DNA of 64,000 nucleotides, from the NCBI RefSeq assembly GCF_002831625.1, contig NZ_CP025116.1, forward strand, positions 2,099,501 through 2,163,500. Reading direction: 5' to 3'. This DNA comes from Nonlabens sp. MB-3u-79 (GTDB lineage Bacteria; Bacteroidota; Bacteroidia; Flavobacteriales; Flavobacteriaceae). Every line of letters begins with the position of its first letter. The first letter of the stretch is position 1. Shown in pieces: positions 1 through 64,000 of this stretch. A program made the translations under genes and the position numbers. The notes beneath the pieces were generated by a model that ran no database searches, had not been told where the DNA came from, and worked only from the letters and a program-made list of their open reading frames with translations.

Positions 1-615
1 GAAAATAAGGTAAAGACTTTTATACGTTGTGGAGCTTATAAAGACCGACCAGCACAAGCAGATAATCTACATCTAGATATATGGGTAAATGGGATTAATT
101 ATCTATGGGATAATGGTAGTTATAAATACAATACGGAAGATACGTATATCAAACATTTCACTGGTACAGCAGGTCATAATACAGTCACCATAAATGACAA
201 CGACCAGATGTTAAAAGGGGGGCGTTTTATATGGTTTCACTGGATTAAAAAAGCACAAGCATCACTAACAAAGAACTCCAACTATATTTTTGACGGTAGT
301 ATTGATGCTTATAGACAGCTGGGAACGATCAATCATAACAGAAGAGTTGAAAAAACGCCAGGTATATTAGAATGGAATATTACAGATAAGGTTAGCAGCA
401 ATCAAAATCAGGAGATAAAACAACATTGGCATATAAACCCCCTTGTTCAAGAATCTATTACCTTTGTAGCGATAGATGCAGAAGGTAAAGAGTTGCTACC
501 TACTGTTGAAGAAAAATGGCACTCCAGTTATTATGGTATTAAAGAAAAATCAATGGCTCTTTCTTTCTCAACATTGTCAACATCTATTAGTACTCAATTA
601 ATAATCAAAGCATAA
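1..615 (+). CDS. Heparinase II/III-like family protein, C-terminal part (5' truncated by window edge)
   Basis: The frame is open from base 1, so the gene begins before the window; an internal ATG at 208 is not the real start. The visible 204 residues resemble the beta-sandwich C-terminal domain of heparinase II/III-like proteins: a Pro/His-rich DxWVNG...DxGxYxY segment (residues 17-46), an HNTV motif (about 60-63) and a following aromatic-rich strand. These polysaccharide-lyase-like proteins are common in exopolysaccharide loci, where they may trim or modify glycans in the periplasm. The stop abuts the ATG of the GT4 gene, so both are probably co-transcribed. The catalytic domain lies outside the window, so activity cannot be judged. 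Confidence 0.75.
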   Translation, partial: ENKVKTFIRCGAYKDRPAQADNLHLDIWVNGINYLWDNGSYKYNTEDTYIKHFTGTAGHNTVTINDNDQMLKGGRFIWFHWIKKAQASLTKNSNYIFDGSIDAYRQLGTINHNRRVEKTPGILEWNITDKVSSNQNQEIKQHWHINPLVQESITFVAIDAEGKELLPTVEEKWHSSYYGIKEKSMALSFSTLSTSISTQLIIKA

Positions 616-1854
616 ATGCGCATATTACTTATACATCAGTACTTTTTAGAAAAAAATGATGGTGGAGGATCTAGATTCAATGAGATGACGCGCACATGGG
701 CAATTCAAGGTCATACGGTTACCGTACTAGCAGGAATGGTTCATTATGCAACAGGGGAAAAAGCACCTCAATATAAAGGCAAGTTTACCCTCCATGATTA
801 TCAGTTTTATGATGGGGTTGATGTCATGCGGTGTCATGTTTCGGAGACTTATAACAGTAGCTTTCTAGGCAGGCTATGGGCTTATTTTAGTTTTGTTTTT
901 AGTAGTGTTTATGCTGGTTTATTTAAAACAAAAGGGAAGTTTGATGTGATACTGGTTACGTCACCACCATTATTTGTTGGTATTACGGCATATGTTTTAT
1001 CCATTTTTAAAAGAATTCCTTTTATGTTTGAAGTTCGTGATTTATGGCCAGAAAGTGCTATAGATACCGGCGTCCTTCAAAATAAAATCATTATCAAATT
1101 TGCTTATTGGTTTGAAGCATTTATATACAGAAAAGCAAAATTAATTAATGTGCTTACCCCAGCCTTTAGAACGAAACTCATTGAAAAAGGAGTTTCAGAG
1201 CAAAAAATTATTTTTATTCCAAATGCAGCTGATTTCTCATTGGCAGAAGCGGTTCAAAAAGATTTTAACGCTCAAGAATTTAAAGAAAGCCTTGGACTTA
1301 CTGGTAAATTTGTAATTACCTATGTGGGGGCTCATGGAGTGGCTAATCACTTGATACAACTTCTAGATGCAGCGGAATTTCTGAGGGATACAAATGTGGT
1401 TTTCCAATTGATAGGTTCTGGGATGCAAAAACAAATGCTGATAGCTGAAAAAGAAAAACGTCAATTAGATAATGTTATATTTAGAGAGCCAGTTGCAAAG
1501 GCAGAAGTATTTAAATACATATTAGCGTCAGATATGGGAGCTTCTGTATTAAAGAAGGTGGATACATTCAAGACCATTTATTCTAATAAGACCTTTGATT
1601 ATATGTCTTGTAAAAAAGCTACCTTACTAGCCATTGACGGAGTAAGTAGGGAACTCATCAATGAGGCTAATTGTGGAGTTTATGTGGAGCCCGAGAACCC
1701 TAGCGCGATTGCAGCTGGAATACGCAGGGTTTTAAATGACCCAAATAAACTTATAGAAATGGGAGAAAATGGTTATAACCACGCCTTGCAAAATTTTGAC
1801 AGGAAAGTCTTAGCATCTCGTTATCTAGATCATATGAAAACAGTTATCAAATAA
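616..1854 (+). CDS. Glycosyltransferase family 4 (WbuB/CapM-like)
   Basis: This 412-residue GT-B glycosyltransferase probably adds a sugar from a nucleotide donor to a lipid-linked glycan at the inner membrane. The N-terminus has the GT4 acceptor fold start (MRILLIHQYF) followed by GGGSRFNEM, a Gly-rich pattern typical of WbuB-like enzymes. The C-terminal half carries the donor-site pattern FIPNAAD (about 200), a YVGAHG strand and the SNKTFDYMSC...ELINEANCG region (about 325-355), where GT4 enzymes hold the EX7E-type motif. It starts directly after the preceding stop and its own stop shares one base with the next ATG, so translation is probably coupled. Acceptor and sugar cannot be predicted. 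Confidence 0.88.
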   Translation: MRILLIHQYFLEKNDGGGSRFNEMTRTWAIQGHTVTVLAGMVHYATGEKAPQYKGKFTLHDYQFYDGVDVMRCHVSETYNSSFLGRLWAYFSFVFSSVYAGLFKTKGKFDVILVTSPPLFVGITAYVLSIFKRIPFMFEVRDLWPESAIDTGVLQNKIIIKFAYWFEAFIYRKAKLINVLTPAFRTKLIEKGVSEQKIIFIPNAADFSLAEAVQKDFNAQEFKESLGLTGKFVITYVGAHGVANHLIQLLDAAEFLRDTNVVFQLIGSGMQKQMLIAEKEKRQLDNVIFREPVAKAEVFKYILASDMGASVLKKVDTFKTIYSNKTFDYMSCKKATLLAIDGVSRELINEANCGVYVEPENPSAIAAGIRRVLNDPNKLIEMGENGYNHALQNFDRKVLASRYLDHMKTVIK

Positions 1855-2465
1855 TGTATAGATATTTTTTAAAGCCTCTATTAGATAGTTGTATCGCTTT
1901 GGTAGCGTTTATTTTTTTGCTTCCAGTTTTTATGGTGGTCTTTGTTTTTTTATTGATTACAAATTCAGGTTCTTCATTTTTCTATCAATTACGTCCAGGA
2001 AAGCACGGAACCATTTTTAAAATAATCAAGTTCAAAACCATGAACGATAAGAAAGATGTAAACGGAAACTTGTTAGCAGATGATCAACGGCTTACTAAAG
2101 TCGGTCAAATAATAAGAAAAACTTCCTTTGATGAAATCCCTCAATTACTTAATGTCATTAAAGGCGATATGAGTATTGTAGGTCCCAGACCTTTATTGCC
2201 TCAATACCTTAAGCTTTATTCCAAACAGCAAGCAAGACGTCATGAGGTAAAACCTGGTATTACGGGATGGGCACAAGTCAATGGGCGTAATGCCATCAGT
2301 TGGGAAGAGAAGTTTCAACTGGACGTATGGTATGTAGAACACCAATCATTTTTATTAGATTTGAAAATCATTTTTAAAACTTTTAAAAAAGTGTTTGTTT
2401 CAGAAGGTATAAGTCAAGAAGGTCAAGCTACTACTACATTTTTTAAAGGCTCCTCTAATGAATGA
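1854..2465 (+). CDS. Small phosphoglycosyltransferase, PglC-like priming sugar transferase
   Basis: A 203-residue monotopic phosphoglycosyltransferase of the bacterial sugar transferase family (PF02397). The family moves a sugar-1-phosphate from a UDP-sugar to undecaprenyl phosphate, the first step of glycan assembly. One N-terminal hydrophobic re-entrant helix (residues 8-35) is followed by the YQLRPGKHG and FKTM motifs, the catalytic Asp-Glu pair in SFDEIPQLLNV (about 95), GDMSIVGPRP, and GITGWAQVNGR. The length matches minimal PglC and not the larger WcaJ type. It overlaps the GT4 gene by 1 base and the next gene by 8. With PglD-, PglE- and PglF-like genes nearby, a diacetamido-trideoxy sugar is the likely substrate (inference). 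Confidence 0.9.
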   Translation: MYRYFLKPLLDSCIALVAFIFLLPVFMVVFVFLLITNSGSSFFYQLRPGKHGTIFKIIKFKTMNDKKDVNGNLLADDQRLTKVGQIIRKTSFDEIPQLLNVIKGDMSIVGPRPLLPQYLKLYSKQQARRHEVKPGITGWAQVNGRNAISWEEKFQLDVWYVEHQSFLLDLKIIFKTFKKVFVSEGISQEGQATTTFFKGSSNE

Positions 2466-3054
2466 TATATATATTTATGGTGCAAGTGGGCATGGAAAGG
2501 TAGTACTGGATATAGCACTTAATTTAAATTTAGCAATAGCAGGATTTGTTGACCGTAATCCATTGTTAAGTAAGTTTGAAGGCTATGAAGTAATTAAATC
2601 TGTACCCTCAAAAGCCAACTATATAATCGCCATAGGCGATAATTCCATAAGACAAAAGATAGCTCAAACAAGTTCTGGCGATCTTTTACCAGCTTTAATA
2701 CATAAGCATGCCATCATAGGGGGGAACGTTCTTTTAGGACAAGGAACAATGGTTGCTGCAGGAGCGATAATCAACCCTAGTGTGATAGTGAAGTCAAATT
2801 GTATTATTAATACGGCTGCGGTTATAGAACACGATTGTGTTATAGAAGACTTTGTTCATATATCTCCAAACGTTACCTTATGTGGTTCTGTAATTGTCGG
2901 GAAAGGAACACATGTAGGAGCAGGTGCTGTCATTATTCCAGGTGTTAAAATAGGAGATTGGTGCACTATAGGAGCAGGTACCGTTGTAATAAAAGATATT
3001 CCAAACGGCGCAACCGTTGTTGGTAATCCAGGGCGTATTATAAAATCTATTTGA
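2458..3054 (+). CDS. PglD/NeuD-family sugar O/N-acetyltransferase
   Basis: A 198-residue acetyltransferase of the PglD/NeuD family. The N-terminal half is a small Rossmann-like sugar-nucleotide domain (YIYGASGHGKVVLDIA, residues 4-19). The C-terminal half is a left-handed beta-helix of hexapeptide repeats (about 80-195) ending in VVGNPGRII. The conserved basic His of this family is visible in AAVIEHDCVIED. PglD acetylates the 4-amino group of UDP-4-amino-trideoxy sugars using acetyl-CoA; O-acetylation as in NeuD is the alternative. It overlaps the PglC-like gene by 8 bases and the next sugar transferase by 1, so it lies inside one operon. Confidence 0.88.
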   Translation: MNDIYIYGASGHGKVVLDIALNLNLAIAGFVDRNPLLSKFEGYEVIKSVPSKANYIIAIGDNSIRQKIAQTSSGDLLPALIHKHAIIGGNVLLGQGTMVAAGAIINPSVIVKSNCIINTAAVIEHDCVIEDFVHISPNVTLCGSVIVGKGTHVGAGAVIIPGVKIGDWCTIGAGTVVIKDIPNGATVVGNPGRIIKSI

Positions 3055-3599
3055 TGCCTATCAAATTAAATAGCATTCTGGCACTTCTTTTATTAATCAT
3101 CCTATTCCCGTTTTTGTGCTTTGCTACCTTACTTGCAGGAATATCAACAAAATATTTTGGACTATACACTCAACAGCGCATAGGTCAATACGCTAAGCCA
3201 TTTACCATCTACAAACTCAGAACCATGCAAGATGGTAAAGTGACCAGAATGGGTAGATTTCTTAGAAAGACTAAAATAGACGAGCTGCCGCAATTAATCA
3301 ACATCCTTTTAGGCGACATGTCTTTTGTAGGGCCACGTCCAGATGTTCCTGGATACTATGATCAACTTATCGGAGATGATAGAAAAGTACTAGAGCTAAA
3401 ACCAGGCTTAACCAGTCTTGCGGCTATTAAATACCGTAACGAAGAAGAACTCCTTAAAAACCAAAACCATCCTTTACTTTATAATGATCAAATCATTTTT
3501 CCAGATAAAGTAAAAATGAATTTAGAATATTTAGATAAGCGCAGCTTTTTTTATGATATGAAAATCATACTTCTTACGGTGAAATCTCTTTTCAGGTAA
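3054..3599 (+). CDS. Second small phosphoglycosyltransferase (sugar transferase)
   Basis: A second, 181-residue member of the bacterial sugar transferase family. It has one N-terminal hydrophobic segment (residues 5-28), TQQRIGQYAKPFTIYKLRTM, the catalytic Asp-Glu pair in KIDELPQLINILLGDM, and FVGPRPDVPGYY. The C-terminal GITGWAQV signature of its neighbour is replaced by a GLTSLAAI version. I start it at ATG 3054, sharing one base with the preceding TGA; a TTG three bases upstream is also possible. Two intact priming enzymes in one operon suggest two lipid-linked glycans or two alternative first sugars. The divergence in the C-terminal motif fits a different UDP-sugar. Confidence 0.88.
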   Translation: MPIKLNSILALLLLIILFPFLCFATLLAGISTKYFGLYTQQRIGQYAKPFTIYKLRTMQDGKVTRMGRFLRKTKIDELPQLINILLGDMSFVGPRPDVPGYYDQLIGDDRKVLELKPGLTSLAAIKYRNEEELLKNQNHPLLYNDQIIFPDKVKMNLEYLDKRSFFYDMKIILLTVKSLFR

Positions 3600-3633
3600 A
3601 TAGGTATCAACTACCTTTACCAAATAAATTACA

Positions 3634-4779
3634 ATGATGTCTTTAGATAAAATATGGCTTTCTTCACCTCATATGGGAGGAACGGAGCGGAATTTCGTAA
3701 CCGAAGCTTTTGATACCAATTGGGTCGCCCCATTAGGGCCAAATGTTACAGGATTTGAGAAGGACCTAGAAGCCTATCAAGCAGAAAACACTCATGTTGC
3801 GGCACTATCTAGTGGAACGGCAGCGATACATTTAGCATTGATCCAAGCAGGAGTAGGACCTGGTGATGAGGTGATTTGTCAAAGCTTTACCTTTTGTGGT
3901 ACGACTAATCCAGTACAATATTTAGGAGCAACCCCTATCATGATAGACAGTGAAGAGCAGACTTGGAACATGTGTCCAGTCGCCTTAAAAGAAGCCGTAG
4001 AAGACCGAATCGCAAAAGGTAAAAAACCCAAAGCTATTCTTGCCGTACATTTATATGGGATGCCTTATAAAGTGGAGGAGATCCACGCTTTCGCGAAAGC
4101 GAAACAAATACCAGTTATAGAGGATAGTGCCGAGTCTCTAGGCAGCACCTACAAAGGACAGAAGTGTGGGACTTTTGGTGATTATGGAATCTTGAGTTTT
4201 AATGGGAATAAGATCATCACGACTAGTGGTGGTGGCGCGATGGTTTGTCCTACTAAAGTGGTAAAGGATAAAACTATATTTTTAGCCACACAGGCACGTG
4301 ACGAAGCGCCTCATTATCAACATAGCGAACTAGGCTATAATTATCGTTTAAGTAACATATCTGCTGGCATAGGTCGCGGGCAAATGGAAGTACTGGACAA
4401 GCATATAGATTTACGTCGAGCAATGAATAGCTTTTATCAAGAGTTGTTTAAAGATATAGCTGGAGTTCGGGTACATGTAGAGCAAAATGCAGCTATTTTT
4501 TCCAATCACTGGCTCAGCGCCATATTGGTAGATCCTTCAAAAACGGGAGGCATCACAAGAGAAGATATCAGACTCGCATTAGAAAAAGAAAACATAGAAT
4601 CCAGACCTTTATGGAAACCTATGCATTTACAACCCCTATGCAAAGACTTTCCTTACTATGGAGGTAAGATTTGTGAGACCCTATTTGAAAACGGATTGTG
4701 CCTGCCGTCTGGGTCTAATCTCACCGATCAGGATCGAGGACGTATCGAAAAAGCGATCAAACAACTATTTAAAATTTGA
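3634..4779 (+). CDS. DegT/DnrJ/EryC1/StrS aminotransferase, PglE-like
   Basis: A 381-residue PLP-dependent sugar aminotransferase. In the bacillosamine pathway PglE converts the 4-keto sugar made by PglF to the 4-amino sugar later acetylated by PglD. Visible features are the N-terminal PHMGGTERNFV motif, ALSSGTAAIHLAL (about 55), the cofactor Asp in EDSAESLGS (about 163), and the Schiff-base Lys in SFNGNKIITTSGGG (about 191). The start is one of two adjacent ATGs (3634 or 3637). The codons around 4086-4101 contain the 16-bp palindrome and read AFAKA. It is the last gene of the first EPS transcription unit, followed by a gap of about 290 bases. Confidence 0.92.
   Translation: MMSLDKIWLSSPHMGGTERNFVTEAFDTNWVAPLGPNVTGFEKDLEAYQAENTHVAALSSGTAAIHLALIQAGVGPGDEVICQSFTFCGTTNPVQYLGATPIMIDSEEQTWNMCPVALKEAVEDRIAKGKKPKAILAVHLYGMPYKVEEIHAFAKAKQIPVIEDSAESLGSTYKGQKCGTFGDYGILSFNGNKIITTSGGGAMVCPTKVVKDKTIFLATQARDEAPHYQHSELGYNYRLSNISAGIGRGQMEVLDKHIDLRRAMNSFYQELFKDIAGVRVHVEQNAAIFSNHWLSAILVDPSKTGGITREDIRLALEKENIESRPLWKPMHLQPLCKDFPYYGGKICETLFENGLCLPSGSNLTDQDRGRIEKAIKQLFKI
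4086..4101. repeat. 16-bp palindrome CGCTTTCGCGAAAGCG, copy 1 (in PglE-like gene)
   Basis: Perfect 16-bp palindrome, the first of 14 copies in this window (seven inside genes, seven between genes). Here it is read in frame as AFAKA inside the aminotransferase. See the finding on this family. Confidence 0.95.
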
Positions 4780-5070
4780 CATAATGATTATAATGAGTTA
4801 CTACCAGTTGATTTGATATACAGTCCTGCACCAAGAAGCAGCAGAAACCGAGGTAGGCCTTCGCATTATTGTTGAAGTCAGAAGTAGCGCACCAACTGGA
4901 AACATTGCGGTTGGTAACGACGAATGTGGACTATATTCTTCGTTTATCGATTAAATCGGCTGAAAATCGAAAATAAAATAAATATATTTGATTAATGTTG
5001 GTAAGTAGGTTATGTTAGCTGATCTGACAGTCAGGAGGATCTGAATAAAAATTTAAATTAAAAATAAGTT
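4780..5070. other. Intergenic gap with a possible decayed small-protein remnant
   Basis: No intact gene seen. On the minus strand a short frame ending at 4788 reads GLPRFLLLLGAGLYIKST, which resembles the hydrophobic C-terminal tail of small flavobacterial secreted proteins such as the one encoded at 5071-5247. Upstream of this stretch the frame is broken by stops, so it may be a relic of a similar gene. A TATATTTG box at 4983-4990 could be a promoter -7 element for the small gene, although no clear -33 TTG is present. CTGACAGTCAG near 5026-5036 is a short perfect inverted repeat. Confidence 0.3.
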
Positions 5071-5247
5071 ATGCAACTTAAAAAAACGATGTTTGTATTA
5101 ATTGCCCTTTTGGCATTTGTTAGTTATGCAAATGCACAACCAGGTTTCGATCCAGATGTAGAAGATGTAGCACCCATTCCAGGTTTACTCTTAGCTGCCA
5201 TAATAGGTCTTGTCATAGGCGCAAGAAAAATATACCATAAGAAATAA
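5071..5247 (+). CDS. Small secreted protein with C-terminal membrane/sorting-like tail
   Basis: A 58-residue protein with a clear signal peptide (MQLKKTMFVLIALLAFVSYANA, cleavage expected after Ala22). A short acidic linker (PDVEDVAP) follows, then a second hydrophobic stretch (LLLAAIIGLVIGA, residues 39-51) and a basic tail RKIYHKK. The order Pro-rich motif, hydrophobic helix, basic end is what protein-sorting tails look like. It recalls the small PID-type C-terminal tails of Bacteroidota; that assignment is tentative. The gene stands alone: a strong terminator follows at 5266 and a long gap precedes it. Its place between PglE- and PglF-like genes suggests a role at the cell surface, but function is unknown. 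Confidence 0.68.
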   Translation: MQLKKTMFVLIALLAFVSYANAQPGFDPDVEDVAPIPGLLLAAIIGLVIGARKIYHKK

Positions 5248-5265
5248 AATTATTTTATTTTAAGG

Positions 5266-5293
5266 GCAATGTACATACATTGCTTTTTTTTTT
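5266..5293 (+). terminator. Rho-independent terminator after the small secreted protein
   Basis: Perfect 8-bp stem GCAATGTA/TACATTGC with a 2-base apex, followed by ten T. It separates the small gene from the PglF-like gene, whose ATG lies 22 bases later. Confidence 0.85.
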
Positions 5294-5315
5294 ATGCTAC
5301 TTTTACATCGGGGAA

Positions 5316-7265
5316 ATGAAAACAGAATACTTCAGAAATAGAGTCGCACAAATATTTTGGAATGGAGATAATTCTCTTCAATTCAAGAACTTAAGGTATC
5401 TGCCACGTTGGGTGGTGGTGGCCATAGATTTGTTATTGGTGATGATCTCCTTTTATTTTTCATTTCTGGTAGTTGACAATATCACTTCTACGTTTTATAA
5501 TGTGCTATCGATTTATCAGCAAGCCGTATTTATAATTCTTGTTTATGTAGCTTCTTTTTTTACGTTCAGCACCTATTCTGGTTTGATCAGGCACAGTACC
5601 TTTGTTGATATTTTTAAAATTGTTGTGGCCTGCGCATCAGCCATGTTAGTTTTGATAGCAGTCAATTACAGTTACTATTTTGTTTATGGCCAAAAGGTGT
5701 TTTTAATGCCATTTCTGATTGTCAATATGACGATCTCTTTTATCACACTTTTGTCCTTTCGATTGTTTGTAAAAAGGGTTTATTCTTTTGTTTCCAAAGG
5801 CAAGCAGAAAAGCTATAACGTTCTTATTGTAGGAGTTAACGATGATAGCATCGCACTTGCTGAGGCATTGACCACATCAAAAAATCAAAACTTCAATCTG
5901 GTTGGTTTTATATCTTTTAAAAAAGACCATCAGCGCATCAAGATTCTTGGAAAACCTATCATTAAATACGGGAGCACCTTTTATGATAGAATTGCTCCCA
6001 TGAAAGTGACAGGAATGATCATTGCTGGTTCTCAATTATCGATCAAGCAAAAAAATGAGTTGGTAGATAAAGCACTGGCTAATAATTTGAAAATATTTAA
6101 TGTGCCTGATATCACTCAATGGACAGATAAGGATGATGTTACTTCTAAAATTAAGGAGATACAAATTGAGGATTTGTTAGAAAGAGATGCCATACATTTA
6201 GAAGATTCTGAGATCTCTAATTACCTGCAAAACCGTGTGGTTTTGATTACTGGTGGTGCAGGATCTATAGGAAGCGAAATTGTGCGACAGGTATCTGGCT
6301 ACCATCCCAAAAGCATTCTTGTTCTTGATCAAGCAGAATCCCCTTTATACGATCTGGAGTTGGAGTTAAAAGAAAAATTTCCAAGCATATCTTATCAAGT
6401 AGTTTTAGCCGATGTAAGGCGGAAAGATCGATTGGAACAAATTTTTAAATCTAACGATATCTCGGTTGTTTTTCATGCCGCTGCCTATAAGCATGTTCCT
6501 ATGATAGAAAAGAATCCTAGAGAAGCCGTTTGTGTCAATATTTTAGGTACTGTAAATGTAGCAGACCTTTCGGTAGCTTATGGTATAGACCGTTTTGTAA
6601 TGGTAAGTACTGATAAAGCGGTCAATCCAACGAACGTGATGGGGGCGAGTAAAAGAGCGGCCGAAATATATGTGCAATCTTTACAACAAAAATCTGAAGG
6701 GGACACCAAGTTTATTACCACTCGTTTTGGAAATGTATTAGGATCTAACGGATCGGTGATTCCGTACTTCAAAAAACAAATTGAAAGTGGTGGTCCTGTA
6801 ACAGTAACACATCAAGACATCATCCGTTATTTTATGACCATTCCAGAGGCCTGTCAACTGGTTCTTCAGGCAGGTACTATGGGTAAAGGAGGGGAGATTT
6901 TTGTTTTTGATATGGGGAAACCCATAAAAATTATGGACCTGGCAGAACGCATGATCAAACTTTCTGGCTTCCAGCCTTATGAAGATATTGATATTAAAAT
7001 TATTGGATTACGGCCAGGAGAGAAGTTGTACGAAGAGTTGCTGAGCGATACCTCTACCAGCATGCCTACGCACCATCAAAAAATAATGATAGCAAAAGAC
7101 CAAGCTATTTCTTATGAAGATGTTTTAAACCATATCATTGAAATAGCTGCAGCAGCACAGCACGAGAATGATGTTTTTGTAGTCGGTAAAATAAAACAAC
7201 TCGTACCTGAATATATTAGTAAAAACAGCGTATTTGAGCTATTAGATCAAAAAGTTAATCTGTAG
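5316..7265 (+). CDS. PglF/CapD-type membrane NDP-sugar 4,6-dehydratase
   Basis: A 649-residue polysaccharide biosynthesis protein of the FlaA1/CapD/PglF group. Four N-terminal membrane helices (within residues 15-135) lead into a first Rossmann-like domain (YNVLIVGVNDDS, about 170). The C-terminal SDR domain has the NAD motif LITGGAGSIGSE (about 308), DVRRKDRL, AAAYKHVPMIE, and the catalytic region STDKAVNPTNVMGASKR (about 430-446). PglF dehydrates UDP-GlcNAc to the 4-keto-6-deoxy sugar used by PglE. I choose ATG 5316 (MKTEYF); an in-frame TTG at 5280 sits inside the upstream terminator hairpin and is unlikely. It is probably co-transcribed with Wza/Wzc. Confidence 0.92.
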   Translation: MKTEYFRNRVAQIFWNGDNSLQFKNLRYLPRWVVVAIDLLLVMISFYFSFLVVDNITSTFYNVLSIYQQAVFIILVYVASFFTFSTYSGLIRHSTFVDIFKIVVACASAMLVLIAVNYSYYFVYGQKVFLMPFLIVNMTISFITLLSFRLFVKRVYSFVSKGKQKSYNVLIVGVNDDSIALAEALTTSKNQNFNLVGFISFKKDHQRIKILGKPIIKYGSTFYDRIAPMKVTGMIIAGSQLSIKQKNELVDKALANNLKIFNVPDITQWTDKDDVTSKIKEIQIEDLLERDAIHLEDSEISNYLQNRVVLITGGAGSIGSEIVRQVSGYHPKSILVLDQAESPLYDLELELKEKFPSISYQVVLADVRRKDRLEQIFKSNDISVVFHAAAYKHVPMIEKNPREAVCVNILGTVNVADLSVAYGIDRFVMVSTDKAVNPTNVMGASKRAAEIYVQSLQQKSEGDTKFITTRFGNVLGSNGSVIPYFKKQIESGGPVTVTHQDIIRYFMTIPEACQLVLQAGTMGKGGEIFVFDMGKPIKIMDLAERMIKLSGFQPYEDIDIKIIGLRPGEKLYEELLSDTSTSMPTHHQKIMIAKDQAISYEDVLNHIIEIAAAAQHENDVFVVGKIKQLVPEYISKNSVFELLDQKVNL

Positions 7266-7272
7266 AAATCCC

Positions 7273-7280
7273 TACCTTTG
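7273..7280 (+). promoter_or_regulatory. TAnnTTTG -7 box before wza-like gene
   Basis: TACCTTTG lies 5 bases before the ATG at 7286, right after the stop of the PglF-like gene. If active, the transcript would be leaderless or nearly so. No -33 TTG at the right distance is seen, so read-through from upstream is also possible. Confidence 0.4.
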
Positions 7281-7285
7281 CCCAC

Positions 7286-8068
7286 ATGAAAAATAAATTA
7301 TTTAAAGCGGGGCTGTTAGTCCTTTGTGTCACTTTGCTGTCTTCTTGTGTGTCGAAGAAAAAGATACTATACTTGCAGGATATTGATACCTCATTAACTA
7401 CAAATGAGCTCAATTATAAGTCTTTAATTAAGAAGGATGACATTCTTAGAATAACGGTTACCAGCGAAAACATGGAACTCGTTCAACCTTTTAACCAATT
7501 TATTGGTCCTACAAACCAAGGTAGTTTAAATGGAGCAGGGCAACAAGGACAGTTATTTGGTTATTTAGTAGACAATAATGGTGAAATTGTATTTCCACTC
7601 CTAGGAAGTATTATAGCTGCTGGGAAAACCAGAGAAGAAATTACGGAGTTTTTACAGTCTGTATTGCGTGAAAAATTTGTAAAGGATGCGGTGGTGGACG
7701 TAAGAATCGTCAACTTTAAGGTAACGGTTTTAGGGGAAGTAAATAATCCGGGCACCTTTAACCTAGATTACAACCGTATTACTTTACTACAAGTTATAGG
7801 GCAAGCAGGAGATTTAACCATTTATGGCAATAGAAAAAACCTTACTATTTTAAGAGATCTGGATGGAGTGCAAACTTCTCATAGAGTAGATTTAACGAAT
7901 TCAGATTTTATAGATTCGGAGTTTTATTATTTGCAGCAAAATGATGTGGTAGTTGTAGAGCCTAATTATGCACAAGTGCAGGCAGCTGGCTTTAATAGAA
8001 ACGCTTCTCTTTACGTTTCGGTAGCCTCTGTCTTAATATCTCTAATTGTTATTATATCAAGAAACTAA
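7286..8068 (+). CDS. Polysaccharide export outer-membrane lipoprotein (Wza-like)
   Basis: A 260-residue polysaccharide biosynthesis/export protein. The N-terminus is a lipoprotein signal with lipobox LLSSC (Cys near residue 21). A Poly_export domain follows (about 45-135, with DILRITVTSENMEL), then an SLBB-type domain (VLGEVNNPGTFNLD, about 150). A C-terminal hydrophobic helix (about 238-256) could span the outer membrane as in Wza. Wza-type proteins form the exit pore for polysaccharide and work with the Wzc tyrosine kinase, which is encoded immediately downstream after an 8-base gap. Confidence 0.92.
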   Translation: MKNKLFKAGLLVLCVTLLSSCVSKKKILYLQDIDTSLTTNELNYKSLIKKDDILRITVTSENMELVQPFNQFIGPTNQGSLNGAGQQGQLFGYLVDNNGEIVFPLLGSIIAAGKTREEITEFLQSVLREKFVKDAVVDVRIVNFKVTVLGEVNNPGTFNLDYNRITLLQVIGQAGDLTIYGNRKNLTILRDLDGVQTSHRVDLTNSDFIDSEFYYLQQNDVVVVEPNYAQVQAAGFNRNASLYVSVASVLISLIVIISRN

Positions 8069-8076
8069 TAAGCTAT

Positions 8077-10470
8077 ATGAATAATTCAAATTTTGAAGCT
8101 GATACAAACCTTTCTTTAAAAGATCAGATATATCAATACTTAAGACATTGGCCTTGGTTCCTCCTAAGCATACTTATATTTTTATCTCTAGGTTATGCAT
8201 ATTTGAGATATACGACCAGACAGTACCAAGCATCTTCAAAAATTTTAATTAAAGATACCGAAGGTGGAGGTGGCCTTTCAGAATTTTCGGCTTTAGGGGA
8301 TTTAGATGTACTAGGAGGTTCATTTAACTCTGTAGAGAATGAAATGCAAATACTCCAATCCAATAGATTGATCAACCAAGTGGTGGAACATTTGGATTTG
8401 AATATCGTCTATTCTAGAATTGGTAACATTAAATCTACCAACATTTATAAAAACAGTCCGATAAAAGCCACTTTACTCGATAAAACGGTACCTGAATCTA
8501 TGTTTCTAACCGTAAGGAATATAGACAGTCAGACTATTGGAATAAAGTATTTAGATGGTGATTATACCAATTACTCTTATGGATCGGAGTTTGAAATAGA
8601 CGGTGTAAAACTTTTGATATTACCTAAATCTATACTAAAGTCATCTGGTAAGGAAGAGAAGGCAGAAGAGAGTGCAGAATGGGACGAGATCTCGATTACT
8701 ATGGAGCCTAAGGCTAAAACCACTAAGTCAATTGTATCTAAGCTCCAAATTTCAAAAATTGACAAGAGAGGAAGTGTATTGGAGTTAAGTTTAGTTGATC
8801 CGGTCAAAGAAAAGGCAGAAGATATATTGGATAACCTAGTGGTGGTTTTTAATGAGGATGCTATTAAAGATAAGAATGAAGTTTCTAGAAATACGGCTCG
8901 ATTTATTGATGAGCGCCTAGCAGCTATCAGAAAAGATTTGGACAGTTTAGAAAGAGGAATACAACGTTTTAAAACATCAGAGAGTGTAACTGATATTATA
9001 GCAGAGGCTACTCTTAATTTAGAATCTTCGTCCAGTATAGGAAGAGAGGTTGTCGTGGCGGGAACTCAGCTAAGGCTAGCCAAACTGATGAAAAGTGAAA
9101 TAGACGTAGACTCTTTCAATTTTATCCCTCAAAACATGGGACTGAAAGATGTGGATCTGGAACAAATAACCTCCACCTACAATACACTTTTACAAGAGTA
9201 CCTCAATTTTAAAGAAAATGCGACCTCAGAAAACCCAGTCCTTAAAAGGCTAGTGGATCAACTCAATAGTTTAAAGCAATCTATAATCCTTTCTTTAAAC
9301 AATATCATCAATTCAATGAGCATTCAACAAGAAAGTCTTAATAAAGAGCTCAACAAAGTCTCAGGGAAAATAGCTGATGTTCCAGAAAATGAAAGAGTCA
9401 ATAGAGATATAGAAAGAGATCGTGTGGTCGTAGAGGCTGTTTATTTATTGCTGAATGAGAAGAAAGAAACTACTGCCATCTCTCTTGCAGTGACCGCACC
9501 TAAGGCAAAAATTGTTGACTACGCATTAGCATCTGCAACCCCTATTTCTCCAAAACCGCAAATAATTTATCTAGCTATGTTGGTATTGGGTTTACTGCTT
9601 CCCGGAGCCTTAGTCTATGGGCGATCTATTTTTTACAATAAAATAGAGTCAAGAAAGGATATCGAAAAAAACCTACCTAATATTAATATACTAGGAGAAG
9701 TCCCTAAACTCGATAAAGACAGTAGCGATTATATACAATTGAACGATCGATCTGTTTTAGCAGAATCTTTTAGAATCCTAAGAACCAACCTTCAATACAA
9801 ACTAAATGCTGTCAATCATGACAACACTAAAGTTGTTTTGGTCACTTCAACAGTTAAAGGTGAAGGAAAAACCTTGGTAGCTTTTAATCTTGCTAATACG
9901 TTTTCTTACAGTGGCAAAAAAGTGTTATTAATAGGAGCAGATATCAGAAACCCTCAACTACATCGATACTCTGATACAATGTCAAAAAGGACTCCAGGGG
10001 TGACAGAGTATTTGACTGATGACAGTTTAAAATTAAAAGACCTGGTCATTACCTCTTCAGTAAATAAAAATTTAGACATCATTTTGTCGGGGGCTATACC
10101 GCCTAATCCAGCAGAATTATGGATGATGGATAGAACCAAAACCTTATTTGATGAAGCTAAAGAAAACTATGATCTGGTCATTGTCGATAGTGCACCTACC
10201 ATATTGGTAACAGATACCTTGCTCATCAATAAATACGCTGATGTTACTACTTATATCACACGCGCTAATTATACGGACACTTCTTTATTAGAATTTGTTG
10301 CTGATACTATTAAAGAAGGCAAATTGAGTAATGTGGCTATTGTAGTTAACAACGTCAAACTCGCTAACTTTGGGTATGGTAATAAATATGGCTACTCTTA
10401 CGGTGAAGAAAAAAAGACCTTATGGAGTTCGTTTAAGAGTAGATTTGAAGAGAAACGAACTTTCGAGTAA
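8077..10470 (+). CDS. Wzc-like chain-length regulator / BY-kinase
   Basis: A 797-residue polysaccharide co-polymerase fused to a bacterial tyrosine kinase. A Wzz domain begins near residue 12, with membrane helices at about 28-48 and 490-515 flanking a periplasmic coiled-coil region. The cytoplasmic kinase has Walker A VTSTVKGEGKTLVAFN (about 590), Walker A' LLIGADIRNPQ (about 620) and Walker B LVIVDSAPT (about 700). A tyrosine-rich C-terminus (GYGNKYGYSYGEE, about 770-783) is the expected autophosphorylation cluster. It controls polymerisation and export with Wza. A strong terminator follows at 10498. The CpsB-type phosphatase that should oppose it is encoded convergently next door. Confidence 0.94.
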   Translation: MNNSNFEADTNLSLKDQIYQYLRHWPWFLLSILIFLSLGYAYLRYTTRQYQASSKILIKDTEGGGGLSEFSALGDLDVLGGSFNSVENEMQILQSNRLINQVVEHLDLNIVYSRIGNIKSTNIYKNSPIKATLLDKTVPESMFLTVRNIDSQTIGIKYLDGDYTNYSYGSEFEIDGVKLLILPKSILKSSGKEEKAEESAEWDEISITMEPKAKTTKSIVSKLQISKIDKRGSVLELSLVDPVKEKAEDILDNLVVVFNEDAIKDKNEVSRNTARFIDERLAAIRKDLDSLERGIQRFKTSESVTDIIAEATLNLESSSSIGREVVVAGTQLRLAKLMKSEIDVDSFNFIPQNMGLKDVDLEQITSTYNTLLQEYLNFKENATSENPVLKRLVDQLNSLKQSIILSLNNIINSMSIQQESLNKELNKVSGKIADVPENERVNRDIERDRVVVEAVYLLLNEKKETTAISLAVTAPKAKIVDYALASATPISPKPQIIYLAMLVLGLLLPGALVYGRSIFYNKIESRKDIEKNLPNINILGEVPKLDKDSSDYIQLNDRSVLAESFRILRTNLQYKLNAVNHDNTKVVLVTSTVKGEGKTLVAFNLANTFSYSGKKVLLIGADIRNPQLHRYSDTMSKRTPGVTEYLTDDSLKLKDLVITSSVNKNLDIILSGAIPPNPAELWMMDRTKTLFDEAKENYDLVIVDSAPTILVTDTLLINKYADVTTYITRANYTDTSLLEFVADTIKEGKLSNVAIVVNNVKLANFGYGNKYGYSYGEEKKTLWSSFKSRFEEKRTFE

Positions 10471-10482
10471 AAGGCTTTCATT

Positions 10483-11220
10483 TTAAAGATCAAATACAAG
10501 CTTGTGGTTTTCCACAAGCTTTTTTATGGACGGAATTTTCTTTTTCTTTATCTTAATTTCCTTGATTTTTTCTATGTGAGACACCTTGTGAGCATCAGTT
10601 CCTAGGTATTCATACATTCCTTTATCCAGAAGGGATGTCGCTTTTGTAAAAGCTTCCTCTCCATAATGACCAGATAAGGAGAGCAAATTGAGTTGTAGTT
10701 CAAATCCGCGCTCTTTTAAATCCTTAAGATCATCTATTGATTTTATATAACGATAACGTTCTGGATGGGCCAGTATAGGAATCAAAGCTTTTTGGCACAT
10801 TTTAAATACCAACTCTTCCAATTGATCAGGACGTTGGAAATAAGACAGCTCTGTAAGCAGGTAGTTCTTGTGAAGACACAGGTAGTTGTTTTTCTCTATA
10901 ATTTGATCAAACTGCCCATCCATCATATATTCTGAAGCAGTATTCAAGATAAAGCCTTTGGCATTTGTTGCGGCTAACGCTAACTTTGTTTCTTGGAAAT
11001 TAGCAGTGATTTTAGCTACATCATTATTGTAATAATCTTCCATGGTATGTGGCGTAGCAATAGCGTTCTTTATACCTATAGCTTTCATGGCTTTAATCAT
11101 CTCTAAAGTAGTCTCTAGATCAGGTGAGCCGTCATCCATTCCAGGTAAAAGGTGGTTGTGAATATCAGTAATGCCATCTAGTAGATCTACCAGATACACG
11201 GATTTATTAAAAAAAATCAT
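10483..11220 (-). CDS. CpsB/YwqE-type protein-tyrosine phosphatase (PHP fold)
   Basis: A 245-residue metal-dependent tyrosine phosphatase of the CpsB/CapC family. The PHP metal-binding motif DIHNHLLPGMDDGS lies near residue 18, followed by IATPHTMEDYY (about 59), PILAHPERY (about 155) and the C-terminal GTDAHKVSH (about 208). CpsB-type enzymes dephosphorylate the tyrosine cluster of BY-kinases, so the natural partner is the Wzc-like protein encoded convergently, 12 bases away tail to tail. The last codons overlap the plus-strand terminator of the Wzc gene. The gene lies just downstream of a TPR gene on the same strand (3-base gap), so it is not in the EPS operon itself. Confidence 0.9.
   Translation of the reverse strand: MIFFNKSVYLVDLLDGITDIHNHLLPGMDDGSPDLETTLEMIKAMKAIGIKNAIATPHTMEDYYNNDVAKITANFQETKLALAATNAKGFILNTASEYMMDGQFDQIIEKNNYLCLHKNYLLTELSYFQRPDQLEELVFKMCQKALIPILAHPERYRYIKSIDDLKDLKERGFELQLNLLSLSGHYGEEAFTKATSLLDKGMYEYLGTDAHKVSHIEKIKEIKIKKKKIPSIKKLVENHKLVFDL
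10498..10525 (+). terminator. Terminator of the Wza/Wzc operon, embedded in the cpsB-type coding sequence
   Basis: Perfect 10-bp stem AAGCTTGTGG/CCACAAGCTT with a TTTT loop and a six-T tail on the plus strand. The hairpin DNA also encodes the KLVENHKL tail of the convergent phosphatase. Confidence 0.85.
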
Positions 11221-11223
11221 GAA

Positions 11224-12606
11224 TTAAAGTTTTAGAAGTTGTTGTACTTCTTGCATTTCATATTCTACTGGAAATAATTCTTCCATGATAATAATGTATT
11301 CAGAATTTCTTTTTAAAGAATTTTGTAAATGAAACTTTCCTTTTAAGAGATCTCCTTTTTTGAAGTAAAGACCTGCGAGTCTATATTCCAGCTCCACTTC
11401 TTCGGGATAGAATTCTAAGCCGCTTTCTATATTAGAAATGGCAGTATTTATTTCACCTAGGTGAAGAAGTAAGTCACCTCTATTGATCCAGGTAGAAAGC
11501 TCATAATTACCTAGCTCTATAGCTCTGCGATAGCCGTATTCGGCTTCCTCTACAAAATTAAGCCTTCTATTGATAGAAGCATACTTGGTCCAATACAGCG
11601 CATTATCTGCATCTGTTTCTGTTGCTTTTTCTATATAACTGAGTGCTTTTTGAAAATCCAGCCTTTTGGTGTAAAAGCTTACTATAGATAACCATCCTTT
11701 ATCAAGCAATGGATCTTCCTTAACGCATTGTTTGAAGTACTTGATTGCCTTCTCGTCAACGCCTAATTTTTCAAAACATTTCCCCAACCTTAAATAGGCA
11801 AATGAAGTAGGGTCGTCTAGTGTAAGTGTAATTTGATAATTTTCAATGGCTTCGTTATACCTGCCTAACTTTTCAAGGACTTTACCTTTTTCTAAGTATG
11901 CTCCCACAAAAAAATCGTCAGAAATAATAGCAAATTCAAATGCTGAAAGAGACTTTTCATACATTTTTAAGTCAAAATATTGTTTACCTACTTGATGCCA
12001 TGCCACCTCACTATAAGGATTCTTATCTAGAAATAGATTTAAGAAGTCTATAGCTTGTTGGTGTTCTTGTAAAAAATCAAAACAATATATGATATTGTAA
12101 AGAGCCGAGTAGTCGGTATCGTCCAGCTCTAAACACTTCATAAAATTCACCTTGGCGTTAGAGTAGTCTTCAATAAAAAGAAACTCCATACCAATTAAAT
12201 TATAAACATCGGCTTGGTCCAGTGTGAGGTCTAAAGCTGTTTTAAGCAGCTCTATAGCCTTATCATGGCGTTCGGTCTTTGAAAAGATATTAGCCTTTTG
12301 AATATAGATTTCAGAATTTTGTGGCTCGATTTCAAAAAGCTCATTGAGCACTTGCTCTGCTTGAGAAAACTGATCGTCAAATATATATACCTCTGCTTTA
12401 AAAAGTTTTAAATTAACAGCAGTTGGATGCTGAGAAATACCTAGACTTATGGCTTTACGAGCCAATGCCATTTTACCTTCTTCGAGGTAATGTTCAATTA
12501 TTTGATCAAACTCATCACTGTCAAAGAATCCAACTTCGTTAGATTTCAACATGAGTTCAAATTTTTTGATGCTTAAATCTCCATCACTGTTTAAATCAAA
12601 ATGCAT
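11224..12606 (-). CDS. Tetratricopeptide repeat protein
   Basis: A 460-residue cytoplasmic protein without a signal peptide, made almost wholly of TPR-type helical repeats (about ten from residue 30 to 440). Motifs such as A.DVYNLIGMEFLFIEDYSNA, YLRLGKCFEKLG and WINRGDLLLHLGEI show the usual W-LG-Y-A-P pattern spacing. TPR arrays hold protein partners; no enzymatic domain is visible. It sits directly upstream of the phosphatase gene with a 3-base gap, so the two are probably co-transcribed. Similar TPR proteins are widespread in Flavobacteriia, and the partner is unknown. Confidence 0.85.
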   Translation of the reverse strand: MHFDLNSDGDLSIKKFELMLKSNEVGFFDSDEFDQIIEHYLEEGKMALARKAISLGISQHPTAVNLKLFKAEVYIFDDQFSQAEQVLNELFEIEPQNSEIYIQKANIFSKTERHDKAIELLKTALDLTLDQADVYNLIGMEFLFIEDYSNAKVNFMKCLELDDTDYSALYNIIYCFDFLQEHQQAIDFLNLFLDKNPYSEVAWHQVGKQYFDLKMYEKSLSAFEFAIISDDFFVGAYLEKGKVLEKLGRYNEAIENYQITLTLDDPTSFAYLRLGKCFEKLGVDEKAIKYFKQCVKEDPLLDKGWLSIVSFYTKRLDFQKALSYIEKATETDADNALYWTKYASINRRLNFVEEAEYGYRRAIELGNYELSTWINRGDLLLHLGEINTAISNIESGLEFYPEEVELEYRLAGLYFKKGDLLKGKFHLQNSLKRNSEYIIIMEELFPVEYEMQEVQQLLKL

Positions 12607-12708
12607 ACACAGAATATTAAGAATTCTTGTTTTACTAAGTTCAATTTTTTTGCCAAAGTCTCCGCAAAAACAAGATATCTCTTGTCAACAACTTATAAAC
12701 AGGTTGTT

Positions 12709-13899
12709 TTATATCTGTCGGTCATAAAATTCTTCGGTGACTTCTAGTAGTATTCTACACGCAAAATCAATTTCAGAATTGGTAATCGTATAGGGCGGAG
12801 TTATTCTTATAGCTCGTTTTTCATAGAGTAATAAAAAGAAGATAACACCTCTGTTGCGGCACTCATCTACTATTTGTGTCGTGAACTTATCGTCTGGGAG
12901 TAAGGCTAAAAGCATCAATCCTTTACCTCTTACCTCTAGAATATTTTTGTGTTGTAAGCTTTCGCGAAAGCGAGATTCCTTATCACACATCTCTTCCATA
13001 TAGTTACCCCGTTCTATTTCTGTAAGTGTGGCAAGTGCCGCTGCGGCGATGACAGGATGACCTCCAAAAGTCGTTATATGGCCCAACATAGGCGATTGCT
13101 TGAAGTAAGACATATGTGCCCTGCTCGTCGTTAAAGCCCCAATAGGAAGACCGCCAGCGAGGCCTTTACCTGTGATCACCATGTCTGGAACGATCTGGTG
13201 TTGCATAAAATAAAACATACTTCCGGTGCGACCTATCCCAGGTTGGATCTCGTCTATAAGGAGTAAAGCGCCCATTTCTTTGCAACGTTTACTTAACTCC
13301 TGCATCCAAATCTTGCTCGGAATCTTAAATCCTGCGCCACCTTGAATACTTTCTATAATGACGGCAGCAGTAGTTGTCGTAATCAATTTCAGGTCTTGCA
13401 TACAGTTGAAGTTGATATGCGTAATGTCGGGTAGTAAGGGCCTATAAGGAGCTTTACGCTCTTCATAATCCATAAGACTCAGGGAGCCCATTGTGTTACC
13501 GTGATAGGCTTTTTTCATTGCGATAATCTGAGAACGCCCCGTCACACTGCGAGCTAGCTTTATGGAAGCTTCAATAGCTTCAGTACCGCTGTTAACCAGA
13601 TAGGTAGTTTCTAATGGGTCGGGTAGCAGCGATGCGATTTTCTTGCACAATTGTACCGCTGGTTCTTGAGAAAACTCTCCATAAACCATGACGTGCATAT
13701 AAGTGTCGACCTGTTTTTTTATTGCTTCTGTGATGACTGGATGGCAGTGACCTAGTGGCAGCGCACTAACACCTGCAACCATATCTAAGTATTTATGACC
13801 TTGTTTGTCATAAATATAATTTCCTTTTGCACGATCTATTTCTATTCCAGGAGCAAAAGGAGTTGTCTGTGCCTGATAATGGTAAAAATCATCCTTCAT
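12709..13899 (-). CDS. Class III PLP-dependent aminotransferase (acetylornithine/ornithine-type)
   Basis: A 396-residue fold-type I aminotransferase. Visible are VSALPLGHCHP, YLVNSGTEAIEASIKLAR (about 100), AYHGNTMGSLSLM (about 131), the cofactor Asp in LLIDEIQPGIGRTG (about 217), and the Schiff-base Lys in VITGKGLAGGLPIGA (about 245). The family includes ArgD, RocD and 4-aminobutyrate transaminases; the sequence alone does not decide the substrate. It overlaps the end of the OstA-like gene by 11 bases, suggesting coupling. A 15-base form of the dispersed palindrome lies in frame (SRFRES) near residue 311. Confidence 0.88.
   Translation of the reverse strand: MKDDFYHYQAQTTPFAPGIEIDRAKGNYIYDKQGHKYLDMVAGVSALPLGHCHPVITEAIKKQVDTYMHVMVYGEFSQEPAVQLCKKIASLLPDPLETTYLVNSGTEAIEASIKLARSVTGRSQIIAMKKAYHGNTMGSLSLMDYEERKAPYRPLLPDITHINFNCMQDLKLITTTTAAVIIESIQGGAGFKIPSKIWMQELSKRCKEMGALLLIDEIQPGIGRTGSMFYFMQHQIVPDMVITGKGLAGGLPIGALTTSRAHMSYFKQSPMLGHITTFGGHPVIAAAALATLTEIERGNYMEEMCDKESRFRESLQHKNILEVRGKGLMLLALLPDDKFTTQIVDECRNRGVIFFLLLYEKRAIRITPPYTITNSEIDFACRILLEVTEEFYDRQI
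12958..12972. repeat. Palindrome copy 2 (15 of 16 bases, in aminotransferase)
   Basis: GCTTTCGCGAAAGCG; the first base of the 16-mer is A here. Read on the minus strand as SRFRES. Confidence 0.9.
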
Positions 13900-15598
13900 T
13901 TCCTGCTTTCTTTTTTCTAATATAATCAGGGGTGTCTGTAGCTCTTGTTTTTAAATCCTTTTCTTTTAATCTGGAATTTTCATTGATCTCAAACTTTTTG
14001 TCTTGTTTGAAAAAATCTTCTTCTATTTGGGGTAAAGGGATTCCTTGAATAGGAGTGAGTACTGGAGCTGGTTTTCCTTTAAACAGGTCTTCCTTTGTTG
14101 CTATCATTTCATCCCCGCGCCAGATAAAACCTCTTAAGGTACGAGCATTCTCAGGCAGCTCGTCTGGAGGGTAGGTGATGTCTTCTACATTGTCCAGGTT
14201 GGTTATAATAGACATCTCTTTATTGTCAAAGAGTATTTCCATTCTTCCACTAGTTCCTTTATTAATTCCTATAAGTTGCTGTTCTTCATTACGAGAATAA
14301 ACAAGATTTTCTACATTTTTATTGACGTTAACCACCTCAAGTTCGCTGGAATCATTAAACTTTCCAAGCAGTTCTTTTCCTTTGATCTGGTTAAAACCAC
14401 CACTACTATCTTGATCGATAATAAAAGCGTTGTAGAACACGCGCAAACTATCGAGTTTCTCCGTTTTAGTATTGCTTTGAATATGTATGCTGTCCCCTGT
14501 CAGCTGGCTTTTGCCACTCCATAAAACAGGTTGTGTAATCATCTTAGTAAGTCCGGTACTTTGTCTGGTAATAATAGAATCACACCTGCCACTTAAATCA
14601 CTTTTAAAAAGCCTGACATCATAAAAGCCTCTTACAATTCTATCGTCTTCTGGGCCGGTGACCATCAATTTATCAGCATGTATATAAACACTGTCTTGAT
14701 TTTGAATAGAAATAGCAACAGCTCTCTTGGTGATGAAAACGGAGTCTTTTGCCCGATAAACCTCCGCATAATGGCCTTTTATGACAGACTTATTTATGGT
14801 ATCGGTCACCACTATATTGTTGGTTGCACTGGCAAACGACCTTGCTCTATTAAAGTACAAGCTGTCTCCAGTTACTGTACGGTTATTGTAATCTATTCTA
14901 GAGTTTTTTATAAAATAACCTTCATCTGCTCGGGTATCATAAAAACCTCGTTCGCAATAAACGGTACTTGTTTTTCCTTTTATAGTGGAGGGTCCATACA
15001 TATAGGTATGTCCTGTTTCGGTATAAAAATTAAGGTGATCACTGTCTATGGTATATTCTGGATTGGTCACTTTTACATTTTCGAGAAATTGATATCTTTT
15101 CTCGGCAATAAAATAGCGTCCTATCCTGCTTTTTAGGGTACTAGCAGTATCTGTTACAGTACCACCGCTTCGGTAATACGCCTGTTGTTTGGCACGATCA
15201 AAAAATAAGCTGTCTGTTTTTAAAGTAGTTCCAGGGTTTTTCATATCCACATTGCCACTGGCAAAAGCAAACTGCGTCTTACCATTATATTCTGCTTTTT
15301 CAGAACTCATTCTTATAGAATCGCCTTGATTCATACGAACATTTCCGAAAGTTCTTATAAAATTATCTTGCCTATAAAAAACAGCACGATCACACCACAT
15401 TTGAATTCCTTTGTGTTGCACATAGACTTGATTCTTACCGGTTCCAGCATAAACAACGCCTCCAGGAAAAAGCTCTTCATTTATTTGACTAAAACCCCCA
15501 CCAGCACTAGTCACCTTAATCAAGGAATCGTTTGTTTGCGTCTGACCTATACATAGGCACACATTACATAAAACAAGAAGCCAAATTAAATTTTTCAA
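13889..15598 (-). CDS. OstA-like LPS transport protein (LptA/LptD N-terminal family)
   Basis: A 569-residue secreted protein with an N-terminal signal peptide (MKNLIWLLVLCNVCLCIGQ), a TTG start, and a long body of OstA-type beta-jellyroll repeats. The repeated pattern is seen in GNVRMNQGDSIRMSSEKAEYNG (about 82) and again in TVTGDSLYFNRARS and GHYAEVYRAKDSVFI. This family handles LPS transit across the periplasm. The C-terminus is charged and disordered-looking, without an LptD barrel. No ATG could give the complete signal peptide, so TTG at 15598 is chosen. LptF/G and LolA genes lie farther along on the same strand. Confidence 0.85.
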   Translation of the reverse strand: MKNLIWLLVLCNVCLCIGQTQTNDSLIKVTSAGGGFSQINEELFPGGVVYAGTGKNQVYVQHKGIQMWCDRAVFYRQDNFIRTFGNVRMNQGDSIRMSSEKAEYNGKTQFAFASGNVDMKNPGTTLKTDSLFFDRAKQQAYYRSGGTVTDTASTLKSRIGRYFIAEKRYQFLENVKVTNPEYTIDSDHLNFYTETGHTYMYGPSTIKGKTSTVYCERGFYDTRADEGYFIKNSRIDYNNRTVTGDSLYFNRARSFASATNNIVVTDTINKSVIKGHYAEVYRAKDSVFITKRAVAISIQNQDSVYIHADKLMVTGPEDDRIVRGFYDVRLFKSDLSGRCDSIITRQSTGLTKMITQPVLWSGKSQLTGDSIHIQSNTKTEKLDSLRVFYNAFIIDQDSSGGFNQIKGKELLGKFNDSSELEVVNVNKNVENLVYSRNEEQQLIGINKGTSGRMEILFDNKEMSIITNLDNVEDITYPPDELPENARTLRGFIWRGDEMIATKEDLFKGKPAPVLTPIQGIPLPQIEEDFFKQDKKFEINENSRLKEKDLKTRATDTPDYIRKKKAGNEG

Positions 15599-15768
15599 AT
15601 AGGTGGTTTTTCTGTGTTCAAAATTACAAAATTGACGACTACAAATCAGATAGGAGGCGACAGGGAAATATAAGCATTATATAGACTTTGATTTTAATCT
15701 AAGCAGATCAAAGCATACTTTAAAAATCAAATTAGATAAAGATCAATAGTTGTAAAATCTGTATACTT

Positions 15769-16539
15769 TTATTTGGAACTCATGAACCAAGTATCTGGCT
15801 TGGTTGTTAGTTTTTCATTAAAAACACTGGATTTTGAAATGGTTCTTGTTCCTATAGCGCTTTGCGTCAACTCATTGATTTCGTAACCTATCAAATTCCA
15901 GCCTTTATTTATCTTAAGATTATAGTCATCAGTTCTTTGGTAGATTTCCTCAGTACCGTCTTCAAATAAATTTTCAGTGGCCAAAGAACCTTTTATAGAA
16001 AAAGGTTCTTTGGCGTAGATGTAATAATAAAGATATCCGGTTTCTGGTAAAGCATCCTTAGTGCCGATTACATATTTTAGAAAATTCTGACTGGAAGCAG
16101 GATAGATATAGCCACTTCGATTGGAACCGGTGACTTCAAATCTATAATATTTACCAGCGAAAGCTAGTTTCACCTCTTTTCCCGTAAATGATAAACCATC
16201 AGCGTTAGGAAAGCTTTCTAATGCTGTTGAATACTTGAGTTCATATGCTGCAATTGGGGAAGAGTTATAAGCTTCGAAAGCTTTTTCTGTTGTTTGATCA
16301 AAATCTAAAGGCAGTTCGATTTTAAAACTTCCATCTTCGTTTAATACTCCTCCAAATGAGGGCTCAACAAAGTATCCCATAATATTAATACCTCCGGTTA
16401 TTCCATTTGGGTTTTTGACTTTATTTTCTAAAATAAGGGCAGTAGTTGAACTGGTTTCTTCAGGCAGCTCTTTTTTGTCATTTGACGTTTTGCATCCCAC
16501 TAGGGTTAAAAAGAGAAAAAATAATAGAGACTTGTACAT
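15769..16539 (-). CDS. Hypothetical lipoprotein
   Basis: A 256-residue protein of unknown function. The N-terminus is a lipoprotein signal with lipobox LTLVGC (Cys16), so the mature protein should be anchored in the outer or inner membrane. The body is rich in Gly, Tyr, Thr and acidic residues and looks like beta-structure (for example IKGSLATENLFEDG and NLKINKGWNLIGYEI), perhaps an immunoglobulin-like or lipocalin-like fold. Its ATG overlaps the TAA of the DUF6095 gene upstream, so it is translated as the end of the murQ-DUF6095 unit. I do not recognise a named family. Confidence 0.8.
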   Translation of the reverse strand: MYKSLLFFLFLTLVGCKTSNDKKELPEETSSTTALILENKVKNPNGITGGINIMGYFVEPSFGGVLNEDGSFKIELPLDFDQTTEKAFEAYNSSPIAAYELKYSTALESFPNADGLSFTGKEVKLAFAGKYYRFEVTGSNRSGYIYPASSQNFLKYVIGTKDALPETGYLYYYIYAKEPFSIKGSLATENLFEDGTEEIYQRTDDYNLKINKGWNLIGYEINELTQSAIGTRTISKSSVFNEKLTTKPDTWFMSSK

Positions 16540-16772
16540 TATCTGGTTTTATTAGATTTGAACATGGAATCTAAAATCAAATTGATTCCTTGAAAAATTA
16601 AAACAACCGCTAGGATGGCAAAGGCTATTCCCGGCATTAAAAATATAATAGGATGCTCTGATCCAGCTCCTTTATAAATAAGAATAGGGCCAGCAAAAAG
16701 GAATAAAACACTTATAGCGAGTCTTTTAATTCCTTTTACGAGAACTTCTCTGTCAGTTGATGTTTGTTCCAT
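16539..16772 (-). CDS. DUF6095-like small membrane protein
   Basis: A 77-residue inner-membrane protein with two hydrophobic helices (about residues 22-40 and 46-68) joined by a short loop containing EHPIIFLMPG. The composition and size match the DUF6095 family of Flavobacteriia, whose role is unknown. I start it at the ATG at 16772, two bases after the murQ stop; an in-frame TTG three codons earlier is possible. It lies between murQ and a lipoprotein gene with overlapping ends, so all three appear to be one operon. Confidence 0.78.
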   Translation of the reverse strand: MEQTSTDREVLVKGIKRLAISVLFLFAGPILIYKGAGSEHPIIFLMPGIAFAILAVVLIFQGINLILDSMFKSNKTR

Positions 16773-16774
16773 AG

Positions 16775-17590
16775 TTAACAAATTCCTTGTTGAGCAATTG
16801 CATTTCTTACACTACCGTGATCGAGTAGTAATTGTCGTGCTATCTCATATTCAACTCCAGTCGCTTCCATAATCATACGTGTTCCACGATCTACGAGTTT
16901 GTTATTACTTAACTGCATATCGACCATTTTATTACCCTTTACATGACCTAATTGTATCATGACACTAGTGCTTATCATATTGAGAATCATTTTCTGAGCT
17001 GTTCCAGCTTTCATTCTACTACTGCCGGTTACAAACTCTGGACCTACAGTAACAACAATTGGAAAAGAGGCTACTTTATCCAACGGGCTCCCTTCATTGC
17101 AAGTAATGCATGCCGTAGTGATGCCCATTGTATTGCAATGCTCTAATCCACCTATAACATAAGGAGTAGTGCCGCTAGCAGCGATGCCTATGACCACATC
17201 ATTTCGATCGATATGAAAGTTTTGCAAGTCTTTAAAAGCTTGTTGAGAATCGTCTTCAGCATTTTCTACAGCTTTTCTTATTGCTAGATCACCACCAGCT
17301 ATAAGGCCTATGATTTTATCATCCCTTACACCAAAAGTAGGAGGGCATTCACTGGCATCTAGTATTCCTAGTCGACCACTGGTTCCTGCACCTATATAAA
17401 AAAGTCTACCGCCACTAGACATTTTCTTAACGATAATAAGTACTAAAGCTTCTATTTTAGGAATCACTTTCTCCACTGCGGTCGCCACAGTTTGATCTTC
17501 CTTATTGATGCTTTCTAACAATTCTCTGGTACTCATCTTTTCCAGATCATTGTAATAAGAATCTTGTTCTGTAATTTTTTTGAATGCCAT
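16775..17590 (-). CDS. murQ: N-acetylmuramic acid 6-phosphate etherase
   Basis: A 271-residue SIS-domain protein. MurQ cleaves the D-lactyl ether of MurNAc-6-phosphate to give GlcNAc-6-phosphate in cell-wall sugar recycling. Motifs include the SIS sugar-phosphate site GRLFYIGAGTSGRLGILDASECPPTFG (residues 61-87, containing the signature GAGTSGRLG), then GIAASGTTPYVIGGL and the C-terminal RMKAGTAQKMILNMIST, all characteristic of MurQ/GckR proteins. The protein is slightly shorter than the E. coli enzyme (about 298 residues), with a shortened C-terminus. An inverted repeat lies about 20 bases upstream of the ATG. Confidence 0.93.
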   Translation of the reverse strand: MAFKKITEQDSYYNDLEKMSTRELLESINKEDQTVATAVEKVIPKIEALVLIIVKKMSSGGRLFYIGAGTSGRLGILDASECPPTFGVRDDKIIGLIAGGDLAIRKAVENAEDDSQQAFKDLQNFHIDRNDVVIGIAASGTTPYVIGGLEHCNTMGITTACITCNEGSPLDKVASFPIVVTVGPEFVTGSSRMKAGTAQKMILNMISTSVMIQLGHVKGNKMVDMQLSNNKLVDRGTRMIMEATGVEYEIARQLLLDHGSVRNAIAQQGIC

Positions 17591-17610
17591 AAGAATCGTT
17601 TCACTGTAGT

Positions 17611-17629
17611 TACCACAACGGATGTGGTA
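17611..17629. promoter_or_regulatory. Inverted repeat upstream of murQ (possible operator)
   Basis: TACCACA-5-TGTGGTA, centred about 30 bases before the murQ ATG and between murQ and the preceding rib gene. There is no T-tract, so an operator is more likely than a terminator. The regulator is unknown. Confidence 0.3.
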
Positions 17630-17677
17630 CCAACTTTTTATTTTTTATAAAAACAAGAAAGAGGAATGAATAATAAC

Positions 17678-18826
17678 CTAATAGGAAACAGTGTCGACAA
17701 TCTCTAGTCCGTAACCTATAATTCCTATGCGCTTGCTTTGCTCAGAATTAGTCATCAACTTGAGTTTGTAGATCTCCAGATCATGAAGGATTTGGGCACC
17801 TATACCGTAGTCTTTGTTGTCTAAATTACGTCTAGGTGCTTTTACACCTCCATTTTCTTGAAGGTCTTTAAGTTCTTCCAACCTGCCCAGCATATTTTCT
17901 GGTTCAAATTGCTGATTGATAAAAACGATAGCGCCTTTTCCTTCTTTGTTTAAAAGATCAAACATCGCATCTATTTTACGGTCCGCATTACTCGTTAGTG
18001 TAGAGAACAGATCGTTATTTACCTGCGTAGAATTCATACGGGTAAGTACGGGCTCTTCTTTTTCCCAGTCGCCTAAAGTTAAAGCAATATGAATCTGATT
18101 ATTAGTCGTTTGTTGATAGGCGCGCAGTCGGTATTCGCCAAAACGCGTCTTTAACATAAAGTCTTCTTTCTTAACGATAAGACTATCGTGCTTCATACGG
18201 TAAGCTACAAGATCTTCAATAGATACCAGTTTGAGATCGTGTTGTTTTGCCACTTCTACAAGTTGAGGAAGACGGGCCATAGTCCCGTTTTCATTCATGA
18301 TCTCTACAATAACTCCTGCAGCTTCATGACCAGCAAGTCTTGCAAAGTCTATAGCAGCCTCTGTGTGACCAGTTCTTCTCAACACACCACCATCTTTTGC
18401 TCTTAATGGGAATATATGACCTGGTTTACTGAAGTCATGAGGTTGTGTGTCTTTGTTAATGATCGCTTGTATGGTTTTTGCTCTATCACTAGCACTTATT
18501 CCTGTAGTTACTCCATGACCTCTTAAATCTACAGAAACAGTAAAGGCTGTCTCCAGAGGATCAGAATTATTAGTGACCATCATGGTAAGTTCTAATTCTT
18601 TACATCTCGATTGTGTAAGAGGAGCACAGATTAAACCACGACCATGAGTAGCCATAAAATTGATCATTTCTGGAGTGACAGATCTTGCACTAGCCAGAAA
18701 ATCACCTTCGTTCTCACGATTTTCATCATCTACCACGATGATGACTTTTCCATTTCTAATATCTTCTATAGCGTCTTCAATACGATCCAACTGTATAGCT
18801 TTTGAAGTTTTTTCTTCGGTAATCAT
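17678..18826 (-). CDS. ribB: 3,4-dihydroxy-2-butanone 4-phosphate synthase with degenerate GTP cyclohydrolase II domain
   Basis: A 382-residue RibBA-shaped protein. The N-terminal domain (about residues 12-210) has the DHBP synthase motifs DDENRENEGDFLASA and RRTGHTEAAIDFARLAG and should convert ribulose 5-phosphate to the four-carbon riboflavin precursor. The C-terminal GTP cyclohydrolase II-like domain lacks the three zinc cysteines and the HSEC signature: the aligned stretch reads VLTRMNSTQVNNDLFSTL (about 260-277), with no CxC afterwards. It is therefore probably inactive for GTP and may be regulatory, as in RibBX-type proteins. The ATG at 18826 is chosen because a TATCTTTG promoter box lies just before it. 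Confidence 0.87.
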   Translation of the reverse strand: MITEEKTSKAIQLDRIEDAIEDIRNGKVIIVVDDENRENEGDFLASARSVTPEMINFMATHGRGLICAPLTQSRCKELELTMMVTNNSDPLETAFTVSVDLRGHGVTTGISASDRAKTIQAIINKDTQPHDFSKPGHIFPLRAKDGGVLRRTGHTEAAIDFARLAGHEAAGVIVEIMNENGTMARLPQLVEVAKQHDLKLVSIEDLVAYRMKHDSLIVKKEDFMLKTRFGEYRLRAYQQTTNNQIHIALTLGDWEKEEPVLTRMNSTQVNNDLFSTLTSNADRKIDAMFDLLNKEGKGAIVFINQQFEPENMLGRLEELKDLQENGGVKAPRRNLDNKDYGIGAQILHDLEIYKLKLMTNSEQSKRIGIIGYGLEIVDTVSY

Positions 18827-18845
18827 AATCCTTAATCCTTTGTTA

Positions 18846-18853
18846 CAAAGATA
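18846..18853 (-). promoter_or_regulatory. TAnnTTTG -7 box of the rib gene
   Basis: TATCTTTG on the minus strand, 19 bases before the ATG at 18826 and directly after the stop of the LptF/G gene. It supports both a separate rib promoter and the downstream start. Confidence 0.55.
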
Positions 18854-18857
18854 AGGA

Positions 18858-20300
18858 TTAAGCCGTTGCACTAGGAGATTTTGGGTGTTTTTTAAACTTT
18901 GCAAAGAGCTTGGTAAAGCTGAATTCGTTACTAAAGATTCCTTGATCTGTGGTGGCTCTGTAGGTAAGGTAAATTCCTATAGGAAAAATAATAAATGTAC
19001 TCATCCATGCTCCAAGCCAGGCGGGGAAAGCATCTTCAGCAGCAGCTTTTTCTGCAAAAATACCTATAAAGTGATAGGTCAGAAAAAATAAGGTAGCTAT
19101 TACGAGGGGCAATCCCATACCTCCTTTTTTTATGATGGCTCCTAATGGTGCACCAATAAAAAACAAGATGACACAGGCAACTCCTAAAACATATTTCTTA
19201 TGAATCTCTATCTCGTGTTTTGCCAGCCTAGATTTTTCTCCTTTTATTTGTGACACTCGATTTTGAACAGCGGCTCGCTGACTGCGCATTTTAGAGGTAG
19301 CCACATCTAAAGCTCTACGTTGGTCAAATATTTTCAGGGAAGTTAATAGGTCTTTAGGGGTCTCTTTTATGGTGTCTAGCTCCACTCTATTATCTAATAC
19401 ACTGGGGGACCAAGTATGATGTTGGTTGTTTCTATAGATTTTGTAATTGTTTGTTAGTGCTAAAGAAAAAGTATCGATGCGATTGTAGAGTTCATTAATA
19501 TTAAGCATTCTATGATTATCAGTGACGGATTCTTCACTGAGATCTACTTTATTCAATTGGGATACATCAATATTTAGCGTGTAACTGTCAAAATAACTTT
19601 TTACAAATGGGGAACTATTTGCCTTTCTTGGCTGGGTGAGGTATAAGTCTTCATAGTAATTGCCTTCTTCTAGAACCAGCTGTATCACGTTAGACTTTAA
19701 AGAACTTTTTAACTCCCCTCGTTTGCTTTTTATAACCGTGTAATTACCGTTTTTACTAGGGTTCTTTTTATGTATGATGACATCGTTCAAGAATTCACCG
19801 TTTTCGCCAGACTTTTTGGCTACTTTAATATTGATATCGCCTAATTGATTGAAGGTACCCTCACTTATCGCCATAGCCGGTTTCATCTTAGCAATATTAC
19901 CACGCAAGTTTCTTTGTTTTAAATACCCCCAAGGAATAACAGAATTAGCAAACAGAAATGAGGTAATCCCGATCCCTAGAATAACAACGGTTAGCGATCT
20001 CATGGCTCTTTGCAGAGAAATACCATTAGACTTCATTGCCGCAAATTCATAGTTCTCTGCCATACTCCCAAAAACCAAAATCGCCGCCAGTAATACACTT
20101 AAAGGTAGTGCGATAGGCACAGCTACTGGAGTAGAGTAGTAAAGAAATTTTACAATCGTTATCACGTCTAGGTCTTTTCCTGCCAGCTCTTTAATGTATA
20201 ACCATATCGCTTGTAGAATAAGAATAAACATTAACACAACAAAGACGCTTAAAAACGTCTTTATGTATTGAGTCAATATGTAACGATCTAATATCTTCAA
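18858..20300 (-). CDS. LptF/LptG family LPS export permease
   Basis: A 480-residue inner-membrane permease of the YjgP/YjgQ family. With LptB it forms the ABC transporter that pulls LPS from the inner membrane. Three N-terminal membrane helices (about residues 12-32, 56-78, 100-118) are followed by a periplasmic jellyroll domain (about 135-340) and three C-terminal helices (about 365-455). The N-terminal DRYILTQYIKTFL and KIRE-like elements are typical. The start is TTG at 20300, which gives the conserved MKILDRYI opening. It is downstream of lolA and ftsK on the same strand. Confidence 0.9.
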   Translation of the reverse strand: MKILDRYILTQYIKTFLSVFVVLMFILILQAIWLYIKELAGKDLDVITIVKFLYYSTPVAVPIALPLSVLLAAILVFGSMAENYEFAAMKSNGISLQRAMRSLTVVILGIGITSFLFANSVIPWGYLKQRNLRGNIAKMKPAMAISEGTFNQLGDINIKVAKKSGENGEFLNDVIIHKKNPSKNGNYTVIKSKRGELKSSLKSNVIQLVLEEGNYYEDLYLTQPRKANSSPFVKSYFDSYTLNIDVSQLNKVDLSEESVTDNHRMLNINELYNRIDTFSLALTNNYKIYRNNQHHTWSPSVLDNRVELDTIKETPKDLLTSLKIFDQRRALDVATSKMRSQRAAVQNRVSQIKGEKSRLAKHEIEIHKKYVLGVACVILFFIGAPLGAIIKKGGMGLPLVIATLFFLTYHFIGIFAEKAAAEDAFPAWLGAWMSTFIIFPIGIYLTYRATTDQGIFSNEFSFTKLFAKFKKHPKSPSATA

Positions 20301-20346
20301 ATTATATCGAGTAGTAAAGGTTCAAGTAATTCATGATAAATGGAAA

Positions 20347-20991
20347 TTAGTTCATTTCTTGAATAACCCAATTTTGATATTGAGACGCATCAAAGGTAAA
20401 GGAGCTCTTAGGTAATGGCTCGTTTGTTTTTAAAGATTTCAAAGTAAATGTAGCTACAGTTCCAGAGTTTTCTGTGATGATCGCTTTTTTGATATGCTTT
20501 GTATTTACATCTATTCCTAATAAAACACTCTTGTATTCAGAATTAGATTTAATGGGCGTTAATTTTATAAATTGTATTTTTCTTCCGCCTTCGTTTTGAA
20601 TGATATCCCATTTTTTGGTGTATCCTTTCTCATAAAAAGTAAGGATGTTAGAAGGAGTGATCATTTGATTCCCATTTGTACTCACTTTAGAAATCGTTAC
20701 CTGCTGATCTTCAGAATTAACAGCATATTGCTTTTTACCATCAAATATGTAGGTAGTTCCTAAAAAGTTGACATGGTATTTTTGACCAGCCATCGTTGCA
20801 TCACCTTGCACATCCATATCAGTGCCGGATTTAGGATTCCTGAAATTTCCTTTATAGGTGAAGGATACGTTGTTGTAGGACTTGAATTTCTGTGCTACTT
20901 CATGGAGTAATTTATCTGCTTGAGCGTCTTGTGCTGTTGCCGCTTTCGCGAAAGCGAAAACCATAAAAACAGATAGGATATAATTTTTCAT
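20347..20991 (-). CDS. lolA: Outer-membrane lipoprotein carrier protein LolA family
   Basis: A 214-residue periplasmic protein with signal peptide MKNYILSVFMVFAFAKAATA (cleavage after Ala20). The mature part has the LolA-type half-barrel pattern: FKSYNNVSFTYKGNF, DVQGDATMAGQKYHVNF, and a long hydrophobic beta-region ending in SSFTFDASQY. LolA shuttles lipoproteins from the inner to the outer membrane, which fits the many lipoproteins in this window. Unusually, the 16-bp palindrome encodes part of the signal peptide (AFAKA). The ATG lies 10 bases after the ftsK stop, so the two are probably co-transcribed. Confidence 0.88.
   Translation of the reverse strand: MKNYILSVFMVFAFAKAATAQDAQADKLLHEVAQKFKSYNNVSFTYKGNFRNPKSGTDMDVQGDATMAGQKYHVNFLGTTYIFDGKKQYAVNSEDQQVTISKVSTNGNQMITPSNILTFYEKGYTKKWDIIQNEGGRKIQFIKLTPIKSNSEYKSVLLGIDVNTKHIKKAIITENSGTVATFTLKSLKTNEPLPKSSFTFDASQYQNWVIQEMN
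20941..20956. repeat. Palindrome copy 3 (in lolA signal peptide)
   Basis: Full 16-base match; read as AFAKA at the end of the hydrophobic core of the LolA signal peptide. Confidence 0.95.
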
Positions 20992-21000
20992 TGTGTGACT

Positions 21001-23436
21001 TTAATTGTTGCTTTCTTCATTTAAAAATACTTCTAGAGAGGCGAGATCTGGAATTATAACTTGTCTCGCTTTACTTCCTTCAAAACCACCTACAATACCA
21101 GCCGCTTCCAGTTGATCGATAATTCGACCAGCACGATTGTAACCCAGTTTCAATTTACGCTGCAATAATGAGGCGCTACCTTGCTGGGCAATGACTATAA
21201 TTTCTGCAGCTTCTTTGAATTTTGCATCTCTCTCTTCTATATTATTATCAATACCTATGCCACCCTCTTCACCTACATACTCCGGAAGTAAATGTGCATC
21301 AGGATAAGCTTTTTGTCCACCTATAAAGTCTGTTATTTTCTCTACTTCTGGAGTGTCTACAAAAGCGCATTGAATCCGTATCAATTCATTTCCAGCAGTA
21401 TACAGCATGTCTCCTCGACCTATCAATTGGTCTGCGCCACCGCTGTCTAGAATGGTACGAGAATCCACTTTTTGCATTACTCTAAAAGAAATTCTAGCAG
21501 GGAAGTTGGCCTTTATCATACCTGTAATTACATTAACTGAAGGACGCTGCGTCGCGATGATCAAGTGAATCCCTATGGCACGAGCGAGTTGCGCCAGTCT
21601 AGCAATAGGAGTTTCTACCTCTTTACCAGCGGTCATGATCAAGTCAGCAAACTCATCTACTACCAGTACGATGTAAGGCAAGTACTTATGACCGTTTGCA
21701 GGATTGAGTTTACGCGCTTTAAATTTAGTGTTGTATTCTTTGATATTACGACACATCGCATCTTTAAGAATATCATAACGCTGATCCATCTCAATACATA
21801 GACTATTCAAGGTGTTGATCACCTTAGAATTGTCAGTGATAATAGCCTCTTCACTGTCCGGTAATTTGGCCAGATAATGTCTTTCTATTTTGTTGAACAA
21901 AGTCAATTCTACTTTTTTAGGATCGACGAGTACAAACTTAACTTCGGCAGGATGTTTAGAATAGAGTAGGGAAGTAAGAATCGCATTCAGACCTACAGAC
22001 TTTCCTTGTCCTGTTGCTCCAGCCATAAGCAGGTGAGGCATTTTAGCAAGGTCAACTACAAAGGTTTCATTAGATATGGTTTTTCCAAAAGCTATGGGTA
22101 ATTCCATTTCGGCATTTTGGAACTTTGGTGATGCAATTACAGATCGCATGGATACTATAGATGGGTCTCTATTAGGCACTTCAATACCTATGGTTCCTTT
22201 TCCTGGAATAGGAGCGATGATACGTATCCCTAGAGCAGCCAGAGATAAAGCAATATCATCTTCTAAGTTTTTAATTTTTGAAATTCGTATTCCCGCTTCA
22301 GGAACGATTTCATAAAGTGTTACGGTGGGTCCTACGGTAGCACTAATCTTTGCGATACCAATTTTATAGTTCTTAAGAGTTTCTACAATACGGTCTTTAT
22401 TGACTTGCAGTTCTTCTTCATTAATGGTAATGGTTTTTCCTTTGGTATAATCTTTTAAAAGATCAATAGGCGGGAATTGAAAATTGCTCAATTCTAAAGT
22501 AGGATCAAACTCGCCAAAGTCCTCTACTAGTTTAGAGGCCTTACTATCAATCATCTCTTCTTCATCGATGATTTGCTCGATTTCCATTCCTATATCGTTC
22601 TCATCTTTTGGAGCAACGGTTTTTTTAAGGACTGGTTCTGATGCAATCTCTTCCTCTGGAATAGAGATTTCCATAGGGCTTTCTGAAAGATCTAAAGAAG
22701 AGTCAGGATCTGCTTCCGTTTCATCATCATTTCCAGAGCTACCTTCCAAAGTTGCTTTTTTCCAATCACTTTCTTCATCTGTAGTTTCTATATCTTCAAA
22801 ACCTTCTTTAACTTCAGATGCTTTCTTAGAAAAATAAGCACTGATGCGTTCTGGAGTTAATTTTAGTCGCAATACCAAATAAACAATAGCAATAAACACC
22901 ATCACGAGTATGGCACCTAGCAATCCTAAATAATCTTGTAGAAAGTCATTGAGTTCATAGCCTACTTTCCCACCCAATAAGGTATTGGTTTTATGAAAAA
23001 AGCCGAAAAAGACAGAAGTCCACACCAGCAATAAAAGTCCCCAAAACCATAGATTGGAAATCCGCTTTCGCGAAAGCGAGAACGCACTATTACCGCTAGC
23101 AAATAAAAATATCCCAGAAATAATAGTGAGTATCGCAATAGAAAAGGCGGGGATTCCAAAACCTTTATAGATAAAAACATCTCCTAACCAGGCACCCAGT
23201 TGGCTGATCCAGTTCTTAGTTGGTGTGGTGCGCGCTCCTAATTCCTGTAACACACTTTGATCTTGCGTTCCTGTAAATAAATAAGAGATAAAAGAAAAAA
23301 GCAATAGCAAACCTATTACTACTAGCGCACTTCCTATGATTACTTCTTGTAATCTATTAAGCTTTAAACTAGGTAGCTGTAATGGCTTTTTAGTTTTTGC
23401 AGTAGTTTTCTTGGATGTAGTTTTTTTACTCGTCAT
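21001..23436 (-). CDS. ftsK: DNA translocase FtsK/SpoIIIE
   Basis: An 811-residue septal DNA pump that moves chromosome ends and supports dimer resolution. A basic N-terminus leads into four membrane helices (about residues 30-190), then an acidic linker (about 205-330). The motor domain has Walker A MAGATGQGKSVGLN (about 470), Walker B YIVLVVDEFADLI, and the ATQRPSVNVITG motif. A winged-helix gamma domain (GSASLLQRKLKLGYNRAGR, about 750) reads polar DNA motifs. The linker is short compared with E. coli FtsK. One copy of the dispersed palindrome lies in the membrane-domain codons (LSRKR). A TATTTTTG box lies 17 bases upstream of the ATG. Confidence 0.95.
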   Translation of the reverse strand: MTSKKTTSKKTTAKTKKPLQLPSLKLNRLQEVIIGSALVVIGLLLLFSFISYLFTGTQDQSVLQELGARTTPTKNWISQLGAWLGDVFIYKGFGIPAFSIAILTIISGIFLFASGNSAFSLSRKRISNLWFWGLLLLVWTSVFFGFFHKTNTLLGGKVGYELNDFLQDYLGLLGAILVMVFIAIVYLVLRLKLTPERISAYFSKKASEVKEGFEDIETTDEESDWKKATLEGSSGNDDETEADPDSSLDLSESPMEISIPEEEIASEPVLKKTVAPKDENDIGMEIEQIIDEEEMIDSKASKLVEDFGEFDPTLELSNFQFPPIDLLKDYTKGKTITINEEELQVNKDRIVETLKNYKIGIAKISATVGPTVTLYEIVPEAGIRISKIKNLEDDIALSLAALGIRIIAPIPGKGTIGIEVPNRDPSIVSMRSVIASPKFQNAEMELPIAFGKTISNETFVVDLAKMPHLLMAGATGQGKSVGLNAILTSLLYSKHPAEVKFVLVDPKKVELTLFNKIERHYLAKLPDSEEAIITDNSKVINTLNSLCIEMDQRYDILKDAMCRNIKEYNTKFKARKLNPANGHKYLPYIVLVVDEFADLIMTAGKEVETPIARLAQLARAIGIHLIIATQRPSVNVITGMIKANFPARISFRVMQKVDSRTILDSGGADQLIGRGDMLYTAGNELIRIQCAFVDTPEVEKITDFIGGQKAYPDAHLLPEYVGEEGGIGIDNNIEERDAKFKEAAEIIVIAQQGSASLLQRKLKLGYNRAGRIIDQLEAAGIVGGFEGSKARQVIIPDLASLEVFLNEESNN
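23063..23078. repeat. Palindrome copy 4 (in ftsK)
   Basis: Full 16-base match, read as LSRKR in a loop between membrane helices of FtsK. Confidence 0.95.
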
Positions 23437-23453
23437 GTGTTATAGTGAACGAG

Positions 23454-23461
23454 CAAAAATA
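23454..23461 (-). promoter_or_regulatory. TAnnTTTG -7 box of ftsK
   Basis: TATTTTTG on the minus strand, 17 bases before the ftsK ATG. No clear -33 TTG is present. Confidence 0.45.
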
Positions 23462-23616
23462 AGAATATTGCGCGGTAATGAAGTTAGTAGTTGTTAGTTA
23501 TTAGTTAACAGAGCTATTATCGGTTTAAATACGAAGAGTTTTTGAAAAAACGGCTTAATCTAAAGTATCGATTTTAGGCATGAGGTGATGGTTATGAGGG
23601 ATTTGGTTTTTCAATT

Positions 23617-23640
23617 AAAAAAAAGCCGACTTCAGTCGGC
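23617..23640 (-). terminator. Terminator hairpin at the edge of repeat array 1
   Basis: On the minus strand GCCGACT-GA-AGTCGGC is followed by eight T. It could end transcription coming from the tpx-dgkA side before ftsK. The hairpin is the first B-type hairpin of the array, so the terminator and the repeat are the same DNA. Confidence 0.65.
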
Positions 23641-23918
23641 GCAAATAAAAAGAACACCTCAGGTGACACAACAATTCATAGGGGCAGAATTCATTCCGCT
23701 CTTCAGTCGGCGCAAATAAAAAGAACACCGCAGGTGACACTACAATTCATAGGGGCGGAATTCATTCCGCTCTTCTTCAGTCGGCGCAAATAAAAAGAAC
23801 ACCTCAGGTGACACAACAATTCAAAGGGGCGGAAATCATTCCGCCCTTCTTCAGTCGGCGCAAACAAAAAGAACACCTCAGGTGACAAAACAATTCAAAG
23901 GGGCGGAAATCATTCCTT
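23625..23918 (-). repeat. Tandem repeat array 1: four units of 71-74 bp with two hairpins each
   Basis: Units begin at about 23631, 23702, 23776 and 23850. Read on the minus strand each holds hairpin A (GCGGAATGAATTCCGC or variants), a spacer with CACCTGAGGTG then TTCTTTTTATTT, and hairpin B (GCCGACTGAAGTCGGC, shortened in some units). Unit ends vary by small indels, which points to older divergence than in array 2 at 43813. It lies between dgkA and ftsK. No coding function is seen. Confidence 0.88.
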
Positions 23919-24071
23919 AAGAATTACATACAAATCAATTTAATAAAGCATTTCCCTTTTTTAAAGGGAAAACAGAGCTTGTGCCGATGAATATCGGTAT
24001 TGACAACGATCTTGGCTATGCCAAGAGAGCAACCAAAAGGGTTTTGCGGTTGCCTTAAAAAAAAGTCTTTT
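23919..24071. repeat. Gap with four consecutive inverted repeats downstream of dgkA
   Basis: Four separate hairpins follow one another: TTTCCCTTT/AAAGGGAAA (23951-23971), CCGAT/ATCGG (23984-23997), CTTGGC/GCCAAG (24011-24025) and GCAACC/GGTTGC (24029-24053). The last is flanked by an A8 run at 24057-24064, which reads as T8 on the minus strand between dgkA and the hairpin. No gene is seen. Confidence 0.5.
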
Positions 24072-24449
24072 CTATTGAAAAAGTTGTTGAATATAAGGAA
24101 CATAAATAATCAATCCCACAACGCTAGAAGCGATGGCGGTCATGACAACAGCGCCTGCAGCTATGTCTTTAATGTGACCTATTTTCTTATGAAAATCAGG
24201 ATGAATAAAGTCGGCAATAGCCTCTGCGGTAGTATTCATGCCTTCAAGGCCCATGATGAGCCCAATACAAAGGGTTTGTGCGATCCATTCTGTAGCACTA
24301 ATCTCAAAGTAAAAACCCGCAATAGTCATCACTATGGCTATTGCGGCTTGGACTTGAATACTGGCTTCGGTGCGTAGAAGGGTCAGGGCTCCCTTGGAAG
24401 CGTATCCCATAGCCTTCCATCTACCCCTTAAGAATTTAGTAAAGTTCAA
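24072..24449 (-). CDS. dgkA: Diacylglycerol kinase family protein (DgkA type)
   Basis: A 125-residue integral membrane protein with three predicted helices (about residues 28-46, 52-72, 95-118). The family signature is visible as EGMNTTAEAIADFIHPDFHKKIGHIKDIAAGAVV (about 68-101, core motif NTTAEAIAD and KDIAAGAV). Members phosphorylate diacylglycerol or undecaprenol at the inner membrane. The gene follows tpx with no gap, suggesting an operon. Whether it prefers a lipid or undecaprenol is not decided by sequence. Confidence 0.9.
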   Translation of the reverse strand: MNFTKFLRGRWKAMGYASKGALTLLRTEASIQVQAAIAIVMTIAGFYFEISATEWIAQTLCIGLIMGLEGMNTTAEAIADFIHPDFHKKIGHIKDIAAGAVVMTAIASSVVGLIIYVPYIQQLFQ

Positions 24450-24950
24450 TTACAAAAGTGTTTTAAGAGCTTCTAGATAGTTAGGTTCATCTGCAATTTC
24501 TGCAACTTGCTCGTTGTAGATCACTTTTCCTTCTTCATCAAGAACAACTACTGCTCTAGAGTGAAATCCTGCAAGGGGACCAGAGGTCATGGTCAATCCG
24601 TAATCTGCTCCAAAAGAACCTTCAATAACATCACTTAGGTTTTCTACATTTTCCAGTTCTTCATCACTAGCAAAACGCTTTTGTGCAAAAGGGGTATCTC
24701 TTGAAATACACAAAACCGCTGTGTTATCTAGTTGTGTAGCTCTTGTATTAAAGTTCTTTACTGATGTAGCACAAACGTCTGTGTCAATACTAGGAAAGAT
24801 GTTCATGATGACACGTTTTCCTTTGTAGTCTTTTAAAGAAGCTTCAGATAGATCTGTTTTTTTTAGTTTGAAGTCAGGTGCCTGAGTTCCTACTGCTGGA
24901 AGAGTGCCGCTGGTGGAGATTTCATTTCCTCCTATAGTGATAGTTGCCAT
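24450..24950 (-). CDS. tpx: Thiol peroxidase
   Basis: A 166-residue atypical 2-Cys peroxiredoxin that reduces peroxides using thioredoxin. The start MATITIGGNEISTSG at 24950 is chosen over an in-frame start nine codons earlier because it matches the family and because a TAACTTTG promoter box lies at 24975-24982. The peroxidatic Cys is in SIDTDVCATSVKNFN (about 60) and the resolving Cys in VLCISRDTPFAQKRF (about 94). It lies in the same minus-strand group as a membrane cytochrome c, across from an OxyR-type regulator, so it may belong to a peroxide-response unit. Confidence 0.93.
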   Translation of the reverse strand: MATITIGGNEISTSGTLPAVGTQAPDFKLKKTDLSEASLKDYKGKRVIMNIFPSIDTDVCATSVKNFNTRATQLDNTAVLCISRDTPFAQKRFASDEELENVENLSDVIEGSFGADYGLTMTSGPLAGFHSRAVVVLDEEGKVIYNEQVAEIADEPNYLEALKTLL

Positions 24951-24974
24951 GGTGTTGGTTTTAAATTTAAAAGT

Positions 24975-24982
24975 CAAAGTTA
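24975..24982 (-). promoter_or_regulatory. TAnnTTTG -7 box of tpx
   Basis: TAACTTTG on the minus strand, 24 bases before the tpx ATG. Confidence 0.5.
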
Positions 24983-25019
24983 CAATTAACCTTAAGATGC
25001 TTTTTTAATGTCTTGTTAA

Positions 25020-25466
25020 TTATTTAGGCAGCTCCACCCATGACAGGATAGCGTCTACATCTTCAGTTGAAAGTTGAGGGAACGCATTCATATTAGATTG
25101 CTTGTACTCCTTATAAATGGCAACTGCTTGCGCATCCCCAGATTGGATCATCGCTGTACTGTTATAGACCCAGGTGTAGATCCATTCCATCTCTCTACGC
25201 TGGGTGACGCCATGTAAAGCCGGTCCTACTGCTTTTTTATATTTTTTATGACAAGAAGCGCAATTGGCGTTAAAAATGGACTTTCCTAATTCTTGTTGTT
25301 CTGTTAAGGCTATTTTTGGAGTGCTGTCAATTATTTCAACAGGAGCTTGAATCGCATATCGTTGCTGCTTATGGGCCACTAAAAATGCAGTACAAAAAAT
25401 GACTGTAATCATTGCGAGAATAAGTCCAGAAATGATACCTAGGGAACGAGAAAGTTCGTTAAACAT
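25020..25466 (-). CDS. Membrane-anchored c-type cytochrome
   Basis: A 148-residue protein with one N-terminal hydrophobic helix (about residues 10-32), likely an uncleaved anchor, and a single cytochrome c domain. The heme motif CASCH lies near residue 70 (FNANCASCHKKYKKAVGPAL), with a downstream Met in NMNAFPQL as possible sixth ligand. Such proteins carry electrons at the periplasmic face of the inner membrane. It is transcribed divergently from the OxyR-type gene. The 15-base palindrome copy lies in the shared upstream region. Confidence 0.87.
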   Translation of the reverse strand: MFNELSRSLGIISGLILAMITVIFCTAFLVAHKQQRYAIQAPVEIIDSTPKIALTEQQELGKSIFNANCASCHKKYKKAVGPALHGVTQRREMEWIYTWVYNSTAMIQSGDAQAVAIYKEYKQSNMNAFPQLSTEDVDAILSWVELPK

Positions 25467-25503
25467 ACGTAAAGGATTTTATAAGTTTTATTTGTGCTAA
25501 GCT

Positions 25504-25518
25504 CGCTTTCGCGAAAGC
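25504..25518. repeat. Palindrome copy 5 (between cytochrome c and oxyR-type gene)
   Basis: CGCTTTCGCGAAAGC followed by A. It lies 38 bases before the cytochrome c ATG in a divergent promoter region. Confidence 0.9.
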
Positions 25519-25606
25519 AAACCAACTCTTATAAATATAATATCCAAACCTTATTTTATAAAATAAATACTCACTTATCGCAATAGATAAATCCAATGAC
25601 ATGCCT

Positions 25607-25614
25607 TATTTTTG
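25607..25614 (+). promoter_or_regulatory. TAnnTTTG -7 box of the oxyR-type gene
   Basis: TATTTTTG, 15 bases before the ATG at 25630. Confidence 0.5.
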
Positions 25615-25629
25615 TAGAAAATATCTATC

Positions 25630-26568
25630 ATGACAATTACACAATTAAAATATGTACTTGCAGTTGCTCAATATCAAAATTTCACCAAAGCAGCAGATAA
25701 GGTTTTTGTTACTCAGCCTACGCTCAGTATGCAGATTCAAAAACTGGAAGATGAGCTTGATGTACAAATATTTGATAGAAGTAAAAAGCCTATTGAGCTT
25801 ACAGAAACAGGAAGAAAAATAGTGAATCAGGCACGTAATATTGTGAATGAAAGCGATCGCATTCAAGATATTGTAGATCAGGAAAAAGGTTTTATAGGTG
25901 GCGAATTTAAGATAGGAGTTCTTCCTACCGTCATGCCTACTTTATTACCGATGTTTCTAGCTAATTTTGTAAATAAATATCCTAAAGTAAAACTGCGCAT
26001 AGAAGAACTGACAACAGAAAACATTATTGAAAGTCTCCAAGACGGAAGTATAGATGCAGCGATTGCCGCTACACCTTTAAAGAACGATATGATCAAAGAG
26101 CGGGTTTTATACTACGAGCCTTTTGTAGTTTATGATCCGAGGTTATCTGGGAAGCCCAATACAAAAATCAAGGTAGAAGATATCAATGTGGATGATTTGC
26201 TTCTTCTGGAAGACGGACATTGCTTTAAAGACAGTATATTGAATTTGTGTAGATGTTCCAGAGATACAGGTAGAGAGCGTTTTATGTTAGAAAGTGGTAG
26301 TTTTGAAACCCTTATAAAACTAGCTGATGAAGGGCTAGGAATGACCTTGCTGCCTTATTTAAACACTATGGATTTGTCAGAGCACAAGAAAGAGAGTCTT
26401 AGGTATTTTGAAGACCCGTCACCAGCACGTGAAGTGAGTTTAATCTATCATAAAAGCGAACTCAAAATTCAAATTATAGAGGCGTTAAGAACTGTTATTG
26501 CGGGAGTTGTTAAAGGAGCGATCGCTTTTCAAAATGTACAAATAATAAGTCCGCTTGCGGGAAAGTAA
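25630..26568 (+). CDS. oxyR: LysR-family hydrogen peroxide sensor, OxyR-type
   Basis: A 312-residue LysR-type regulator. The N-terminal winged helix (residues 1-60, MTITQLKYVLAVAQYQNFTKAADKVF and SMQIQKLEDEL) binds DNA; a linker helix leads to the substrate-binding-like domain. Two cysteines at about 198 and 207 (HCFKDSILNLC) have eight residues between them, as do the redox pair of E. coli OxyR, so peroxide sensing is likely. It is divergent from a cytochrome c gene and close to tpx. A bidirectional terminator follows at 26704. Confidence 0.92.
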   Translation: MTITQLKYVLAVAQYQNFTKAADKVFVTQPTLSMQIQKLEDELDVQIFDRSKKPIELTETGRKIVNQARNIVNESDRIQDIVDQEKGFIGGEFKIGVLPTVMPTLLPMFLANFVNKYPKVKLRIEELTTENIIESLQDGSIDAAIAATPLKNDMIKERVLYYEPFVVYDPRLSGKPNTKIKVEDINVDDLLLLEDGHCFKDSILNLCRCSRDTGRERFMLESGSFETLIKLADEGLGMTLLPYLNTMDLSEHKKESLRYFEDPSPAREVSLIYHKSELKIQIIEALRTVIAGVVKGAIAFQNVQIISPLAGK

Positions 26569-26703
26569 TCTAAAAGTAATGTATTAAAAGACGGAAACAA
26601 TAAACGAATAACAGGATTAAATTTTTCTTCTAAATTAGTCAAAGAGGAGCCACGTATATACACATGAAATCCAGATACAATAGGCTGCTTTAATTTGTAT
26701 AAT

Positions 26704-26753
26704 AAAAAAAAAGGATGTGAAATGGGTTTAAAATCCACTTCACATCCTTTTTT
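26704..26753. terminator. Bidirectional terminator between oxyR-type gene and convergent small gene
   Basis: GGATGTGAA/TTCACATCC stem extended inward by TGG/CCA, with A9 on one side and T6 on the other, so it can work in both directions. Confidence 0.85.
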
Positions 26754-26770
26754 AATTCATTTTTGAATAG

Positions 26771-26968
26771 CTATGCCTTTAACAAAGGCACGCAAGATCC
26801 TAACTCTGGATTTTGCAAAACTAGTTGCTTGACCCAGATTTCTAATTCTTTAATTTCAAAGGGTAATAAACGACGAACTGCTTTTTGTAATTCCTTGCAA
26901 AATAGAGTAGGGTCGAAACTCACTTTCTCGAGTATCATTTTAGTATACTCAAACATAGCTCTAGCCAT
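26771..26968 (-). CDS. Conserved small hypothetical protein
   Basis: A 65-residue cytoplasmic protein (MARAMFEYTKMILEKVSF...), helical and amphipathic, with RRLLPFEIKELEIWV near the C-terminus. It has the look of a conserved flavobacterial protein of unknown function. The ATG at 26968 is preferred to an in-frame TTG three codons upstream. It is monocistronic: a terminator lies directly downstream and a 264-base gap upstream. Even codon use and lack of low complexity support a real gene. Confidence 0.72.
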   Translation of the reverse strand: MARAMFEYTKMILEKVSFDPTLFCKELQKAVRRLLPFEIKELEIWVKQLVLQNPELGSCVPLLKA

Positions 26969-27232
26969 AATTTTCAAGATTTTTAGTTAAGTAGTTTTTT
27001 TTAATTAGTAAGCCCTTTAAAATGAAGTACTAAAAATACATCATAATCATGATAATTACAAGGTTTGAAATTCAAAATACTTCAGTTTTAACTATAAAAA
27101 TGCTTCTATATTTCGCAAATACTGATTCACAGTGATTTAGTATCAGGTAAATTATGTTTAAATATTACTATTTTATATCGACAAAAGGTTGAACAGTCGA
27201 ACAGGCGCATATTGATCCATTCTAGAATAGTA

Positions 27233-28300
27233 TTAGGCCAAAATCCAAACACTAACCACACAAAGGATCGCAAAAAAGAATGTGGATAAAGCCACCTTTT
27301 TTAACTCAGGATCCAGTAGGGCTGGAGATTTGGTTCTTTTTACTTTGAGTAAATGCACAAATAAAGGGATGAAGGCAAGTAAGGGTAGAAAGATTATTAT
27401 ACTTGGACTTTCTATTTTACGATTCCATAATTCGTCTGAATAATGCACAAAGAAAAATGAAATAGTGGATATAAATGCGATACTTACGAAAGCAATATGC
27501 AACATCTTTGCTTTAGCCAGTCCCATCTTCACCACAATCGTATTCTTTCCCGCTTTTTTATCACTCTCGATATCTCTCATGTTATTCAAGTTGAGAACGG
27601 CTACACTTAATAAGCCAATTGTAATTGATGGAAAGATCATTTGCCAATTCACGACTTTAGTAATTAAATAGAAAATTCCCATCACACTAACGGGGCCAAA
27701 AAATATAAAAACAAATACATCGCCCAGACCACGATAACCATAAGCGTTATCTCCTACGGTATATCTAATCGCTGCCCATATGGCTGCAATTCCCAATGCT
27801 AAAAAGAACAAGGAAATTAATAAACGGTCTATTCCTAGACTTACATATATAAGGAGTATCGCGCTTATTAATGTAAGAATAGCCGTGATGACCATTCCAC
27901 GTTTCATTTCTACAGGAGAAATAATACCGCTTTGTAACGCTCGCATAGGACCTATACGGTCTTCATTATCGGTTCCCTTAACACCATCTCCATAATCGTT
28001 GGCAAAATTGGACAGGACTTGAAAACCTAGAGTTGTGATTAAGGCTAGAATTGGAATTAAGAAATTGAAATCACTTAGATACAAGTCAAGAACCTCTGAA
28101 ATTTCGTTTCGTAAATTATTCGACAGCTGGTTATAAACTTTTTCTTTTTGTAAGTTTTCTAAGGTAGACTTAGCTAATTTTCCTTGATATAAACCCCAAT
28201 AAGCATAAGCACTTCCCACTAAAATACCACTGATGCTCAAAGGCAAGGTTCTTAATCTCGCAGCACTGATCCAGGCTTTTAATTTGCTTGCTTCGGCCAT
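27233..28300 (-). CDS. menA: 1,4-dihydroxy-2-naphthoate polyprenyltransferase
   Basis: A 355-residue UbiA-family membrane prenyltransferase that attaches the polyprenyl tail to DHNA in menaquinone synthesis. It has eight to nine hydrophobic helices. The first Asp-rich motif is NFANDYGDGVKGTDNEDRIGP (about residues 99-118, core NDYGDGVKGTD) and the second is NNMRDIESDKKAGKNT (about 232). An inserted hydrophilic loop at about 38-75 is longer than in the E. coli enzyme. It begins 2 bases after the holA stop. The other men genes of the window are more than 10 kb away. Confidence 0.92.
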   Translation of the reverse strand: MAEASKLKAWISAARLRTLPLSISGILVGSAYAYWGLYQGKLAKSTLENLQKEKVYNQLSNNLRNEISEVLDLYLSDFNFLIPILALITTLGFQVLSNFANDYGDGVKGTDNEDRIGPMRALQSGIISPVEMKRGMVITAILTLISAILLIYVSLGIDRLLISLFFLALGIAAIWAAIRYTVGDNAYGYRGLGDVFVFIFFGPVSVMGIFYLITKVVNWQMIFPSITIGLLSVAVLNLNNMRDIESDKKAGKNTIVVKMGLAKAKMLHIAFVSIAFISTISFFFVHYSDELWNRKIESPSIIIFLPLLAFIPLFVHLLKVKRTKSPALLDPELKKVALSTFFFAILCVVSVWILA

Positions 28301-28301
28301 T

Positions 28302-29309
28302 TTATTTAGACATGATATTTACCATGGCTTCTTTTAAAAGATCAGCATGCGCCGCTTGATGTGTTCCTACACCTTTTGATTTCACGTCCATATCTCTTAT
28401 AATCTTAATCGCACGACTGCAATATTTCATAGGGTAGTTTTTTGCAGCTGTAATAATTTCTTGAACAAAAAACGGATTCACCCCAGCAGCTTTTGCCACC
28501 GCTTGCGGGTTCATGTCCTTTAAGGTGTGTACTTTTAATAATTGAGTGAAAAAGCTAAACAATTGAGCTGTAGTAAGCACCAACGGGTTTTCTTTAGGGT
28601 TCTCTGTAAAATAGTTAATGATTTTGTGCACCTTTACCACATCTCTTTCCCCTAGCGCTTTGCGCAGTTCAAAATTATTATAATCCTTAGAAATACCTAT
28701 GTTGTCCTCGATGACTTGAGGAGTAATAGCATGCTCTTTGGAATGAACTAAAGCTAGTTTAGAAAGCTCGTTATTTATTTTACCAAGATCAGTTCCTAGA
28801 AACTCTACCAGCATTCTTGTGGCGTTAGGATCAATCTGATAGCCCATTTCTTTGAGTCGGCCAGTGACAAAAGCAGGAACTTTATTTTCATAAAGCGGCT
28901 TGCTTTCCATGTAAACCGCATGTTTCTTCAACAGTTTAGTAATCTTGCTACGGCCGTCAGGAGTTTTGTATTTGTAAGCAAAAACAAGAATCGTGGTGGG
29001 TTGAGGTTGCTCAATATAGCTTTCTAGTTTTGCCAATTGCTTCACTAGGTGCTGCGCTTCTTTCACGATGATGACTTGGTAATCTGACATCATAGGGAAG
29101 CGTTTTGCATTTTCCAGCACTTCTTCCATGGTGGTTTCTTTTCCATAAATCACCATTTGATTGAAGCCTTTCTCGCCTTCATCCAGTACGTTATCTTCTA
29201 TATAATCACTAACTTGATCTATAAAATAAGGTTCGCTGCCGCATAAAAAGTACACAGGCGCATATTTTTTTTGCTTTAAGGAAGCTAAAATGTTTGTGAC
29301 ATCACTCAT
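28302..29309 (-). CDS. holA: DNA polymerase III subunit delta
   Basis: A 335-residue clamp-loader delta subunit. It has the N-terminal RecA-like domain without a nucleotide site (PVYFLCGSEPYFIDQVSDYIE, core YFLCGSEPYFID, residues 18-40), a helical lid, and a C-terminal collar domain (LFSFFTQLLKVHTL, about 247). Delta opens the sliding clamp during loading. The gene is the first of the holA-menA pair and is divergent from an HsdR-N-domain gene, a neighbourhood that I regard as common in Flavobacteriia. Confidence 0.93.
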   Translation of the reverse strand: MSDVTNILASLKQKKYAPVYFLCGSEPYFIDQVSDYIEDNVLDEGEKGFNQMVIYGKETTMEEVLENAKRFPMMSDYQVIIVKEAQHLVKQLAKLESYIEQPQPTTILVFAYKYKTPDGRSKITKLLKKHAVYMESKPLYENKVPAFVTGRLKEMGYQIDPNATRMLVEFLGTDLGKINNELSKLALVHSKEHAITPQVIEDNIGISKDYNNFELRKALGERDVVKVHKIINYFTENPKENPLVLTTAQLFSFFTQLLKVHTLKDMNPQAVAKAAGVNPFFVQEIITAAKNYPMKYCSRAIKIIRDMDVKSKGVGTHQAAHADLLKEAMVNIMSK

Positions 29310-29342
29310 CGAGAGCTGTTGTTGTTTTTGTAATATTGTGCT

Positions 29343-29789
29343 ATGAAGCCATTGCGACTACCAGCTGGAAATTTCAGAGTCAAAAGTACTGAAAAAGGAC
29401 GTGCTATCTTTGACCAAATCAGGAAAAAGTTTGTCATTTTGACACCAGAAGAATGGGTGCGGCAGCATGTTGTTTCATTTTTGCTTTCGCGAAAGCGGAT
29501 CCCGCAGCATCTCCTCAACATAGAAAAGCAATTGATCATCGCTGGAACAACTAAACGATATGACATTATCAGTTTCAACACCGATGGCTCTATACACCTA
29601 GTGGTAGAGTGTAAAGCGCCAAATATCAAGATTGATCAGTCGGTTTTTGATCAAATAGCCAGATATAACTTAGCTTTAAAAGCCGATTATTTAATGGTTA
29701 CTAATGGCATGGAACATTATTTTTGTACCATGGATTATGAAAATAAATCCTATCATTTTATCCCAGACCTACCAGAATACGTTTTATGA
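29343..29789 (+). CDS. HsdR N-terminal-like PD-(D/E)xK domain protein
   Basis: A 148-residue stand-alone nuclease-fold protein related to the N-terminal domain of type I restriction subunit R. The PD-(D/E)xK elements are visible as RYDIISF (about 79, the Asp) and HLVVECKAPNIKI (about 94-104, the Glu-x-Lys), followed by a helix with FDQIARYNLALKADYLMVTNG. No helicase domain or methylase is nearby, so it is not a restriction system. Only 33 bases separate it from holA, suggesting a shared divergent promoter and perhaps a DNA-related role. It contains a palindrome copy (LSRKR). Confidence 0.82.
   Translation: MKPLRLPAGNFRVKSTEKGRAIFDQIRKKFVILTPEEWVRQHVVSFLLSRKRIPQHLLNIEKQLIIAGTTKRYDIISFNTDGSIHLVVECKAPNIKIDQSVFDQIARYNLALKADYLMVTNGMEHYFCTMDYENKSYHFIPDLPEYVL
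29483..29497. repeat. Palindrome copy 6 (in HsdR-N-like gene)
   Basis: GCTTTCGCGAAAGCG, read as LSRKR. Confidence 0.9.
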
Positions 29790-30802
29790 AAATAGGAATT
29801 GTCATATTAAATTGGAATGGAATTGAGTTGCTCAAAACCTACTTACCTAGCGTGGTGCAACACAGTAAAGAGCATGTTGTTTATTTGGCAGACAATGCTT
29901 CCACAGACGCTTCGATAGAATGGACGGCAACCAATTATCCAGAAGTAAAGATTATTGCTATGGAGCAAAACCTTGGTTATGCAGGTGGCTATAATACAGC
30001 TCTTAAAAGTGTTACTGAAGAAGTGGTCTGTTTATTAAATAGCGATGTAGCAGTTACATCAGGATGGTGTGATATTATGGTTGCACGATTTGAAAAAGAT
30101 CCAAAACTGGCTGCATGCCAGCCTAAAATTCTCGATGATAAAAAGAAAGAGTTTTTTGAATACGCCGGCGCGGCTGGTGGATTTATCGACCGTTATGCCT
30201 ACCCTTATTGTAGAGGTCGTTTATTTGACAGTATAGAAAAAGATAGAGGTCAGTATAATGATGTGGTCGATTTAGACTGGGCGAGTGGTGCCTGTTTGTT
30301 TCTAAGGAAACAGGCCTATTTAAAGGTAGGTAGGCTAGATGAAGATTATTTTGCTCATCAAGAAGAAGTAGATTTATGCTGGAGATTGCGTCATGCGGGT
30401 TTTGTAATTAGTTACGAGCCACAATCGGTCGTGTATCATTTAGGAGGAGGCACGTTGAACAATTTAAATCCGCGTAAGTCGTTTTATAATTTTAGAAACT
30501 GCTTGTATAATATTGTTAAGAATGATCACTCCAGTTTATGGTTAGGAGTTTTGGTTATGAGAATGTTGTTAGATGGAATAGCGGCACTAAAATTTCTTAG
30601 CAATCTGAAGCTTGCTCATTTTTCGGCAGTACTGCATGCCCACTTTTATTTTTATATGCATTTGGGATCACTTTTAAAGAAAAGAAAAGAAATAAAAGCA
30701 TTTGCAAAAGTTGGGCAATTAAAAAATAACGATTTAAGCATTGTATATCAACACTTTATAAAAGGAATAATGAATTATCAAAAGTTAGGTAAAATAACTT
30801 AA
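29786..30802 (+). CDS. Glycosyltransferase family 2
   Basis: A 338-residue GT-A enzyme, rhamnosyltransferase-like. The nucleotide site starts at KIGIVILNWNG (residues 2-12) with LADNASTDASIEW (about 33), and the DxD-type region appears in CLLNSDVAVTSGW (about 82). A later acidic motif, FAHQEEVDLCWRLRHAGF (about 190), is typical of this GT2 group, followed by FYNFRNCLY and a C-terminal amphipathic region. It probably adds a sugar to a surface glycan. Its ATG overlaps the preceding TGA (ATGA), so it is coupled to the HsdR-N-like gene. Confidence 0.9.
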   Translation: MKIGIVILNWNGIELLKTYLPSVVQHSKEHVVYLADNASTDASIEWTATNYPEVKIIAMEQNLGYAGGYNTALKSVTEEVVCLLNSDVAVTSGWCDIMVARFEKDPKLAACQPKILDDKKKEFFEYAGAAGGFIDRYAYPYCRGRLFDSIEKDRGQYNDVVDLDWASGACLFLRKQAYLKVGRLDEDYFAHQEEVDLCWRLRHAGFVISYEPQSVVYHLGGGTLNNLNPRKSFYNFRNCLYNIVKNDHSSLWLGVLVMRMLLDGIAALKFLSNLKLAHFSAVLHAHFYFYMHLGSLLKKRKEIKAFAKVGQLKNNDLSIVYQHFIKGIMNYQKLGKIT

Positions 30803-30840
30803 ATCCTTGTTAAGAATCCTCTCTTATTGCAGTATATTAT

Positions 30841-30848
30841 TAATTTTG
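30841..30848 (+). promoter_or_regulatory. TAnnTTTG -7 box of the OmpA-family gene
   Basis: TAATTTTG, 35 bases before the ATG at 30884. Confidence 0.4.
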
Positions 30849-30883
30849 GTAAGCTATTTAACAAATTAAACAACAATAATAAA

Positions 30884-31771
30884 ATGAAGAAAATATTTTT
30901 AATGTTACTTGCAGGTGGACTTTTAGTTTCATGTGCATCCAAAAAGGATCTTGAAGCAGCGCTTGCAAAACAAATAGAAACTAAAGAACTATTAGATACG
31001 GCAACAGTGAAATTAAACGCTTGTCTAGCAGATGAAAGAGCAGCAATTGCTCGGATTGAAGGGTTTAAAGATCAAATAGAATCTCTTAAGAATTCCAATA
31101 GTGCACTTTTGACTAACCAAGGAGATCTCGTAATGCTTTCCACACAAGGAAGCCGTAACCTAGAACGTTCTCTAGAAAGCATGAAAGAAAAAGACTTGCA
31201 AATAAGATCTTTAAACGATGCGATTACTAAAAAAGACAGTGTAACTCTTGCATTAGTGACTAGTTTAAAAAGCTCCTTAGGTAACTTACAAGATGAAGAT
31301 ATAAGTGTCAATGTAGAAAAAGGAGTGGTGTATATCTCTATCTCTGATAAGTTACTATTTGCTAGTGGTAGTGATAAAATTAATGCAAAAGCAATTGCTG
31401 TTTTAGGTAAAGTGGCTAAAGTAGTAAATGACAAACCTGAAATAGAAATCATGGTAGAAGGTCACACAGATAACCAATCTATCTCTTCAGCAAAATTTAC
31501 CGATAACTGGGCCCTAAGTACTTCTCGAGCAAATGCAGTCACTAGAGTTCTTCAAGAAGACTTTAAAGTAGCTCCAAAACGTATAACCTCTGCTGGAAGA
31601 TCTTTTTATATTCCTGTTGCAACTAACGATACACCTGATGGTCGTGCTAAAAACAGACGTACTAGAATCATAGTTCTTCCTAAACTAGACCAGTTCTTTG
31701 ATATGGTTGAAAAAGGAATGGAACAAGCAAAAGAAAATTCTAAAAAAGAAACTAAAGTGAATAAGAATTAG
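30884..31771 (+). CDS. OmpA-family outer-membrane lipoprotein
   Basis: A 295-residue protein with a lipoprotein signal (MKKIFLMLLAGGLLVSC, lipobox LVSC). A long coiled-coil region follows (about residues 25-115), then a C-terminal OmpA domain (about 150-265) with LLFASGSDKINAKAIAVLGKVA, the peptidoglycan-contact motif EGHTDNQSI, and RANAVTRVL...DGRAKNRRTRI. It likely links the outer membrane to peptidoglycan. The ATG at 30884 gives the complete lipoprotein signal; the in-frame extension upstream would hide it. A perfect terminator follows at 31793. Confidence 0.92.
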   Translation: MKKIFLMLLAGGLLVSCASKKDLEAALAKQIETKELLDTATVKLNACLADERAAIARIEGFKDQIESLKNSNSALLTNQGDLVMLSTQGSRNLERSLESMKEKDLQIRSLNDAITKKDSVTLALVTSLKSSLGNLQDEDISVNVEKGVVYISISDKLLFASGSDKINAKAIAVLGKVAKVVNDKPEIEIMVEGHTDNQSISSAKFTDNWALSTSRANAVTRVLQEDFKVAPKRITSAGRSFYIPVATNDTPDGRAKNRRTRIIVLPKLDQFFDMVEKGMEQAKENSKKETKVNKN

Positions 31772-31792
31772 TAATTCATTCATTTTAAATGT

Positions 31793-31824
31793 AAAAAGCA
31801 CCTGCGAGAGCAGGTGCTTTTTTT
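31793..31824 (+). terminator. Terminator of the OmpA-family gene
   Basis: AAAAAGCACCTGC-GAGA-GCAGGTGCTTTTTTT: 8 bp of GC-rich stem, a GAGA tetraloop and a T7 tail. Confidence 0.92.
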
Positions 31825-31943
31825 GTTAGCGGATTTATTTACGTGTATAAATTCAAGCTCCGATAATATACCTTAAATAAGGTATTTCGGTTATCGAGTT
31901 TTCGTTATATTTTGTATTAAAATATACATTATAAAAATTTTAT

Positions 31944-32409
31944 TTGAAATTTCTAAAACCCCTCTTTTTTTTATTAGCTAGTATTATTTTTTTTACAATC
32001 ATACGCACAATCTGATTTTGAAATTAGAATTGCGCAAAATTCTTATGTGAATGACTATGCAGCTCCATCAGATTATATAGGAAATGATAATGTTACTATT
32101 CATGAAAATGTAATAAGATATGATAGTAGCAATGGTTATAAAATGTTTTTGAGGTTTTACTTTACCGCTAAAAAAGTTGTTGCTGATAATTGTCGTACAT
32201 ATTACAACGTAAAGAGAAGAGGCTACGTAGCGTTTACCGATGTTCATAGAGTACACAATAATGGAAAAAGGATCATATTAGAAATGAATTCCAATGGTTA
32301 TGCAAATAAGGTCAAGGTACCACCTGAGAGTTGGACAGAAATGATTAAAAATAAATCAGATTTTTCAATCACAGTTGAGGATGACGAAAAGCCAGAAGAA
32401 ATTTTATAA
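31944..32409 (+). CDS. Small secreted protein of unknown function with signal peptide frameshifted at a T8 tract
   Basis: The downstream frame, open from 31978, reads LQSYAQSDFEIRIAQNSYVND and then about 115 more residues to the stop at 32409; taken alone its first start is a GTG at 32047. Just upstream, in a second frame, TTG 31944 begins MKFLKPLFFLLASIIF, a textbook signal-peptide core. The two frames meet at eight T (31987-31994): with seven T the protein would read MKFLKPLFFLLASIIFLQSYAQ and continue normally. The mature part (about 132 residues) is hydrophilic and matches no family I know. The cause may be slippage, phase variation, decay or a sequencing error. Confidence 0.6.
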
Positions 32410-32486
32410 ATCCTTAAGATGCTGACTACATATACAAGATACAGAGTGAAAAAGTAAGTTTAAAGCTTACTAAAGATTAATAGAGG

Positions 32487-32525
32487 CTCTCAATTTTCAA
32501 CAATTGAGAGTTTCTTTTTTTATAG
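32487..32525 (+). terminator. Terminator after the frameshifted secreted-protein gene
   Basis: CTCTCAATT/AATTGAGAG (9 bp, 6-base loop) followed by TTTCTTTTTTTTT. Confidence 0.85.
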
Positions 32526-32559
32526 TTTTTAAACTTTTGCTAGATACCAAGAAGTTTCT

Positions 32560-32574
32560 CGCTTTCGCGAAAGC
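32560..32574. repeat. Palindrome copy 7 (intergenic, 3' of VTT gene)
   Basis: CGCTTTCGCGAAAGC followed by A, 18 bases beyond the stop of the minus-strand VTT gene. Confidence 0.9.
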
Positions 32575-32591
32575 AAACCTCATATAGAATC

Positions 32592-33215
32592 CTAAACTAA
32601 AGAAAAAATAGCTGCTCCATAAATAGCAAAACGTACGAAACGCAATAGACCTATGAGAACCCAATCCTTAACGGGGTAACGCAACATTCCAGCGACCAGG
32701 CTAGCCATAGAAAAAGGCAATGGAAGTAAAGCTCCTACTGCTATAAGAACGCCTCCCCATTTTCTTGCCATTATGAGTTGTTTGGCCATTTTTACTTCAA
32801 GATAATTGTGTAAACTAGGTATTCTCAAAGCTCTTCTACCGATCCAGTAAGAGGTGAAACCACCTAAATAAGAAAGTAAAGCGATAAGAAATAAGTTAAA
32901 AATAGGAGTGCTGGTTTCTCCTGCCCAAGCAATGAATAACTCAGGAGGAATCAATCCCAATGCTGTTTCTGACATATAGAAAAAGGCTAGAACTCCGTAG
33001 TCTGGTAATTCTTCAACAGCAAGCTCAAGAAGTCCCATCAAACCATCGTCATGAGCAAAGTGAATAATAGCTAGAATTGCAACAACAACTAAAACTGGAG
33101 GCATGGATTTCTTGATACTATCTGCTACAAAACTGTAAAAGCCTGTAAGCTTGTAGTATTTATGAGCACGATCAGGTCGAAACCAAGGTTTTTTATTTGT
33201 CGTTGAGTGTTCCAA
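32592..33215 (-). CDS. VTT-domain (YqaA/DedA-like) membrane protein
   Basis: A 207-residue inner-membrane protein. One N-terminal helix (about residues 38-55) is followed by the VTT-domain core: FFYMSETALGLIPPELFIAWAG (about 80-100), FLIALLSYLGGFTSYWIGRRA (about 110-130) and a C-terminal pair of helices with LLPLPFSMASLVAGMLRYP. VTT/DedA proteins are linked to lipid scrambling and undecaprenyl-phosphate recycling, but this YqaA-like subgroup is not characterised. The start is TTG at 33215; no ATG precedes the first helix. It is divergent from a helicase gene. Confidence 0.8.
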   Translation of the reverse strand: MEHSTTNKKPWFRPDRAHKYYKLTGFYSFVADSIKKSMPPVLVVVAILAIIHFAHDDGLMGLLELAVEELPDYGVLAFFYMSETALGLIPPELFIAWAGETSTPIFNLFLIALLSYLGGFTSYWIGRRALRIPSLHNYLEVKMAKQLIMARKWGGVLIAVGALLPLPFSMASLVAGMLRYPVKDWVLIGLLRFVRFAIYGAAIFSLV

Positions 33216-33234
33216 ATTAATTTACGTTGATTTA

Positions 33235-33242
33235 CAAAACTA
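33235..33242 (-). promoter_or_regulatory. TAnnTTTG -7 box of the VTT gene
   Basis: TAGTTTTG on the minus strand, 19 bases before the TTG start. An inverted repeat (33250-33267) lies directly upstream. Confidence 0.4.
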
Positions 33243-33249
33243 CCACTTA

Positions 33250-33267
33250 AACGCATTTTAGTGCGTT
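33250..33267. promoter_or_regulatory. Inverted repeat in the divergent VTT/helicase promoter region
   Basis: AACGCA-TTTTAG-TGCGTT. It sits 7 bases upstream of the VTT -7 box, where a regulator could block or aid polymerase. It has no T-tail. Confidence 0.3.
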
Positions 33268-33337
33268 AAATTCTTATCAATAAAAATTATATCAGATTCT
33301 TAACACCAAACAAAGGTTAATACCTTTAAAAAAGGCC

Positions 33338-33345
33338 TATTTTTG
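33338..33345 (+). promoter_or_regulatory. TAnnTTTG -7 box of the helicase gene
   Basis: TATTTTTG, 28 bases before the ATG at 33374. Confidence 0.45.
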
Positions 33346-33373
33346 CAAATCTCAAAAATGGAAATCCAGAGCA

Positions 33374-34894
33374 ATGTCAATGAAAAATGAAACTGAAATT
33401 AAATCTTTATACGATTATCAAGAACGCGATCTGGAAGCGGTTTTTGAACGTATCAACAATCAACCAGACGATTATAATCTGTTGTACCAACTGCCTACTG
33501 GTGGTGGGAAAACAGTTATTTTTTCTGAAATGGTACGTAGGTATATAAGAGAAACAGGAAAGAAGGTGGTGATATTAACCCACCGTATTGAGCTGTGTAA
33601 GCAAACCTCCAAAATGCTTAATGGTTTTAATGTAAAAAATAAGGTCATCAATTCTAAAGTAAAAGAACTCGATGATCAGAAAGACTACGATTGTTTTGTT
33701 GCAATGGTAGAAACCTTGAATAATCGTATTCAAGATGACAAACTTGAACTAGACGATATAGGTCTTGTTATTATTGATGAAGCACACTATAATAGTTTTA
33801 GAAAGTTATTTAAATACTTTGATCACTGTTTTATGTTAGGTGTGACAGCTACACCATTGAGTTCCAATTTTAAGTTGCCTATGAAGGATAACTATAAAGA
33901 ACTTATAGTTGGAAATAGCATCACCTCTCTTGTAGAACAAGGGTTTCTTGCTCAAGCAGTCACTCATACTTACGATGTAGGCTTAAGCGGACTCACTATA
34001 GGTATGAATGGAGATTATACCGTTAAGAGTAGTGAGAAGCTCTATACAGCGGTAACTATGCAGGATAAGCTGGTACAATCTTATAGTGAGGTAGCTAAGG
34101 GTAAAAAAACCTTAATCTTTAATAACGGTATTAGAACAAGTATTGAGGTAGAGGATACCTTTAGACGTGCAGGAATAGAGGTGAGGCACTTGGATAACAC
34201 CAACACCAAGGAAGAACGTAAAGAGATCCTCAGATGGTTTAGAGATAAACCAGATGCTGTGCTTACCTCTGTGAGTATTCTTACCACTGGTTTTGATGAA
34301 CCTAGTGTGGAATGTATTATTTTAAATAGAGCTACTAAATCGCTGACACTTTACTATCAGATGATAGGTCGTGGTTCTCGTATTTTAAAAAATAAAAAGG
34401 AATTCCAAATTATCGATTTAGGTAATAATGTGGCTCGTTTTGGTTTGTGGAATGAACCTATAGACTGGCAGCAAGTATTTAGATCCCCAGATTTTTATGT
34501 AGAAAATATTGTTTCTGATGATGAGATAGAACGCAACTTTGTTTACAAGATGCCAGATACCACCAAAGCAGAGTTTCCCAATACAAAAGACTTCACCTTT
34601 GATATCAAAGGAGCTTATAAACGTATTACTAAAGAAAACAGGAAGTCCAAAGATGTACTTGAAGAATCTATCGCACAACACGTGCAATGGTGTGTGGAGA
34701 ATAGTGAAGATGTTTTTGATGCTCGTATTCTTGCAAAAATGCTTAAAGAAGATATCAAAGACCGTATCAGAAGATATGCCTACTGTATCATTAACAACAC
34801 TAATAACTATAAAGACTGGTTAGAAGAAGATTATTACCGTCGTTTAAGAATGGCGATACAACAGGAGTTTGCGGGTATAGAATCAGATTTATAA
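33374..34894 (+). CDS. Superfamily 2 DEAD/DEAH-box helicase
   Basis: A 506-residue SF2 helicase. Motif Q/I lies in LYDYQERDLEAVF and QLPTGGGKTVIFSEM (Walker A, about residue 40). Motif II is LVIIDEAHYNSF (DEAH, about 133), motif III is GVTATPLSSN, and motif VI is YYQMIGRGSRILKN (about 330). The C-terminal 130 residues carry no recognisable nuclease. The family remodels DNA or RNA; many flavobacterial genomes carry this short single-gene form. No restriction, methylase or defence partner is adjacent. A palindrome copy lies 13 bases after the stop. Confidence 0.9.
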   Translation: MSMKNETEIKSLYDYQERDLEAVFERINNQPDDYNLLYQLPTGGGKTVIFSEMVRRYIRETGKKVVILTHRIELCKQTSKMLNGFNVKNKVINSKVKELDDQKDYDCFVAMVETLNNRIQDDKLELDDIGLVIIDEAHYNSFRKLFKYFDHCFMLGVTATPLSSNFKLPMKDNYKELIVGNSITSLVEQGFLAQAVTHTYDVGLSGLTIGMNGDYTVKSSEKLYTAVTMQDKLVQSYSEVAKGKKTLIFNNGIRTSIEVEDTFRRAGIEVRHLDNTNTKEERKEILRWFRDKPDAVLTSVSILTTGFDEPSVECIILNRATKSLTLYYQMIGRGSRILKNKKEFQIIDLGNNVARFGLWNEPIDWQQVFRSPDFYVENIVSDDEIERNFVYKMPDTTKAEFPNTKDFTFDIKGAYKRITKENRKSKDVLEESIAQHVQWCVENSEDVFDARILAKMLKEDIKDRIRRYAYCIINNTNNYKDWLEEDYYRRLRMAIQQEFAGIESDL

Positions 34895-34906
34895 CGATCA
34901 TACTTC

Positions 34907-34922
34907 CGCTTTCGCGAAAGCG
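34907..34922. repeat. Palindrome copy 8 (intergenic, after helicase gene)
   Basis: Full 16-base match just downstream of the helicase stop. Confidence 0.95.
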
Positions 34923-34986
34923 AGACCAGGCTCAAAAAAAGGAGGTAACCATACTGCCTTTTTTGTTTCCCAAATGGAATCTTAAG

Positions 34987-35022
34987 AAAAAAAGCGCCAA
35001 CCGAGAGGTTAGCGCTTTTTTT
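34987..35022. terminator. Bidirectional terminator between helicase and M28 peptidase genes
   Basis: AAAAAAGCGC(C)AACC-GAGA-GGTT(A)GCGCTTTTTTT with one C/A mismatch and A/T tails on both sides. Confidence 0.88.
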
Positions 35023-35043
35023 AATTTATAATAGAAATACCGC

Positions 35044-36102
35044 TTATTTAAGAGCAGGACGTTTATCTGCATTTGCTACATCCCATGCAGTAGCAAATAT
35101 CAATTTTATTCTTCTTTGGTACAATTCGTATTCAATTTTGTCTGCCGTGTCAGTAGCTTTGTGGTAGTCTTCATGAACCCCGTTGAAATAGAAAATTACA
35201 GGAACATTGTTTTTAGCAAAATTATAATGATCACTGCGGTAGTAAAAACGATTGGGGTCGTTTTTACCGTTATAGGTATAGTCCAACCTCATGTTTACTG
35301 ATTTTTTATTTGCTGCTTCAGAGATGTCATGCAAATCCTGAGAAAGCATATCGCTACCTATCAGATAAACATAGTCTGGGTTGTCTTTTTGGGCAGGGTC
35401 TATACGACCTATCATGTCTATATTAAGATCTGCTATGGTATTCTCCATAGGGTAAACTGGGTTATTAGCATAATAATTACTCCCTTTAAGGCCTATTTCC
35501 TCTCCAGTAACGTGTAGAAAAAGGATAGATCTTCTAGGTCCATAACCATCATTTGCTGCTTGTTTAAAGGCTTCTGCTATTTCTAGTAGTGCTACGGTGC
35601 CACTACCGTCATCATCAGCGCCATTAAACACTTCACCATCTTCCATACCAACGTGATCTAAGTGGGCAGAAATAACTAAAACTTCATCTGGAAATTCTCT
35701 TCCTTCTATGTAAGCTAACACATTTTCAGAGGAAAGCTCTGGTTTTCCAAAAGCTTTTCCAGGAACTACTTGAAAATACTCCCCATAAGCAGCGCCACCA
35801 GGAACTCCCATTTTTTTGTACTGATCTCTTAAATAATTAACGGCTCTTTTCTGTCCTGGGCTACCGGTATAACGGCCTTCCATTTCATCACTGGCATAAT
35901 AATAGAGTTGTTCCTTTAATTCTTCTATGGTAATGGTGTTGGCATAGTCCATTACCTTTACTTTAGAATAATCTAGTACGGACTTACTAGAGGTAGCTTC
36001 AGTAGCATCTTTACTTGGTTTACCATCTTTACCTTTAATCCCTTTACATCCTACAAGTAGGCTGAGGGACATAGCTGTTATTATTATGTATTTAAAATTC
36101 AC
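35044..36102 (-). CDS. M28-family zinc aminopeptidase, lipoprotein
   Basis: A 352-residue exported peptidase. The N-terminus has a lipobox (LSLLVGC, Cys19) after a GTG start at 36102. The M28 zinc ligands are visible in order: VISAHLDHVGM (His, about 147), NGADDDGSGTVALLEIA (bridging Asp), HVTGEEIGLKG (catalytic and metal Glu, about 203), LNIDMIGRID (Asp) and a late His in FYFNGVHEDYHKATDT (about 315-325). It should remove N-terminal residues from peptides at the cell surface. It is the last gene of a minus-strand group with a CarboxypepD-reg-like protein upstream. Confidence 0.92.
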   Translation of the reverse strand: MNFKYIIITAMSLSLLVGCKGIKGKDGKPSKDATEATSSKSVLDYSKVKVMDYANTITIEELKEQLYYYASDEMEGRYTGSPGQKRAVNYLRDQYKKMGVPGGAAYGEYFQVVPGKAFGKPELSSENVLAYIEGREFPDEVLVISAHLDHVGMEDGEVFNGADDDGSGTVALLEIAEAFKQAANDGYGPRRSILFLHVTGEEIGLKGSNYYANNPVYPMENTIADLNIDMIGRIDPAQKDNPDYVYLIGSDMLSQDLHDISEAANKKSVNMRLDYTYNGKNDPNRFYYRSDHYNFAKNNVPVIFYFNGVHEDYHKATDTADKIEYELYQRRIKLIFATAWDVANADKRPALK

Positions 36103-36119
36103 TGATTACTTAATTTAAG

Positions 36120-36938
36120 TTATTTTTTATTTTTGTCTTTAGATGTCTTTAATACCTTGTATTCTTCATAGCATTCACTTATAGCGTCTAGAATTTGCAA
36201 ATCGTTTGCTGTTTCAATAAACTGCTTGGAATACTGACAGTTTCTTAAAATCGCATCTATATCGACTTTGTCTAGTTGCAATAAATTCATAAGTGTTTCT
36301 CGATCGTATTTACTTTGTAATAAGTTTCTGATTTCGTCTTGCTCTTTTATCCGACGTAATTTACGCATGGAATTTCCTTTTTTACCAAAGGTATTGTATA
36401 GGAAATCAGCGGGATTAAAAACACTTTCCAGCACTTGCGTGATGGCACCTGGTTCACTGTCACCAGCTTCGTAACCTTTAGGTAAACCACTTATTTTATA
36501 CCTTCTAGTCGCGTAGATAGGAGCGCGTTTAGCGTCTATTTCAAGAAAACCTGTTAATGAAGTCTCTGTAACAGTGACTTCATCTAGCGCAATTCCTTTT
36601 TCGGTCATGGAGATCGTGACATCACCAAATTTCAGCCAGTCTTCTGTAACTCTTACATTGATAGTTTCAAAACCTAAATAAGATAAATAAAGGGTGTCAT
36701 TTACTTTGGCAGCAATTTGAAAGAGACCTTCTTTAGTTGTTGCGGTTCCTTTGATTTGATTAAGATTCAAAATATTGACATTCTCTAAGATAGAGTTGTT
36801 TTTGGCGTTGAGGACTTTACCTTTTACAATGGGGGCAACAGTCTCGGCTTTTTTCGTTGTTTCCTTTTTTTCTTGAGCCTTACCCAGTGTAATGAACAAG
36901 GAAAAAAAGACTAGAGTAATGTAGTAATGTAATTTCAT
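36120..36938 (-). CDS. Carboxypeptidase-like regulatory domain protein
   Basis: A 272-residue secreted protein with signal peptide MKLHYYITLVFFSLFITLGKA (cleavage near residue 21). Residues about 38-115 form a carboxypeptidase D regulatory-like beta-sandwich (VKGKVLNAKNNSILENVNI, TKEGLFQI and YLSYLGFET), the domain that heads many TonB-dependent receptors. No plug or barrel follows; the rest is helical and charged. Such stand-alone forms are common in Bacteroidota cell envelopes with unknown roles. It lies 17 bases upstream of the M28 peptidase gene. Confidence 0.85.
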   Translation of the reverse strand: MKLHYYITLVFFSLFITLGKAQEKKETTKKAETVAPIVKGKVLNAKNNSILENVNILNLNQIKGTATTKEGLFQIAAKVNDTLYLSYLGFETINVRVTEDWLKFGDVTISMTEKGIALDEVTVTETSLTGFLEIDAKRAPIYATRRYKISGLPKGYEAGDSEPGAITQVLESVFNPADFLYNTFGKKGNSMRKLRRIKEQDEIRNLLQSKYDRETLMNLLQLDKVDIDAILRNCQYSKQFIETANDLQILDAISECYEEYKVLKTSKDKNKK

Positions 36939-36988
36939 ATGTATGTTTAAAAATAAGCTAAAGCACTTATCTAATAGGGTTTTATAAT

Positions 36989-37567
36989 TTAATTAACTTC
37001 TTTCAAATAGTCAATAAGCTTGCGCAATGCCTTTGCTCTATGGCTTATAGCGCCTTTTTCTGTTAGTGACATTTCTGCAAAGGATTGATCAAAACCATCT
37101 GGCTGGAATATAGGATCGTAACCAAATCCTTTATCACCTTTCTTCTCTTTTAAAATGCTTCCTTCACAAATTCCTTCAAATAATGTCTGGCTATGGTTCA
37201 AATCTAAGGCAATAGCCGTAACAAATCGTGCAACTCTATGGTTATTGTCTGTTAACTTTTCTAACAACAAATTCATATTGTCCTCACTATTCTTTTGTTC
37301 CCCAGCATATCTGGCACTATAAACTCCTGGCTCACCGTCTAATGCATCTACGAGAAGCCCTGTGTCATCTGCAAAGATGGGCAAGTCAAACCTGGCTTTT
37401 AAAAACTCTACCTTTTGAATAGCGTTTCCAGAAATGGTGCCTGAGGTTTCTGGTATGTCTTCCTCAAAACCCAAATCTTGGAGACTTATCAATTTGATAT
37501 AAGAAGGCATCAGTGCTTGCACTTCTATGAGTTTATTTTGGTTATGTGTGGCAAAAATAATCTCCAT
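36989..37567 (-). CDS. rdgB: Non-canonical purine NTP pyrophosphatase (RdgB/HAM1)
   Basis: A 192-residue house-cleaning enzyme that hydrolyses dITP, XTP and related nucleotides to keep them out of DNA. Family motifs are present: FATHNQNKLIEVQAL (residues 4-18, substrate site SHN-K type), FADDTGLLVDALDGEPGVYSARYAG (about 65-89, with DDTGL), GFGYDPIFQPDG (about 147) and the C-terminal SHRAKALRKL. Its start lies 2 bases from the stop of the alpha/beta hydrolase gene, implying co-transcription. Confidence 0.95.
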   Translation of the reverse strand: MEIIFATHNQNKLIEVQALMPSYIKLISLQDLGFEEDIPETSGTISGNAIQKVEFLKARFDLPIFADDTGLLVDALDGEPGVYSARYAGEQKNSEDNMNLLLEKLTDNNHRVARFVTAIALDLNHSQTLFEGICEGSILKEKKGDKGFGYDPIFQPDGFDQSFAEMSLTEKGAISHRAKALRKLIDYLKEVN

Positions 37568-37569
37568 AA

Positions 37570-38214
37570 TTATAAGGTTTTAGCGATTTCTTTAATAAGT
37601 GGCACGTGAACCACATGTTTTATTTCAGGTCTATACAGCTCACAATCTGTACCAAAAAGAAGGTCTATTTTTTCTTTTTCTCTTTTTATAATGGACTCAT
37701 TAGAATATTCATCCTTTGTTCCAGCGATGTGTATAAACCTAGAACAATACTTTTTAAAATGTACGCCATCCTCTGATGTTAACTCCTTAGGAATACTACC
37801 ACTGTGTAAAAGGAGTGCTTTAACAGGGTGATGGTAGCTCTTTAAAAAGCGTGTTGCAATAGATACTCCTTGCGAGTAACCGAACAAAACCATACGCGAG
37901 TCTCCTACTACATTTTCAGCAGTTAGTACTGTATTAATATAGTCTAGGTTATTGTTCATTTCTTGAGTCGTATCAACCATGGTAAGCCAGCAAGCACCTA
38001 CATGTTTGAAATCAGTTCCAATATATGATTTTGAAGGTGCTTGAAGCACGATTACATAGTTGTCCTGAGCATTAAGGCCTTCAAAATAGCGTTTGAAATA
38101 AGTAGATAAATACCCTAATCCATGAAAGCAAATCCAGATATTCTTTGTCTTTTCGGTGAGTTCAAAAAGAGTTTCGTAAGAATTAGTATGTGTATAGGAA
38201 ACTGTTTTTACCAT
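37570..38214 (-). CDS. Alpha/beta hydrolase (phospholipase/carboxylesterase-like)
   Basis: A 214-residue cytoplasmic serine hydrolase. The oxyanion region is ICFHGLGYLSTYF (about residue 28), the nucleophile elbow is LFGYSQGVSIATRF (Ser about 107), the acid is probably Asp in IAGTKDEYS (about 164), and the His is in IKHVVHVPLIKE near the C-terminus. The substrate is unknown; the compact form resembles YpfH-type esterases. It is the first gene of the rdgB minus-strand pair. Confidence 0.82.
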   Translation of the reverse strand: MVKTVSYTHTNSYETLFELTEKTKNIWICFHGLGYLSTYFKRYFEGLNAQDNYVIVLQAPSKSYIGTDFKHVGACWLTMVDTTQEMNNNLDYINTVLTAENVVGDSRMVLFGYSQGVSIATRFLKSYHHPVKALLLHSGSIPKELTSEDGVHFKKYCSRFIHIAGTKDEYSNESIIKREKEKIDLLFGTDCELYRPEIKHVVHVPLIKEIAKTL

Positions 38215-38395
38215 TATGGTACTATTTATCTTTTGAATTTATGGAAGTAAAAAGTTCTTTTTACTTTCTCTGTTTGCATCATAAAAAAAACTCCAGCTAA
38301 TGTTTTATTTTTCGTTTTTGTAAAGAAAATTGCCTTTGCAGACATCTTCTTTTCAGGAAATTCAAACAATAAACTAGTATTCTTTAACTATAACT

Positions 38396-38403
38396 TATTT
38401 TTG
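38396..38403 (+). promoter_or_regulatory. TAnnTTTG -7 box of the thioesterase gene
   Basis: TATTTTTG, 8 bases before the ATG at 38412, giving a very short leader. Confidence 0.5.
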
Positions 38404-38411
38404 GTAAAGAT

Positions 38412-38825
38412 ATGGACAAAGAAAAGATACTACAGCGTTGTAATGCCATTTGCCGCAATACGCTAATGGAAACCCTTGATATTGATTTTGTAAACGTAGG
38501 AGAAGATTTTTTAACTGCTCGAATGCCGGTTACTTCAAAAGTGCATCAACCAGATGGAGTGCTTCATGGAGGAGCTAGTGTTGCTCTTGCAGAGTCGGTT
38601 GGGAGTGCTGCGAGTTATTTGTTTTTAGACACAGATAATTTTGCCATTCGCGGACTAGAAATTAGTGCCAATCACACCCGGTCCAAAAAGGACGGACACG
38701 TGTTTGCAACGGCTCGTTTCTTGCACAAAGGCAGGACTACTCAGCTGTGGGAAATCAGAATTACAGATGAAGAGAATATGCTCATTTCTATCTGTAAACT
38801 GACGACTATCGCTTTGAAAAAATAG
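38412..38825 (+). CDS. menI: Hotdog-fold thioesterase, probable DHNA-CoA hydrolase
   Basis: A 137-residue PaaI/YdiI-type thioesterase. The hotdog signature VHQPDGVLHGGASVALAESVGSAAS (about residues 43-67, core HGGASVALAE) carries the catalytic Glu of this family. The C-terminal strand GRTTQLWEIRI is typical. It lies 30 bases upstream of menF with menD following, so hydrolysis of 1,4-dihydroxy-2-naphthoyl-CoA, the step between MenB and MenA, is the likely role; this is inferred from context because other acyl-CoA substrates are possible. Confidence 0.85.
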   Translation: MDKEKILQRCNAICRNTLMETLDIDFVNVGEDFLTARMPVTSKVHQPDGVLHGGASVALAESVGSAASYLFLDTDNFAIRGLEISANHTRSKKDGHVFATARFLHKGRTTQLWEIRITDEENMLISICKLTTIALKK

Positions 38826-38855
38826 CACATTTTTTAACCTTTATTTCTATACCGC

Positions 38856-39899
38856 TTGCGCGAAAACTTACTCTTATACCTAGCAGATTTACTTGAAAAA
38901 AAATTACCGTTCTTGTTATTGAGAACGGCAAACGATCGCCGTGTGCGCGTTCTCTCACAGCGAGATCAAAAATGGTTTAAAACAGCACCTGACAACATGA
39001 CTTATGGTGTTTTTTCTAAATTTCAAAACACAGAAGATCAGGTATTTATTTATGCTGAAGAAGATCAATACTTTACTATTGAAAAACGGCAATTAAAGGC
39101 TGTAGGGCAAATGAACACGACCTATTTAGTTGATGAAGTGGAGCAAAACCGTTATGTGAAACTCGTTGAAAAAGCAGTAAGTGTGCTGAAAGAAACCAGT
39201 ATGAAAAAGGTGGTGCTTTCGCGCAAACAACGTTTCACTAAAAAAGCTTCAGACTTAGAGATTCTCTTCAATTTATTAGATAAATATACAGAAGCTAATT
39301 GTTACTTTTTTTATCATCCTAAAGTGGGAAAATGGATGGGTGCCACACCAGAAATATTAGTCTGTGTAAATGACGGAAAACTACAAACGATGTCACTTGC
39401 TGGAACGGCTATTTATATAGAAAATGAAGTACACGATTGGGGTAAAAAAGAAATTGAAGAACAAGAACTGGTCACTGATTTTATCATCAATAACCTTAAT
39501 AAAAATGGAGCCTTTGACATTCAGAAATCAGAAGTAAAAACAGTTCAAGCTGGAAGTCTTATTCATTTAAGTACGGATATTACTGCTTCTGTATCTATGG
39601 ATGATAAAAGTAATTTTATAGATGCTTTGCATCCTACACCAGCAGTTTGTGGAATGCCTAGGAATCAAGCATTGGAATTTATTTTGCGGAATGAAAACTA
39701 TGACCGTTCATTTTATACAGGATATTTAGGTGTGGTGGACCAAAATACAGCAAACTACTTTGTGAATTTAAGGTGCATGCAGCTTTATGATCAGGAGGTA
39801 GACATTTATGTAGGTGGGGGGATTACCGCTTTAAGCGATCCGAAATCAGAATATGAGGAGACTGTGAATAAGCTACTGACTATGAAAAAGGTATTGTAA
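38856..39899 (+). CDS. menF: Isochorismate synthase (menaquinone)
   Basis: A 347-residue chorismate-binding enzyme that turns chorismate to isochorismate. Motifs: KKVVLSRKQRF (about residue 118), GKWMGATPEILVCV, SLAGTAIYIENEV (about 180), EEQELVTDFI (metal-binding Glu) and HPTPAVCGMPRNQAL (about 258), then TGYLGVVDQ and YVGGGI. The start is TTG at 38856: the frame opens only shortly before and has no ATG, and the protein would lose its first helix with any later start. It is shorter than E. coli MenF, as usual in Bacteroidota. Confidence 0.92.
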   Translation: MRENLLLYLADLLEKKLPFLLLRTANDRRVRVLSQRDQKWFKTAPDNMTYGVFSKFQNTEDQVFIYAEEDQYFTIEKRQLKAVGQMNTTYLVDEVEQNRYVKLVEKAVSVLKETSMKKVVLSRKQRFTKKASDLEILFNLLDKYTEANCYFFYHPKVGKWMGATPEILVCVNDGKLQTMSLAGTAIYIENEVHDWGKKEIEEQELVTDFIINNLNKNGAFDIQKSEVKTVQAGSLIHLSTDITASVSMDDKSNFIDALHPTPAVCGMPRNQALEFILRNENYDRSFYTGYLGVVDQNTANYFVNLRCMQLYDQEVDIYVGGGITALSDPKSEYEETVNKLLTMKKVL

Positions 39900-39905
39900 A
39901 GTTAA

Positions 39906-40118
39906 TTAAAGAATACTTCTAAAAGCAGTACGTAATAAAGTAGTTTTAAATCCTACGGCTTGTCCTTGCTCCTTATTGTTTTCATTCCAAGATTTCATAT
40001 AATTAGAACCTCTTCTTATCCCAGATTTTACAAATAAAGCAGATTGGTACAACCCTACGAACGAATAAAAAATAAGATATTTAAATAGGATCATAGGTGG
40101 TGCTGTTTTTATTATCAT
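39906..40118 (-). CDS. Hypothetical small membrane-associated protein
   Basis: A 70-residue frame with an ATG start and a hydrophobic segment (about residues 9-30, MILFKYLIFYSFVGLYQSALFV), then a basic polar region ending in LLRTAFRSIL. It is tightly packed tail to tail with menF, 6 bases apart, which favours a real gene, but it has no recognised family and lies in a gene-poor stretch. It could be a chance frame. Overall composition is protein-like. Confidence 0.42.
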   Translation of the reverse strand: MIIKTAPPMILFKYLIFYSFVGLYQSALFVKSGIRRGSNYMKSWNENNKEQGQAVGFKTTLLRTAFRSIL

Positions 40119-40620
40119 TTAAATATCGACATAATATTTCAAATAATCTATTTGGATTTTTAAAAACTTAGGACAAAGTTTTAAAAGAAAGATAAATAAG
40201 ATGAAATGCGTATTTGAATAGTCAAGTAGTCAGTTAAGATGCTTTTTATCTTCGACATCATTTGCTCATTTTACCCAACAACTGACGTTAAAAACCTTAC
40301 GAAATCGAATATTCTTGTTTTTGTAGCTTTTAAAATGGCAGGCTTCTAAAAATTATTTTAATTCATTAAGAACTTGATAATAAGAGATGAAGTAACTTCC
40401 TGGGCCCTGTTATTTATTTTTACAATTTTTATTGGGTCATTCCTATGTTTTATAAAGCAAATTTTGAGATGATAAGTACTGTATCGTAAAAATGAAATAG
40501 CAGACTAGAATAACACATATAATAGCACCCGTTTTTTTTCAGAAGTATCAAGGCAAAGAGCCTCTAATTACGCTTCTTCATTAAATATTTATTCGGTATC
40601 GTAAGAAGCTGTTAAGGAAG
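40119..40620. other. Gap of about 500 bases before the menD promoter
   Basis: No confident gene. One short plus-strand frame (TTG 40374 to TGA 40472, 32 residues, with ALLFIFTIFIGSFLCFI) would make a single membrane helix; it is too short to support without conservation. No repeat or terminator is seen. Confidence 0.4.
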
Positions 40621-40651
40621 TTGGCTACACCGTTTTTCGCGATTATCTTTG
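40621..40651 (+). promoter_or_regulatory. menD promoter with -33 TTG and -7 TATCTTTG
   Basis: TTG at 40621-40623, 20 bases of spacing, then TATCTTTG at 40644-40651: the best full Bacteroidota-type promoter in the window. The menD ATG at 40658 lies 7 bases after the box, so the mRNA should be leaderless or nearly so. Confidence 0.7.
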
Positions 40652-40657
40652 TACTAT

Positions 40658-42328
40658 ATGTATCCAGAAATTCTACATGCACAGCAGGTCATTCTTTTAT
40701 TCCAAGAAAGAGGTATCAAGAATATTGTTATTTCCCCAGGTTCTAGAAATGCACCTTTAACTATAGGTTTTTCAGAAAACGATTTTTTTAATTGTTATAG
40801 TATTGTAGATGAGCGTTGTGCAGCTCATGTAGCTCTGGGAATAGCTCAGCAATTGCAAGAGCCAGTAGCGGTACTTTGTACAAGTGGTAGTGCTTTGTTG
40901 AATTATTATCCAGCAGTTGCTGAAGCTTTTTATTCAGAAATACCACTTATAGTTCTCAGCGCAGACCGGCCACCACATAAAATAGATATAGGTGATGGAC
41001 AGACCATTAGACAACAACATGTGTATGCAAACCATATCTTATACGATACGCAGTTAGAAATTATAAAGTCTATTGATGATAAAGAGGGCATTGCAACTAA
41101 TGAGCGATTGATTAACAAAGCGATCAATACTTCGATCTCACAACATGGTCCGGTTCATATCAACATACCTTTTGAGGAACCGCTATACAATAGAGTCGAA
41201 GCTCCTTCACTTCAAGTAAAAGTAATAGACTTGTTAAAAGACGAGTCCAGTGCCATTCCAGATAGCTTTATAGCCCAATGGAAAATGGCCAAAAGGAAGC
41301 TCGTCATTCTAGCAACACTAAACCCGACGGTGTTCAATAAGGAAGATCTAGATGTATTGACTAGTGATCCTAGTGTCCTCGTGATGAGTGAGGTGAGTAG
41401 TAATGTGGTGCATGAAAAAGTAATCTGGGGAATTGACACCCTAATTGCTCCTTTAGAGAAAGAAGATGAGCAAATACGAGACCTTCAACCAGATCTTGTG
41501 ATCACTATAGGTGGCATGATCGTTTCTAAAAAAATAAAACAATACTTAAGGCGTTTTGAAACTAAAGTACATTACCACGTAGGGAAACGTCGCGCGTACG
41601 ATACGTTTTTTAAACTTGCTGGTCATATCAAGGTCAAACCACAAAAATGGATACACCAGTTGCCTTCGGTTTATGTAGAAAGTGATTATCAAAAAAGATG
41701 GTTGCAGCATTTCCATACGTATTTAGTCAAGAGAGAAGATTATTTTGTACAAATGCCTTGGTCTGACTTTAAAGTATTTGAGTTGGTATTCCCGAGTTTG
41801 CCAGATGGTATTGTTTTACAGTTAGGAAATAGCAGCACGATAAGGTACGCACAACTCTTTCAGATGAATGCTACGCATACTGTTTTTTCTAACCGTGGTA
41901 CCAGTGGAATCGACGGAAGTACAAGTACGGCTATAGGAGCAGCTATGGCCATTGATCAACCCGTGGTTTTTATTACAGGCGACCTTAGTTTTTTCTACGA
42001 TTCCAATGCATTATGGAACAACTACATTCCTAAAAACTTTAAAATAATCCTTATTAACAATTCGGGTGGTGGGATTTTTAGAATTTTGCCAGGACATAAG
42101 AATACTAAGGAGTTTGATACTTATTTTGAGACAGAACACCAGCTTACTGCCCAACATCTTTGCAAGATGCACGGTGTGAATTATGAAAGTATTAGTGAGG
42201 AGTCCGCTTTCGCGAAAGCGTCCAAAAAACTATTCTCTAACAATGATCAACCACAATTATTGGAACTATTTACACCTCGAAAAATAAATGATACGGTGCT
42301 TCTAGATTACTTTAAATTTTTAAAATAG
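40658..42328 (+). CDS. menD: 2-succinyl-5-enolpyruvyl-6-hydroxy-3-cyclohexene-1-carboxylate synthase
   Basis: A 556-residue ThDP-dependent enzyme that joins isochorismate and 2-oxoglutarate in menaquinone synthesis. N-terminal motifs are IVISPGSRNAPLTIGF (about 30) and VDERCAAHVALGIAQ with the cofactor Glu (about 50). The ThDP-binding region is FITGDLSFFYDSNALWNNYIP (core GDLSFFYD, about 440) followed by LINNSGGGIFRILPG. I use ATG 40658, not a TTG at 40649, because that TTG overlaps the promoter -7 box. A palindrome copy is read as AFAKA near residue 517. Confidence 0.95.
   Translation: MYPEILHAQQVILLFQERGIKNIVISPGSRNAPLTIGFSENDFFNCYSIVDERCAAHVALGIAQQLQEPVAVLCTSGSALLNYYPAVAEAFYSEIPLIVLSADRPPHKIDIGDGQTIRQQHVYANHILYDTQLEIIKSIDDKEGIATNERLINKAINTSISQHGPVHINIPFEEPLYNRVEAPSLQVKVIDLLKDESSAIPDSFIAQWKMAKRKLVILATLNPTVFNKEDLDVLTSDPSVLVMSEVSSNVVHEKVIWGIDTLIAPLEKEDEQIRDLQPDLVITIGGMIVSKKIKQYLRRFETKVHYHVGKRRAYDTFFKLAGHIKVKPQKWIHQLPSVYVESDYQKRWLQHFHTYLVKREDYFVQMPWSDFKVFELVFPSLPDGIVLQLGNSSTIRYAQLFQMNATHTVFSNRGTSGIDGSTSTAIGAAMAIDQPVVFITGDLSFFYDSNALWNNYIPKNFKIILINNSGGGIFRILPGHKNTKEFDTYFETEHQLTAQHLCKMHGVNYESISEESAFAKASKKLFSNNDQPQLLELFTPRKINDTVLLDYFKFLK
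42205..42220. repeat. Palindrome copy 9 (in menD)
   Basis: Full 16-base match, read as AFAKA near the C-terminus of MenD. Confidence 0.95.
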
Positions 42329-42392
42329 ATTTTATTCCTATATCTTTAATGCATACATTCAATTAGATAACTTAAAATTAAAGGTTAAGGTT

Positions 42393-42728
42393 ATGAGTAA
42401 ATTTGATGAAAGAATAGAGAAATATATTGCAGCTTACAAAGAAAAAGTAGGTGGACCATTAAATGAAGAATTGCTTAGAGAAGTAACTAAAGGTTTAGGT
42501 CCATCGATTTATAACAAAGATGCTGAGACTGTAAGCGCTGAACCTTCAGAGATGCAACGCGTAGTGGATAATTATTTAGTAAAGAAATTGGGTCTTTCTG
42601 GTAATGCATTGATGGCATCTGTTGAGGCTGTTATGGAAAAGTATGGTAGGAGTGAGCGCGCTAAGTACCGTGCTTGTATTTATTACATGCTTTGTGTACA
42701 CCACGGCAAGGAGTCTGTTTATAACTAA
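42393..42728 (+). CDS. DUF2853 family protein
   Basis: A 111-residue soluble, mostly helical protein that matches the DUF2853 family by size and by sequence such as MSKFDERIEKYIAAYKEKVG and VDNYLVKKLGLSG, with a C-terminal RAKYRACIYYMLCVHHGKE. Its function is unknown; the position 64 bases after menD suggests it may be expressed with menD. A bidirectional terminator follows. Confidence 0.88.
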   Translation: MSKFDERIEKYIAAYKEKVGGPLNEELLREVTKGLGPSIYNKDAETVSAEPSEMQRVVDNYLVKKLGLSGNALMASVEAVMEKYGRSERAKYRACIYYMLCVHHGKESVYN

Positions 42729-42746
42729 AATTCTTTAGATGACATT

Positions 42747-42784
42747 AAAAATCCCATTTCGGTTTTACGGAGAGGGGATTTTTT
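42747..42784. terminator. Bidirectional terminator between DUF2853 and LRR genes
   Basis: AAAAATCCC/GGGATTTTT with an 19-base loop that holds a small CGG/ACG-type inner pairing, and T tails on both strands. Confidence 0.72.
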
Positions 42785-42787
42785 AGT

Positions 42788-43237
42788 TTAGAGAATCACT
42801 AGAATAGATGGATTTTCTTTTTTAAAAGTATGGAAATCCTTTTTTAAGGAGTTAGAAAACTTGTTTTGTTCCATACAAATCATGTGAAGCGATGTTGCTG
42901 TTTGCATCCATTCTAGAATAGCTTTGCCTGCGGGATCATTTATATCGCAACCTACCAACCCTATTTCTTTAACTGACATGGGTAAATGATTCATGATGGC
43001 AATTATACCTTTATCGCCTATTTGATTGTTATAACTCAAACTGAAAGAATTTAAAGTACTGGTAAAACTATCTTCTTTTTTAAGAATAGCAGCAATATCT
43101 AGTGCATCTTGGGTTGTGAATCCTAAGTTTCTAAGGTGTAAACTTCGATCAAAAGAATTTTTTCCTAGGCTTAGCGCTTTGTTAAGGCACTTTGTAGTTC
43201 CCTTCTCTTTTAAAAAGTCAATGAGCTTATGAAACAT
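42788..43237 (-). CDS. Leucine-rich-repeat-like hypothetical protein
   Basis: A 149-residue cytoplasmic protein with no signal peptide. The middle shows two or three leucine-rich-repeat-like units of the ribonuclease-inhibitor type (LNSFSLSYNNQIGDKGIIAIMNHL, core SLSYNNQIGDKG, about residue 65; VKEIGLVGCDINDPAGKAIL, about 90; LHMICMEQNKFSNSL). Such units form short solenoids for protein contact. The function is unknown. It lies between the DUF2853 gene (convergent) and a cytochrome c lipoprotein gene 22 bases upstream on the same strand. Confidence 0.72.
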   Translation of the reverse strand: MFHKLIDFLKEKGTTKCLNKALSLGKNSFDRSLHLRNLGFTTQDALDIAAILKKEDSFTSTLNSFSLSYNNQIGDKGIIAIMNHLPMSVKEIGLVGCDINDPAGKAILEWMQTATSLHMICMEQNKFSNSLKKDFHTFKKENPSILVIL

Positions 43238-43258
43238 AGGTGTGATTCAGTAAAAAAA

Positions 43259-43693
43259 TTACTTTTTTACAGCCTTGACTTCCTCCTCGGTAACCACTTC
43301 ACCGCTATTCCAAGTTTGAATGGTGTAATTCATTACATCAGCTACTTCTTGGTCGTCTAAGCCAAGAGGGAGCATAACATTATTGTACTCGGCTCCATTG
43401 ACAAGAATTTTACCTTTTAAACCATATTTTATCGCATGAATGCTCTCTATACGCTTGTTGATTAACCAGTCGGACGGATTTAATGGAGGGAAAGCTCCTG
43501 CGACTCCTTTTCCATTGGGTAAATGACACGTCACACAAAGTTCGCCGTAGATCTCTTTACCACGAGACACACTTTGCTCTAGTGGAGTTTTTTGTACCGC
43601 ATTTGCTGCATAGTTGCCTGTGGACTCTTTCTTTTTGTCATCTCCACAACTGCTAAAAACAATTGCTACGGCTAGTATAAATAGATATTTCAT
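43259..43693 (-). CDS. c-type cytochrome lipoprotein
   Basis: A 144-residue mono-heme cytochrome. The start at 43693 gives a lipoprotein signal MKYLFILAVAIVFSSC (Cys16); a longer in-frame start would mask it. The heme motif is CVTCH in YGELCVTCHLPNGKG (about residue 52), and a late Met in NVMLPLGL (about 109) is the likely sixth ligand. It should transfer electrons in the periplasm, possibly for the PQQ-type sugar dehydrogenase encoded 1.2 kb upstream on the same strand, though a repeat array separates them. Confidence 0.88.
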   Translation of the reverse strand: MKYLFILAVAIVFSSCGDDKKKESTGNYAANAVQKTPLEQSVSRGKEIYGELCVTCHLPNGKGVAGAFPPLNPSDWLINKRIESIHAIKYGLKGKILVNGAEYNNVMLPLGLDDQEVADVMNYTIQTWNSGEVVTEEEVKAVKK

Positions 43694-43812
43694 AATTCTT
43701 TGATGTGGTTTAAAAATACAAAGCAATCTGTAAATGAAATGGTTTAATGTAGAATAATTTATGGGTTAAGTGGTGTCCTAGAATTTCAACAATAACAGAC
43801 ACTATGTTTATC

Positions 43813-44727
43813 GCAGCAGGCGGAATGAATTCCGCCTCTGGGAATCTATTTTGTCGCCTCACGGCCTTTTTTTTATTTAGCGGACTGAAGTCCGCTTTTT
43901 CAAGGTCAAGGTCAAATTCAGATAGAAACCTCACCCTTTAGGGCTGGGAAAAGGTTTCGATATTTTACATGTACATTGCAGCAGGCGGAATGAATTCCGC
44001 CTCTGGGAATCTATTTTGTCGCCTCACGGCCTTTTTTTTATTTAGCGGACTGAAGTCCGCTTTTTCAAGGTCAAATTCAAATTCAGATAGAAACCTCACC
44101 CTTTAGGGCTGGGGAAAGGTTTCGATATTTTACATGTACATCGCAGCAGGCGGAATGAATTCCGCCTCTGGGAATCTATTTTGTCGCCTCACGGCCTTCT
44201 TTTTATTTAGCGGACTGAAGTCCGCTTTTTCAAGGTCAAATTCAAATTCAGATAGAAACCTCACCCTTTAGGGCTGGGGAAAGGCTTCGATATTTTACAT
44301 GTACATCGCAGCAGGCGGAATGAATTCCGCCTCTGGGAATCTATTTTGTCGCCTCACGGCCTTTTTTTTATTTAGCGGACTGAAGTCCGCTTTTTCAAGG
44401 TCAAGGTCAAATTCAGATAGAAACCTCACCCTTTAGGGCTGGGGAAAGGTTTCGATATTTTACTTGTACATTGCAGCAGGCGGAATGAATTCCGCCTCTG
44501 GGAATCTATTTTGTCGCCTCACGGCCTTCTTTTTATTTAGCGGACTGAAGTCCGCTTTTTCAAGGTCAAGGTCAAATTCAGATAGAAACCTCACCCTTTA
44601 GGGCTGGGGAAAGGCTTCGATATTTTACATGTACATTGCAGCAGGCGGAATGAATTCCGCCTCTGGGAATCTATTTTGTCGCCTCACGGCCTTCTTTTTA
44701 TTTAGCGGACTGAAGTCCGCTTTTTCA
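43813..44727 (+). repeat. Tandem repeat array 2: 165-bp unit, five full copies plus a partial sixth
   Basis: Units begin at 43813, 43978, 44143, 44308, 44473 and 44638, an exact 165-base period with only a few substitutions between copies (for example aaggt versus aaggc, and ggtcaaggtc versus ggtcaaattc). Each unit has hairpin A AGGCGGAATGAATTCCGCCT, then a GTCGCCTCACGGCC plus T-tract spacer, then hairpin B AGCGGACTGAAGTCCGCT followed by T5, and a tail containing CCTCACCCTTTAGGGCTGGGG. Near identity suggests recent or ongoing homogenisation. It contains no gene: every frame has stops in each unit or is only a repeat artefact. Confidence 0.95.
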
Positions 44728-44734
44728 GTTCAAA

Positions 44735-44895
44735 AAATTTATTTTCCATTTTCCATTTTCCTCATTCCTCATTCCACTTTCCACTCTCCACTTTTCACTT
44801 TTCACTCTCCACTTCCCACATTCCATAAACTTAAAGACTCACATCTCACAGCTCACATCTCACCACTCAACGACTCAACGACTCACTACTCACCA
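44735..44895. repeat. Pyrimidine-rich degenerate simple repeat
   Basis: About 160 bases with almost no G on the plus strand, built from short variants of TTCCATTTTCC, CACTTTCCACTC and ACTCACATCTCAC. It lies between array 2 and the stop of the sugar dehydrogenase gene. No gene is seen. Confidence 0.85.
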
Positions 44896-44896
44896 A

Positions 44897-46090
44897 CTAG
44901 CGAACTATCCTAAAAATCCCTTTTCCTTCCACACCTATATAAATCATTCCATCCGGGCCTATTTTTACATTGCGCATACGACCTAAACCGTCTACTAGTT
45001 TTTCTCTTTTGGTAACACCTTGGTCGTCTACATAGAGCATTTCTAGGTATTGAAATTTTAAGGAGCCTACTAAATAGTTGCCGTTCCAGTCTGCATAAGC
45101 AGCATTATCAAGAATAGCAAAACCACTAGGCGCTATACTAGGTACCCAATAATAGAAGGGTTGCTCCATTCCTTCTTTGGCAGTGCTTTCTGCAAACTCA
45201 CCACCACCATAATTCTCTCCGTAGCTGATCACTGGCCATCCGTAATTACGTCCGGGTTTTATAAAGTTAATTTCGTCACCACCTTGAGGGCCGTGTTCAT
45301 GAGCGATGATTTGGCCTGTCTTAGGGTGCGCCGTCATTCCTTGCGGATTTCTATTTCCATAAGTAAAAGCTGCGGTTTTAGCTCCAGGAACATTTACAAA
45401 AGGATTGTCTGTTGGAATACGTCCATCGTCATGTATCCTATAGATTTTACCACCATCTCGCTTTAAATCTTGTGGGTTGATATCTCGTTCTCCACGTTCA
45501 CCAACAGAGAAATACAAGTAACCTTCTGGATCCCATGCAAAGCGACTGCCAAAATGTTGTCCTTTTTTTGTGTTGGGAGTTGCTTTGTAGAGTACTTTAA
45601 GATCTATCAATTCATCATTTTTTAAAATGGCACTTGCAATTGCGGTATTCCCTCCCGAGCCCTCACCTTCAGAGCTGGCATAGGAAATATAGATCCTGTT
45701 GTTTTTTTTAAAATCAGGATGTACAGTCACATCCAGCAAGCCACCTTGACCGCGTAAGTACACTGCAGGGACTCCAGATATTTCATGTGATCTATTACCG
45801 TCAAAGCGGTATAATTTACCTTCCTTTTCTGTGTAGATCAAATCGCTATTAGGCAACCAAGTCATACCCCATGGATTAGTAAGGTCTTTTACAATTGGTA
45901 TTATTGTATAGTCCTTTTGATCTTCTATAAGAGGAATGTTTTGAGCAGAAGGAACTTGTTGATTGCTTTCAAAGAAAGAAGGAGCATCTTCTAATGTCTG
46001 ATTAACCGAGAGATCTTCAGTAGAGTCAGAGTTATTCTTACAACCGATGCTTAGAATGATCAAAAGTAGAAGTGGAGAAAATCGTTTCAT
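44897..46090 (-). CDS. PQQ-dependent sugar dehydrogenase (soluble aldose dehydrogenase family), lipoprotein
   Basis: A 397-residue exported six-bladed beta-propeller of the glucose/sorbosone dehydrogenase family. The signal ends in a lipobox (LSIGC, Cys17). Family motifs: NPWGMTWLPNSDLIYTEKEG (core WGMTWLP, about 72), GLLDVTVHPDFKKNNRIY (about 112), HFGSRFAWDPEGYLYFSVGERG (catalytic region, about 182), and GNRNPQGMTAHP with AHEHGPQGGDEIN (about 250-275). It should oxidise aldose sugars in the periplasm using PQQ; whether this cell makes PQQ is unknown. A hairpin-rich gap lies upstream. Confidence 0.9.
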   Translation of the reverse strand: MKRFSPLLLLIILSIGCKNNSDSTEDLSVNQTLEDAPSFFESNQQVPSAQNIPLIEDQKDYTIIPIVKDLTNPWGMTWLPNSDLIYTEKEGKLYRFDGNRSHEISGVPAVYLRGQGGLLDVTVHPDFKKNNRIYISYASSEGEGSGGNTAIASAILKNDELIDLKVLYKATPNTKKGQHFGSRFAWDPEGYLYFSVGERGERDINPQDLKRDGGKIYRIHDDGRIPTDNPFVNVPGAKTAAFTYGNRNPQGMTAHPKTGQIIAHEHGPQGGDEINFIKPGRNYGWPVISYGENYGGGEFAESTAKEGMEQPFYYWVPSIAPSGFAILDNAAYADWNGNYLVGSLKFQYLEMLYVDDQGVTKREKLVDGLGRMRNVKIGPDGMIYIGVEGKGIFRIVR

Positions 46091-46146
46091 GATCTGTTAT
46101 TTAATTTAAAAGTAAATCTTCGACAGTCACAAAACAATAATAAAAT

Positions 46147-46185
46147 GATAAATCCCTTAGCGTTCACTAAGGGATTTATCTGTTT
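46147..46185. terminator. Strong hairpin after the micro-ORF group
   Basis: Perfect 14-bp stem GATAAATCCCTTAG/CTAAGGGATTTATC, followed by TGTTTTT on plus and by ATTTTATTATTG on minus. It probably ends minus-strand transcription from the micro-ORFs before the sugar dehydrogenase gene. Confidence 0.75.
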
Positions 46186-46283
46186 TTGGTGGTTATTAAA
46201 TTTAAGTGTCTTTTATAAGGAGTAGGGTAGAAGGCTAATTCAAAATAGCTACTGTGTTGAAAAAACACTGTTTCTCCTAGCAT
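46176..46283 (-). CDS. Micro-ORF 3 (35 residues)
   Basis: A frame of 35 codons starting with ATG at 46283, overlapping the region of the stop of micro-ORF 2 (minus-strand ATGCTAG), ending inside the terminator stem. The peptide is rich in Phe, Tyr and Thr (for example FELAFYPTPYKRHLN). Its start position fits translational coupling, but the overlap with the hairpin makes it the weakest of the three. Confidence 0.28.
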   Translation of the reverse strand: MLGETVFFQHSSYFELAFYPTPYKRHLNLITTKNR

Positions 46284-46405
46284 AAAAAGAAAGTTCTACT
46301 GGCTTCCATGTCTTCATTAAAAGGAAGATTTTCATCTGTAGAGCGATTTCTGGAAAGCATAGGAAAATCGGAGTTCAAGGCTAAAATTTTTATTGAGGTT
46401 TTCAT
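46277..46405 (-). CDS. Micro-ORF 2 (42 residues)
   Basis: A 42-codon frame starting with ATG at 46405. The peptide begins MKTSIKILALNSDF, continues with SRNRSTDENLPF and ends in a cysteine (TFFLC). Its start resembles that of micro-ORF 1 (MKxSI.xL..N), and both hold an N-R-S/T stretch. It lies 29 bases downstream of micro-ORF 1 on the same strand. No family is recognised. A secreted or modified peptide is conceivable, but there is no clear signal peptide or double-Gly leader. Confidence 0.42.
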   Translation of the reverse strand: MKTSIKILALNSDFPMLSRNRSTDENLPFNEDMEASRTFFLC

Positions 46406-46434
46406 GATTGATGTTTTAAGAATTGTTATTTATT

Positions 46435-46542
46435 TTATCTGTAACGACGTCTGGAGTTCCATGTATCTGAAAAAGTAGCTGCGTTACTTGTTCTGTTGTT
46501 TGTCTCTTGGTTTCCGTTTAAAAATCCTATTGAAGCTTTCAT
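46435..46542 (-). CDS. Micro-ORF 1 (35 residues)
   Basis: A 35-codon frame starting at ATG 46542: MKASIGFLNGNQETNNRTS and then a Trp and an Arg-rich end (WNSRRRYR). It heads a possible operon of three tiny frames that ends at the 46147 hairpin. Similar MKxSI starts in two adjacent frames suggest duplication. No modification enzyme or transporter is seen next to it, so a peptide natural product is not supported. Confidence 0.42.
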   Translation of the reverse strand: MKASIGFLNGNQETNNRTSNAATFSDTWNSRRRYR

Positions 46543-46684
46543 AATGTTTTATTTTTGGGTTATACTTAATAGACGATCACTCTTTTCAATTGTTACAGTT
46601 AGTTTTATAATTATTTTGAGGTATTTTATTAATTAACTGATGTTCAGAGTATTAAATTGCTAATTATTTTAGCAATAAAAATAA

Positions 46685-46717
46685 AAAAGCGATTATTATT
46701 AGTAAATAATCGCTTTT
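46685..46717 (-). terminator. Terminator-like hairpin between micro-ORFs and DUF2452 gene
   Basis: AAAAGCGATTATT/AATAATCGCTTTT, 13-bp stem with a 7-base loop and, on the minus strand, T6 followed by ATTTTTA. It would stop transcription coming from the DUF2452 side. Confidence 0.7.
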
Positions 46718-47053
46718 ATGAGGGGTGTTTTGTTGTTGTATAGGGTCAAATTTGTATCAACTACTACTTTTTATTAAAATTTAAGGAGGTAGAACAACAG
46801 CTTTGAATTTAATATATCTTCCATTGATTAAGCTATTGTATCATATGATCACGAATCCTAAACCCTTATCCTATGCTTCCTTATGAGTTGGGAAAAGTGA
46901 TAATAGCTTGTCTCTGGATAAAGAGCTCTTATGAGCTGCTGTTTACCGACAGGATTCTTCAAGAATGAATTTTTAAAACTATAGAGGTACCTACAGTTCA
47001 GTTAAAAAGAGGCAAGAGGATTAAAAGATAGATGTACTATTAAATAGCAAGGC
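46718..47053. other. Gap downstream of the DUF2452 gene
   Basis: About 335 bases with no supportable gene, repeat or RNA signature. Confidence 0.5.
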
Positions 47054-47464
47054 TTATGATCCTATTTCCTCCCATAATTTTTCAGAAGTAAGTCTATAGG
47101 TACCTACAGATTCCCAAGTACATTCTTCTGGAGAAATGACAGATAAGAAGGGAAGTCCATCTTTACGTCCTTTGTATAAGTGATAAGTTTCTCCTACGAT
47201 AGGTTCAAAAGAGAATTTAGCTCCGTAAACAAGTTGGTTGTCCTCGTATTTTTTAACCATGGCTTCGTATTGCGCTTTGAGTTGGTCAAATTGGGATTTG
47301 ATCTCATGGTTGACCTTGTTGATATTGGTCTGTTTCCACGAGGTAATATCTGGAGTAGTGATTTTAGGAGCCGCGACACCACTGGAATAAGGAAGAAGTG
47401 CGGCATTATAAGTACCTGTTTCTTCATCGTAAACTACGTAATCTGGCTTTTTCTTTTCACTCAT
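47054..47464 (-). CDS. DUF2452 family protein
   Basis: A 136-residue soluble protein without signal peptide. It matches DUF2452: an N-terminal DYVVYDEETGTYNAALLPYSS (core VYDEETGTYNA), a central helix (FDQLKAQYEAMVKKYEDNQLVY, about residues 59-80), and a C-terminal YHLYKGRKDGLPFLSVISP (core LYKG..G..FLS). The function is unknown. A TAAATTTG promoter box lies only 4 bases before the ATG, so the mRNA is probably leaderless. Confidence 0.85.
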   Translation of the reverse strand: MSEKKKPDYVVYDEETGTYNAALLPYSSGVAAPKITTPDITSWKQTNINKVNHEIKSQFDQLKAQYEAMVKKYEDNQLVYGAKFSFEPIVGETYHLYKGRKDGLPFLSVISPEECTWESVGTYRLTSEKLWEEIGS

Positions 47465-47468
47465 TTGG

Positions 47469-47476
47469 CAAATTTA
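47469..47476 (-). promoter_or_regulatory. TAnnTTTG -7 box of the DUF2452 gene
   Basis: TAAATTTG on the minus strand, 4 bases before the ATG at 47464; any transcript from here would have no leader. Confidence 0.5.
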
Positions 47477-47687
47477 CAAATTGATAGCTTTTTTTGTGGA
47501 AGATTAACATGATTTTCTTAAACAATATAATTAAGGCAGGATGAAGGGTCTCGATTTGAATAATTTATCATTCTACCAAATTACGAATTATACCTCTATA
47601 TTACTTTAATTGCTGCCATACCTAAAGCATTCATCCACCGTGTTAAGATCTTGAAGCAAGATCAGTTATTTTGATTTGATGTGATCT

Positions 47688-47703
47688 CGCTTTCGCGAAA
47701 GCG
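47688..47703. repeat. Palindrome copy 10 (intergenic, before the 88-residue protein gene)
   Basis: Full 16-base match, 33 bases before the ATG at 47737. Confidence 0.95.
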
Positions 47704-47736
47704 TAACAAATATCATCTTATTGCAACTAATTAACT

Positions 47737-48003
47737 ATGACAAACGAAATTAACTATATAGACTTTGAACCTAAAGTAGCTCATAAAAGTTTCTGGAAAG
47801 GGAATAATTACGAATCTACTAAGGTGGTTATGGAACGCGTGAATGAATGGGTACGCAAGAATTACAACTCAAAAATTATAAATGTAGAAACACTTCTTGT
47901 TCCAGTTTCTGGACATAATAAGAAAGAGCACAATGCCAAAAGACTGAACATGCAAGGTGGGTATGTTTATATGATTGAGGTGGTGAGAGTATGGTATCAA
48001 TAG
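47737..48003 (+). CDS. Conserved hypothetical protein (88 residues)
   Basis: An 88-residue soluble protein with no signal peptide or recognised domain. It has aromatic, charged sequence (HKSFWKGNNYESTKVVMERVN, core FWKGNNYES; VETLLVPVSGHNKKEH) and ends in EVVRVWYQ, consistent with a small alpha/beta fold. It is followed after 33 bases by menB, which has its own promoter box. Codon use is ordinary for the window, which supports a real gene. I cannot assign a function. Confidence 0.7.
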   Translation: MTNEINYIDFEPKVAHKSFWKGNNYESTKVVMERVNEWVRKNYNSKIINVETLLVPVSGHNKKEHNAKRLNMQGGYVYMIEVVRVWYQ

Positions 48004-48012
48004 GATAGATCT

Positions 48013-48020
48013 TATATTTG
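48013..48020 (+). promoter_or_regulatory. TAnnTTTG -7 box of menB
   Basis: TATATTTG, 16 bases before the ATG at 48037. Confidence 0.5.
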
Positions 48021-48036
48021 CTACAAAACTGATCTT

Positions 48037-48876
48037 ATGTCCATACCTTGGAAAACTGCTATAGAATTTGAAGATATCACTTATAAAAAATCTAATGGTA
48101 TCGCCCGTATTGCATTCAATAGACCTGAGGTGCGCAATGCCTTCAGGCCTAAAACTGTGAGCGAACTCATCAAAGCATTTTATGACGCACAAGAAGACCT
48201 CTCTATAGGGGTAGTCGTGCTGACTGGTGAAGGACCTTCAAAAAAAGATGGTGGTTGGGCTTTTTGCAGTGGTGGAGATCAAAATGCTCGCGGACACGAT
48301 GGTTATAAAGATGATTCTGGAACTGGGCGTCTTAATATTCTAGAAGTACAACGCATGATACGTTTTATGCCTAAAGTGGTCATTTGTGCCGTGCCAGGTT
48401 GGGCCGTAGGTGGTGGGCATAGTTTACATGTCGTTTGTGACATGACCATAGCGAGTAGAGAACATGGGGTGTTCAAACAAACAGATACTGATGTAGCCAG
48501 TGTAGATGCTGGTTATGGAAGTGCATATCTCGCAAAAATGGTGGGTCAGAAAAAAGCACGTGAGATTTTCTTTTTAGGCCGCACCTATTCTGCTCAAGAA
48601 GCCATGGATATGGGAATGGTGAATGCTGTAGTACCTCATGATGAACTGGATCAAACCGCATATGATTGGGGACAAGAGATCCTTAAGAAATCTCCAATAG
48701 CTATAAAAATGGCAAAATTTGCATTAAACGCTACTGATGATGGTATGGTAGGTCAACAAGTTTTTGCTGGAGAAATGACGCGATTGATCTACATGACCGA
48801 CGAGGCAAAAGAAGGAAGAGAAGCCTTTTTAGAAAAGCGACCGCCTAATTGGGGGAGTGATCGTTATATACCTTAA
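48037..48876 (+). CDS. menB: 1,4-dihydroxy-2-naphthoyl-CoA synthase
   Basis: A 279-residue crotonase-fold enzyme that cyclises succinylbenzoyl-CoA to DHNA-CoA. Motifs: IARIAFNRPEVRNAFRP (residues 20-36), GGWAFCSGGDQNARG (oxyanion hole and CoA site, about 72-86), PGWAVGGGHSLHVVCDMTIAS (about 119), and DVASVDAGYGSAYLAKMVGQ with the catalytic Asp (about 150). The C-terminus EKRPPNWGSDRYIP closes the active site in MenB hexamers. It is separated from menD by about 5.7 kb of accessory genes and arrays. Confidence 0.95.
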   Translation: MSIPWKTAIEFEDITYKKSNGIARIAFNRPEVRNAFRPKTVSELIKAFYDAQEDLSIGVVVLTGEGPSKKDGGWAFCSGGDQNARGHDGYKDDSGTGRLNILEVQRMIRFMPKVVICAVPGWAVGGGHSLHVVCDMTIASREHGVFKQTDTDVASVDAGYGSAYLAKMVGQKKAREIFFLGRTYSAQEAMDMGMVNAVVPHDELDQTAYDWGQEILKKSPIAIKMAKFALNATDDGMVGQQVFAGEMTRLIYMTDEAKEGREAFLEKRPPNWGSDRYIP

Positions 48877-49392
48877 TTTTTAGTTTTCAGTAGGCAGTAT
48901 GCAGGTTGATTTGCTCGCTGCGCTCGCAAATGTGAGTAGGCAGTATTTTATAATGGTAACTTTGGAAATTATTTTCCGCACTTGATGCAGAATCCTTTAC
49001 AGTTCCCGAGAGTTTTAAGGGGAGTTTCCCCCTTTCTTGCATCCGACGAGTGCAACGAGAGGAATGCATAATGTCTTCCCTATACTTAGCTTGTCGAAGT
49101 AATGACCATGAGGCAATAAAAGAAAGAGCAACGCGATTCAAAGCTATTTTTCCCTTTGGGGAAATGTCCGCGGGACAATGGGGCTTACGATGCTGGAATG
49201 ATCGGAAAGTCGATGGATTGAACTTCCGCACTTGATGCGGAGTCCTTTGCAGTTCCCGGTATTTTTTTGACGAGGTTTTCCCTTCTTGCATCCGACGAGT
49301 GCAACGGGAGGAATGCATAATGTCCGCAGGACAATGGGGATTGCGATGCTGGAGTTATTTAGAGATCAAAATATCGCAGTGTTATACGACCT
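48877..49392. repeat. Degenerate intergenic repeats between menB and the epimerase gene
   Basis: No gene. Two diverged copies of one element lie at about 48979-49198 and 49229-49351. Both contain CTTGATGCRGARTCCTTTRC, a CAGTTCCCG segment, CTTGCATCCGACGAGTGCAA, AGGAATGCATAATGTC and, farther on, GGACAATGGGG.TT.CGATGCTGGA. Copy 1 carries about 90 extra bases before the last segment. AGTAGGCAGTAT also occurs twice at 48889-48945. A 143-codon minus-strand frame across the region repeats the same Cys/Arg-rich motif and is an artefact. Confidence 0.75.
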
Positions 49393-49407
49393 CGCTTTCG
49401 CGAAAGC
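49393..49407. repeat. Palindrome copy 11 (intergenic, 3' of epimerase gene)
   Basis: CGCTTTCGCGAAAGC followed by C, 16 bases beyond the epimerase stop. Confidence 0.9.
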
Positions 49408-49422
49408 CTCACCCACATAGAT

Positions 49423-50238
49423 CTACATCACCACACTACTTTTTACCACATCTTCTATATTGAGTTGTAAATGTTTAGGCAACATATTGTCCCTAGGTAA
49501 AACAGCAAGGTGTCGGTCTTCGTTGGAATCAAAAACCTGTTTCAATAAGGGCTGTGGATAGCCTAACTGTTCACAAATATCTTTGATGAGGTCTATATGA
49601 TGTATGAGGTTATTACTGCCTAGATGAAAGATGCCACGTCGTCTTCTATTGATAATATAATGCAGCTGTTGTACTAATTTGTTAATATGGGTAGCATTGA
49701 TCACCACATTAGGAAAAACATCCATAGCTTGATTTAATTGAAGCTGGGCTTTTAGTTCATTAATTCGAGGAGAGCCTGCACCGTAAATCATAGGAATGCG
49801 GCATATCACATATTTAGAAACAGGCTTGCGCAGTAATTCGTTTTCAATTTTAATTTTAAACCTTCCATAAATACTTTCAGACAGTGTTTTGTCGTATTCG
49901 TAACTAGGGTAATTAGTGAAACGATCAAAGACATTTGCGCTGGATAGAAAGATTAGCTTACAGTCATTCTTTTCTATATAATCTGCAATTTCAAAATGCA
50001 TGCGCACCAGACTAGTAACATTTCCCCTTAGGGCTGTTACTATAAACTTCGGTTTGAGATTATTTAAAAGTATATCGAGACTTTCCATTTCATAATCAAA
50101 CTGATGAAAATGCTTGTTTTTTTCAAAAGCAGCATGATCCGTTTTGAAAGTTGCATGTACATCAAAAAAGGGTACCAGTTCTTTATAGAGTGCATTACCT
50201 ATAAAACCGCTACCGCCTAAAATTAAAATTCTACTCAA
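49423..50238 (-). CDS. NAD-dependent epimerase/dehydratase (RmlD-like SDR)
   Basis: A 271-residue extended SDR enzyme. The Rossmann motif is RILILGGSGFIGNALYKEL (residues 3-21), followed by TALRGNV and LIFLSSANVFD (about 98) with the active-site Tyr and Lys in YEYDK (about 113). Motifs such as CRIPMIYGAGSPR (about 147) place it near RmlD/dTDP-4-dehydrorhamnose reductase-like proteins. Its substrate is not clear. It starts at TTG 50238, 12 bases after the gcvT stop, so it appears to be the second gene of the gcvT unit. Confidence 0.85.
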   Translation of the reverse strand: MSRILILGGSGFIGNALYKELVPFFDVHATFKTDHAAFEKNKHFHQFDYEMESLDILLNNLKPKFIVTALRGNVTSLVRMHFEIADYIEKNDCKLIFLSSANVFDRFTNYPSYEYDKTLSESIYGRFKIKIENELLRKPVSKYVICRIPMIYGAGSPRINELKAQLQLNQAMDVFPNVVINATHINKLVQQLHYIINRRRRGIFHLGSNNLIHHIDLIKDICEQLGYPQPLLKQVFDSNEDRHLAVLPRDNMLPKHLQLNIEDVVKSSVVM

Positions 50239-50250
50239 AAATAAATCTGT

Positions 50251-51333
50251 TTACTTTTTATAAAAAGGCAATTTAACCACAGTCGCAGAAACTAACTTTT
50301 TCCTAATTTGTATGTAAATTTCACTTCCTGGAGCAGCAAAAACAGGGGGTACATATCCCATTCCTATACCTACACCCATAGAAGGAGACATAGTTCCACT
50401 AGTAACTATACCTAGATCTTTCTGGCTGCTGTCTTTTATTTCATAACCACCGCGAGGTATCGCTCGATCATCCATTTCAAAGGCAACTAACTTGCGGTCT
50501 ACACCATTTTCTTTATTTTTTTGGAGTTGCTCATAATTGACAAACGGCTTGGTGAATTTAGTTACCCAGCCTAGTCCCGCTTCAAAAGGAGAAGTGGTTT
50601 CATCTATGTCGTTTCCGTAAAGACAGTACCCCATTTCTAGACGTAAGGTATCTCTTGCGGCAAGTCCAGCGGGTTTTATTCCAAAACTTGCCCCTGCTTC
50701 AAACACTTTTTTCCAGATTTGTTTTGCATCACTATTTTTACAATAGATTTCAAAACCGCCGGAGCCAGTGTAACCAGTGGCACTAATGATAACGTGCTCA
50801 GCACCTGCAAAATCTGCTACTTCAAAATGATAGAATTTTATAGCACTTAAATCTACTGAAGTTAGCGATTGCATCGCTTCTACAGCTTTAGGACCCTGAA
50901 TAGCAAGGAGCGAGTAATCCTCAGACAGATCTCTTATGTCTGCATTCATGATGTTATGCTTAGAAATATGAGCCCAATCTTTATCTATATTAGAAGCGTT
51001 TACAACAAGAAGATACTCGTCTTCTTTCATTTTGTAAACCAACATGTCATCTACTATACCTCCAGTTTCATTAGGTAAATACGCATATTGAGCTCTACCT
51101 ATAGTAAGTTTTGAAGCATCGTTTGAAGAAACCCTTTGTACCAACTCTAAAGAATTAGGACCACTGATCAAAAATTCTCCCATATGAGAAACATCAAAAA
51201 CACCTACATGTTCTCTGACGTTTTGGTGTTCTATATTCACACCTTCATATTGAACAGGCATATTATAGCCAGCAAAAGGAACCATTTTTGCTCCTAATGA
51301 TTCATGAATAGAGGTAAGTGCCGTATTTTTCAT
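50251..51333 (-). CDS. gcvT: Aminomethyltransferase, glycine cleavage T protein
   Basis: A 360-residue T protein that transfers the methylene group from the aminomethyl-lipoyl H protein to tetrahydrofolate. Features: LTSIHESLGAKMVPFAGYNMPVQY (residues 4-27), VGVFDVSHMGEFLISGP (about 43), DDMLVYK, GYTGSGGFEIYC (about 193), LEMGYCLYGNDIDETTSPFEAGL (folate-site region, about 232), and the C-terminal GTMSPSMGVGIGMGYV. It is monofunctional and has no gcvH or gcvP next to it in this window. Confidence 0.95.
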   Translation of the reverse strand: MKNTALTSIHESLGAKMVPFAGYNMPVQYEGVNIEHQNVREHVGVFDVSHMGEFLISGPNSLELVQRVSSNDASKLTIGRAQYAYLPNETGGIVDDMLVYKMKEDEYLLVVNASNIDKDWAHISKHNIMNADIRDLSEDYSLLAIQGPKAVEAMQSLTSVDLSAIKFYHFEVADFAGAEHVIISATGYTGSGGFEIYCKNSDAKQIWKKVFEAGASFGIKPAGLAARDTLRLEMGYCLYGNDIDETTSPFEAGLGWVTKFTKPFVNYEQLQKNKENGVDRKLVAFEMDDRAIPRGGYEIKDSSQKDLGIVTSGTMSPSMGVGIGMGYVPPVFAAPGSEIYIQIRKKLVSATVVKLPFYKK

Positions 51334-51352
51334 CTGTTGATTTTTATAAGGT

Positions 51353-51360
51353 CAAATGTA
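51353..51360 (-). promoter_or_regulatory. TAnnTTTG -7 box of gcvT
   Basis: TACATTTG on the minus strand, 19 bases before the gcvT ATG. No glycine riboswitch-like fold is obvious in the leader. Confidence 0.5.
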
Positions 51361-51477
51361 GAGTTTTCCCATTAAAACTTCCTAGTTTTTAGGCATTGCA
51401 AATTGCTAACTAATTCACAAACCTAAGAAGGGGTATTATTTTGATTTAATTAAATTGCACTATATAAAACGGACCTA

Positions 51478-53016
51478 TTGAAAATTCTAAGCGCACAACA
51501 ACTGGCAGAGGCTGATCAGTCGACAATTAGCAAGCAGCACATATCTAGTAACGACTTGATGGAACGAGCAGCCACAAACGTTTTTGAAAGAATTCACCAA
51601 CGATTAAATGCAGCTCCAGTTCCTGTAAAAATATTTTGTGGCATAGGTGATAATGGAGGGGATGGTCTTGCTATCGCTAGACTGATGATGGAGCAGGGTT
51701 ATCAAGTAACCGTTTATGTAACCAATTGCAGTAAAAAAAGATCGCCTGACTTTTTAGTGAACTATAATCGGATAAAAGAGGTAGCTAAAGACTGGCCCAT
51801 ATTATTGAGTTGTAAAGATGATTTTCCAAAGATAACACCACAAGATATTGTTATAGATGCCATTTTTGGAACAGGAATCAACAGAGCTTTAGACGGTTGG
51901 ATGGCCGATTTGATCCACTATTTAAATGACTCTAAAGCCTTTAAAGTAGCTATCGATTTACCTAGTGGTTTGTATGCAAATACAGCTCATCAACCAGACG
52001 ATGCTATTCTAAAAGCAGACCATACCTTTACATTTCAAACACCCAAACTATCGTTTTTTCTTCCTGAAACGGGAAGCTATGTAGGTAGTTTTGAAGTAAT
52101 CAATATTGGGTTAGATCCAGAATACTTGATGGAGGTTGCTCCTCTAGCAGAGTTAATAGACCGAGAAGCGGCTCAAAACAGGTATAAGCCTCGGGAGAAA
52201 TTTACTTATAAAGGTGATTATGGTCACGTACTTACTTTTGCTGGTAGTAAAGGTAAAATGGGTGCGGCGGTTCTTTGTGCGGGTGCTGCTATCAATTCTG
52301 GTGCTGGAAAGGTAACGGCCTATCTTCCAAAAGAGGGAAATAATATTTTGCAGACTTCCTTGCCAGAAGTAATGACTTTGCAGAGCGATGGAAATGACTT
52401 TATTACAGATTTTAATCATAATTTGAAGGCGACTGTTTTGTGTATTGGCCCTGGAATAGGAACAGAGAAGGATACGGTTTCCGCTTTCGCGAAAGCGATA
52501 CAACAACAAACAACACCTATAGTCGTAGATGCAGACGGTATAGTCATCCTAGTCCAATACCCAGAATTATTAAAAACACTGCCTAAAGACTCTATCTTAA
52601 CTCCTCATGATGGGGAGTTAAATTTACTTATCGGTGATTGGAATAATAGCTACGAACGACTTGAAAAAGTAAAAGAATTTAGCGATAAATACCATTTAAT
52701 TATGGTATTGAAAGGTGCGCATACCCAAATAATATCGGGGTCCGATCTATTTATTAACGATACAGGTAATCCAGGAATGGCCACTGCCGGTAGTGGAGAT
52801 GTTTTAAGTGGCGTAGTTGCTTCTTTTCTAGCGCAGGGATATGATCCAATTACAGCAGCTATTTTCTCTGTTTATATACACGGAGCAAGTGGCGATCTTG
52901 CAGCACAGACTTATGCTCATGAAGGTTTAAAGGCATCTGTGATATCAAATTTTATTGGCCCTAGTATACTTCAATTGTTTAGAAATCCACCGGAGGAGCA
53001 GCAGTCACAACAATAA
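51478..53016 (+). CDS. nnr: Bifunctional NAD(P)H-hydrate epimerase / ADP-dependent NAD(P)H-hydrate dehydratase
   Basis: A 512-residue fusion enzyme that repairs damaged NAD(P)H hydrates. The N-terminal YjeF_N epimerase domain (about residues 1-210) has the family opening MKILSAQQLAEADQ and GIGDNGGDGLAIARLM (about 58). The C-terminal ribokinase-like dehydratase domain (about 235-505) has GHVLTFAGSKGKMGAAVLCA, LCIGPGIGTEK, and the ATP-site TAGSGDVLSGVVASFLAQG (about 440). The start is TTG 51478, supported by the conserved opening. A palindrome copy is read as AFAKA near residue 341. Confidence 0.95.
   Translation: MKILSAQQLAEADQSTISKQHISSNDLMERAATNVFERIHQRLNAAPVPVKIFCGIGDNGGDGLAIARLMMEQGYQVTVYVTNCSKKRSPDFLVNYNRIKEVAKDWPILLSCKDDFPKITPQDIVIDAIFGTGINRALDGWMADLIHYLNDSKAFKVAIDLPSGLYANTAHQPDDAILKADHTFTFQTPKLSFFLPETGSYVGSFEVINIGLDPEYLMEVAPLAELIDREAAQNRYKPREKFTYKGDYGHVLTFAGSKGKMGAAVLCAGAAINSGAGKVTAYLPKEGNNILQTSLPEVMTLQSDGNDFITDFNHNLKATVLCIGPGIGTEKDTVSAFAKAIQQQTTPIVVDADGIVILVQYPELLKTLPKDSILTPHDGELNLLIGDWNNSYERLEKVKEFSDKYHLIMVLKGAHTQIISGSDLFINDTGNPGMATAGSGDVLSGVVASFLAQGYDPITAAIFSVYIHGASGDLAAQTYAHEGLKASVISNFIGPSILQLFRNPPEEQQSQQ
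52492..52507. repeat. Palindrome copy 12 (in nnr)
   Basis: Full 16-base match, read as AFAKA in a helix of the dehydratase domain. Confidence 0.95.
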
Positions 53017-53126
53017 TTATATATAGTTTCTTCCTTTAGGATGTGATGCTTATTGTAATGATTCTATATTTTAAAACAAAAGTCAGGCGTGTCATCACCT
53101 AAGATCAATAGGCTTTATGTGTATTT

Positions 53127-53150
53127 GATGCTTTTGAAAAGCATCTTTTG
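53127..53150 (+). terminator. Weak terminator after nnr
   Basis: GATGCTTTT/AAAAGCATC stem with a tight apex, followed by TTTTG. Confidence 0.5.
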
Positions 53151-53184
53151 TTCCGGTAAATTTAAATTGTAAATGCGATACGAG

Positions 53185-53192
53185 TATATTTG
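53185..53192 (+). promoter_or_regulatory. TAnnTTTG -7 box of the hydrolase gene
   Basis: TATATTTG, 11 bases before the ATG at 53204. Confidence 0.5.
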
Positions 53193-53203
53193 CATAAGAT
53201 CCT

Positions 53204-53989
53204 ATGCTACATTATTATACATATTTAAACGAAAACACCACTAAGTGGGTAAGCTTTGTGCATGGCGCTGGTGGAAGTAGTTCTATTTGGTTTCGTCAAA
53301 TAAGAGCTTTTAAAAAAGAGTTCAATGTTTTGGTATTAGACCTTAGAGGGCATGGAAACAGCAAGCTGGCATTAAAAGACACCTTCAACGAGGATTATAC
53401 TTTTGATGTCATCACAGACGATATTATTGAAGTTTTAGAGCATTTAAAAATAAAGAAATCTCATTTTATTGGAATTTCCTTGGGGACCATTCTGATCCGT
53501 AATTTGGCTGAAAAAAGACAAGATCTAGTGGAGAGTATGGTAATGGGTGGCGCTATCTTGAAATTAAATGTTCGTTCTCAGATATTAATGAGCGTAGGAA
53601 ATGTTTTTAAATCTGTAGTTCCTTATATGTTGCTCTACAAGTTGTTTGCATTTATTATTATGCCAAAGAAAAACCACAAAGAATCTAGAATTCTTTTTGC
53701 AAACGAGGCTAAAAAACTATATCGAAAAGAGTTTATCAGGTGGTTTAAATTAACAGCAGAAATCAATCCTTTGTTGCGTTTATTTAGAGCTAAAGATATT
53801 GAAATCCCTACTTTATACGTTATGGGAGCACAAGACCATTTGTTCTTGCCCTCCATTAAAAGAGTGGTAAAAGAACACCTTCAATCTTCTTTGTATGTAG
53901 TAGAAAATTGCGGCCATGTTGTCAATGTGGAGCAACCTGAAAATTTCAACATAAAGACTATTAGTTTTTTGAAAGCGATACCTTCTTAA
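53204..53989 (+). CDS. Alpha/beta hydrolase
   Basis: A 261-residue cytoplasmic hydrolase of the alpha/beta fold. The oxyanion motif is SFVHGAGGSSSIWF (about residue 17), followed by LDLRGHGNSKL (about 46), the nucleophile elbow FIGISLGTILIRNLA (Ser about 93), the acid Asp in YVMGAQDHLFLP (about 208), and the His in VENCGHVVNVEQPENFN (about 237). A lid helix region lies at about 125-185. The substrate is unknown; no neighbour suggests one. It stands alone with its own promoter box. Confidence 0.88.
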   Translation: MLHYYTYLNENTTKWVSFVHGAGGSSSIWFRQIRAFKKEFNVLVLDLRGHGNSKLALKDTFNEDYTFDVITDDIIEVLEHLKIKKSHFIGISLGTILIRNLAEKRQDLVESMVMGGAILKLNVRSQILMSVGNVFKSVVPYMLLYKLFAFIIMPKKNHKESRILFANEAKKLYRKEFIRWFKLTAEINPLLRLFRAKDIEIPTLYVMGAQDHLFLPSIKRVVKEHLQSSLYVVENCGHVVNVEQPENFNIKTISFLKAIPS

Positions 53990-54352
53990 ACCAGTTAAAA
54001 AAGAAATCAACTTTTAAAGTTCTTACTTGTATAAGTAAGGAGTTATGGTAAATAGCATATTATCTTTCTTATCATTCATTTTACAAAAAATAATTAAGTT
54101 GGTAACATTGCTGTAACTGATAAGATTTAATCAGCAATTGCCTAGTGTTCTTTAGAAACATATACCCTGTTGAAATGAAAAAAGGAGTTTATATAATCTT
54201 GTTGCTGAATGATCACCAGTTGATTTTTTAAAGATTTATATAATTTAGGTCTGAAATATTCAATATCCTTTATAATATAGGTATAAGAAGAGCGATTGCT
54301 TGGATAGAGTAGATCTTTTTGTTTAATATTACATTGTCTAAACAGCCCAAAA
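53990..54352. other. Gap before hutH
   Basis: About 360 bases, AT-rich. A minus-strand frame (54142-54375, 77 codons) reaches into hutH; its C-terminal half reads like protein but it has no family and no promoter. Nothing else is supportable. Confidence 0.4.
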
Positions 54353-55855
54353 ATGACACATGAAATTTCTTCCAAAAGATTAAGTTTAAAAGATTTAAAT
54401 TACATTTCTCAAAATGTTACTGAACTTCAACTATCAGAAAGTTCGCTTCTCGCTGTTCAAGCGTGTAGGGATTATTTAGATAAGAATTTTGGAAGCGTCA
54501 ACAGCAAGCCTACTTACGGTATTAACACTGGTTTTGGCTCTTTATGTCATACCCCAATAGATAGCATTCACTTAACTCAATTACAGCATAATTTGATCAT
54601 GTCGCATGCTTGTGGGACTGGTGAGGAAGTGCCTGAAAAAATTGTGAGATGGATGTTGTTTCTTAAGATTCAAAGTTTGTGTTACGGACATAGTGGCGTG
54701 AGTGTGGAAGTAGTGCTTCGTTTAATAGATTTTTACAATCACGGTGTTTATCCGGTCATATATGAGCAAGGATCTTTAGGAGCTTCTGGAGATCTTGCAC
54801 CGCTGGCACATTTAGCATTGCCATTAATAGGTTTAGGAGAAGTAACCTATCAAGGAAAGAGATATACGGGTGAAGAAATTAATAAGTTAAAGGGTTGGAA
54901 ATCGTTACAACTGCAGTCTAAGGAAGGACTGGCCTTAATTAATGGAACTCAGTTCATGCTTGCTTACGGTGTATTTCTTTCTCTAGAATCTAGAAAGTTA
55001 TGGTACTGGTCTCACATTACAGCCGCTTTATCTATAGACGGCTTTTCTTGTAGTATGTCTCCATTTGATGAGCGTATTCATTTGATAAGACCTCATAAAG
55101 GACAGTTGACGAGTGCTGCGATGATCAGAGAGCTATTAGAAGATAGTGAGATAGCGGTAGATGAAAAACAAAATGTACAGGATCCATATAGTTTTAGATG
55201 CATACCTCAAGTTCATGGAGCTACAAAGGATGCGATTGATTATTTTATTAAAACAGTATTAACAGAATGTAATTCTGTAACAGATAATCCAAATGTTTTT
55301 CCTGAATCAGACACCATTATTTCTGGGGGTAATTTTCATGGACAGCCGCTGGCACTAGGTTTAGACTTTTTATCTATAGCTATGAGTGAGATAGGAAGTA
55401 TTAGTGAACGAAGAATATTCCAATTAATGAGTGGTACACGTGAATTACCGCCCTTCTTATGTAAAAATGCAGGTCTGAATAGTGGCTTGATGATTCTGCA
55501 ATATACAGCAGCAAGCATAGTGAGCCAGAATAAACACTTAGCAAATCCTTCTTCAACAGACAGTATAGTGAGCTCTAATGGTCAAGAAGATCACGTAAGT
55601 ATGGGTGCAAATGCCGCTACAAAGTCCTATAAAGTTATTGATAATTTAAAAACGGTATTAGCCATAGAATTATTGACCAGTGCTCAAGCTATGGAGTTTC
55701 ATGTCAAAGACACTTCTAGTTTTTTGAAGTCTATAATATCTATAGTGCGCAGCGTGGTGGAGCCTTATGATAATGATCGTGTGTTGTATAAAGACATACA
55801 ATTGGCTAAAGAAATAATGGAGTTTACTGAATTAGATATGGATATCATGAATTAG
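54353..55855 (+). CDS. hutH: Histidine ammonia-lyase
   Basis: A 500-residue member of the MIO-dependent aromatic amino acid lyases. The MIO-forming triad Ala-Ser-Gly lies in GSLGASGDLAPLAHLALPL (about residue 142-160). YGINTGFGSLC (about 60) provides the catalytic Tyr loop. LQHNLIMSHACGTGEEVP (about 81), with Ser-His at the selectivity position, points to histidine; tyrosine lyases have a different residue pair here. It removes ammonia from histidine to give urocanate. No hutU, hutI or hutG is adjacent. The stop overlaps the tail of a decayed convergent gene. Confidence 0.9.
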   Translation: MTHEISSKRLSLKDLNYISQNVTELQLSESSLLAVQACRDYLDKNFGSVNSKPTYGINTGFGSLCHTPIDSIHLTQLQHNLIMSHACGTGEEVPEKIVRWMLFLKIQSLCYGHSGVSVEVVLRLIDFYNHGVYPVIYEQGSLGASGDLAPLAHLALPLIGLGEVTYQGKRYTGEEINKLKGWKSLQLQSKEGLALINGTQFMLAYGVFLSLESRKLWYWSHITAALSIDGFSCSMSPFDERIHLIRPHKGQLTSAAMIRELLEDSEIAVDEKQNVQDPYSFRCIPQVHGATKDAIDYFIKTVLTECNSVTDNPNVFPESDTIISGGNFHGQPLALGLDFLSIAMSEIGSISERRIFQLMSGTRELPPFLCKNAGLNSGLMILQYTAASIVSQNKHLANPSSTDSIVSSNGQEDHVSMGANAATKSYKVIDNLKTVLAIELLTSAQAMEFHVKDTSSFLKSIISIVRSVVEPYDNDRVLYKDIQLAKEIMEFTELDMDIMN

Positions 55856-56230
55856 TTCATACGATGGATTAGTAGGATTCCGTTAAAAGTTTCAAGTAGT
55901 TCCTTATGAGTCCAATGCAGTGCTTGTTCTTTGGTGGGGAGTGATTTTAGTTTATTAGGTTTAAAAAATCTGCTTTACACAGCTACAGCACTCATGCATG
56001 GCATCTTAGTTTCTACCATGCCTATGCAGTAATATTCATCATGCTTTGTATTGTGTAAATGTACCATAGGCTCCATATTATAGCTGTTTTCACGTATACT
56101 TGTAGATCCTAATTTGTAATATTCACTGGCTTAAGATATAACAGTTGCAGCCTGCAGATTATTTAATTTTAAATTAAAAGGAATACCCTCTTTTATTCTT
56201 CCTGTAATAAACTTAGCTAATCCTTAAACA
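55852..56230 (-). pseudogene. Decayed gene convergent with hutH
   Basis: One minus-strand frame runs for about 126 codons from near 56230 to a TAA at 55852-55854 with only two internal stops, TAA at 56131-56133 and TAA at 55975-55977. Between them the sequence is protein-like: GLAKFITGRIKEGIPFNL, EPMVHLHNTKHDEYYCIGM, VETKMPCMSAVAV, then LPTKEQALHWTHKELLETF and ILLIHRMN. There is no start codon; the 5' end is lost at the clpC terminator. The stop overlaps the hutH stop, an arrangement typical of real convergent genes. I cannot name the family. Point mutation of two sense codons would explain the stops. Confidence 0.6.
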
Positions 56231-56268
56231 AAAAAACGCATCTTAAAAATCGCTTTTTAAGATGCGTT
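56230..56268 (-). terminator. Terminator of clpC
   Basis: AACGCATCTTAAAAA/TTTTTAAGATGCGTT, 15-bp perfect stem with a 4-base loop and T7 on the minus strand, 27 bases after the clpC stop. Confidence 0.92.
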
Positions 56269-56294
56269 GGTATGAACCATTATAGCCTATAAGG

Positions 56295-58856
56295 TTACTC
56301 TGCCGACTGTTCTGTGTCTGGTCTTACAATTTTCACTCTTAACTTGTCGTTTTCCTTGTCAAAATCCATGAATATGGTATCTCCTTCTTGCAGTTGGCTA
56401 TTTACAATCTCTTCAGCAAGCGTATCTTCGATATACTTTTGGATCGCACGCTTAAGAGGTCTAGCGCCATATTCTTTATCAAAGCCTTTGTCTACAATGT
56501 AGTTTTTTGCTTCATCACTCAATGTTAATTCGTATCCTAAATCTTTGATACGAGCAAAGAGTTTTGCAAGTTCAATATCAATGATTTTATGGATATCTTC
56601 TTTTTCAAGTGAATTAAAGACAATAACATCATCGATTCTGTTCAAGAATTCTGGAGCAAATGTTTTCTTTAAAGCTGCTTGTATAACACTGCTAGCATTG
56701 TCACCTTCTGCTAATTTACGAGCAGCGGTACCAAATCCAACTCCAGAACCAAAATCTTTCAATTTGCGAGCTCCTACGTTAGAAGTCATGATGATAATGG
56801 TGTTTCTAAAATCAATTTTCCTTCCTAAGCTGTCTGTTAAGAAACCATCATCTAGTACTTGAAGCAACATGTTGAACACATCTGGATGTGCTTTTTCTAT
56901 CTCGTCTAGTAAGATTACGGCATATGGTTTACGTCTCACTTTTTCAGTAAGTTGACCACCTTCTTCATAACCTACATATCCTGGAGGAGCTCCTATTAAT
57001 CTAGAAATAGCAAATTTTTCCATATACTCACTCATATCAATACGAATGAGCGAATTTTCAGAGTCAAAAAGCTCGCTAGCAAGAACTTTTGCTAGTTGTG
57101 TTTTACCAACACCAGTCTGTCCTAAGAAAATAAAAGAACCAATAGGCTTGTTAGGATCTTTCAATCCAGCTCTATTACGTTGTATGGCCTTTACAACTTG
57201 TTTCACTGCTTTTTCTTGACCTATCACAAGATCTCCGATAGATGCATTAAGGTTACTGAGTTTTTTCATTTCCTTAGTAGCGATACGATTTACAGGTATT
57301 CCTGTCATCATACTCACCACTTCAGCTACGTTTTCTTCTGTTACGGTGTCTTTGTGAAGTTTAGAAGCTTCTTCCCAAGCTTGTTGTGCTTCAGCAAGCT
57401 GCAGTTCTAGTTTTTTCTCATCATCACGCAGTTTTGCAGCTTGTTCATACTTCTGCTTTTTAACCACGTTGTTCTTCTCTTCCTTAACCTCTTCTAGTTG
57501 CTTTTCTATTTCAACGATTTGATCAGGAACTTCTATATTGTTGATGTGAATACGGGAGCCAGCCTCATCCAAAGCATCAATAGCTTTGTCTGGTAAAAAA
57601 CGATCTGTCATATAACGGTTGGTAAGCTTCACACAAGCATTAATAGCTTCTGGAGTATACTCTACGTTATGATGTTCTTCATATTTACCTTTGATGTTAT
57701 TCAAGATTATAATTGTTTCTTCTACCGAAGTAGGTTCTACCATAACCTTTTGAAAACGTCTTTCTAACGCGCCATCTTTTTCAATACTATTTCTGTATTC
57801 GTCTAGTGTTGTTGCGCCTATACATTGAATCTCTCCGCGAGCTAACGCAGGTTTAAACATGTTAGATGCATCTAGGGAACCAGCGGCTCCACCAGCGCCT
57901 ACTATGGTATGAATTTCATCTATAAAAAGAATAATATCTTCATTCTTCTCTAATTCATTCATAACCGCTTTCATGCGTTCTTCAAACTGACCTCTGTATT
58001 TAGTTCCAGCTACTAGACTGGCTAAGTCTAGTGTGATAACTCTCTTATCAAAAAGAGTACGAGATACTTTTTTCTGAATAATCCTCAAGGCAAGCCCTTC
58101 AGCTATGGCACTTTTACCAACACCGGGTTCTCCTATTAATAAGGGGTTGTTTTTCTTTCGTCGACTCAAAATTTGAGACACGCGTTGTATTTCTTCTGCA
58201 CGTCCTACTACTGGATCTAGTTTGTCATCTTCGGCCATTTTAGTTAAATCACGACCAAAATTGTCAAGAACAGGAGTTTTAGATTTTTTATTAACCTTTT
58301 TATCACCGCTAGGAGAGAAGAGGTTTTCTTTACTACTATCTTGCATATCGTCTCCAGAGTCATCGTCACTTAAAGATTGTGCGCTCACATCTTCTACATA
58401 ACCATCTTCTTGCGAAAGGATCATTTTAAATTCATCCTTTACATTATCATAATCTACTTTAAGCTTGTTTAAAAGTTTTGTAGTAGGGTCATTTTCATTA
58501 CGTAGAATACATAATAATAGGTGTGCTGTATTGATAGAAGTGCTTTGAAAAAGTTTTGCTTCTAAAAAAGTGGTTTTGAGTGCGCGCTCTGCTTGTCTGG
58601 TTAGATGTAAATTCTTTTTCTCATTTATTGCAGTAGATATATTGGGGTTTGCTGGGCTGAGTATTTCAACTTTACGACGCAAACTGTCTAGATCTACAGA
58701 TAAATTAGTTAAAATCTCTATCGCTTTTCCATCTCCATCGCGCAGTAATCCTAACATTAAATGTTCTGTACCTATAAAATCATGACCTAATCGCAAGGCC
58801 TCTTCCTTGCTATAGGCGATGACGTCCTTTACTCTTGGTGAAAAATTATCGTCCAT
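56295..58856 (-). CDS. clpC: ATP-dependent Clp protease ATP-binding subunit ClpC
   Basis: An 853-residue Hsp100 unfoldase that feeds ClpP. It has an N-terminal double Clp_N domain (about 1-150: [21 protein letters not shown] and [13 protein letters not shown]), an AAA1 domain with Walker [14 protein letters not shown] (about 245), a UVR-type coiled-coil middle region (about 420-470), and an AAA2 domain with Walker [13 protein letters not shown] (about 585). The loop GSGVGFG (about 705) matches the ClpP-binding type. I choose ATG 58856 (MDDNFSPRV); a longer in-frame start at 58904 adds 16 residues not expected in the family. Confidence 0.96.
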
Positions 58857-59123
58857 ATCGCTTCTTTCGTTTAAATGTATTGAATTTATTCTTTCAAAAA
58901 GCATTCCGTACTGTAAAAAAGGGTTAATACTTTGTTCGCTTTCGCGAAAGCGTAACTAGAACTCTTGTTTACCCCAATATTTAGACTCTTAAAACTTATC
59001 CACATGAAGGGATTAAAAGTGTTAATAAAAACAGCTCATAATGAGTATCTAAGCCTTATTAATACTAGGGATTTACTTAAATTGCTAGTTGTTAAAATAA
59101 CTAATTAATATAATCTGATTTAC
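58857..59123. other. Divergent clpC/gyrA intergenic region
   Basis: 267 bases with palindrome copy 13 at 58937-58952. No clear TAnnTTTG box was found for gyrA; AT-rich sequence precedes its ATG. Confidence 0.5.
58937..58952. repeat. Palindrome copy 13 (between clpC and gyrA)
   Basis: Full 16-base match in a divergent promoter region. Confidence 0.95.
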
Positions 59124-61655
59124 ATGGCAGATGGAGAAAAGTTAATCCCGATAAACATCGAGGATGAAATGAAGTCAGCATACATCGATTACTCGATGTC
59201 AGTCATAGTGTCACGTGCACTGCCAGATGTGCGAGACGGACTAAAACCAGTACATAGACGAGTTCTTTTCGGGATGTATGAACTGGGTGTGCTTTCTAAT
59301 AGAGGTTACAAAAAAAGTGCGAGAATAGTAGGAGAAGTTCTTGGTAAGTATCACCCACATGGGGATACTTCTGTTTACGACGCCATGGTACGTATGGCTC
59401 AAGAATGGTCATTGCGTTACATGATGGTAGACGGTCAAGGTAACTTCGGTAGTGTGGATGGAGATCCACCGGCAGCAATGCGTTATACAGAGGCAAAAAT
59501 GCGCAAGATATCTGAAGAGATGCTTGCAGATATTGATAAAGAAACGGTTGATACACAACTTAACTTTGACGATACCTTATCAGAGCCTACTGTCTTACCT
59601 ACTAAAATACCTAACCTTCTCGTGAATGGTGCCAGCGGTATAGCTGTAGGTATGGCTACTAACATGCCGCCACACAACTTGACAGAAGTCGTTGATGGTA
59701 CTATAGCTTATATTGAGAATAATGATATCGAGATCGATGAACTCATCACTCATATCAAGGCTCCAGATTTTCCTACTGGAGGTATTATTTATGGCTATGA
59801 TGGGGTGAAAGACGCTTTTCACACAGGACGTGGGCGTATAAAAATACGTGGTCGTGTAAGAATTGAAGAAGTTAAAGGCCGTGAATGTATCTTAGTAGAT
59901 GAGTTGCCTTATCAGGTCAACAAGGCTGATATGATTAAGAAAACAGCCGATCTTATTAACGATAAAAAACTAGAAGGAATCGCCTCTATAAGAGATGAGT
60001 CTGACAGAAACGGAATGCGTATAGTTTATGTTCTTAAACGTGATGCTATTCCTAATATCGTTATCAATAAACTATATAAGCATACGGCACTTCAATCTAG
60101 TTTTAGTGTCAACAACATTGCTTTGGTAAAAGGACGTCCTCAGTTGCTCAATGTAAAGGAGATGATCCATTACTTTGTTGAGCACAGACATGATGTAGTC
60201 GTTAGAAGAACGGTCTATGAACTGCGTAAGGCAGAAGAAAGAGCTCATATTCTTGAAGGATTGATTATTGCAAGTGATAACATAGATGAGGTTATTGCTT
60301 TGATACGATCTAGTAGTAACGGTGAAGAAGCCCGCGCAAAATTAATAGAGCGTTTTGAGCTTTCAGAAATACAAGCTCGCGCAATAGTTGAAATGCGATT
60401 GAGACAGCTTACCGGACTGGAACAAGATAAACTACGCACAGAGTACAGTGAGTTGATGGATACTATTACTGATTTGAAAGACATTCTGGAAAAGAAAGAA
60501 CGTCGTATGCAAATCATTAAGGAGGAACTTATCGAGGTAAGAGAGAAGTTTGGAGATGAGCGTCGCTCTCAGATAGAATATGCCGGTGGCGATGTAAGTA
60601 TAGAAGATATGATCCCAGATGAGCAGGTAGTGATCACTATTTCTCATGCAGGTTATATTAAAAGGACAAGCCTTACGGAATACAAAACCCAAAATCGCGG
60701 TGGAGTAGGACAAAAGGCAAGTACTACTAGGGATGAAGACTTCTTAGTAGACCTCTTTGTAGGAACTAACCACCAGTACATGTTGTTCTTTACAGAAAAA
60801 GGAAAATGTTTCTGGATGCGTGTTTATGAAATTCCAGAAGGAAGTAAAACTTCTAAAGGTCGCGCTATTCAAAACTTGATCAATATTGAGCAGGATGATA
60901 ATGTGAAATCAGTTATTTGCACCCAAGATATTAAGGACGAAGAGTATATCAATAGTCATTTTGTGATTATGTGTACTAAGAAAGGTGTGGTTAAGAAAAC
61001 ATCTCTCGAGCAATATTCTAGACCTAGATCCAACGGTATCAATGCCATCACTGTTAGAGACGGAGATACACTTCTAGAGGCAAAACTCACTACTGGAGAC
61101 AGTCATGTTATGTTAGGTCTTAAGAGTGGTAAAGCCATTCGTTTTGATGAATCTAAAACACGCCCTATGGGTAGAAATGCCAGCGGAGTTCGTGGAATTA
61201 GATTGTCTCATGAAGATGATGAGGTGATAGGAATGGTAGCGGTTAATGATATGGACTCTAATATTCTTGTCGTATCAGAAAAAGGATATGGAAAACGTTC
61301 CAGTCTTGACGATTACAGGGAAACCAATCGCGGAGGAAAAGGTGTGAAAACCATCTCAGTTACAGAGAAAACTGGTGGTCTTGTAGCCTTAAAGAACGTA
61401 AGCGATGAAGATGGCTTGATGATTATCAATAAATCTGGAGTTGCGATACGTATGAATGTGGCCAACTTAAGAGTAATGGGACGCGCAACACAAGGAGTAC
61501 GTTTGATTAATTTAAAAGGAAACGATTCTATTGCTGCAGTAGCTAAAGTTGTCAAAGAGGAAGAGGAAGAAGAAGAAATAGCATCTGAGGATGGTGTAGT
61601 TTCTGAAGCTCAAGACACAGATACTACTGTTGTAAACGATGATAGTGAAGAATAA
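59124..61655 (+). CDS. gyrA: DNA gyrase subunit A
   Basis: An 843-residue type II topoisomerase subunit. The N-terminal breakage domain has [18 protein letters not shown] (about residues 18-35), the quinolone-region [17 protein letters not shown] (about 80-96, with Ser84-like and Asp positions unmutated in type) and the active-site Tyr in [10 protein letters not shown] (about 119). A coiled-coil gate region lies near 430-480. The C-terminal beta-pinwheel has a GyrA-box-like QNRGGVGQK (about 528) and NRGGKGVK (about 733). The tail is strongly acidic (EEEEEEE, about 813). It is followed after 13 bases by a TPR gene. Confidence 0.97.
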
Positions 61656-61668
61656 TAAAATTTATAGT

Positions 61669-62859
61669 ATGAAACTTAAATTAACAATACTTTTTCTGGC
61701 TGTAGCTTCTTTAGCTATGGCTCAGAAAAGGGAAATTAGAAAAATTGAGAAAGCAATAGAATCAAATGATTCCTCCGAGGCCGTTAAGGAGTTTAACTCT
61801 ATAAACGAAAGTGAAGTAGACGCTAAATACGAAGGAGCGTATTCCTTTTATAAAGCAGCAACGACTATTGGTGTCTCAGGAGAAAGCAATGCTTCAGAGG
61901 AAGAGCTTTATGAATCCTTAGATCTTATTAAAAAGGCCGTAAAATTAGGCTATGATAATGAAGAATTATTCACTTCATTTGAAACTAAGGCAAAAGAACG
62001 ATTGTTCAGCCTTGCAAATGAAAAGCTTAAATCTAATGACACCAAAGGAGCACTAGTCATTGTGAATTATTTATCAGATGCTGATACTTCTAACTTGACC
62101 ATGTATTATAATGCTGCAAGGCTAGCTTATCAAGCCGGAGAATTTGATACAGCCAAAGAAAAGTATCAAACGCTCATAGATAAAGAGTATACAGGTGAAG
62201 AGGTTACTTATACAGCAGTAAAAATAGCTAATCAAACGGAGGAGAAGTTTCCTAGTAAAAGGTTGCGTGATTTTTCTGTCACTACCTCTAAGACATATAC
62301 TAATCCTAAAGATATCAAATCAGCTTCTCAAGTAGGTAGTATTGTGACTAACTTGGTTTGGCTTTATAAGAATGAAGGGGATATGGATAAAGCAAATGGC
62401 ACTTTTGAGAATGCTCTAATAAAGCATCCAAGCGATGAGTCTTTAAAATTTGCCATGGCTGATATATACTTGACACTAGAAATGATGGACGAGTATAAGG
62501 AAGCAACAGAAAGTCTTACACAAGAAGTTAAGGACCCAAAGGTTTATGATAACCTTGCTATTTCTGCACTAAATACAAAGGATTATGACCAAGCAATAAA
62601 GTATTATGAGCTGAGTATTGGAATAGCGCCTAATAACTTTGTTGCGCAAGCTAATTTAGGTCTTTCTTATGTAGAGAAAGGGAATTTAGAATCGACTTCC
62701 GCTAAGGATCAATTGGAGCTATATAAAAATGCTATTGCTTGTTATGAAAAAGCTCATCAGTTAAAGCCAGAAGATAAAACAGTAATTAGCACATTAATTA
62801 GTTTATACGGTGTCTTTGATATGAGTGATAAGGTTGCAGAAATGAAAGCCAAATTGTAA
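61669..62859 (+). CDS. Secreted/periplasmic tetratricopeptide repeat protein
   Basis: A 396-residue TPR protein with signal peptide MKLKLTILFLAVASLAMAQ (cleavage after Ala18). TPR-like repeats cover most of the rest, for example LTMYYNAARLAYQAGEFDTAKEKY (core AARLAYQAGEFDTA, about 145), DKANGTFENALIKHPSDESL (about 245), and DQAIKYYELSIGIAPNNFVAQANLGL (about 307). It probably scaffolds envelope proteins. The ATG at 61669, 13 bases after gyrA, gives the clean signal peptide; co-transcription with gyrA is likely. A palindrome copy and a terminator follow. Confidence 0.87.
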   Translation: MKLKLTILFLAVASLAMAQKREIRKIEKAIESNDSSEAVKEFNSINESEVDAKYEGAYSFYKAATTIGVSGESNASEEELYESLDLIKKAVKLGYDNEELFTSFETKAKERLFSLANEKLKSNDTKGALVIVNYLSDADTSNLTMYYNAARLAYQAGEFDTAKEKYQTLIDKEYTGEEVTYTAVKIANQTEEKFPSKRLRDFSVTTSKTYTNPKDIKSASQVGSIVTNLVWLYKNEGDMDKANGTFENALIKHPSDESLKFAMADIYLTLEMMDEYKEATESLTQEVKDPKVYDNLAISALNTKDYDQAIKYYELSIGIAPNNFVAQANLGLSYVEKGNLESTSAKDQLELYKNAIACYEKAHQLKPEDKTVISTLISLYGVFDMSDKVAEMKAKL

Positions 62860-62884
62860 TGTTGATTCGGGTTACTTATTAAAT

Positions 62885-62899
62885 CGCTTTCGCGAAAGC
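62885..62899. repeat. Palindrome copy 14 (intergenic, after TPR gene)
   Basis: CGCTTTCGCGAAAGC followed by A, just before the terminator. Confidence 0.9.
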
Positions 62900-62904
62900 A
62901 TCAT

Positions 62905-62942
62905 AAAAAAAGCTCTTAGATGAATATCTAAGAGCTTTTTTT
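62905..62942. terminator. Bidirectional terminator between TPR and NlpC/P60 genes
   Basis: AGCTCTTAGAT-GAAT-ATCTAAGAGCT with A6 before and T7 after. Confidence 0.92.
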
Positions 62943-62961
62943 ATAATTTCTTTAAAAAAAA

Positions 62962-63711
62962 TCAAATGATTTTCTTGATCATTCTCAGTTTATGAGTATG
63001 TATATTCTTTTCTATATTGAATATACCGCTTTGATCTAGTCGATCTATACGAACTTTACCATGAGCATGAATAATATAATTATCGCTCATAATGATGCCT
63101 ACGTGAGTGATCTTTCCTTCGTGATTGTCAAAGAAAGCCAAATCTCCAGGTTCAGATTCTTCTATAAAACTAAGAACCTCACCTTGTGTTGCTTGCTCGC
63201 TAGCATCTCTTAAAAGATCAGAACCGCTCAACCTGTATATAAGTTGGGTAAAACCACTACAGTCTATTCCTAGTGGTGTTCTTCCGCCCCACAAATAAGG
63301 TGTGTTTAAAAAAAGTAATGCGTTATTTATAAGTAGAGATTTACTAAAATGAATCTTAGCAGTATCAATTGGAAACAAGTCGTGTAAGAAATTAGAAGAA
63401 CTCACTTGAGCACCAATGGTTATGGTGCTCAAGGTATGGTCTTCATGTGTAAGGTGTGCAATTAAATCTTTAGAATAATAGTTATCTTCTTTTAGTAAGT
63501 GATGATACTCTTCTGCTTCGATCTCTTGGAACTGCTTGTTGTCTATCCAGCCTTCATAATTATCATGAGCCAGTCTTATTTTAGACCACTTTTTTCTACT
63601 CTCTATAATTTTAAAGATTTCTCCGTAGAGTACTTGAGACACCATTTCACTGGCATCACTAGTTTCAGACCTTAAAGGAGCAATAGAAATCGGACAGATA
63701 CCGTATCTCAT
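62962..63711 (-). CDS. C40-family NlpC/P60 cell-wall peptidase with SH3 domain
   Basis: A 249-residue peptidoglycan peptidase without an evident signal peptide. The N-terminal region (about 1-75) is an SH3b-like domain (ISIAPLRSETSDASEMVSQV, core APLR...SEMVSQ, and the Trp-rich WSKIRLAHDNYEGWID, core YEGWI). The NlpC/P60 domain (about 125-245) has the catalytic Cys in GIDCSGFTQLIYRLSG (about 149) and His in GKITHVGIIMSDNYIIHAHG (core THVGII, about 204, and a later His). It should cut within stem peptides. It lies next to the partial thiolase gene. Confidence 0.9.
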   Translation of the reverse strand: MRYGICPISIAPLRSETSDASEMVSQVLYGEIFKIIESRKKWSKIRLAHDNYEGWIDNKQFQEIEAEEYHHLLKEDNYYSKDLIAHLTHEDHTLSTITIGAQVSSSNFLHDLFPIDTAKIHFSKSLLINNALLFLNTPYLWGGRTPLGIDCSGFTQLIYRLSGSDLLRDASEQATQGEVLSFIEESEPGDLAFFDNHEGKITHVGIIMSDNYIIHAHGKVRIDRLDQSGIFNIEKNIHTHKLRMIKKII

Positions 63712-63720
63712 AAAACTTAA

Positions 63721-64000
<280 letters not shown>

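Follow-up and report, generated by a model that had tools for sequence, protein, structure and literature searches.

Among the closest described counterparts of the palindrome reported here is HIP1 (GCGATCGC) of cyanobacteria, a clade-specific palindrome of very high copy number whose significance is left unsettled in the portions of its literature drawn on here (PMC4390886). As described there, HIP1 comprises 8 bp and occurs about once per kilobase (PMC4390886), whereas the present palindrome has a 14-bp core with long symmetric arms, occurs about once per 4–8 kb in the genomes that carry it, and is not generally accompanied by a C5 methyltransferase. The uptake sequences of Pasteurellaceae and Neisseriaceae (USS and DUS) resemble it in their point-mutation origin, their higher density outside genes, their core with AT-rich flanks, and the slight differences of their motifs between lineages, according to the cited parts of PMC7811141; unlike them, it is palindromic and less dense, and a pilus-type ATPase was missing from 13 of 14 genomes rich in it. 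The sites of Noc, SlmA, and ParB are likewise palindromes scattered on the chromosome, but the present one has hundreds of copies, a different half-site, and no extra ParB-family member beside it. Chi sites have a similar spacing; they differ from the present palindrome, which is symmetric, longer, and found in several viral contigs. Among highly iterated palindromes, the present one is a variant that is both new and long.

The window, i.e., the whole 64-kb stretch of Nonlabens DNA analysed here (G+C content 36.7%), contained 14 places within one mismatch of the 16-mer CGCTTTCGCGAAAGCG, whereas 100 dinucleotide shuffles gave a mean of 0.09 matches and a maximum of 1. A previous sequence-only reading had listed the same 14 copies with an invariant central 14 bases, and both claims were borne out; eight rather than nine copies were perfect, and six rather than five carried one mismatch, always at an outermost base. 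Eleven of its start positions were right, and 12958, 29483, and 52492 were corrected to 12957, 29482, and 52482. A further weak place, with three mismatches, was located at 38853. Seven copies were confirmed to lie within ORFs, including the LolA signal peptide (gene names were assigned by eye from translations, LolA also from the earlier reading). Four perfect copies encoded AFAKA: 4086..4101 in an aminotransferase-like ORF (3634-4779, +), 20941..20956 in the LolA signal peptide (ORF 20347-20991, −), 42205..42220 in a MenD-like ORF (40649-42328, +), and 52482..52497 in ORF 51478-53016 (+). LSRKR was encoded by a perfect copy at 23063..23078 in an FtsK-like ORF (21001-23436, −) and by a 15/16 copy with T as first base at 29482..29497 in ORF 29343-29789 (+), where an antisense ORF would read RFRES too. 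RFRES itself was encoded by a 15/16 copy with A as first base at 12957..12972 in ORF 12709-13899 (−). Their being in frame is weak evidence on its own, because the palindrome contains no stop in any frame. The intergenic copies were perfect at 34907..34922, 47688..47703, and 58937..58952 (between divergent ORFs), and matched 15 of 16 bases at 25504..25519 (divergent ORFs), 32560..32575, 49393..49408, and 62885..62900 (convergent ORFs).

The core 14-mer, GCTTTCGCGAAAGC, occurred in 563 exact copies in the 3.18-Mb host genome (0 for a reversed-pattern control), and 636 places lay within two mismatches of the 16-mer (control, 1). The count is thus far above the expectation from base composition, both in and between genes, and the likeness to HIP1 drawn in the sequence-only reading holds in that the palindrome is highly iterated. 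In three Flavobacteriaceae genera (Nonlabens, g221, and g205), every one of the 42 genomes searched contained 288–905 cores, against 0–19 in the other 391 Flavobacteriaceae genomes sampled. The three palindrome-rich genera need not form one clade, which counts against the reading preferred below. In 19–40 kb of each of eight genomes from palindrome-poor genera, no palindrome of at least 10 bases with three copies was observed. The lowest count came from G021 (288 exact and 133 one-mismatch sites; assembly 78% complete), while its three sisters had 551/94, 566/108, and 550/127 exact and one-mismatch sites, respectively; G021 is possibly a natural case of a decaying palindrome set.

The core was the centre of a two-fold symmetric motif of approximately 50–64 bp, with arms of approximately 18–25 bp on each side that were A/C-rich and G-poor reading outward; G/T-rich strands led into the core from both sides. 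Both Nonlabens and, independently, g221 showed these arms, whether the copies were coding or intergenic. The flank of the core differed slightly between genera, and in g205 the arms were weak or absent (38 half-sites), which counts against the preferred reading. Covariation between left and right arms was absent (592 matches versus 619 ± 18.6 shuffled, 109 sites); a symmetric protein site therefore fits, and a hairpin does not. An RNA hairpin or terminator was rejected on this ground, with gene ends not being favoured either. Among one-mismatch sites, positions 1, 4, and 5 from the centre never varied in Nonlabens (0/27), and one of 16 did so in g221. Among interrupted palindromes with other spacers in an own-genome sample, only a length of 2 was seen more than twice. 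The half-site CTTTCG was found 140 times versus 317 expected in Nonlabens, 99 versus 132 in g221, 78 versus 90 in g205, and 122 versus 173 in palindrome-poor DNA; avoidance of stray half-sites was dropped, since the deficit in g221 and g205 was no stronger than in palindrome-poor DNA.

In five other species, 8/10, 6/6, 8/9, 9/10, and 9/11 of the aligned window copies were kept, and the four species at 71–76% DNA identity kept 82–100%. The corresponding ratios of identical background 14-mers were 22.8% in the nearest species (G005, 87% identity) and 1.7–3.6% in the other four. Of the 22 FtsK orthologues from Nonlabens, 20 kept the copy exactly while the adjoining codons drifted, and the LolA copy was at the same place in three genera. 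Three of the five species (G008, G019, and G022) had no copy aligned to the one at 29482; in G005, 22 extra bases split the 32560 site, and the 42205 copy differed by one core base. Positions mostly differed between genera, which counts against the preferred reading. In cross-genus orthologues, compared to see whether in-gene copies were inserted or substituted, seven of 12 unshared copies were gapless codon replacements, and the other five were gapped or at an alignment edge. At 4086, for example, the g221 homologue has SVARK with its length unchanged. The peptides did not persist without the DNA palindrome at the in-gene places compared. This result and the genome-wide count, the two checks by which the sequence-only reading could have been refuted, both favour its observation.

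Short spacings were avoided. Gaps below 1 kb were depleted in the own genome (0 versus 5.2 and 0 versus 5.0 expected), as well as in G226 (0 versus 12.5), G431 (4 versus 22.8), and G004 (5 versus 18.3). The own-genome gaps had coefficients of variation of 0.48 and 0.51, and none of 5000 simulations was as even; those of G004 were overall no more even than chance (0.915; 1253 of 5000 as low), which counts against the preferred reading. Of 83 sampled copies, 54 were in ORFs and 29 between them, corresponding to 0.13 and 0.52 copies per kb, respectively (3.9× denser between). Unusually close site pairs in G431, G004, G226, and the own genome adjoined genes that were unrelated by eye, and a reader gene beside such pairs was dropped as a candidate for that reason. 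Around the own origin, 2–5 sites per 20 kb were found and no cluster. The own terminus contained a 121-kb AT-rich stretch with one site versus approximately 21 expected; spaced cassette-like repeats cover only approximately 80 of the 121 kb, so the gap is not wholly due to the array. That such a stretch is tolerated counts against the preferred reading. G022 had 23 sites in the 100 kb across from its origin, a number that equals the genome average; its exact terminus is not pinned.

Tentatively, we prefer the reading that the palindrome is the recognition site of a candidate dimeric, chromosome-wide DNA-binding protein, as judged from sequence comparison. The sequence, counts, symmetry, conservation, and spacing of the palindrome are observed directly, and the interpretive parts of this reading differ in strength: a symmetric protein very probably binds the palindrome, and a chromosome-scale role is probable, while architecture rather than recombination or uptake is a possible role that we hold more loosely. 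Each copy would be the centre of a symmetric site, the 14-bp core with its A/C-rich, G-poor arms, bound by a putative dimeric protein common to Nonlabens and the two other flavobacterial genera. New sites would come mostly from base substitutions in DNA already present, and selection at the DNA level or biased conversion would then hold them letter-perfect, spread chromosome-wide about every 4–8 kb with short spacings avoided and gene ends not favoured. The role would be chromosome-scale, with nucleoid architecture or segregation foremost, and not gene regulation. No binding protein was found for the palindrome, which counts against this reading. A PF02195 search retrieved one usual chromosomal ParB per palindrome-rich genome (11 of 11). 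Among these genomes, only G019 had another type as well, of 616 aa, which was also present in the palindrome-poor G137, G251, and G180 (599 aa in G237); the ParB DNA-binding region was alike in both groups by eye. The 14-mer that we take to be the canonical parS occurred in all six Nonlabens genomes searched (two copies each, except for a single one in G019) and in none of three g205/g221 genomes. The nucleoid or segregation protein proposed in the earlier reading is thus upheld insofar as the data speak for a DNA-binding protein acting at chromosome scale, while its ParB/Noc-type membership is not, given the parS kept in Nonlabens and the lack of a dedicated paralogue in the genomes searched. 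With its core letter-perfect at hundreds of sites, the palindrome imposes AFAKA, LSRKR, and RFRES on protein sequences of three genera, and no reader is known for it. Named isolates of the genus, a fixed DNA bait, and the possibly decaying G021 should allow the reader to be found; its identity would inform how bacterial chromosomes are organised or recognised as self, and what purpose highly iterated palindromes serve, a question that HIP1 left open.

A self-DNA uptake or transfer sequence under molecular drive, similar to USS/DUS but palindromic and without a type IV pilus basis, is a rather unlikely alternative, although it fits several features of the palindrome equally well, which counts against the preferred reading. 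The copies are mostly substitution-born and denser between ORFs, the sharp core has A-rich flanks that vary slightly between genera, and the repeat-array stretch is nearly devoid of sites. A similar set of features is described for USS in the cited sections of PMC7811141. In addition, G021 looks decayed, and the flavobacterium Riemerella columbina prefers its own DNA, with no established motif in the portion of PMC7965970 consulted. Against it, PF00437 (type IV pilus/type II secretion ATPase) gave no match over the cut-off in 13 of the 14 palindrome-rich genomes searched, the host's among them, DNA unaligned to G005 was no poorer in sites than aligned DNA (11 in 51 kb versus 10 in 52 kb), and each of at least six viral contigs carried at least three copies. 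To our knowledge, no known uptake sequence is palindromic. Pilus-driven uptake is unlikely, and it seems fairly improbable as well that the palindrome marks self-DNA for a system of uptake or recombination in Bacteroidota that works without a pilus; if true, it would be a palindromic uptake-type sequence outside Pasteurellaceae and Neisseriaceae, the families with described strong preferences.

That the palindrome serves an AddAB/RecBCD-type nuclease as a Chi-like site active in both directions is quite improbable. The density of about one per 5 kb and the G/T-rich strands leading into the core would suit it, as would the lack of sites in the Nonlabens lytic phages P12024L (35.65 kb) and P12024S (35.6 kb), where approximately 6.3 were expected each. 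These phages are relatives of each other, however, and the viral contigs mentioned above carry copies, both of which count against it; moreover, the Chi sites known to us are 5–8 bp long and not palindromic. A role in nucleoid occlusion akin to that of Noc or SlmA sites is very improbable, too; the similar palindrome length and the sparse own terminus, only partly explained by the array, would speak for it. The region opposite the origin in G022 was at average density, however, and no extra ParB-family protein was found in the 11 genomes searched with PF02195 (SlmA, as a TetR-type protein, belongs to another family). In addition, Noc sites number approximately 70 as given in the cited part of PMC4331003, and the palindrome is about eight times more numerous.

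Methylation-directed mismatch repair, an origin proposed for HIP1, is highly doubtful as the source of the palindrome, which shares over-representation and a CG-rich centre with HIP1 in the cited account (PMC4390886). TCGCGA was somewhat over-represented outside sites in g221 (90 versus 61 expected) and g205 (74 versus 49), but not in Nonlabens (146 versus 141), and the motif greatly exceeds a methylase site in length. Half of the palindrome-rich genomes examined (16 of 32), the host's among them, had no C5 methyltransferase (PF00145, E <= 1e-10), which is therefore not required; C5-methylase coupling is unlikely. A mobile palindromic element (MITE/REP-like), the other option of the sequence-only reading, or a transcription terminator is scarcely credible despite the many near-identical copies and an FtsK six residues longer in Nonlabens than in eight other-genus sequences compared, as the in-gene comparisons were mostly gapless, orthologous places were stable, the arms did not covary, and the intergenic copies (n = 28) lay between tandem (12), divergent (9), and convergent (7) genes at close to the share of such gaps.

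All 14 copies of the palindrome that the sequence-only reading had reported in the window were confirmed, with 0.09 expected from shuffles, and the unit without any variation among them was the 14-mer GCTTTCGCGAAAGC. The window spans positions 2,099,501–2,163,500 of a 3,184,776-bp single-contig genome, and the high copy number of the palindrome held throughout this genome and its relatives: the exact 14-mer occurred 563 times in this genome and 288–857 times in each of 22 congeners (22/22), with no copy in 16 genomes from other genera. Among 397 genomes of the family (four of them Nonlabens), 80 contained at least one exact 14-mer and 317 contained none; 74 had 1–19 copies. Outside Nonlabens, hundreds of copies were found among these only in G226 (408), the single genome representing genus g205, and G242 (857), a member of genus g221, all 18 genomes of which carried 369–905. 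In a sample of the phylum, 22 of 395 genomes had a match, and the Nonlabens genome under study alone exceeded six copies. In the FtsK tree, Nonlabens formed a single clade, and g205 and g221 clustered with the palindrome-poor genome G180 (support 99/93), with weak support (68/29) for the two as mutual nearest kin.

Aligned sites of the window region were retained in five species at 8/10, 6/6, 8/9, 9/10, and 9/11 places, with 10–15 of the 21 sites unaligned in any given species; the first value becomes 9/10 if a core interrupted by an additional 22 bases is counted as identical. The corresponding ratios of identical background 14-mers were 22.8% in the nearest species (87% identity) and 1.7–3.6% in the other four (71–76% identity). 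A copy in the nearest species, G005 (L106, 15470), was split by 22 extra, partly self-complementary bases. With G001 excluded for its missing N-terminus, the copy in FtsK was exact in 20 of 22 Nonlabens, altered in G021, and missing from G014. Exact and one-mismatch sites numbered 563 and 73 in the window's own genome, 288 and 133 in G021, and 551/94, 566/108, and 550/127 in the sisters of G021; the one-mismatch share was also high in G226 (408/128), and palindrome-poor genomes had 7–20 one-mismatch sites. G021, a 78%-complete assembly, thus had only some 50% as many exact sites as its sisters, with one-mismatch sites being numerous; it is possibly a natural loss of a trans-acting factor, the incomplete assembly making this decay a lead only. 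Across 863.5 kb of Nonlabens, there were 147 exact sites, 27 with one mismatch, and 11 with two. Positions 1, 4, and 5 from the centre were invariant in the 27 one-mismatch sites, some of which are orthologous and not independent, and varied in one of 16 such sites in g221.

The flanks were profiled outward from 344 Nonlabens half-sites of six species, orthologous copies being counted separately, and the 166 half-sites of the window's own genome resembled this profile. Base +1 was G in 85%, bases +3, +4, +10, and +13 were A in 56–68%, and G fell to 3–15% from +4 to +21 (background, 18.6%). Base +2 was A or G in Nonlabens and T in g221 (47% in coding to 76% in intergenic copies). On the outward strand, C exceeded G to approximately +25 (z 4.5 in Nonlabens at +21 to +25 and 4.7 in g221), in intergenic and coding copies alike; a further Nonlabens bin (+51 to +55) likewise gave z 4.5, and in g205 (38 half-sites) the excess reached z 3.0 at +6 to +10 only. 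The left and right arms of the same site were independent (592 matches vs. 619 ± 18.6 at 109 sites), which disfavours RNA or cruciform pairing and favours two equal protein half-sites.

Within 463.5 kb, a simple ORF caller placed 54 of the 83 copies inside ORFs, where they encode AFAKA (33), RFRES (12), or LSRKR (9) depending on the frame; 12 of the 54 fell within the initial 10% of the ORF. The remaining 29 lay between ORFs at 3.9 times the in-ORF density per kb; 28 of these gaps were classified as tandem (12), divergent (9), and convergent (7). One copy, in the LolA signal peptide, was common to three genera, and one further cross-genus pair was separated by a few codons. As to whether in-gene copies had been inserted or substituted, substitution held for seven of 12 unshared cross-genus places, where the alignment was gapless (e.g., HAFAKAKQIP vs. 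TSVARKYGIP), and the other five were gapped or at an alignment edge; some of the pairs compared are perhaps paralogues. Most copies thus arose by substitution, independently in each genus. In L352, a repeat present twice, 3 kb apart (8413–8597 and 11435–11620), contains the palindrome in each copy, which was here copied by duplication rather than substitution.

Exact sites in the window's own genome were evenly spaced on both sides of the terminus stretch (gap CV 0.48 and 0.51), an evenness matched by none of 5000 random placements, and gaps below 1 kb were absent (0 vs. 5.2 and 0 vs. 5.0 expected). Short gaps were also depleted in G226, G431, and G004, the last being overall no more even than chance. 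Around the origin, as inferred from GC skew and two canonical parS sites at 0.96 Mb, there were 2–5 sites per 20 kb. The terminus stretch (2,567,477–2,688,521; G+C 0.32–0.34, with a sign change of GC skew near its end) held one site in 121 kb vs. approximately 21 expected; in genome G022, the 100 kb opposite the origin held 23 sites, equal to the genome average. A tyrosine recombinase (PF00589, 384 aa) lies at the start of the stretch, with numerous small ORFs, most of them on the same strand, behind it. Together (C1:2,571,834–about 2,657,000; loci L047, L350, L351, L333, and L334), they resemble a chromosomal integron or a cassette array of large size. Its spaced repeats measure about 60–300 bp, and its G+C is 0.32–0.33. 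Spaced repeats run from approximately 2.580 to 2.657 Mb and are few at 2.66–2.69 Mb, and the lack of palindromes in mobile cassettes therefore accounts for most of the gap, though perhaps not all.

Low copy numbers outside the rich genera are partly due to islands common to several genomes: two copies were spaced by an identical 933 bp in G251 (by eye, within a Cu/Ag-efflux-like cluster), G123, G137, G114, and G196. At this spacing, copies in L051 (3224–4441) and other family genomes place AFAKA in a TolC-like signal peptide. Palindromes on such islands may indicate that the DNA came from palindrome-rich donors. Among viruses, the Nonlabens phages P12024L and P12024S lacked the palindrome, and at least 120 stretches of viral contigs matched it. 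Of nine IMG/VR contigs picked for showing several sites or stretches, six bore three to five copies each in the parts examined, one (L197) with phage genes by eye and the others potentially phage, prophage, or host DNA; viruses are therefore not generally without the palindrome, and the hosts of such contigs could be inferred from it. The copy-bearing contigs include L167/L184/L189, L188/L192/L258/L342, L222/L340, and L197.

These facts call for a trans-acting reader in three genera, and the symmetry of the site points to a dimer. No reader was found among the ParB, type IV pilus/type II secretion ATPase, and C5 methyltransferase families. The extra ParB/Noc paralogue suggested earlier was not borne out, each of 11 palindrome-rich genomes having a single chromosomal ParB. 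As for the methyltransferase also suggested, a C5 type (E ≤ 1e-10) was missing from 16 of 32 palindrome-rich and from five of 12 other genomes. Because the site is palindromic, chromosome-wide, and regularly spaced, with no preference for gene ends, a role in chromosome architecture or segregation is the first choice. An uptake-type drive (USS/DUS-like) comes second and is unlikely: much of its genomic signature is seen, but without the usual machinery (a pilus/secretion ATPase exceeded the cut-off in one of 14 palindrome-rich vs. seven of 28 other genomes), and carriage by viral contigs slightly lowered its standing. The same carriage counted against a self-DNA recognition sequence of a pilus-independent uptake or recombination system in Bacteroidota, which we regard as unlikely, and against a Chi-like site, the third choice and an improbable one. 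A Noc-like nucleoid occlusion site, marginally helped by a terminus gap not wholly explained by the array, is improbable as well.

Neither the 14-mer nor the 12-mer CTTTCGCGAAAG was mentioned in the open-access literature searched, nor did highly iterated palindromes of flavobacteria give a match there (subscription journals and preprints lay outside this scope); by their listings, open-access works on Nonlabens/Dokdonia palindromes or Flavobacteriaceae uptake sequences held nothing on the motif. TTTCGCGAAA does appear in ten open-access papers, on topics that seem unrelated by title. At the FtsK locus of G226 (L100), the FtsK match contained one internal TAA, possibly a match edge or a broken gene. 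In the window, the ORF at 48887–49318 contains the segment MHSSRCTRRMQE twice and 12-mers of the CGGAATGAATTC type recur, both perhaps representing a non-coding repeat.
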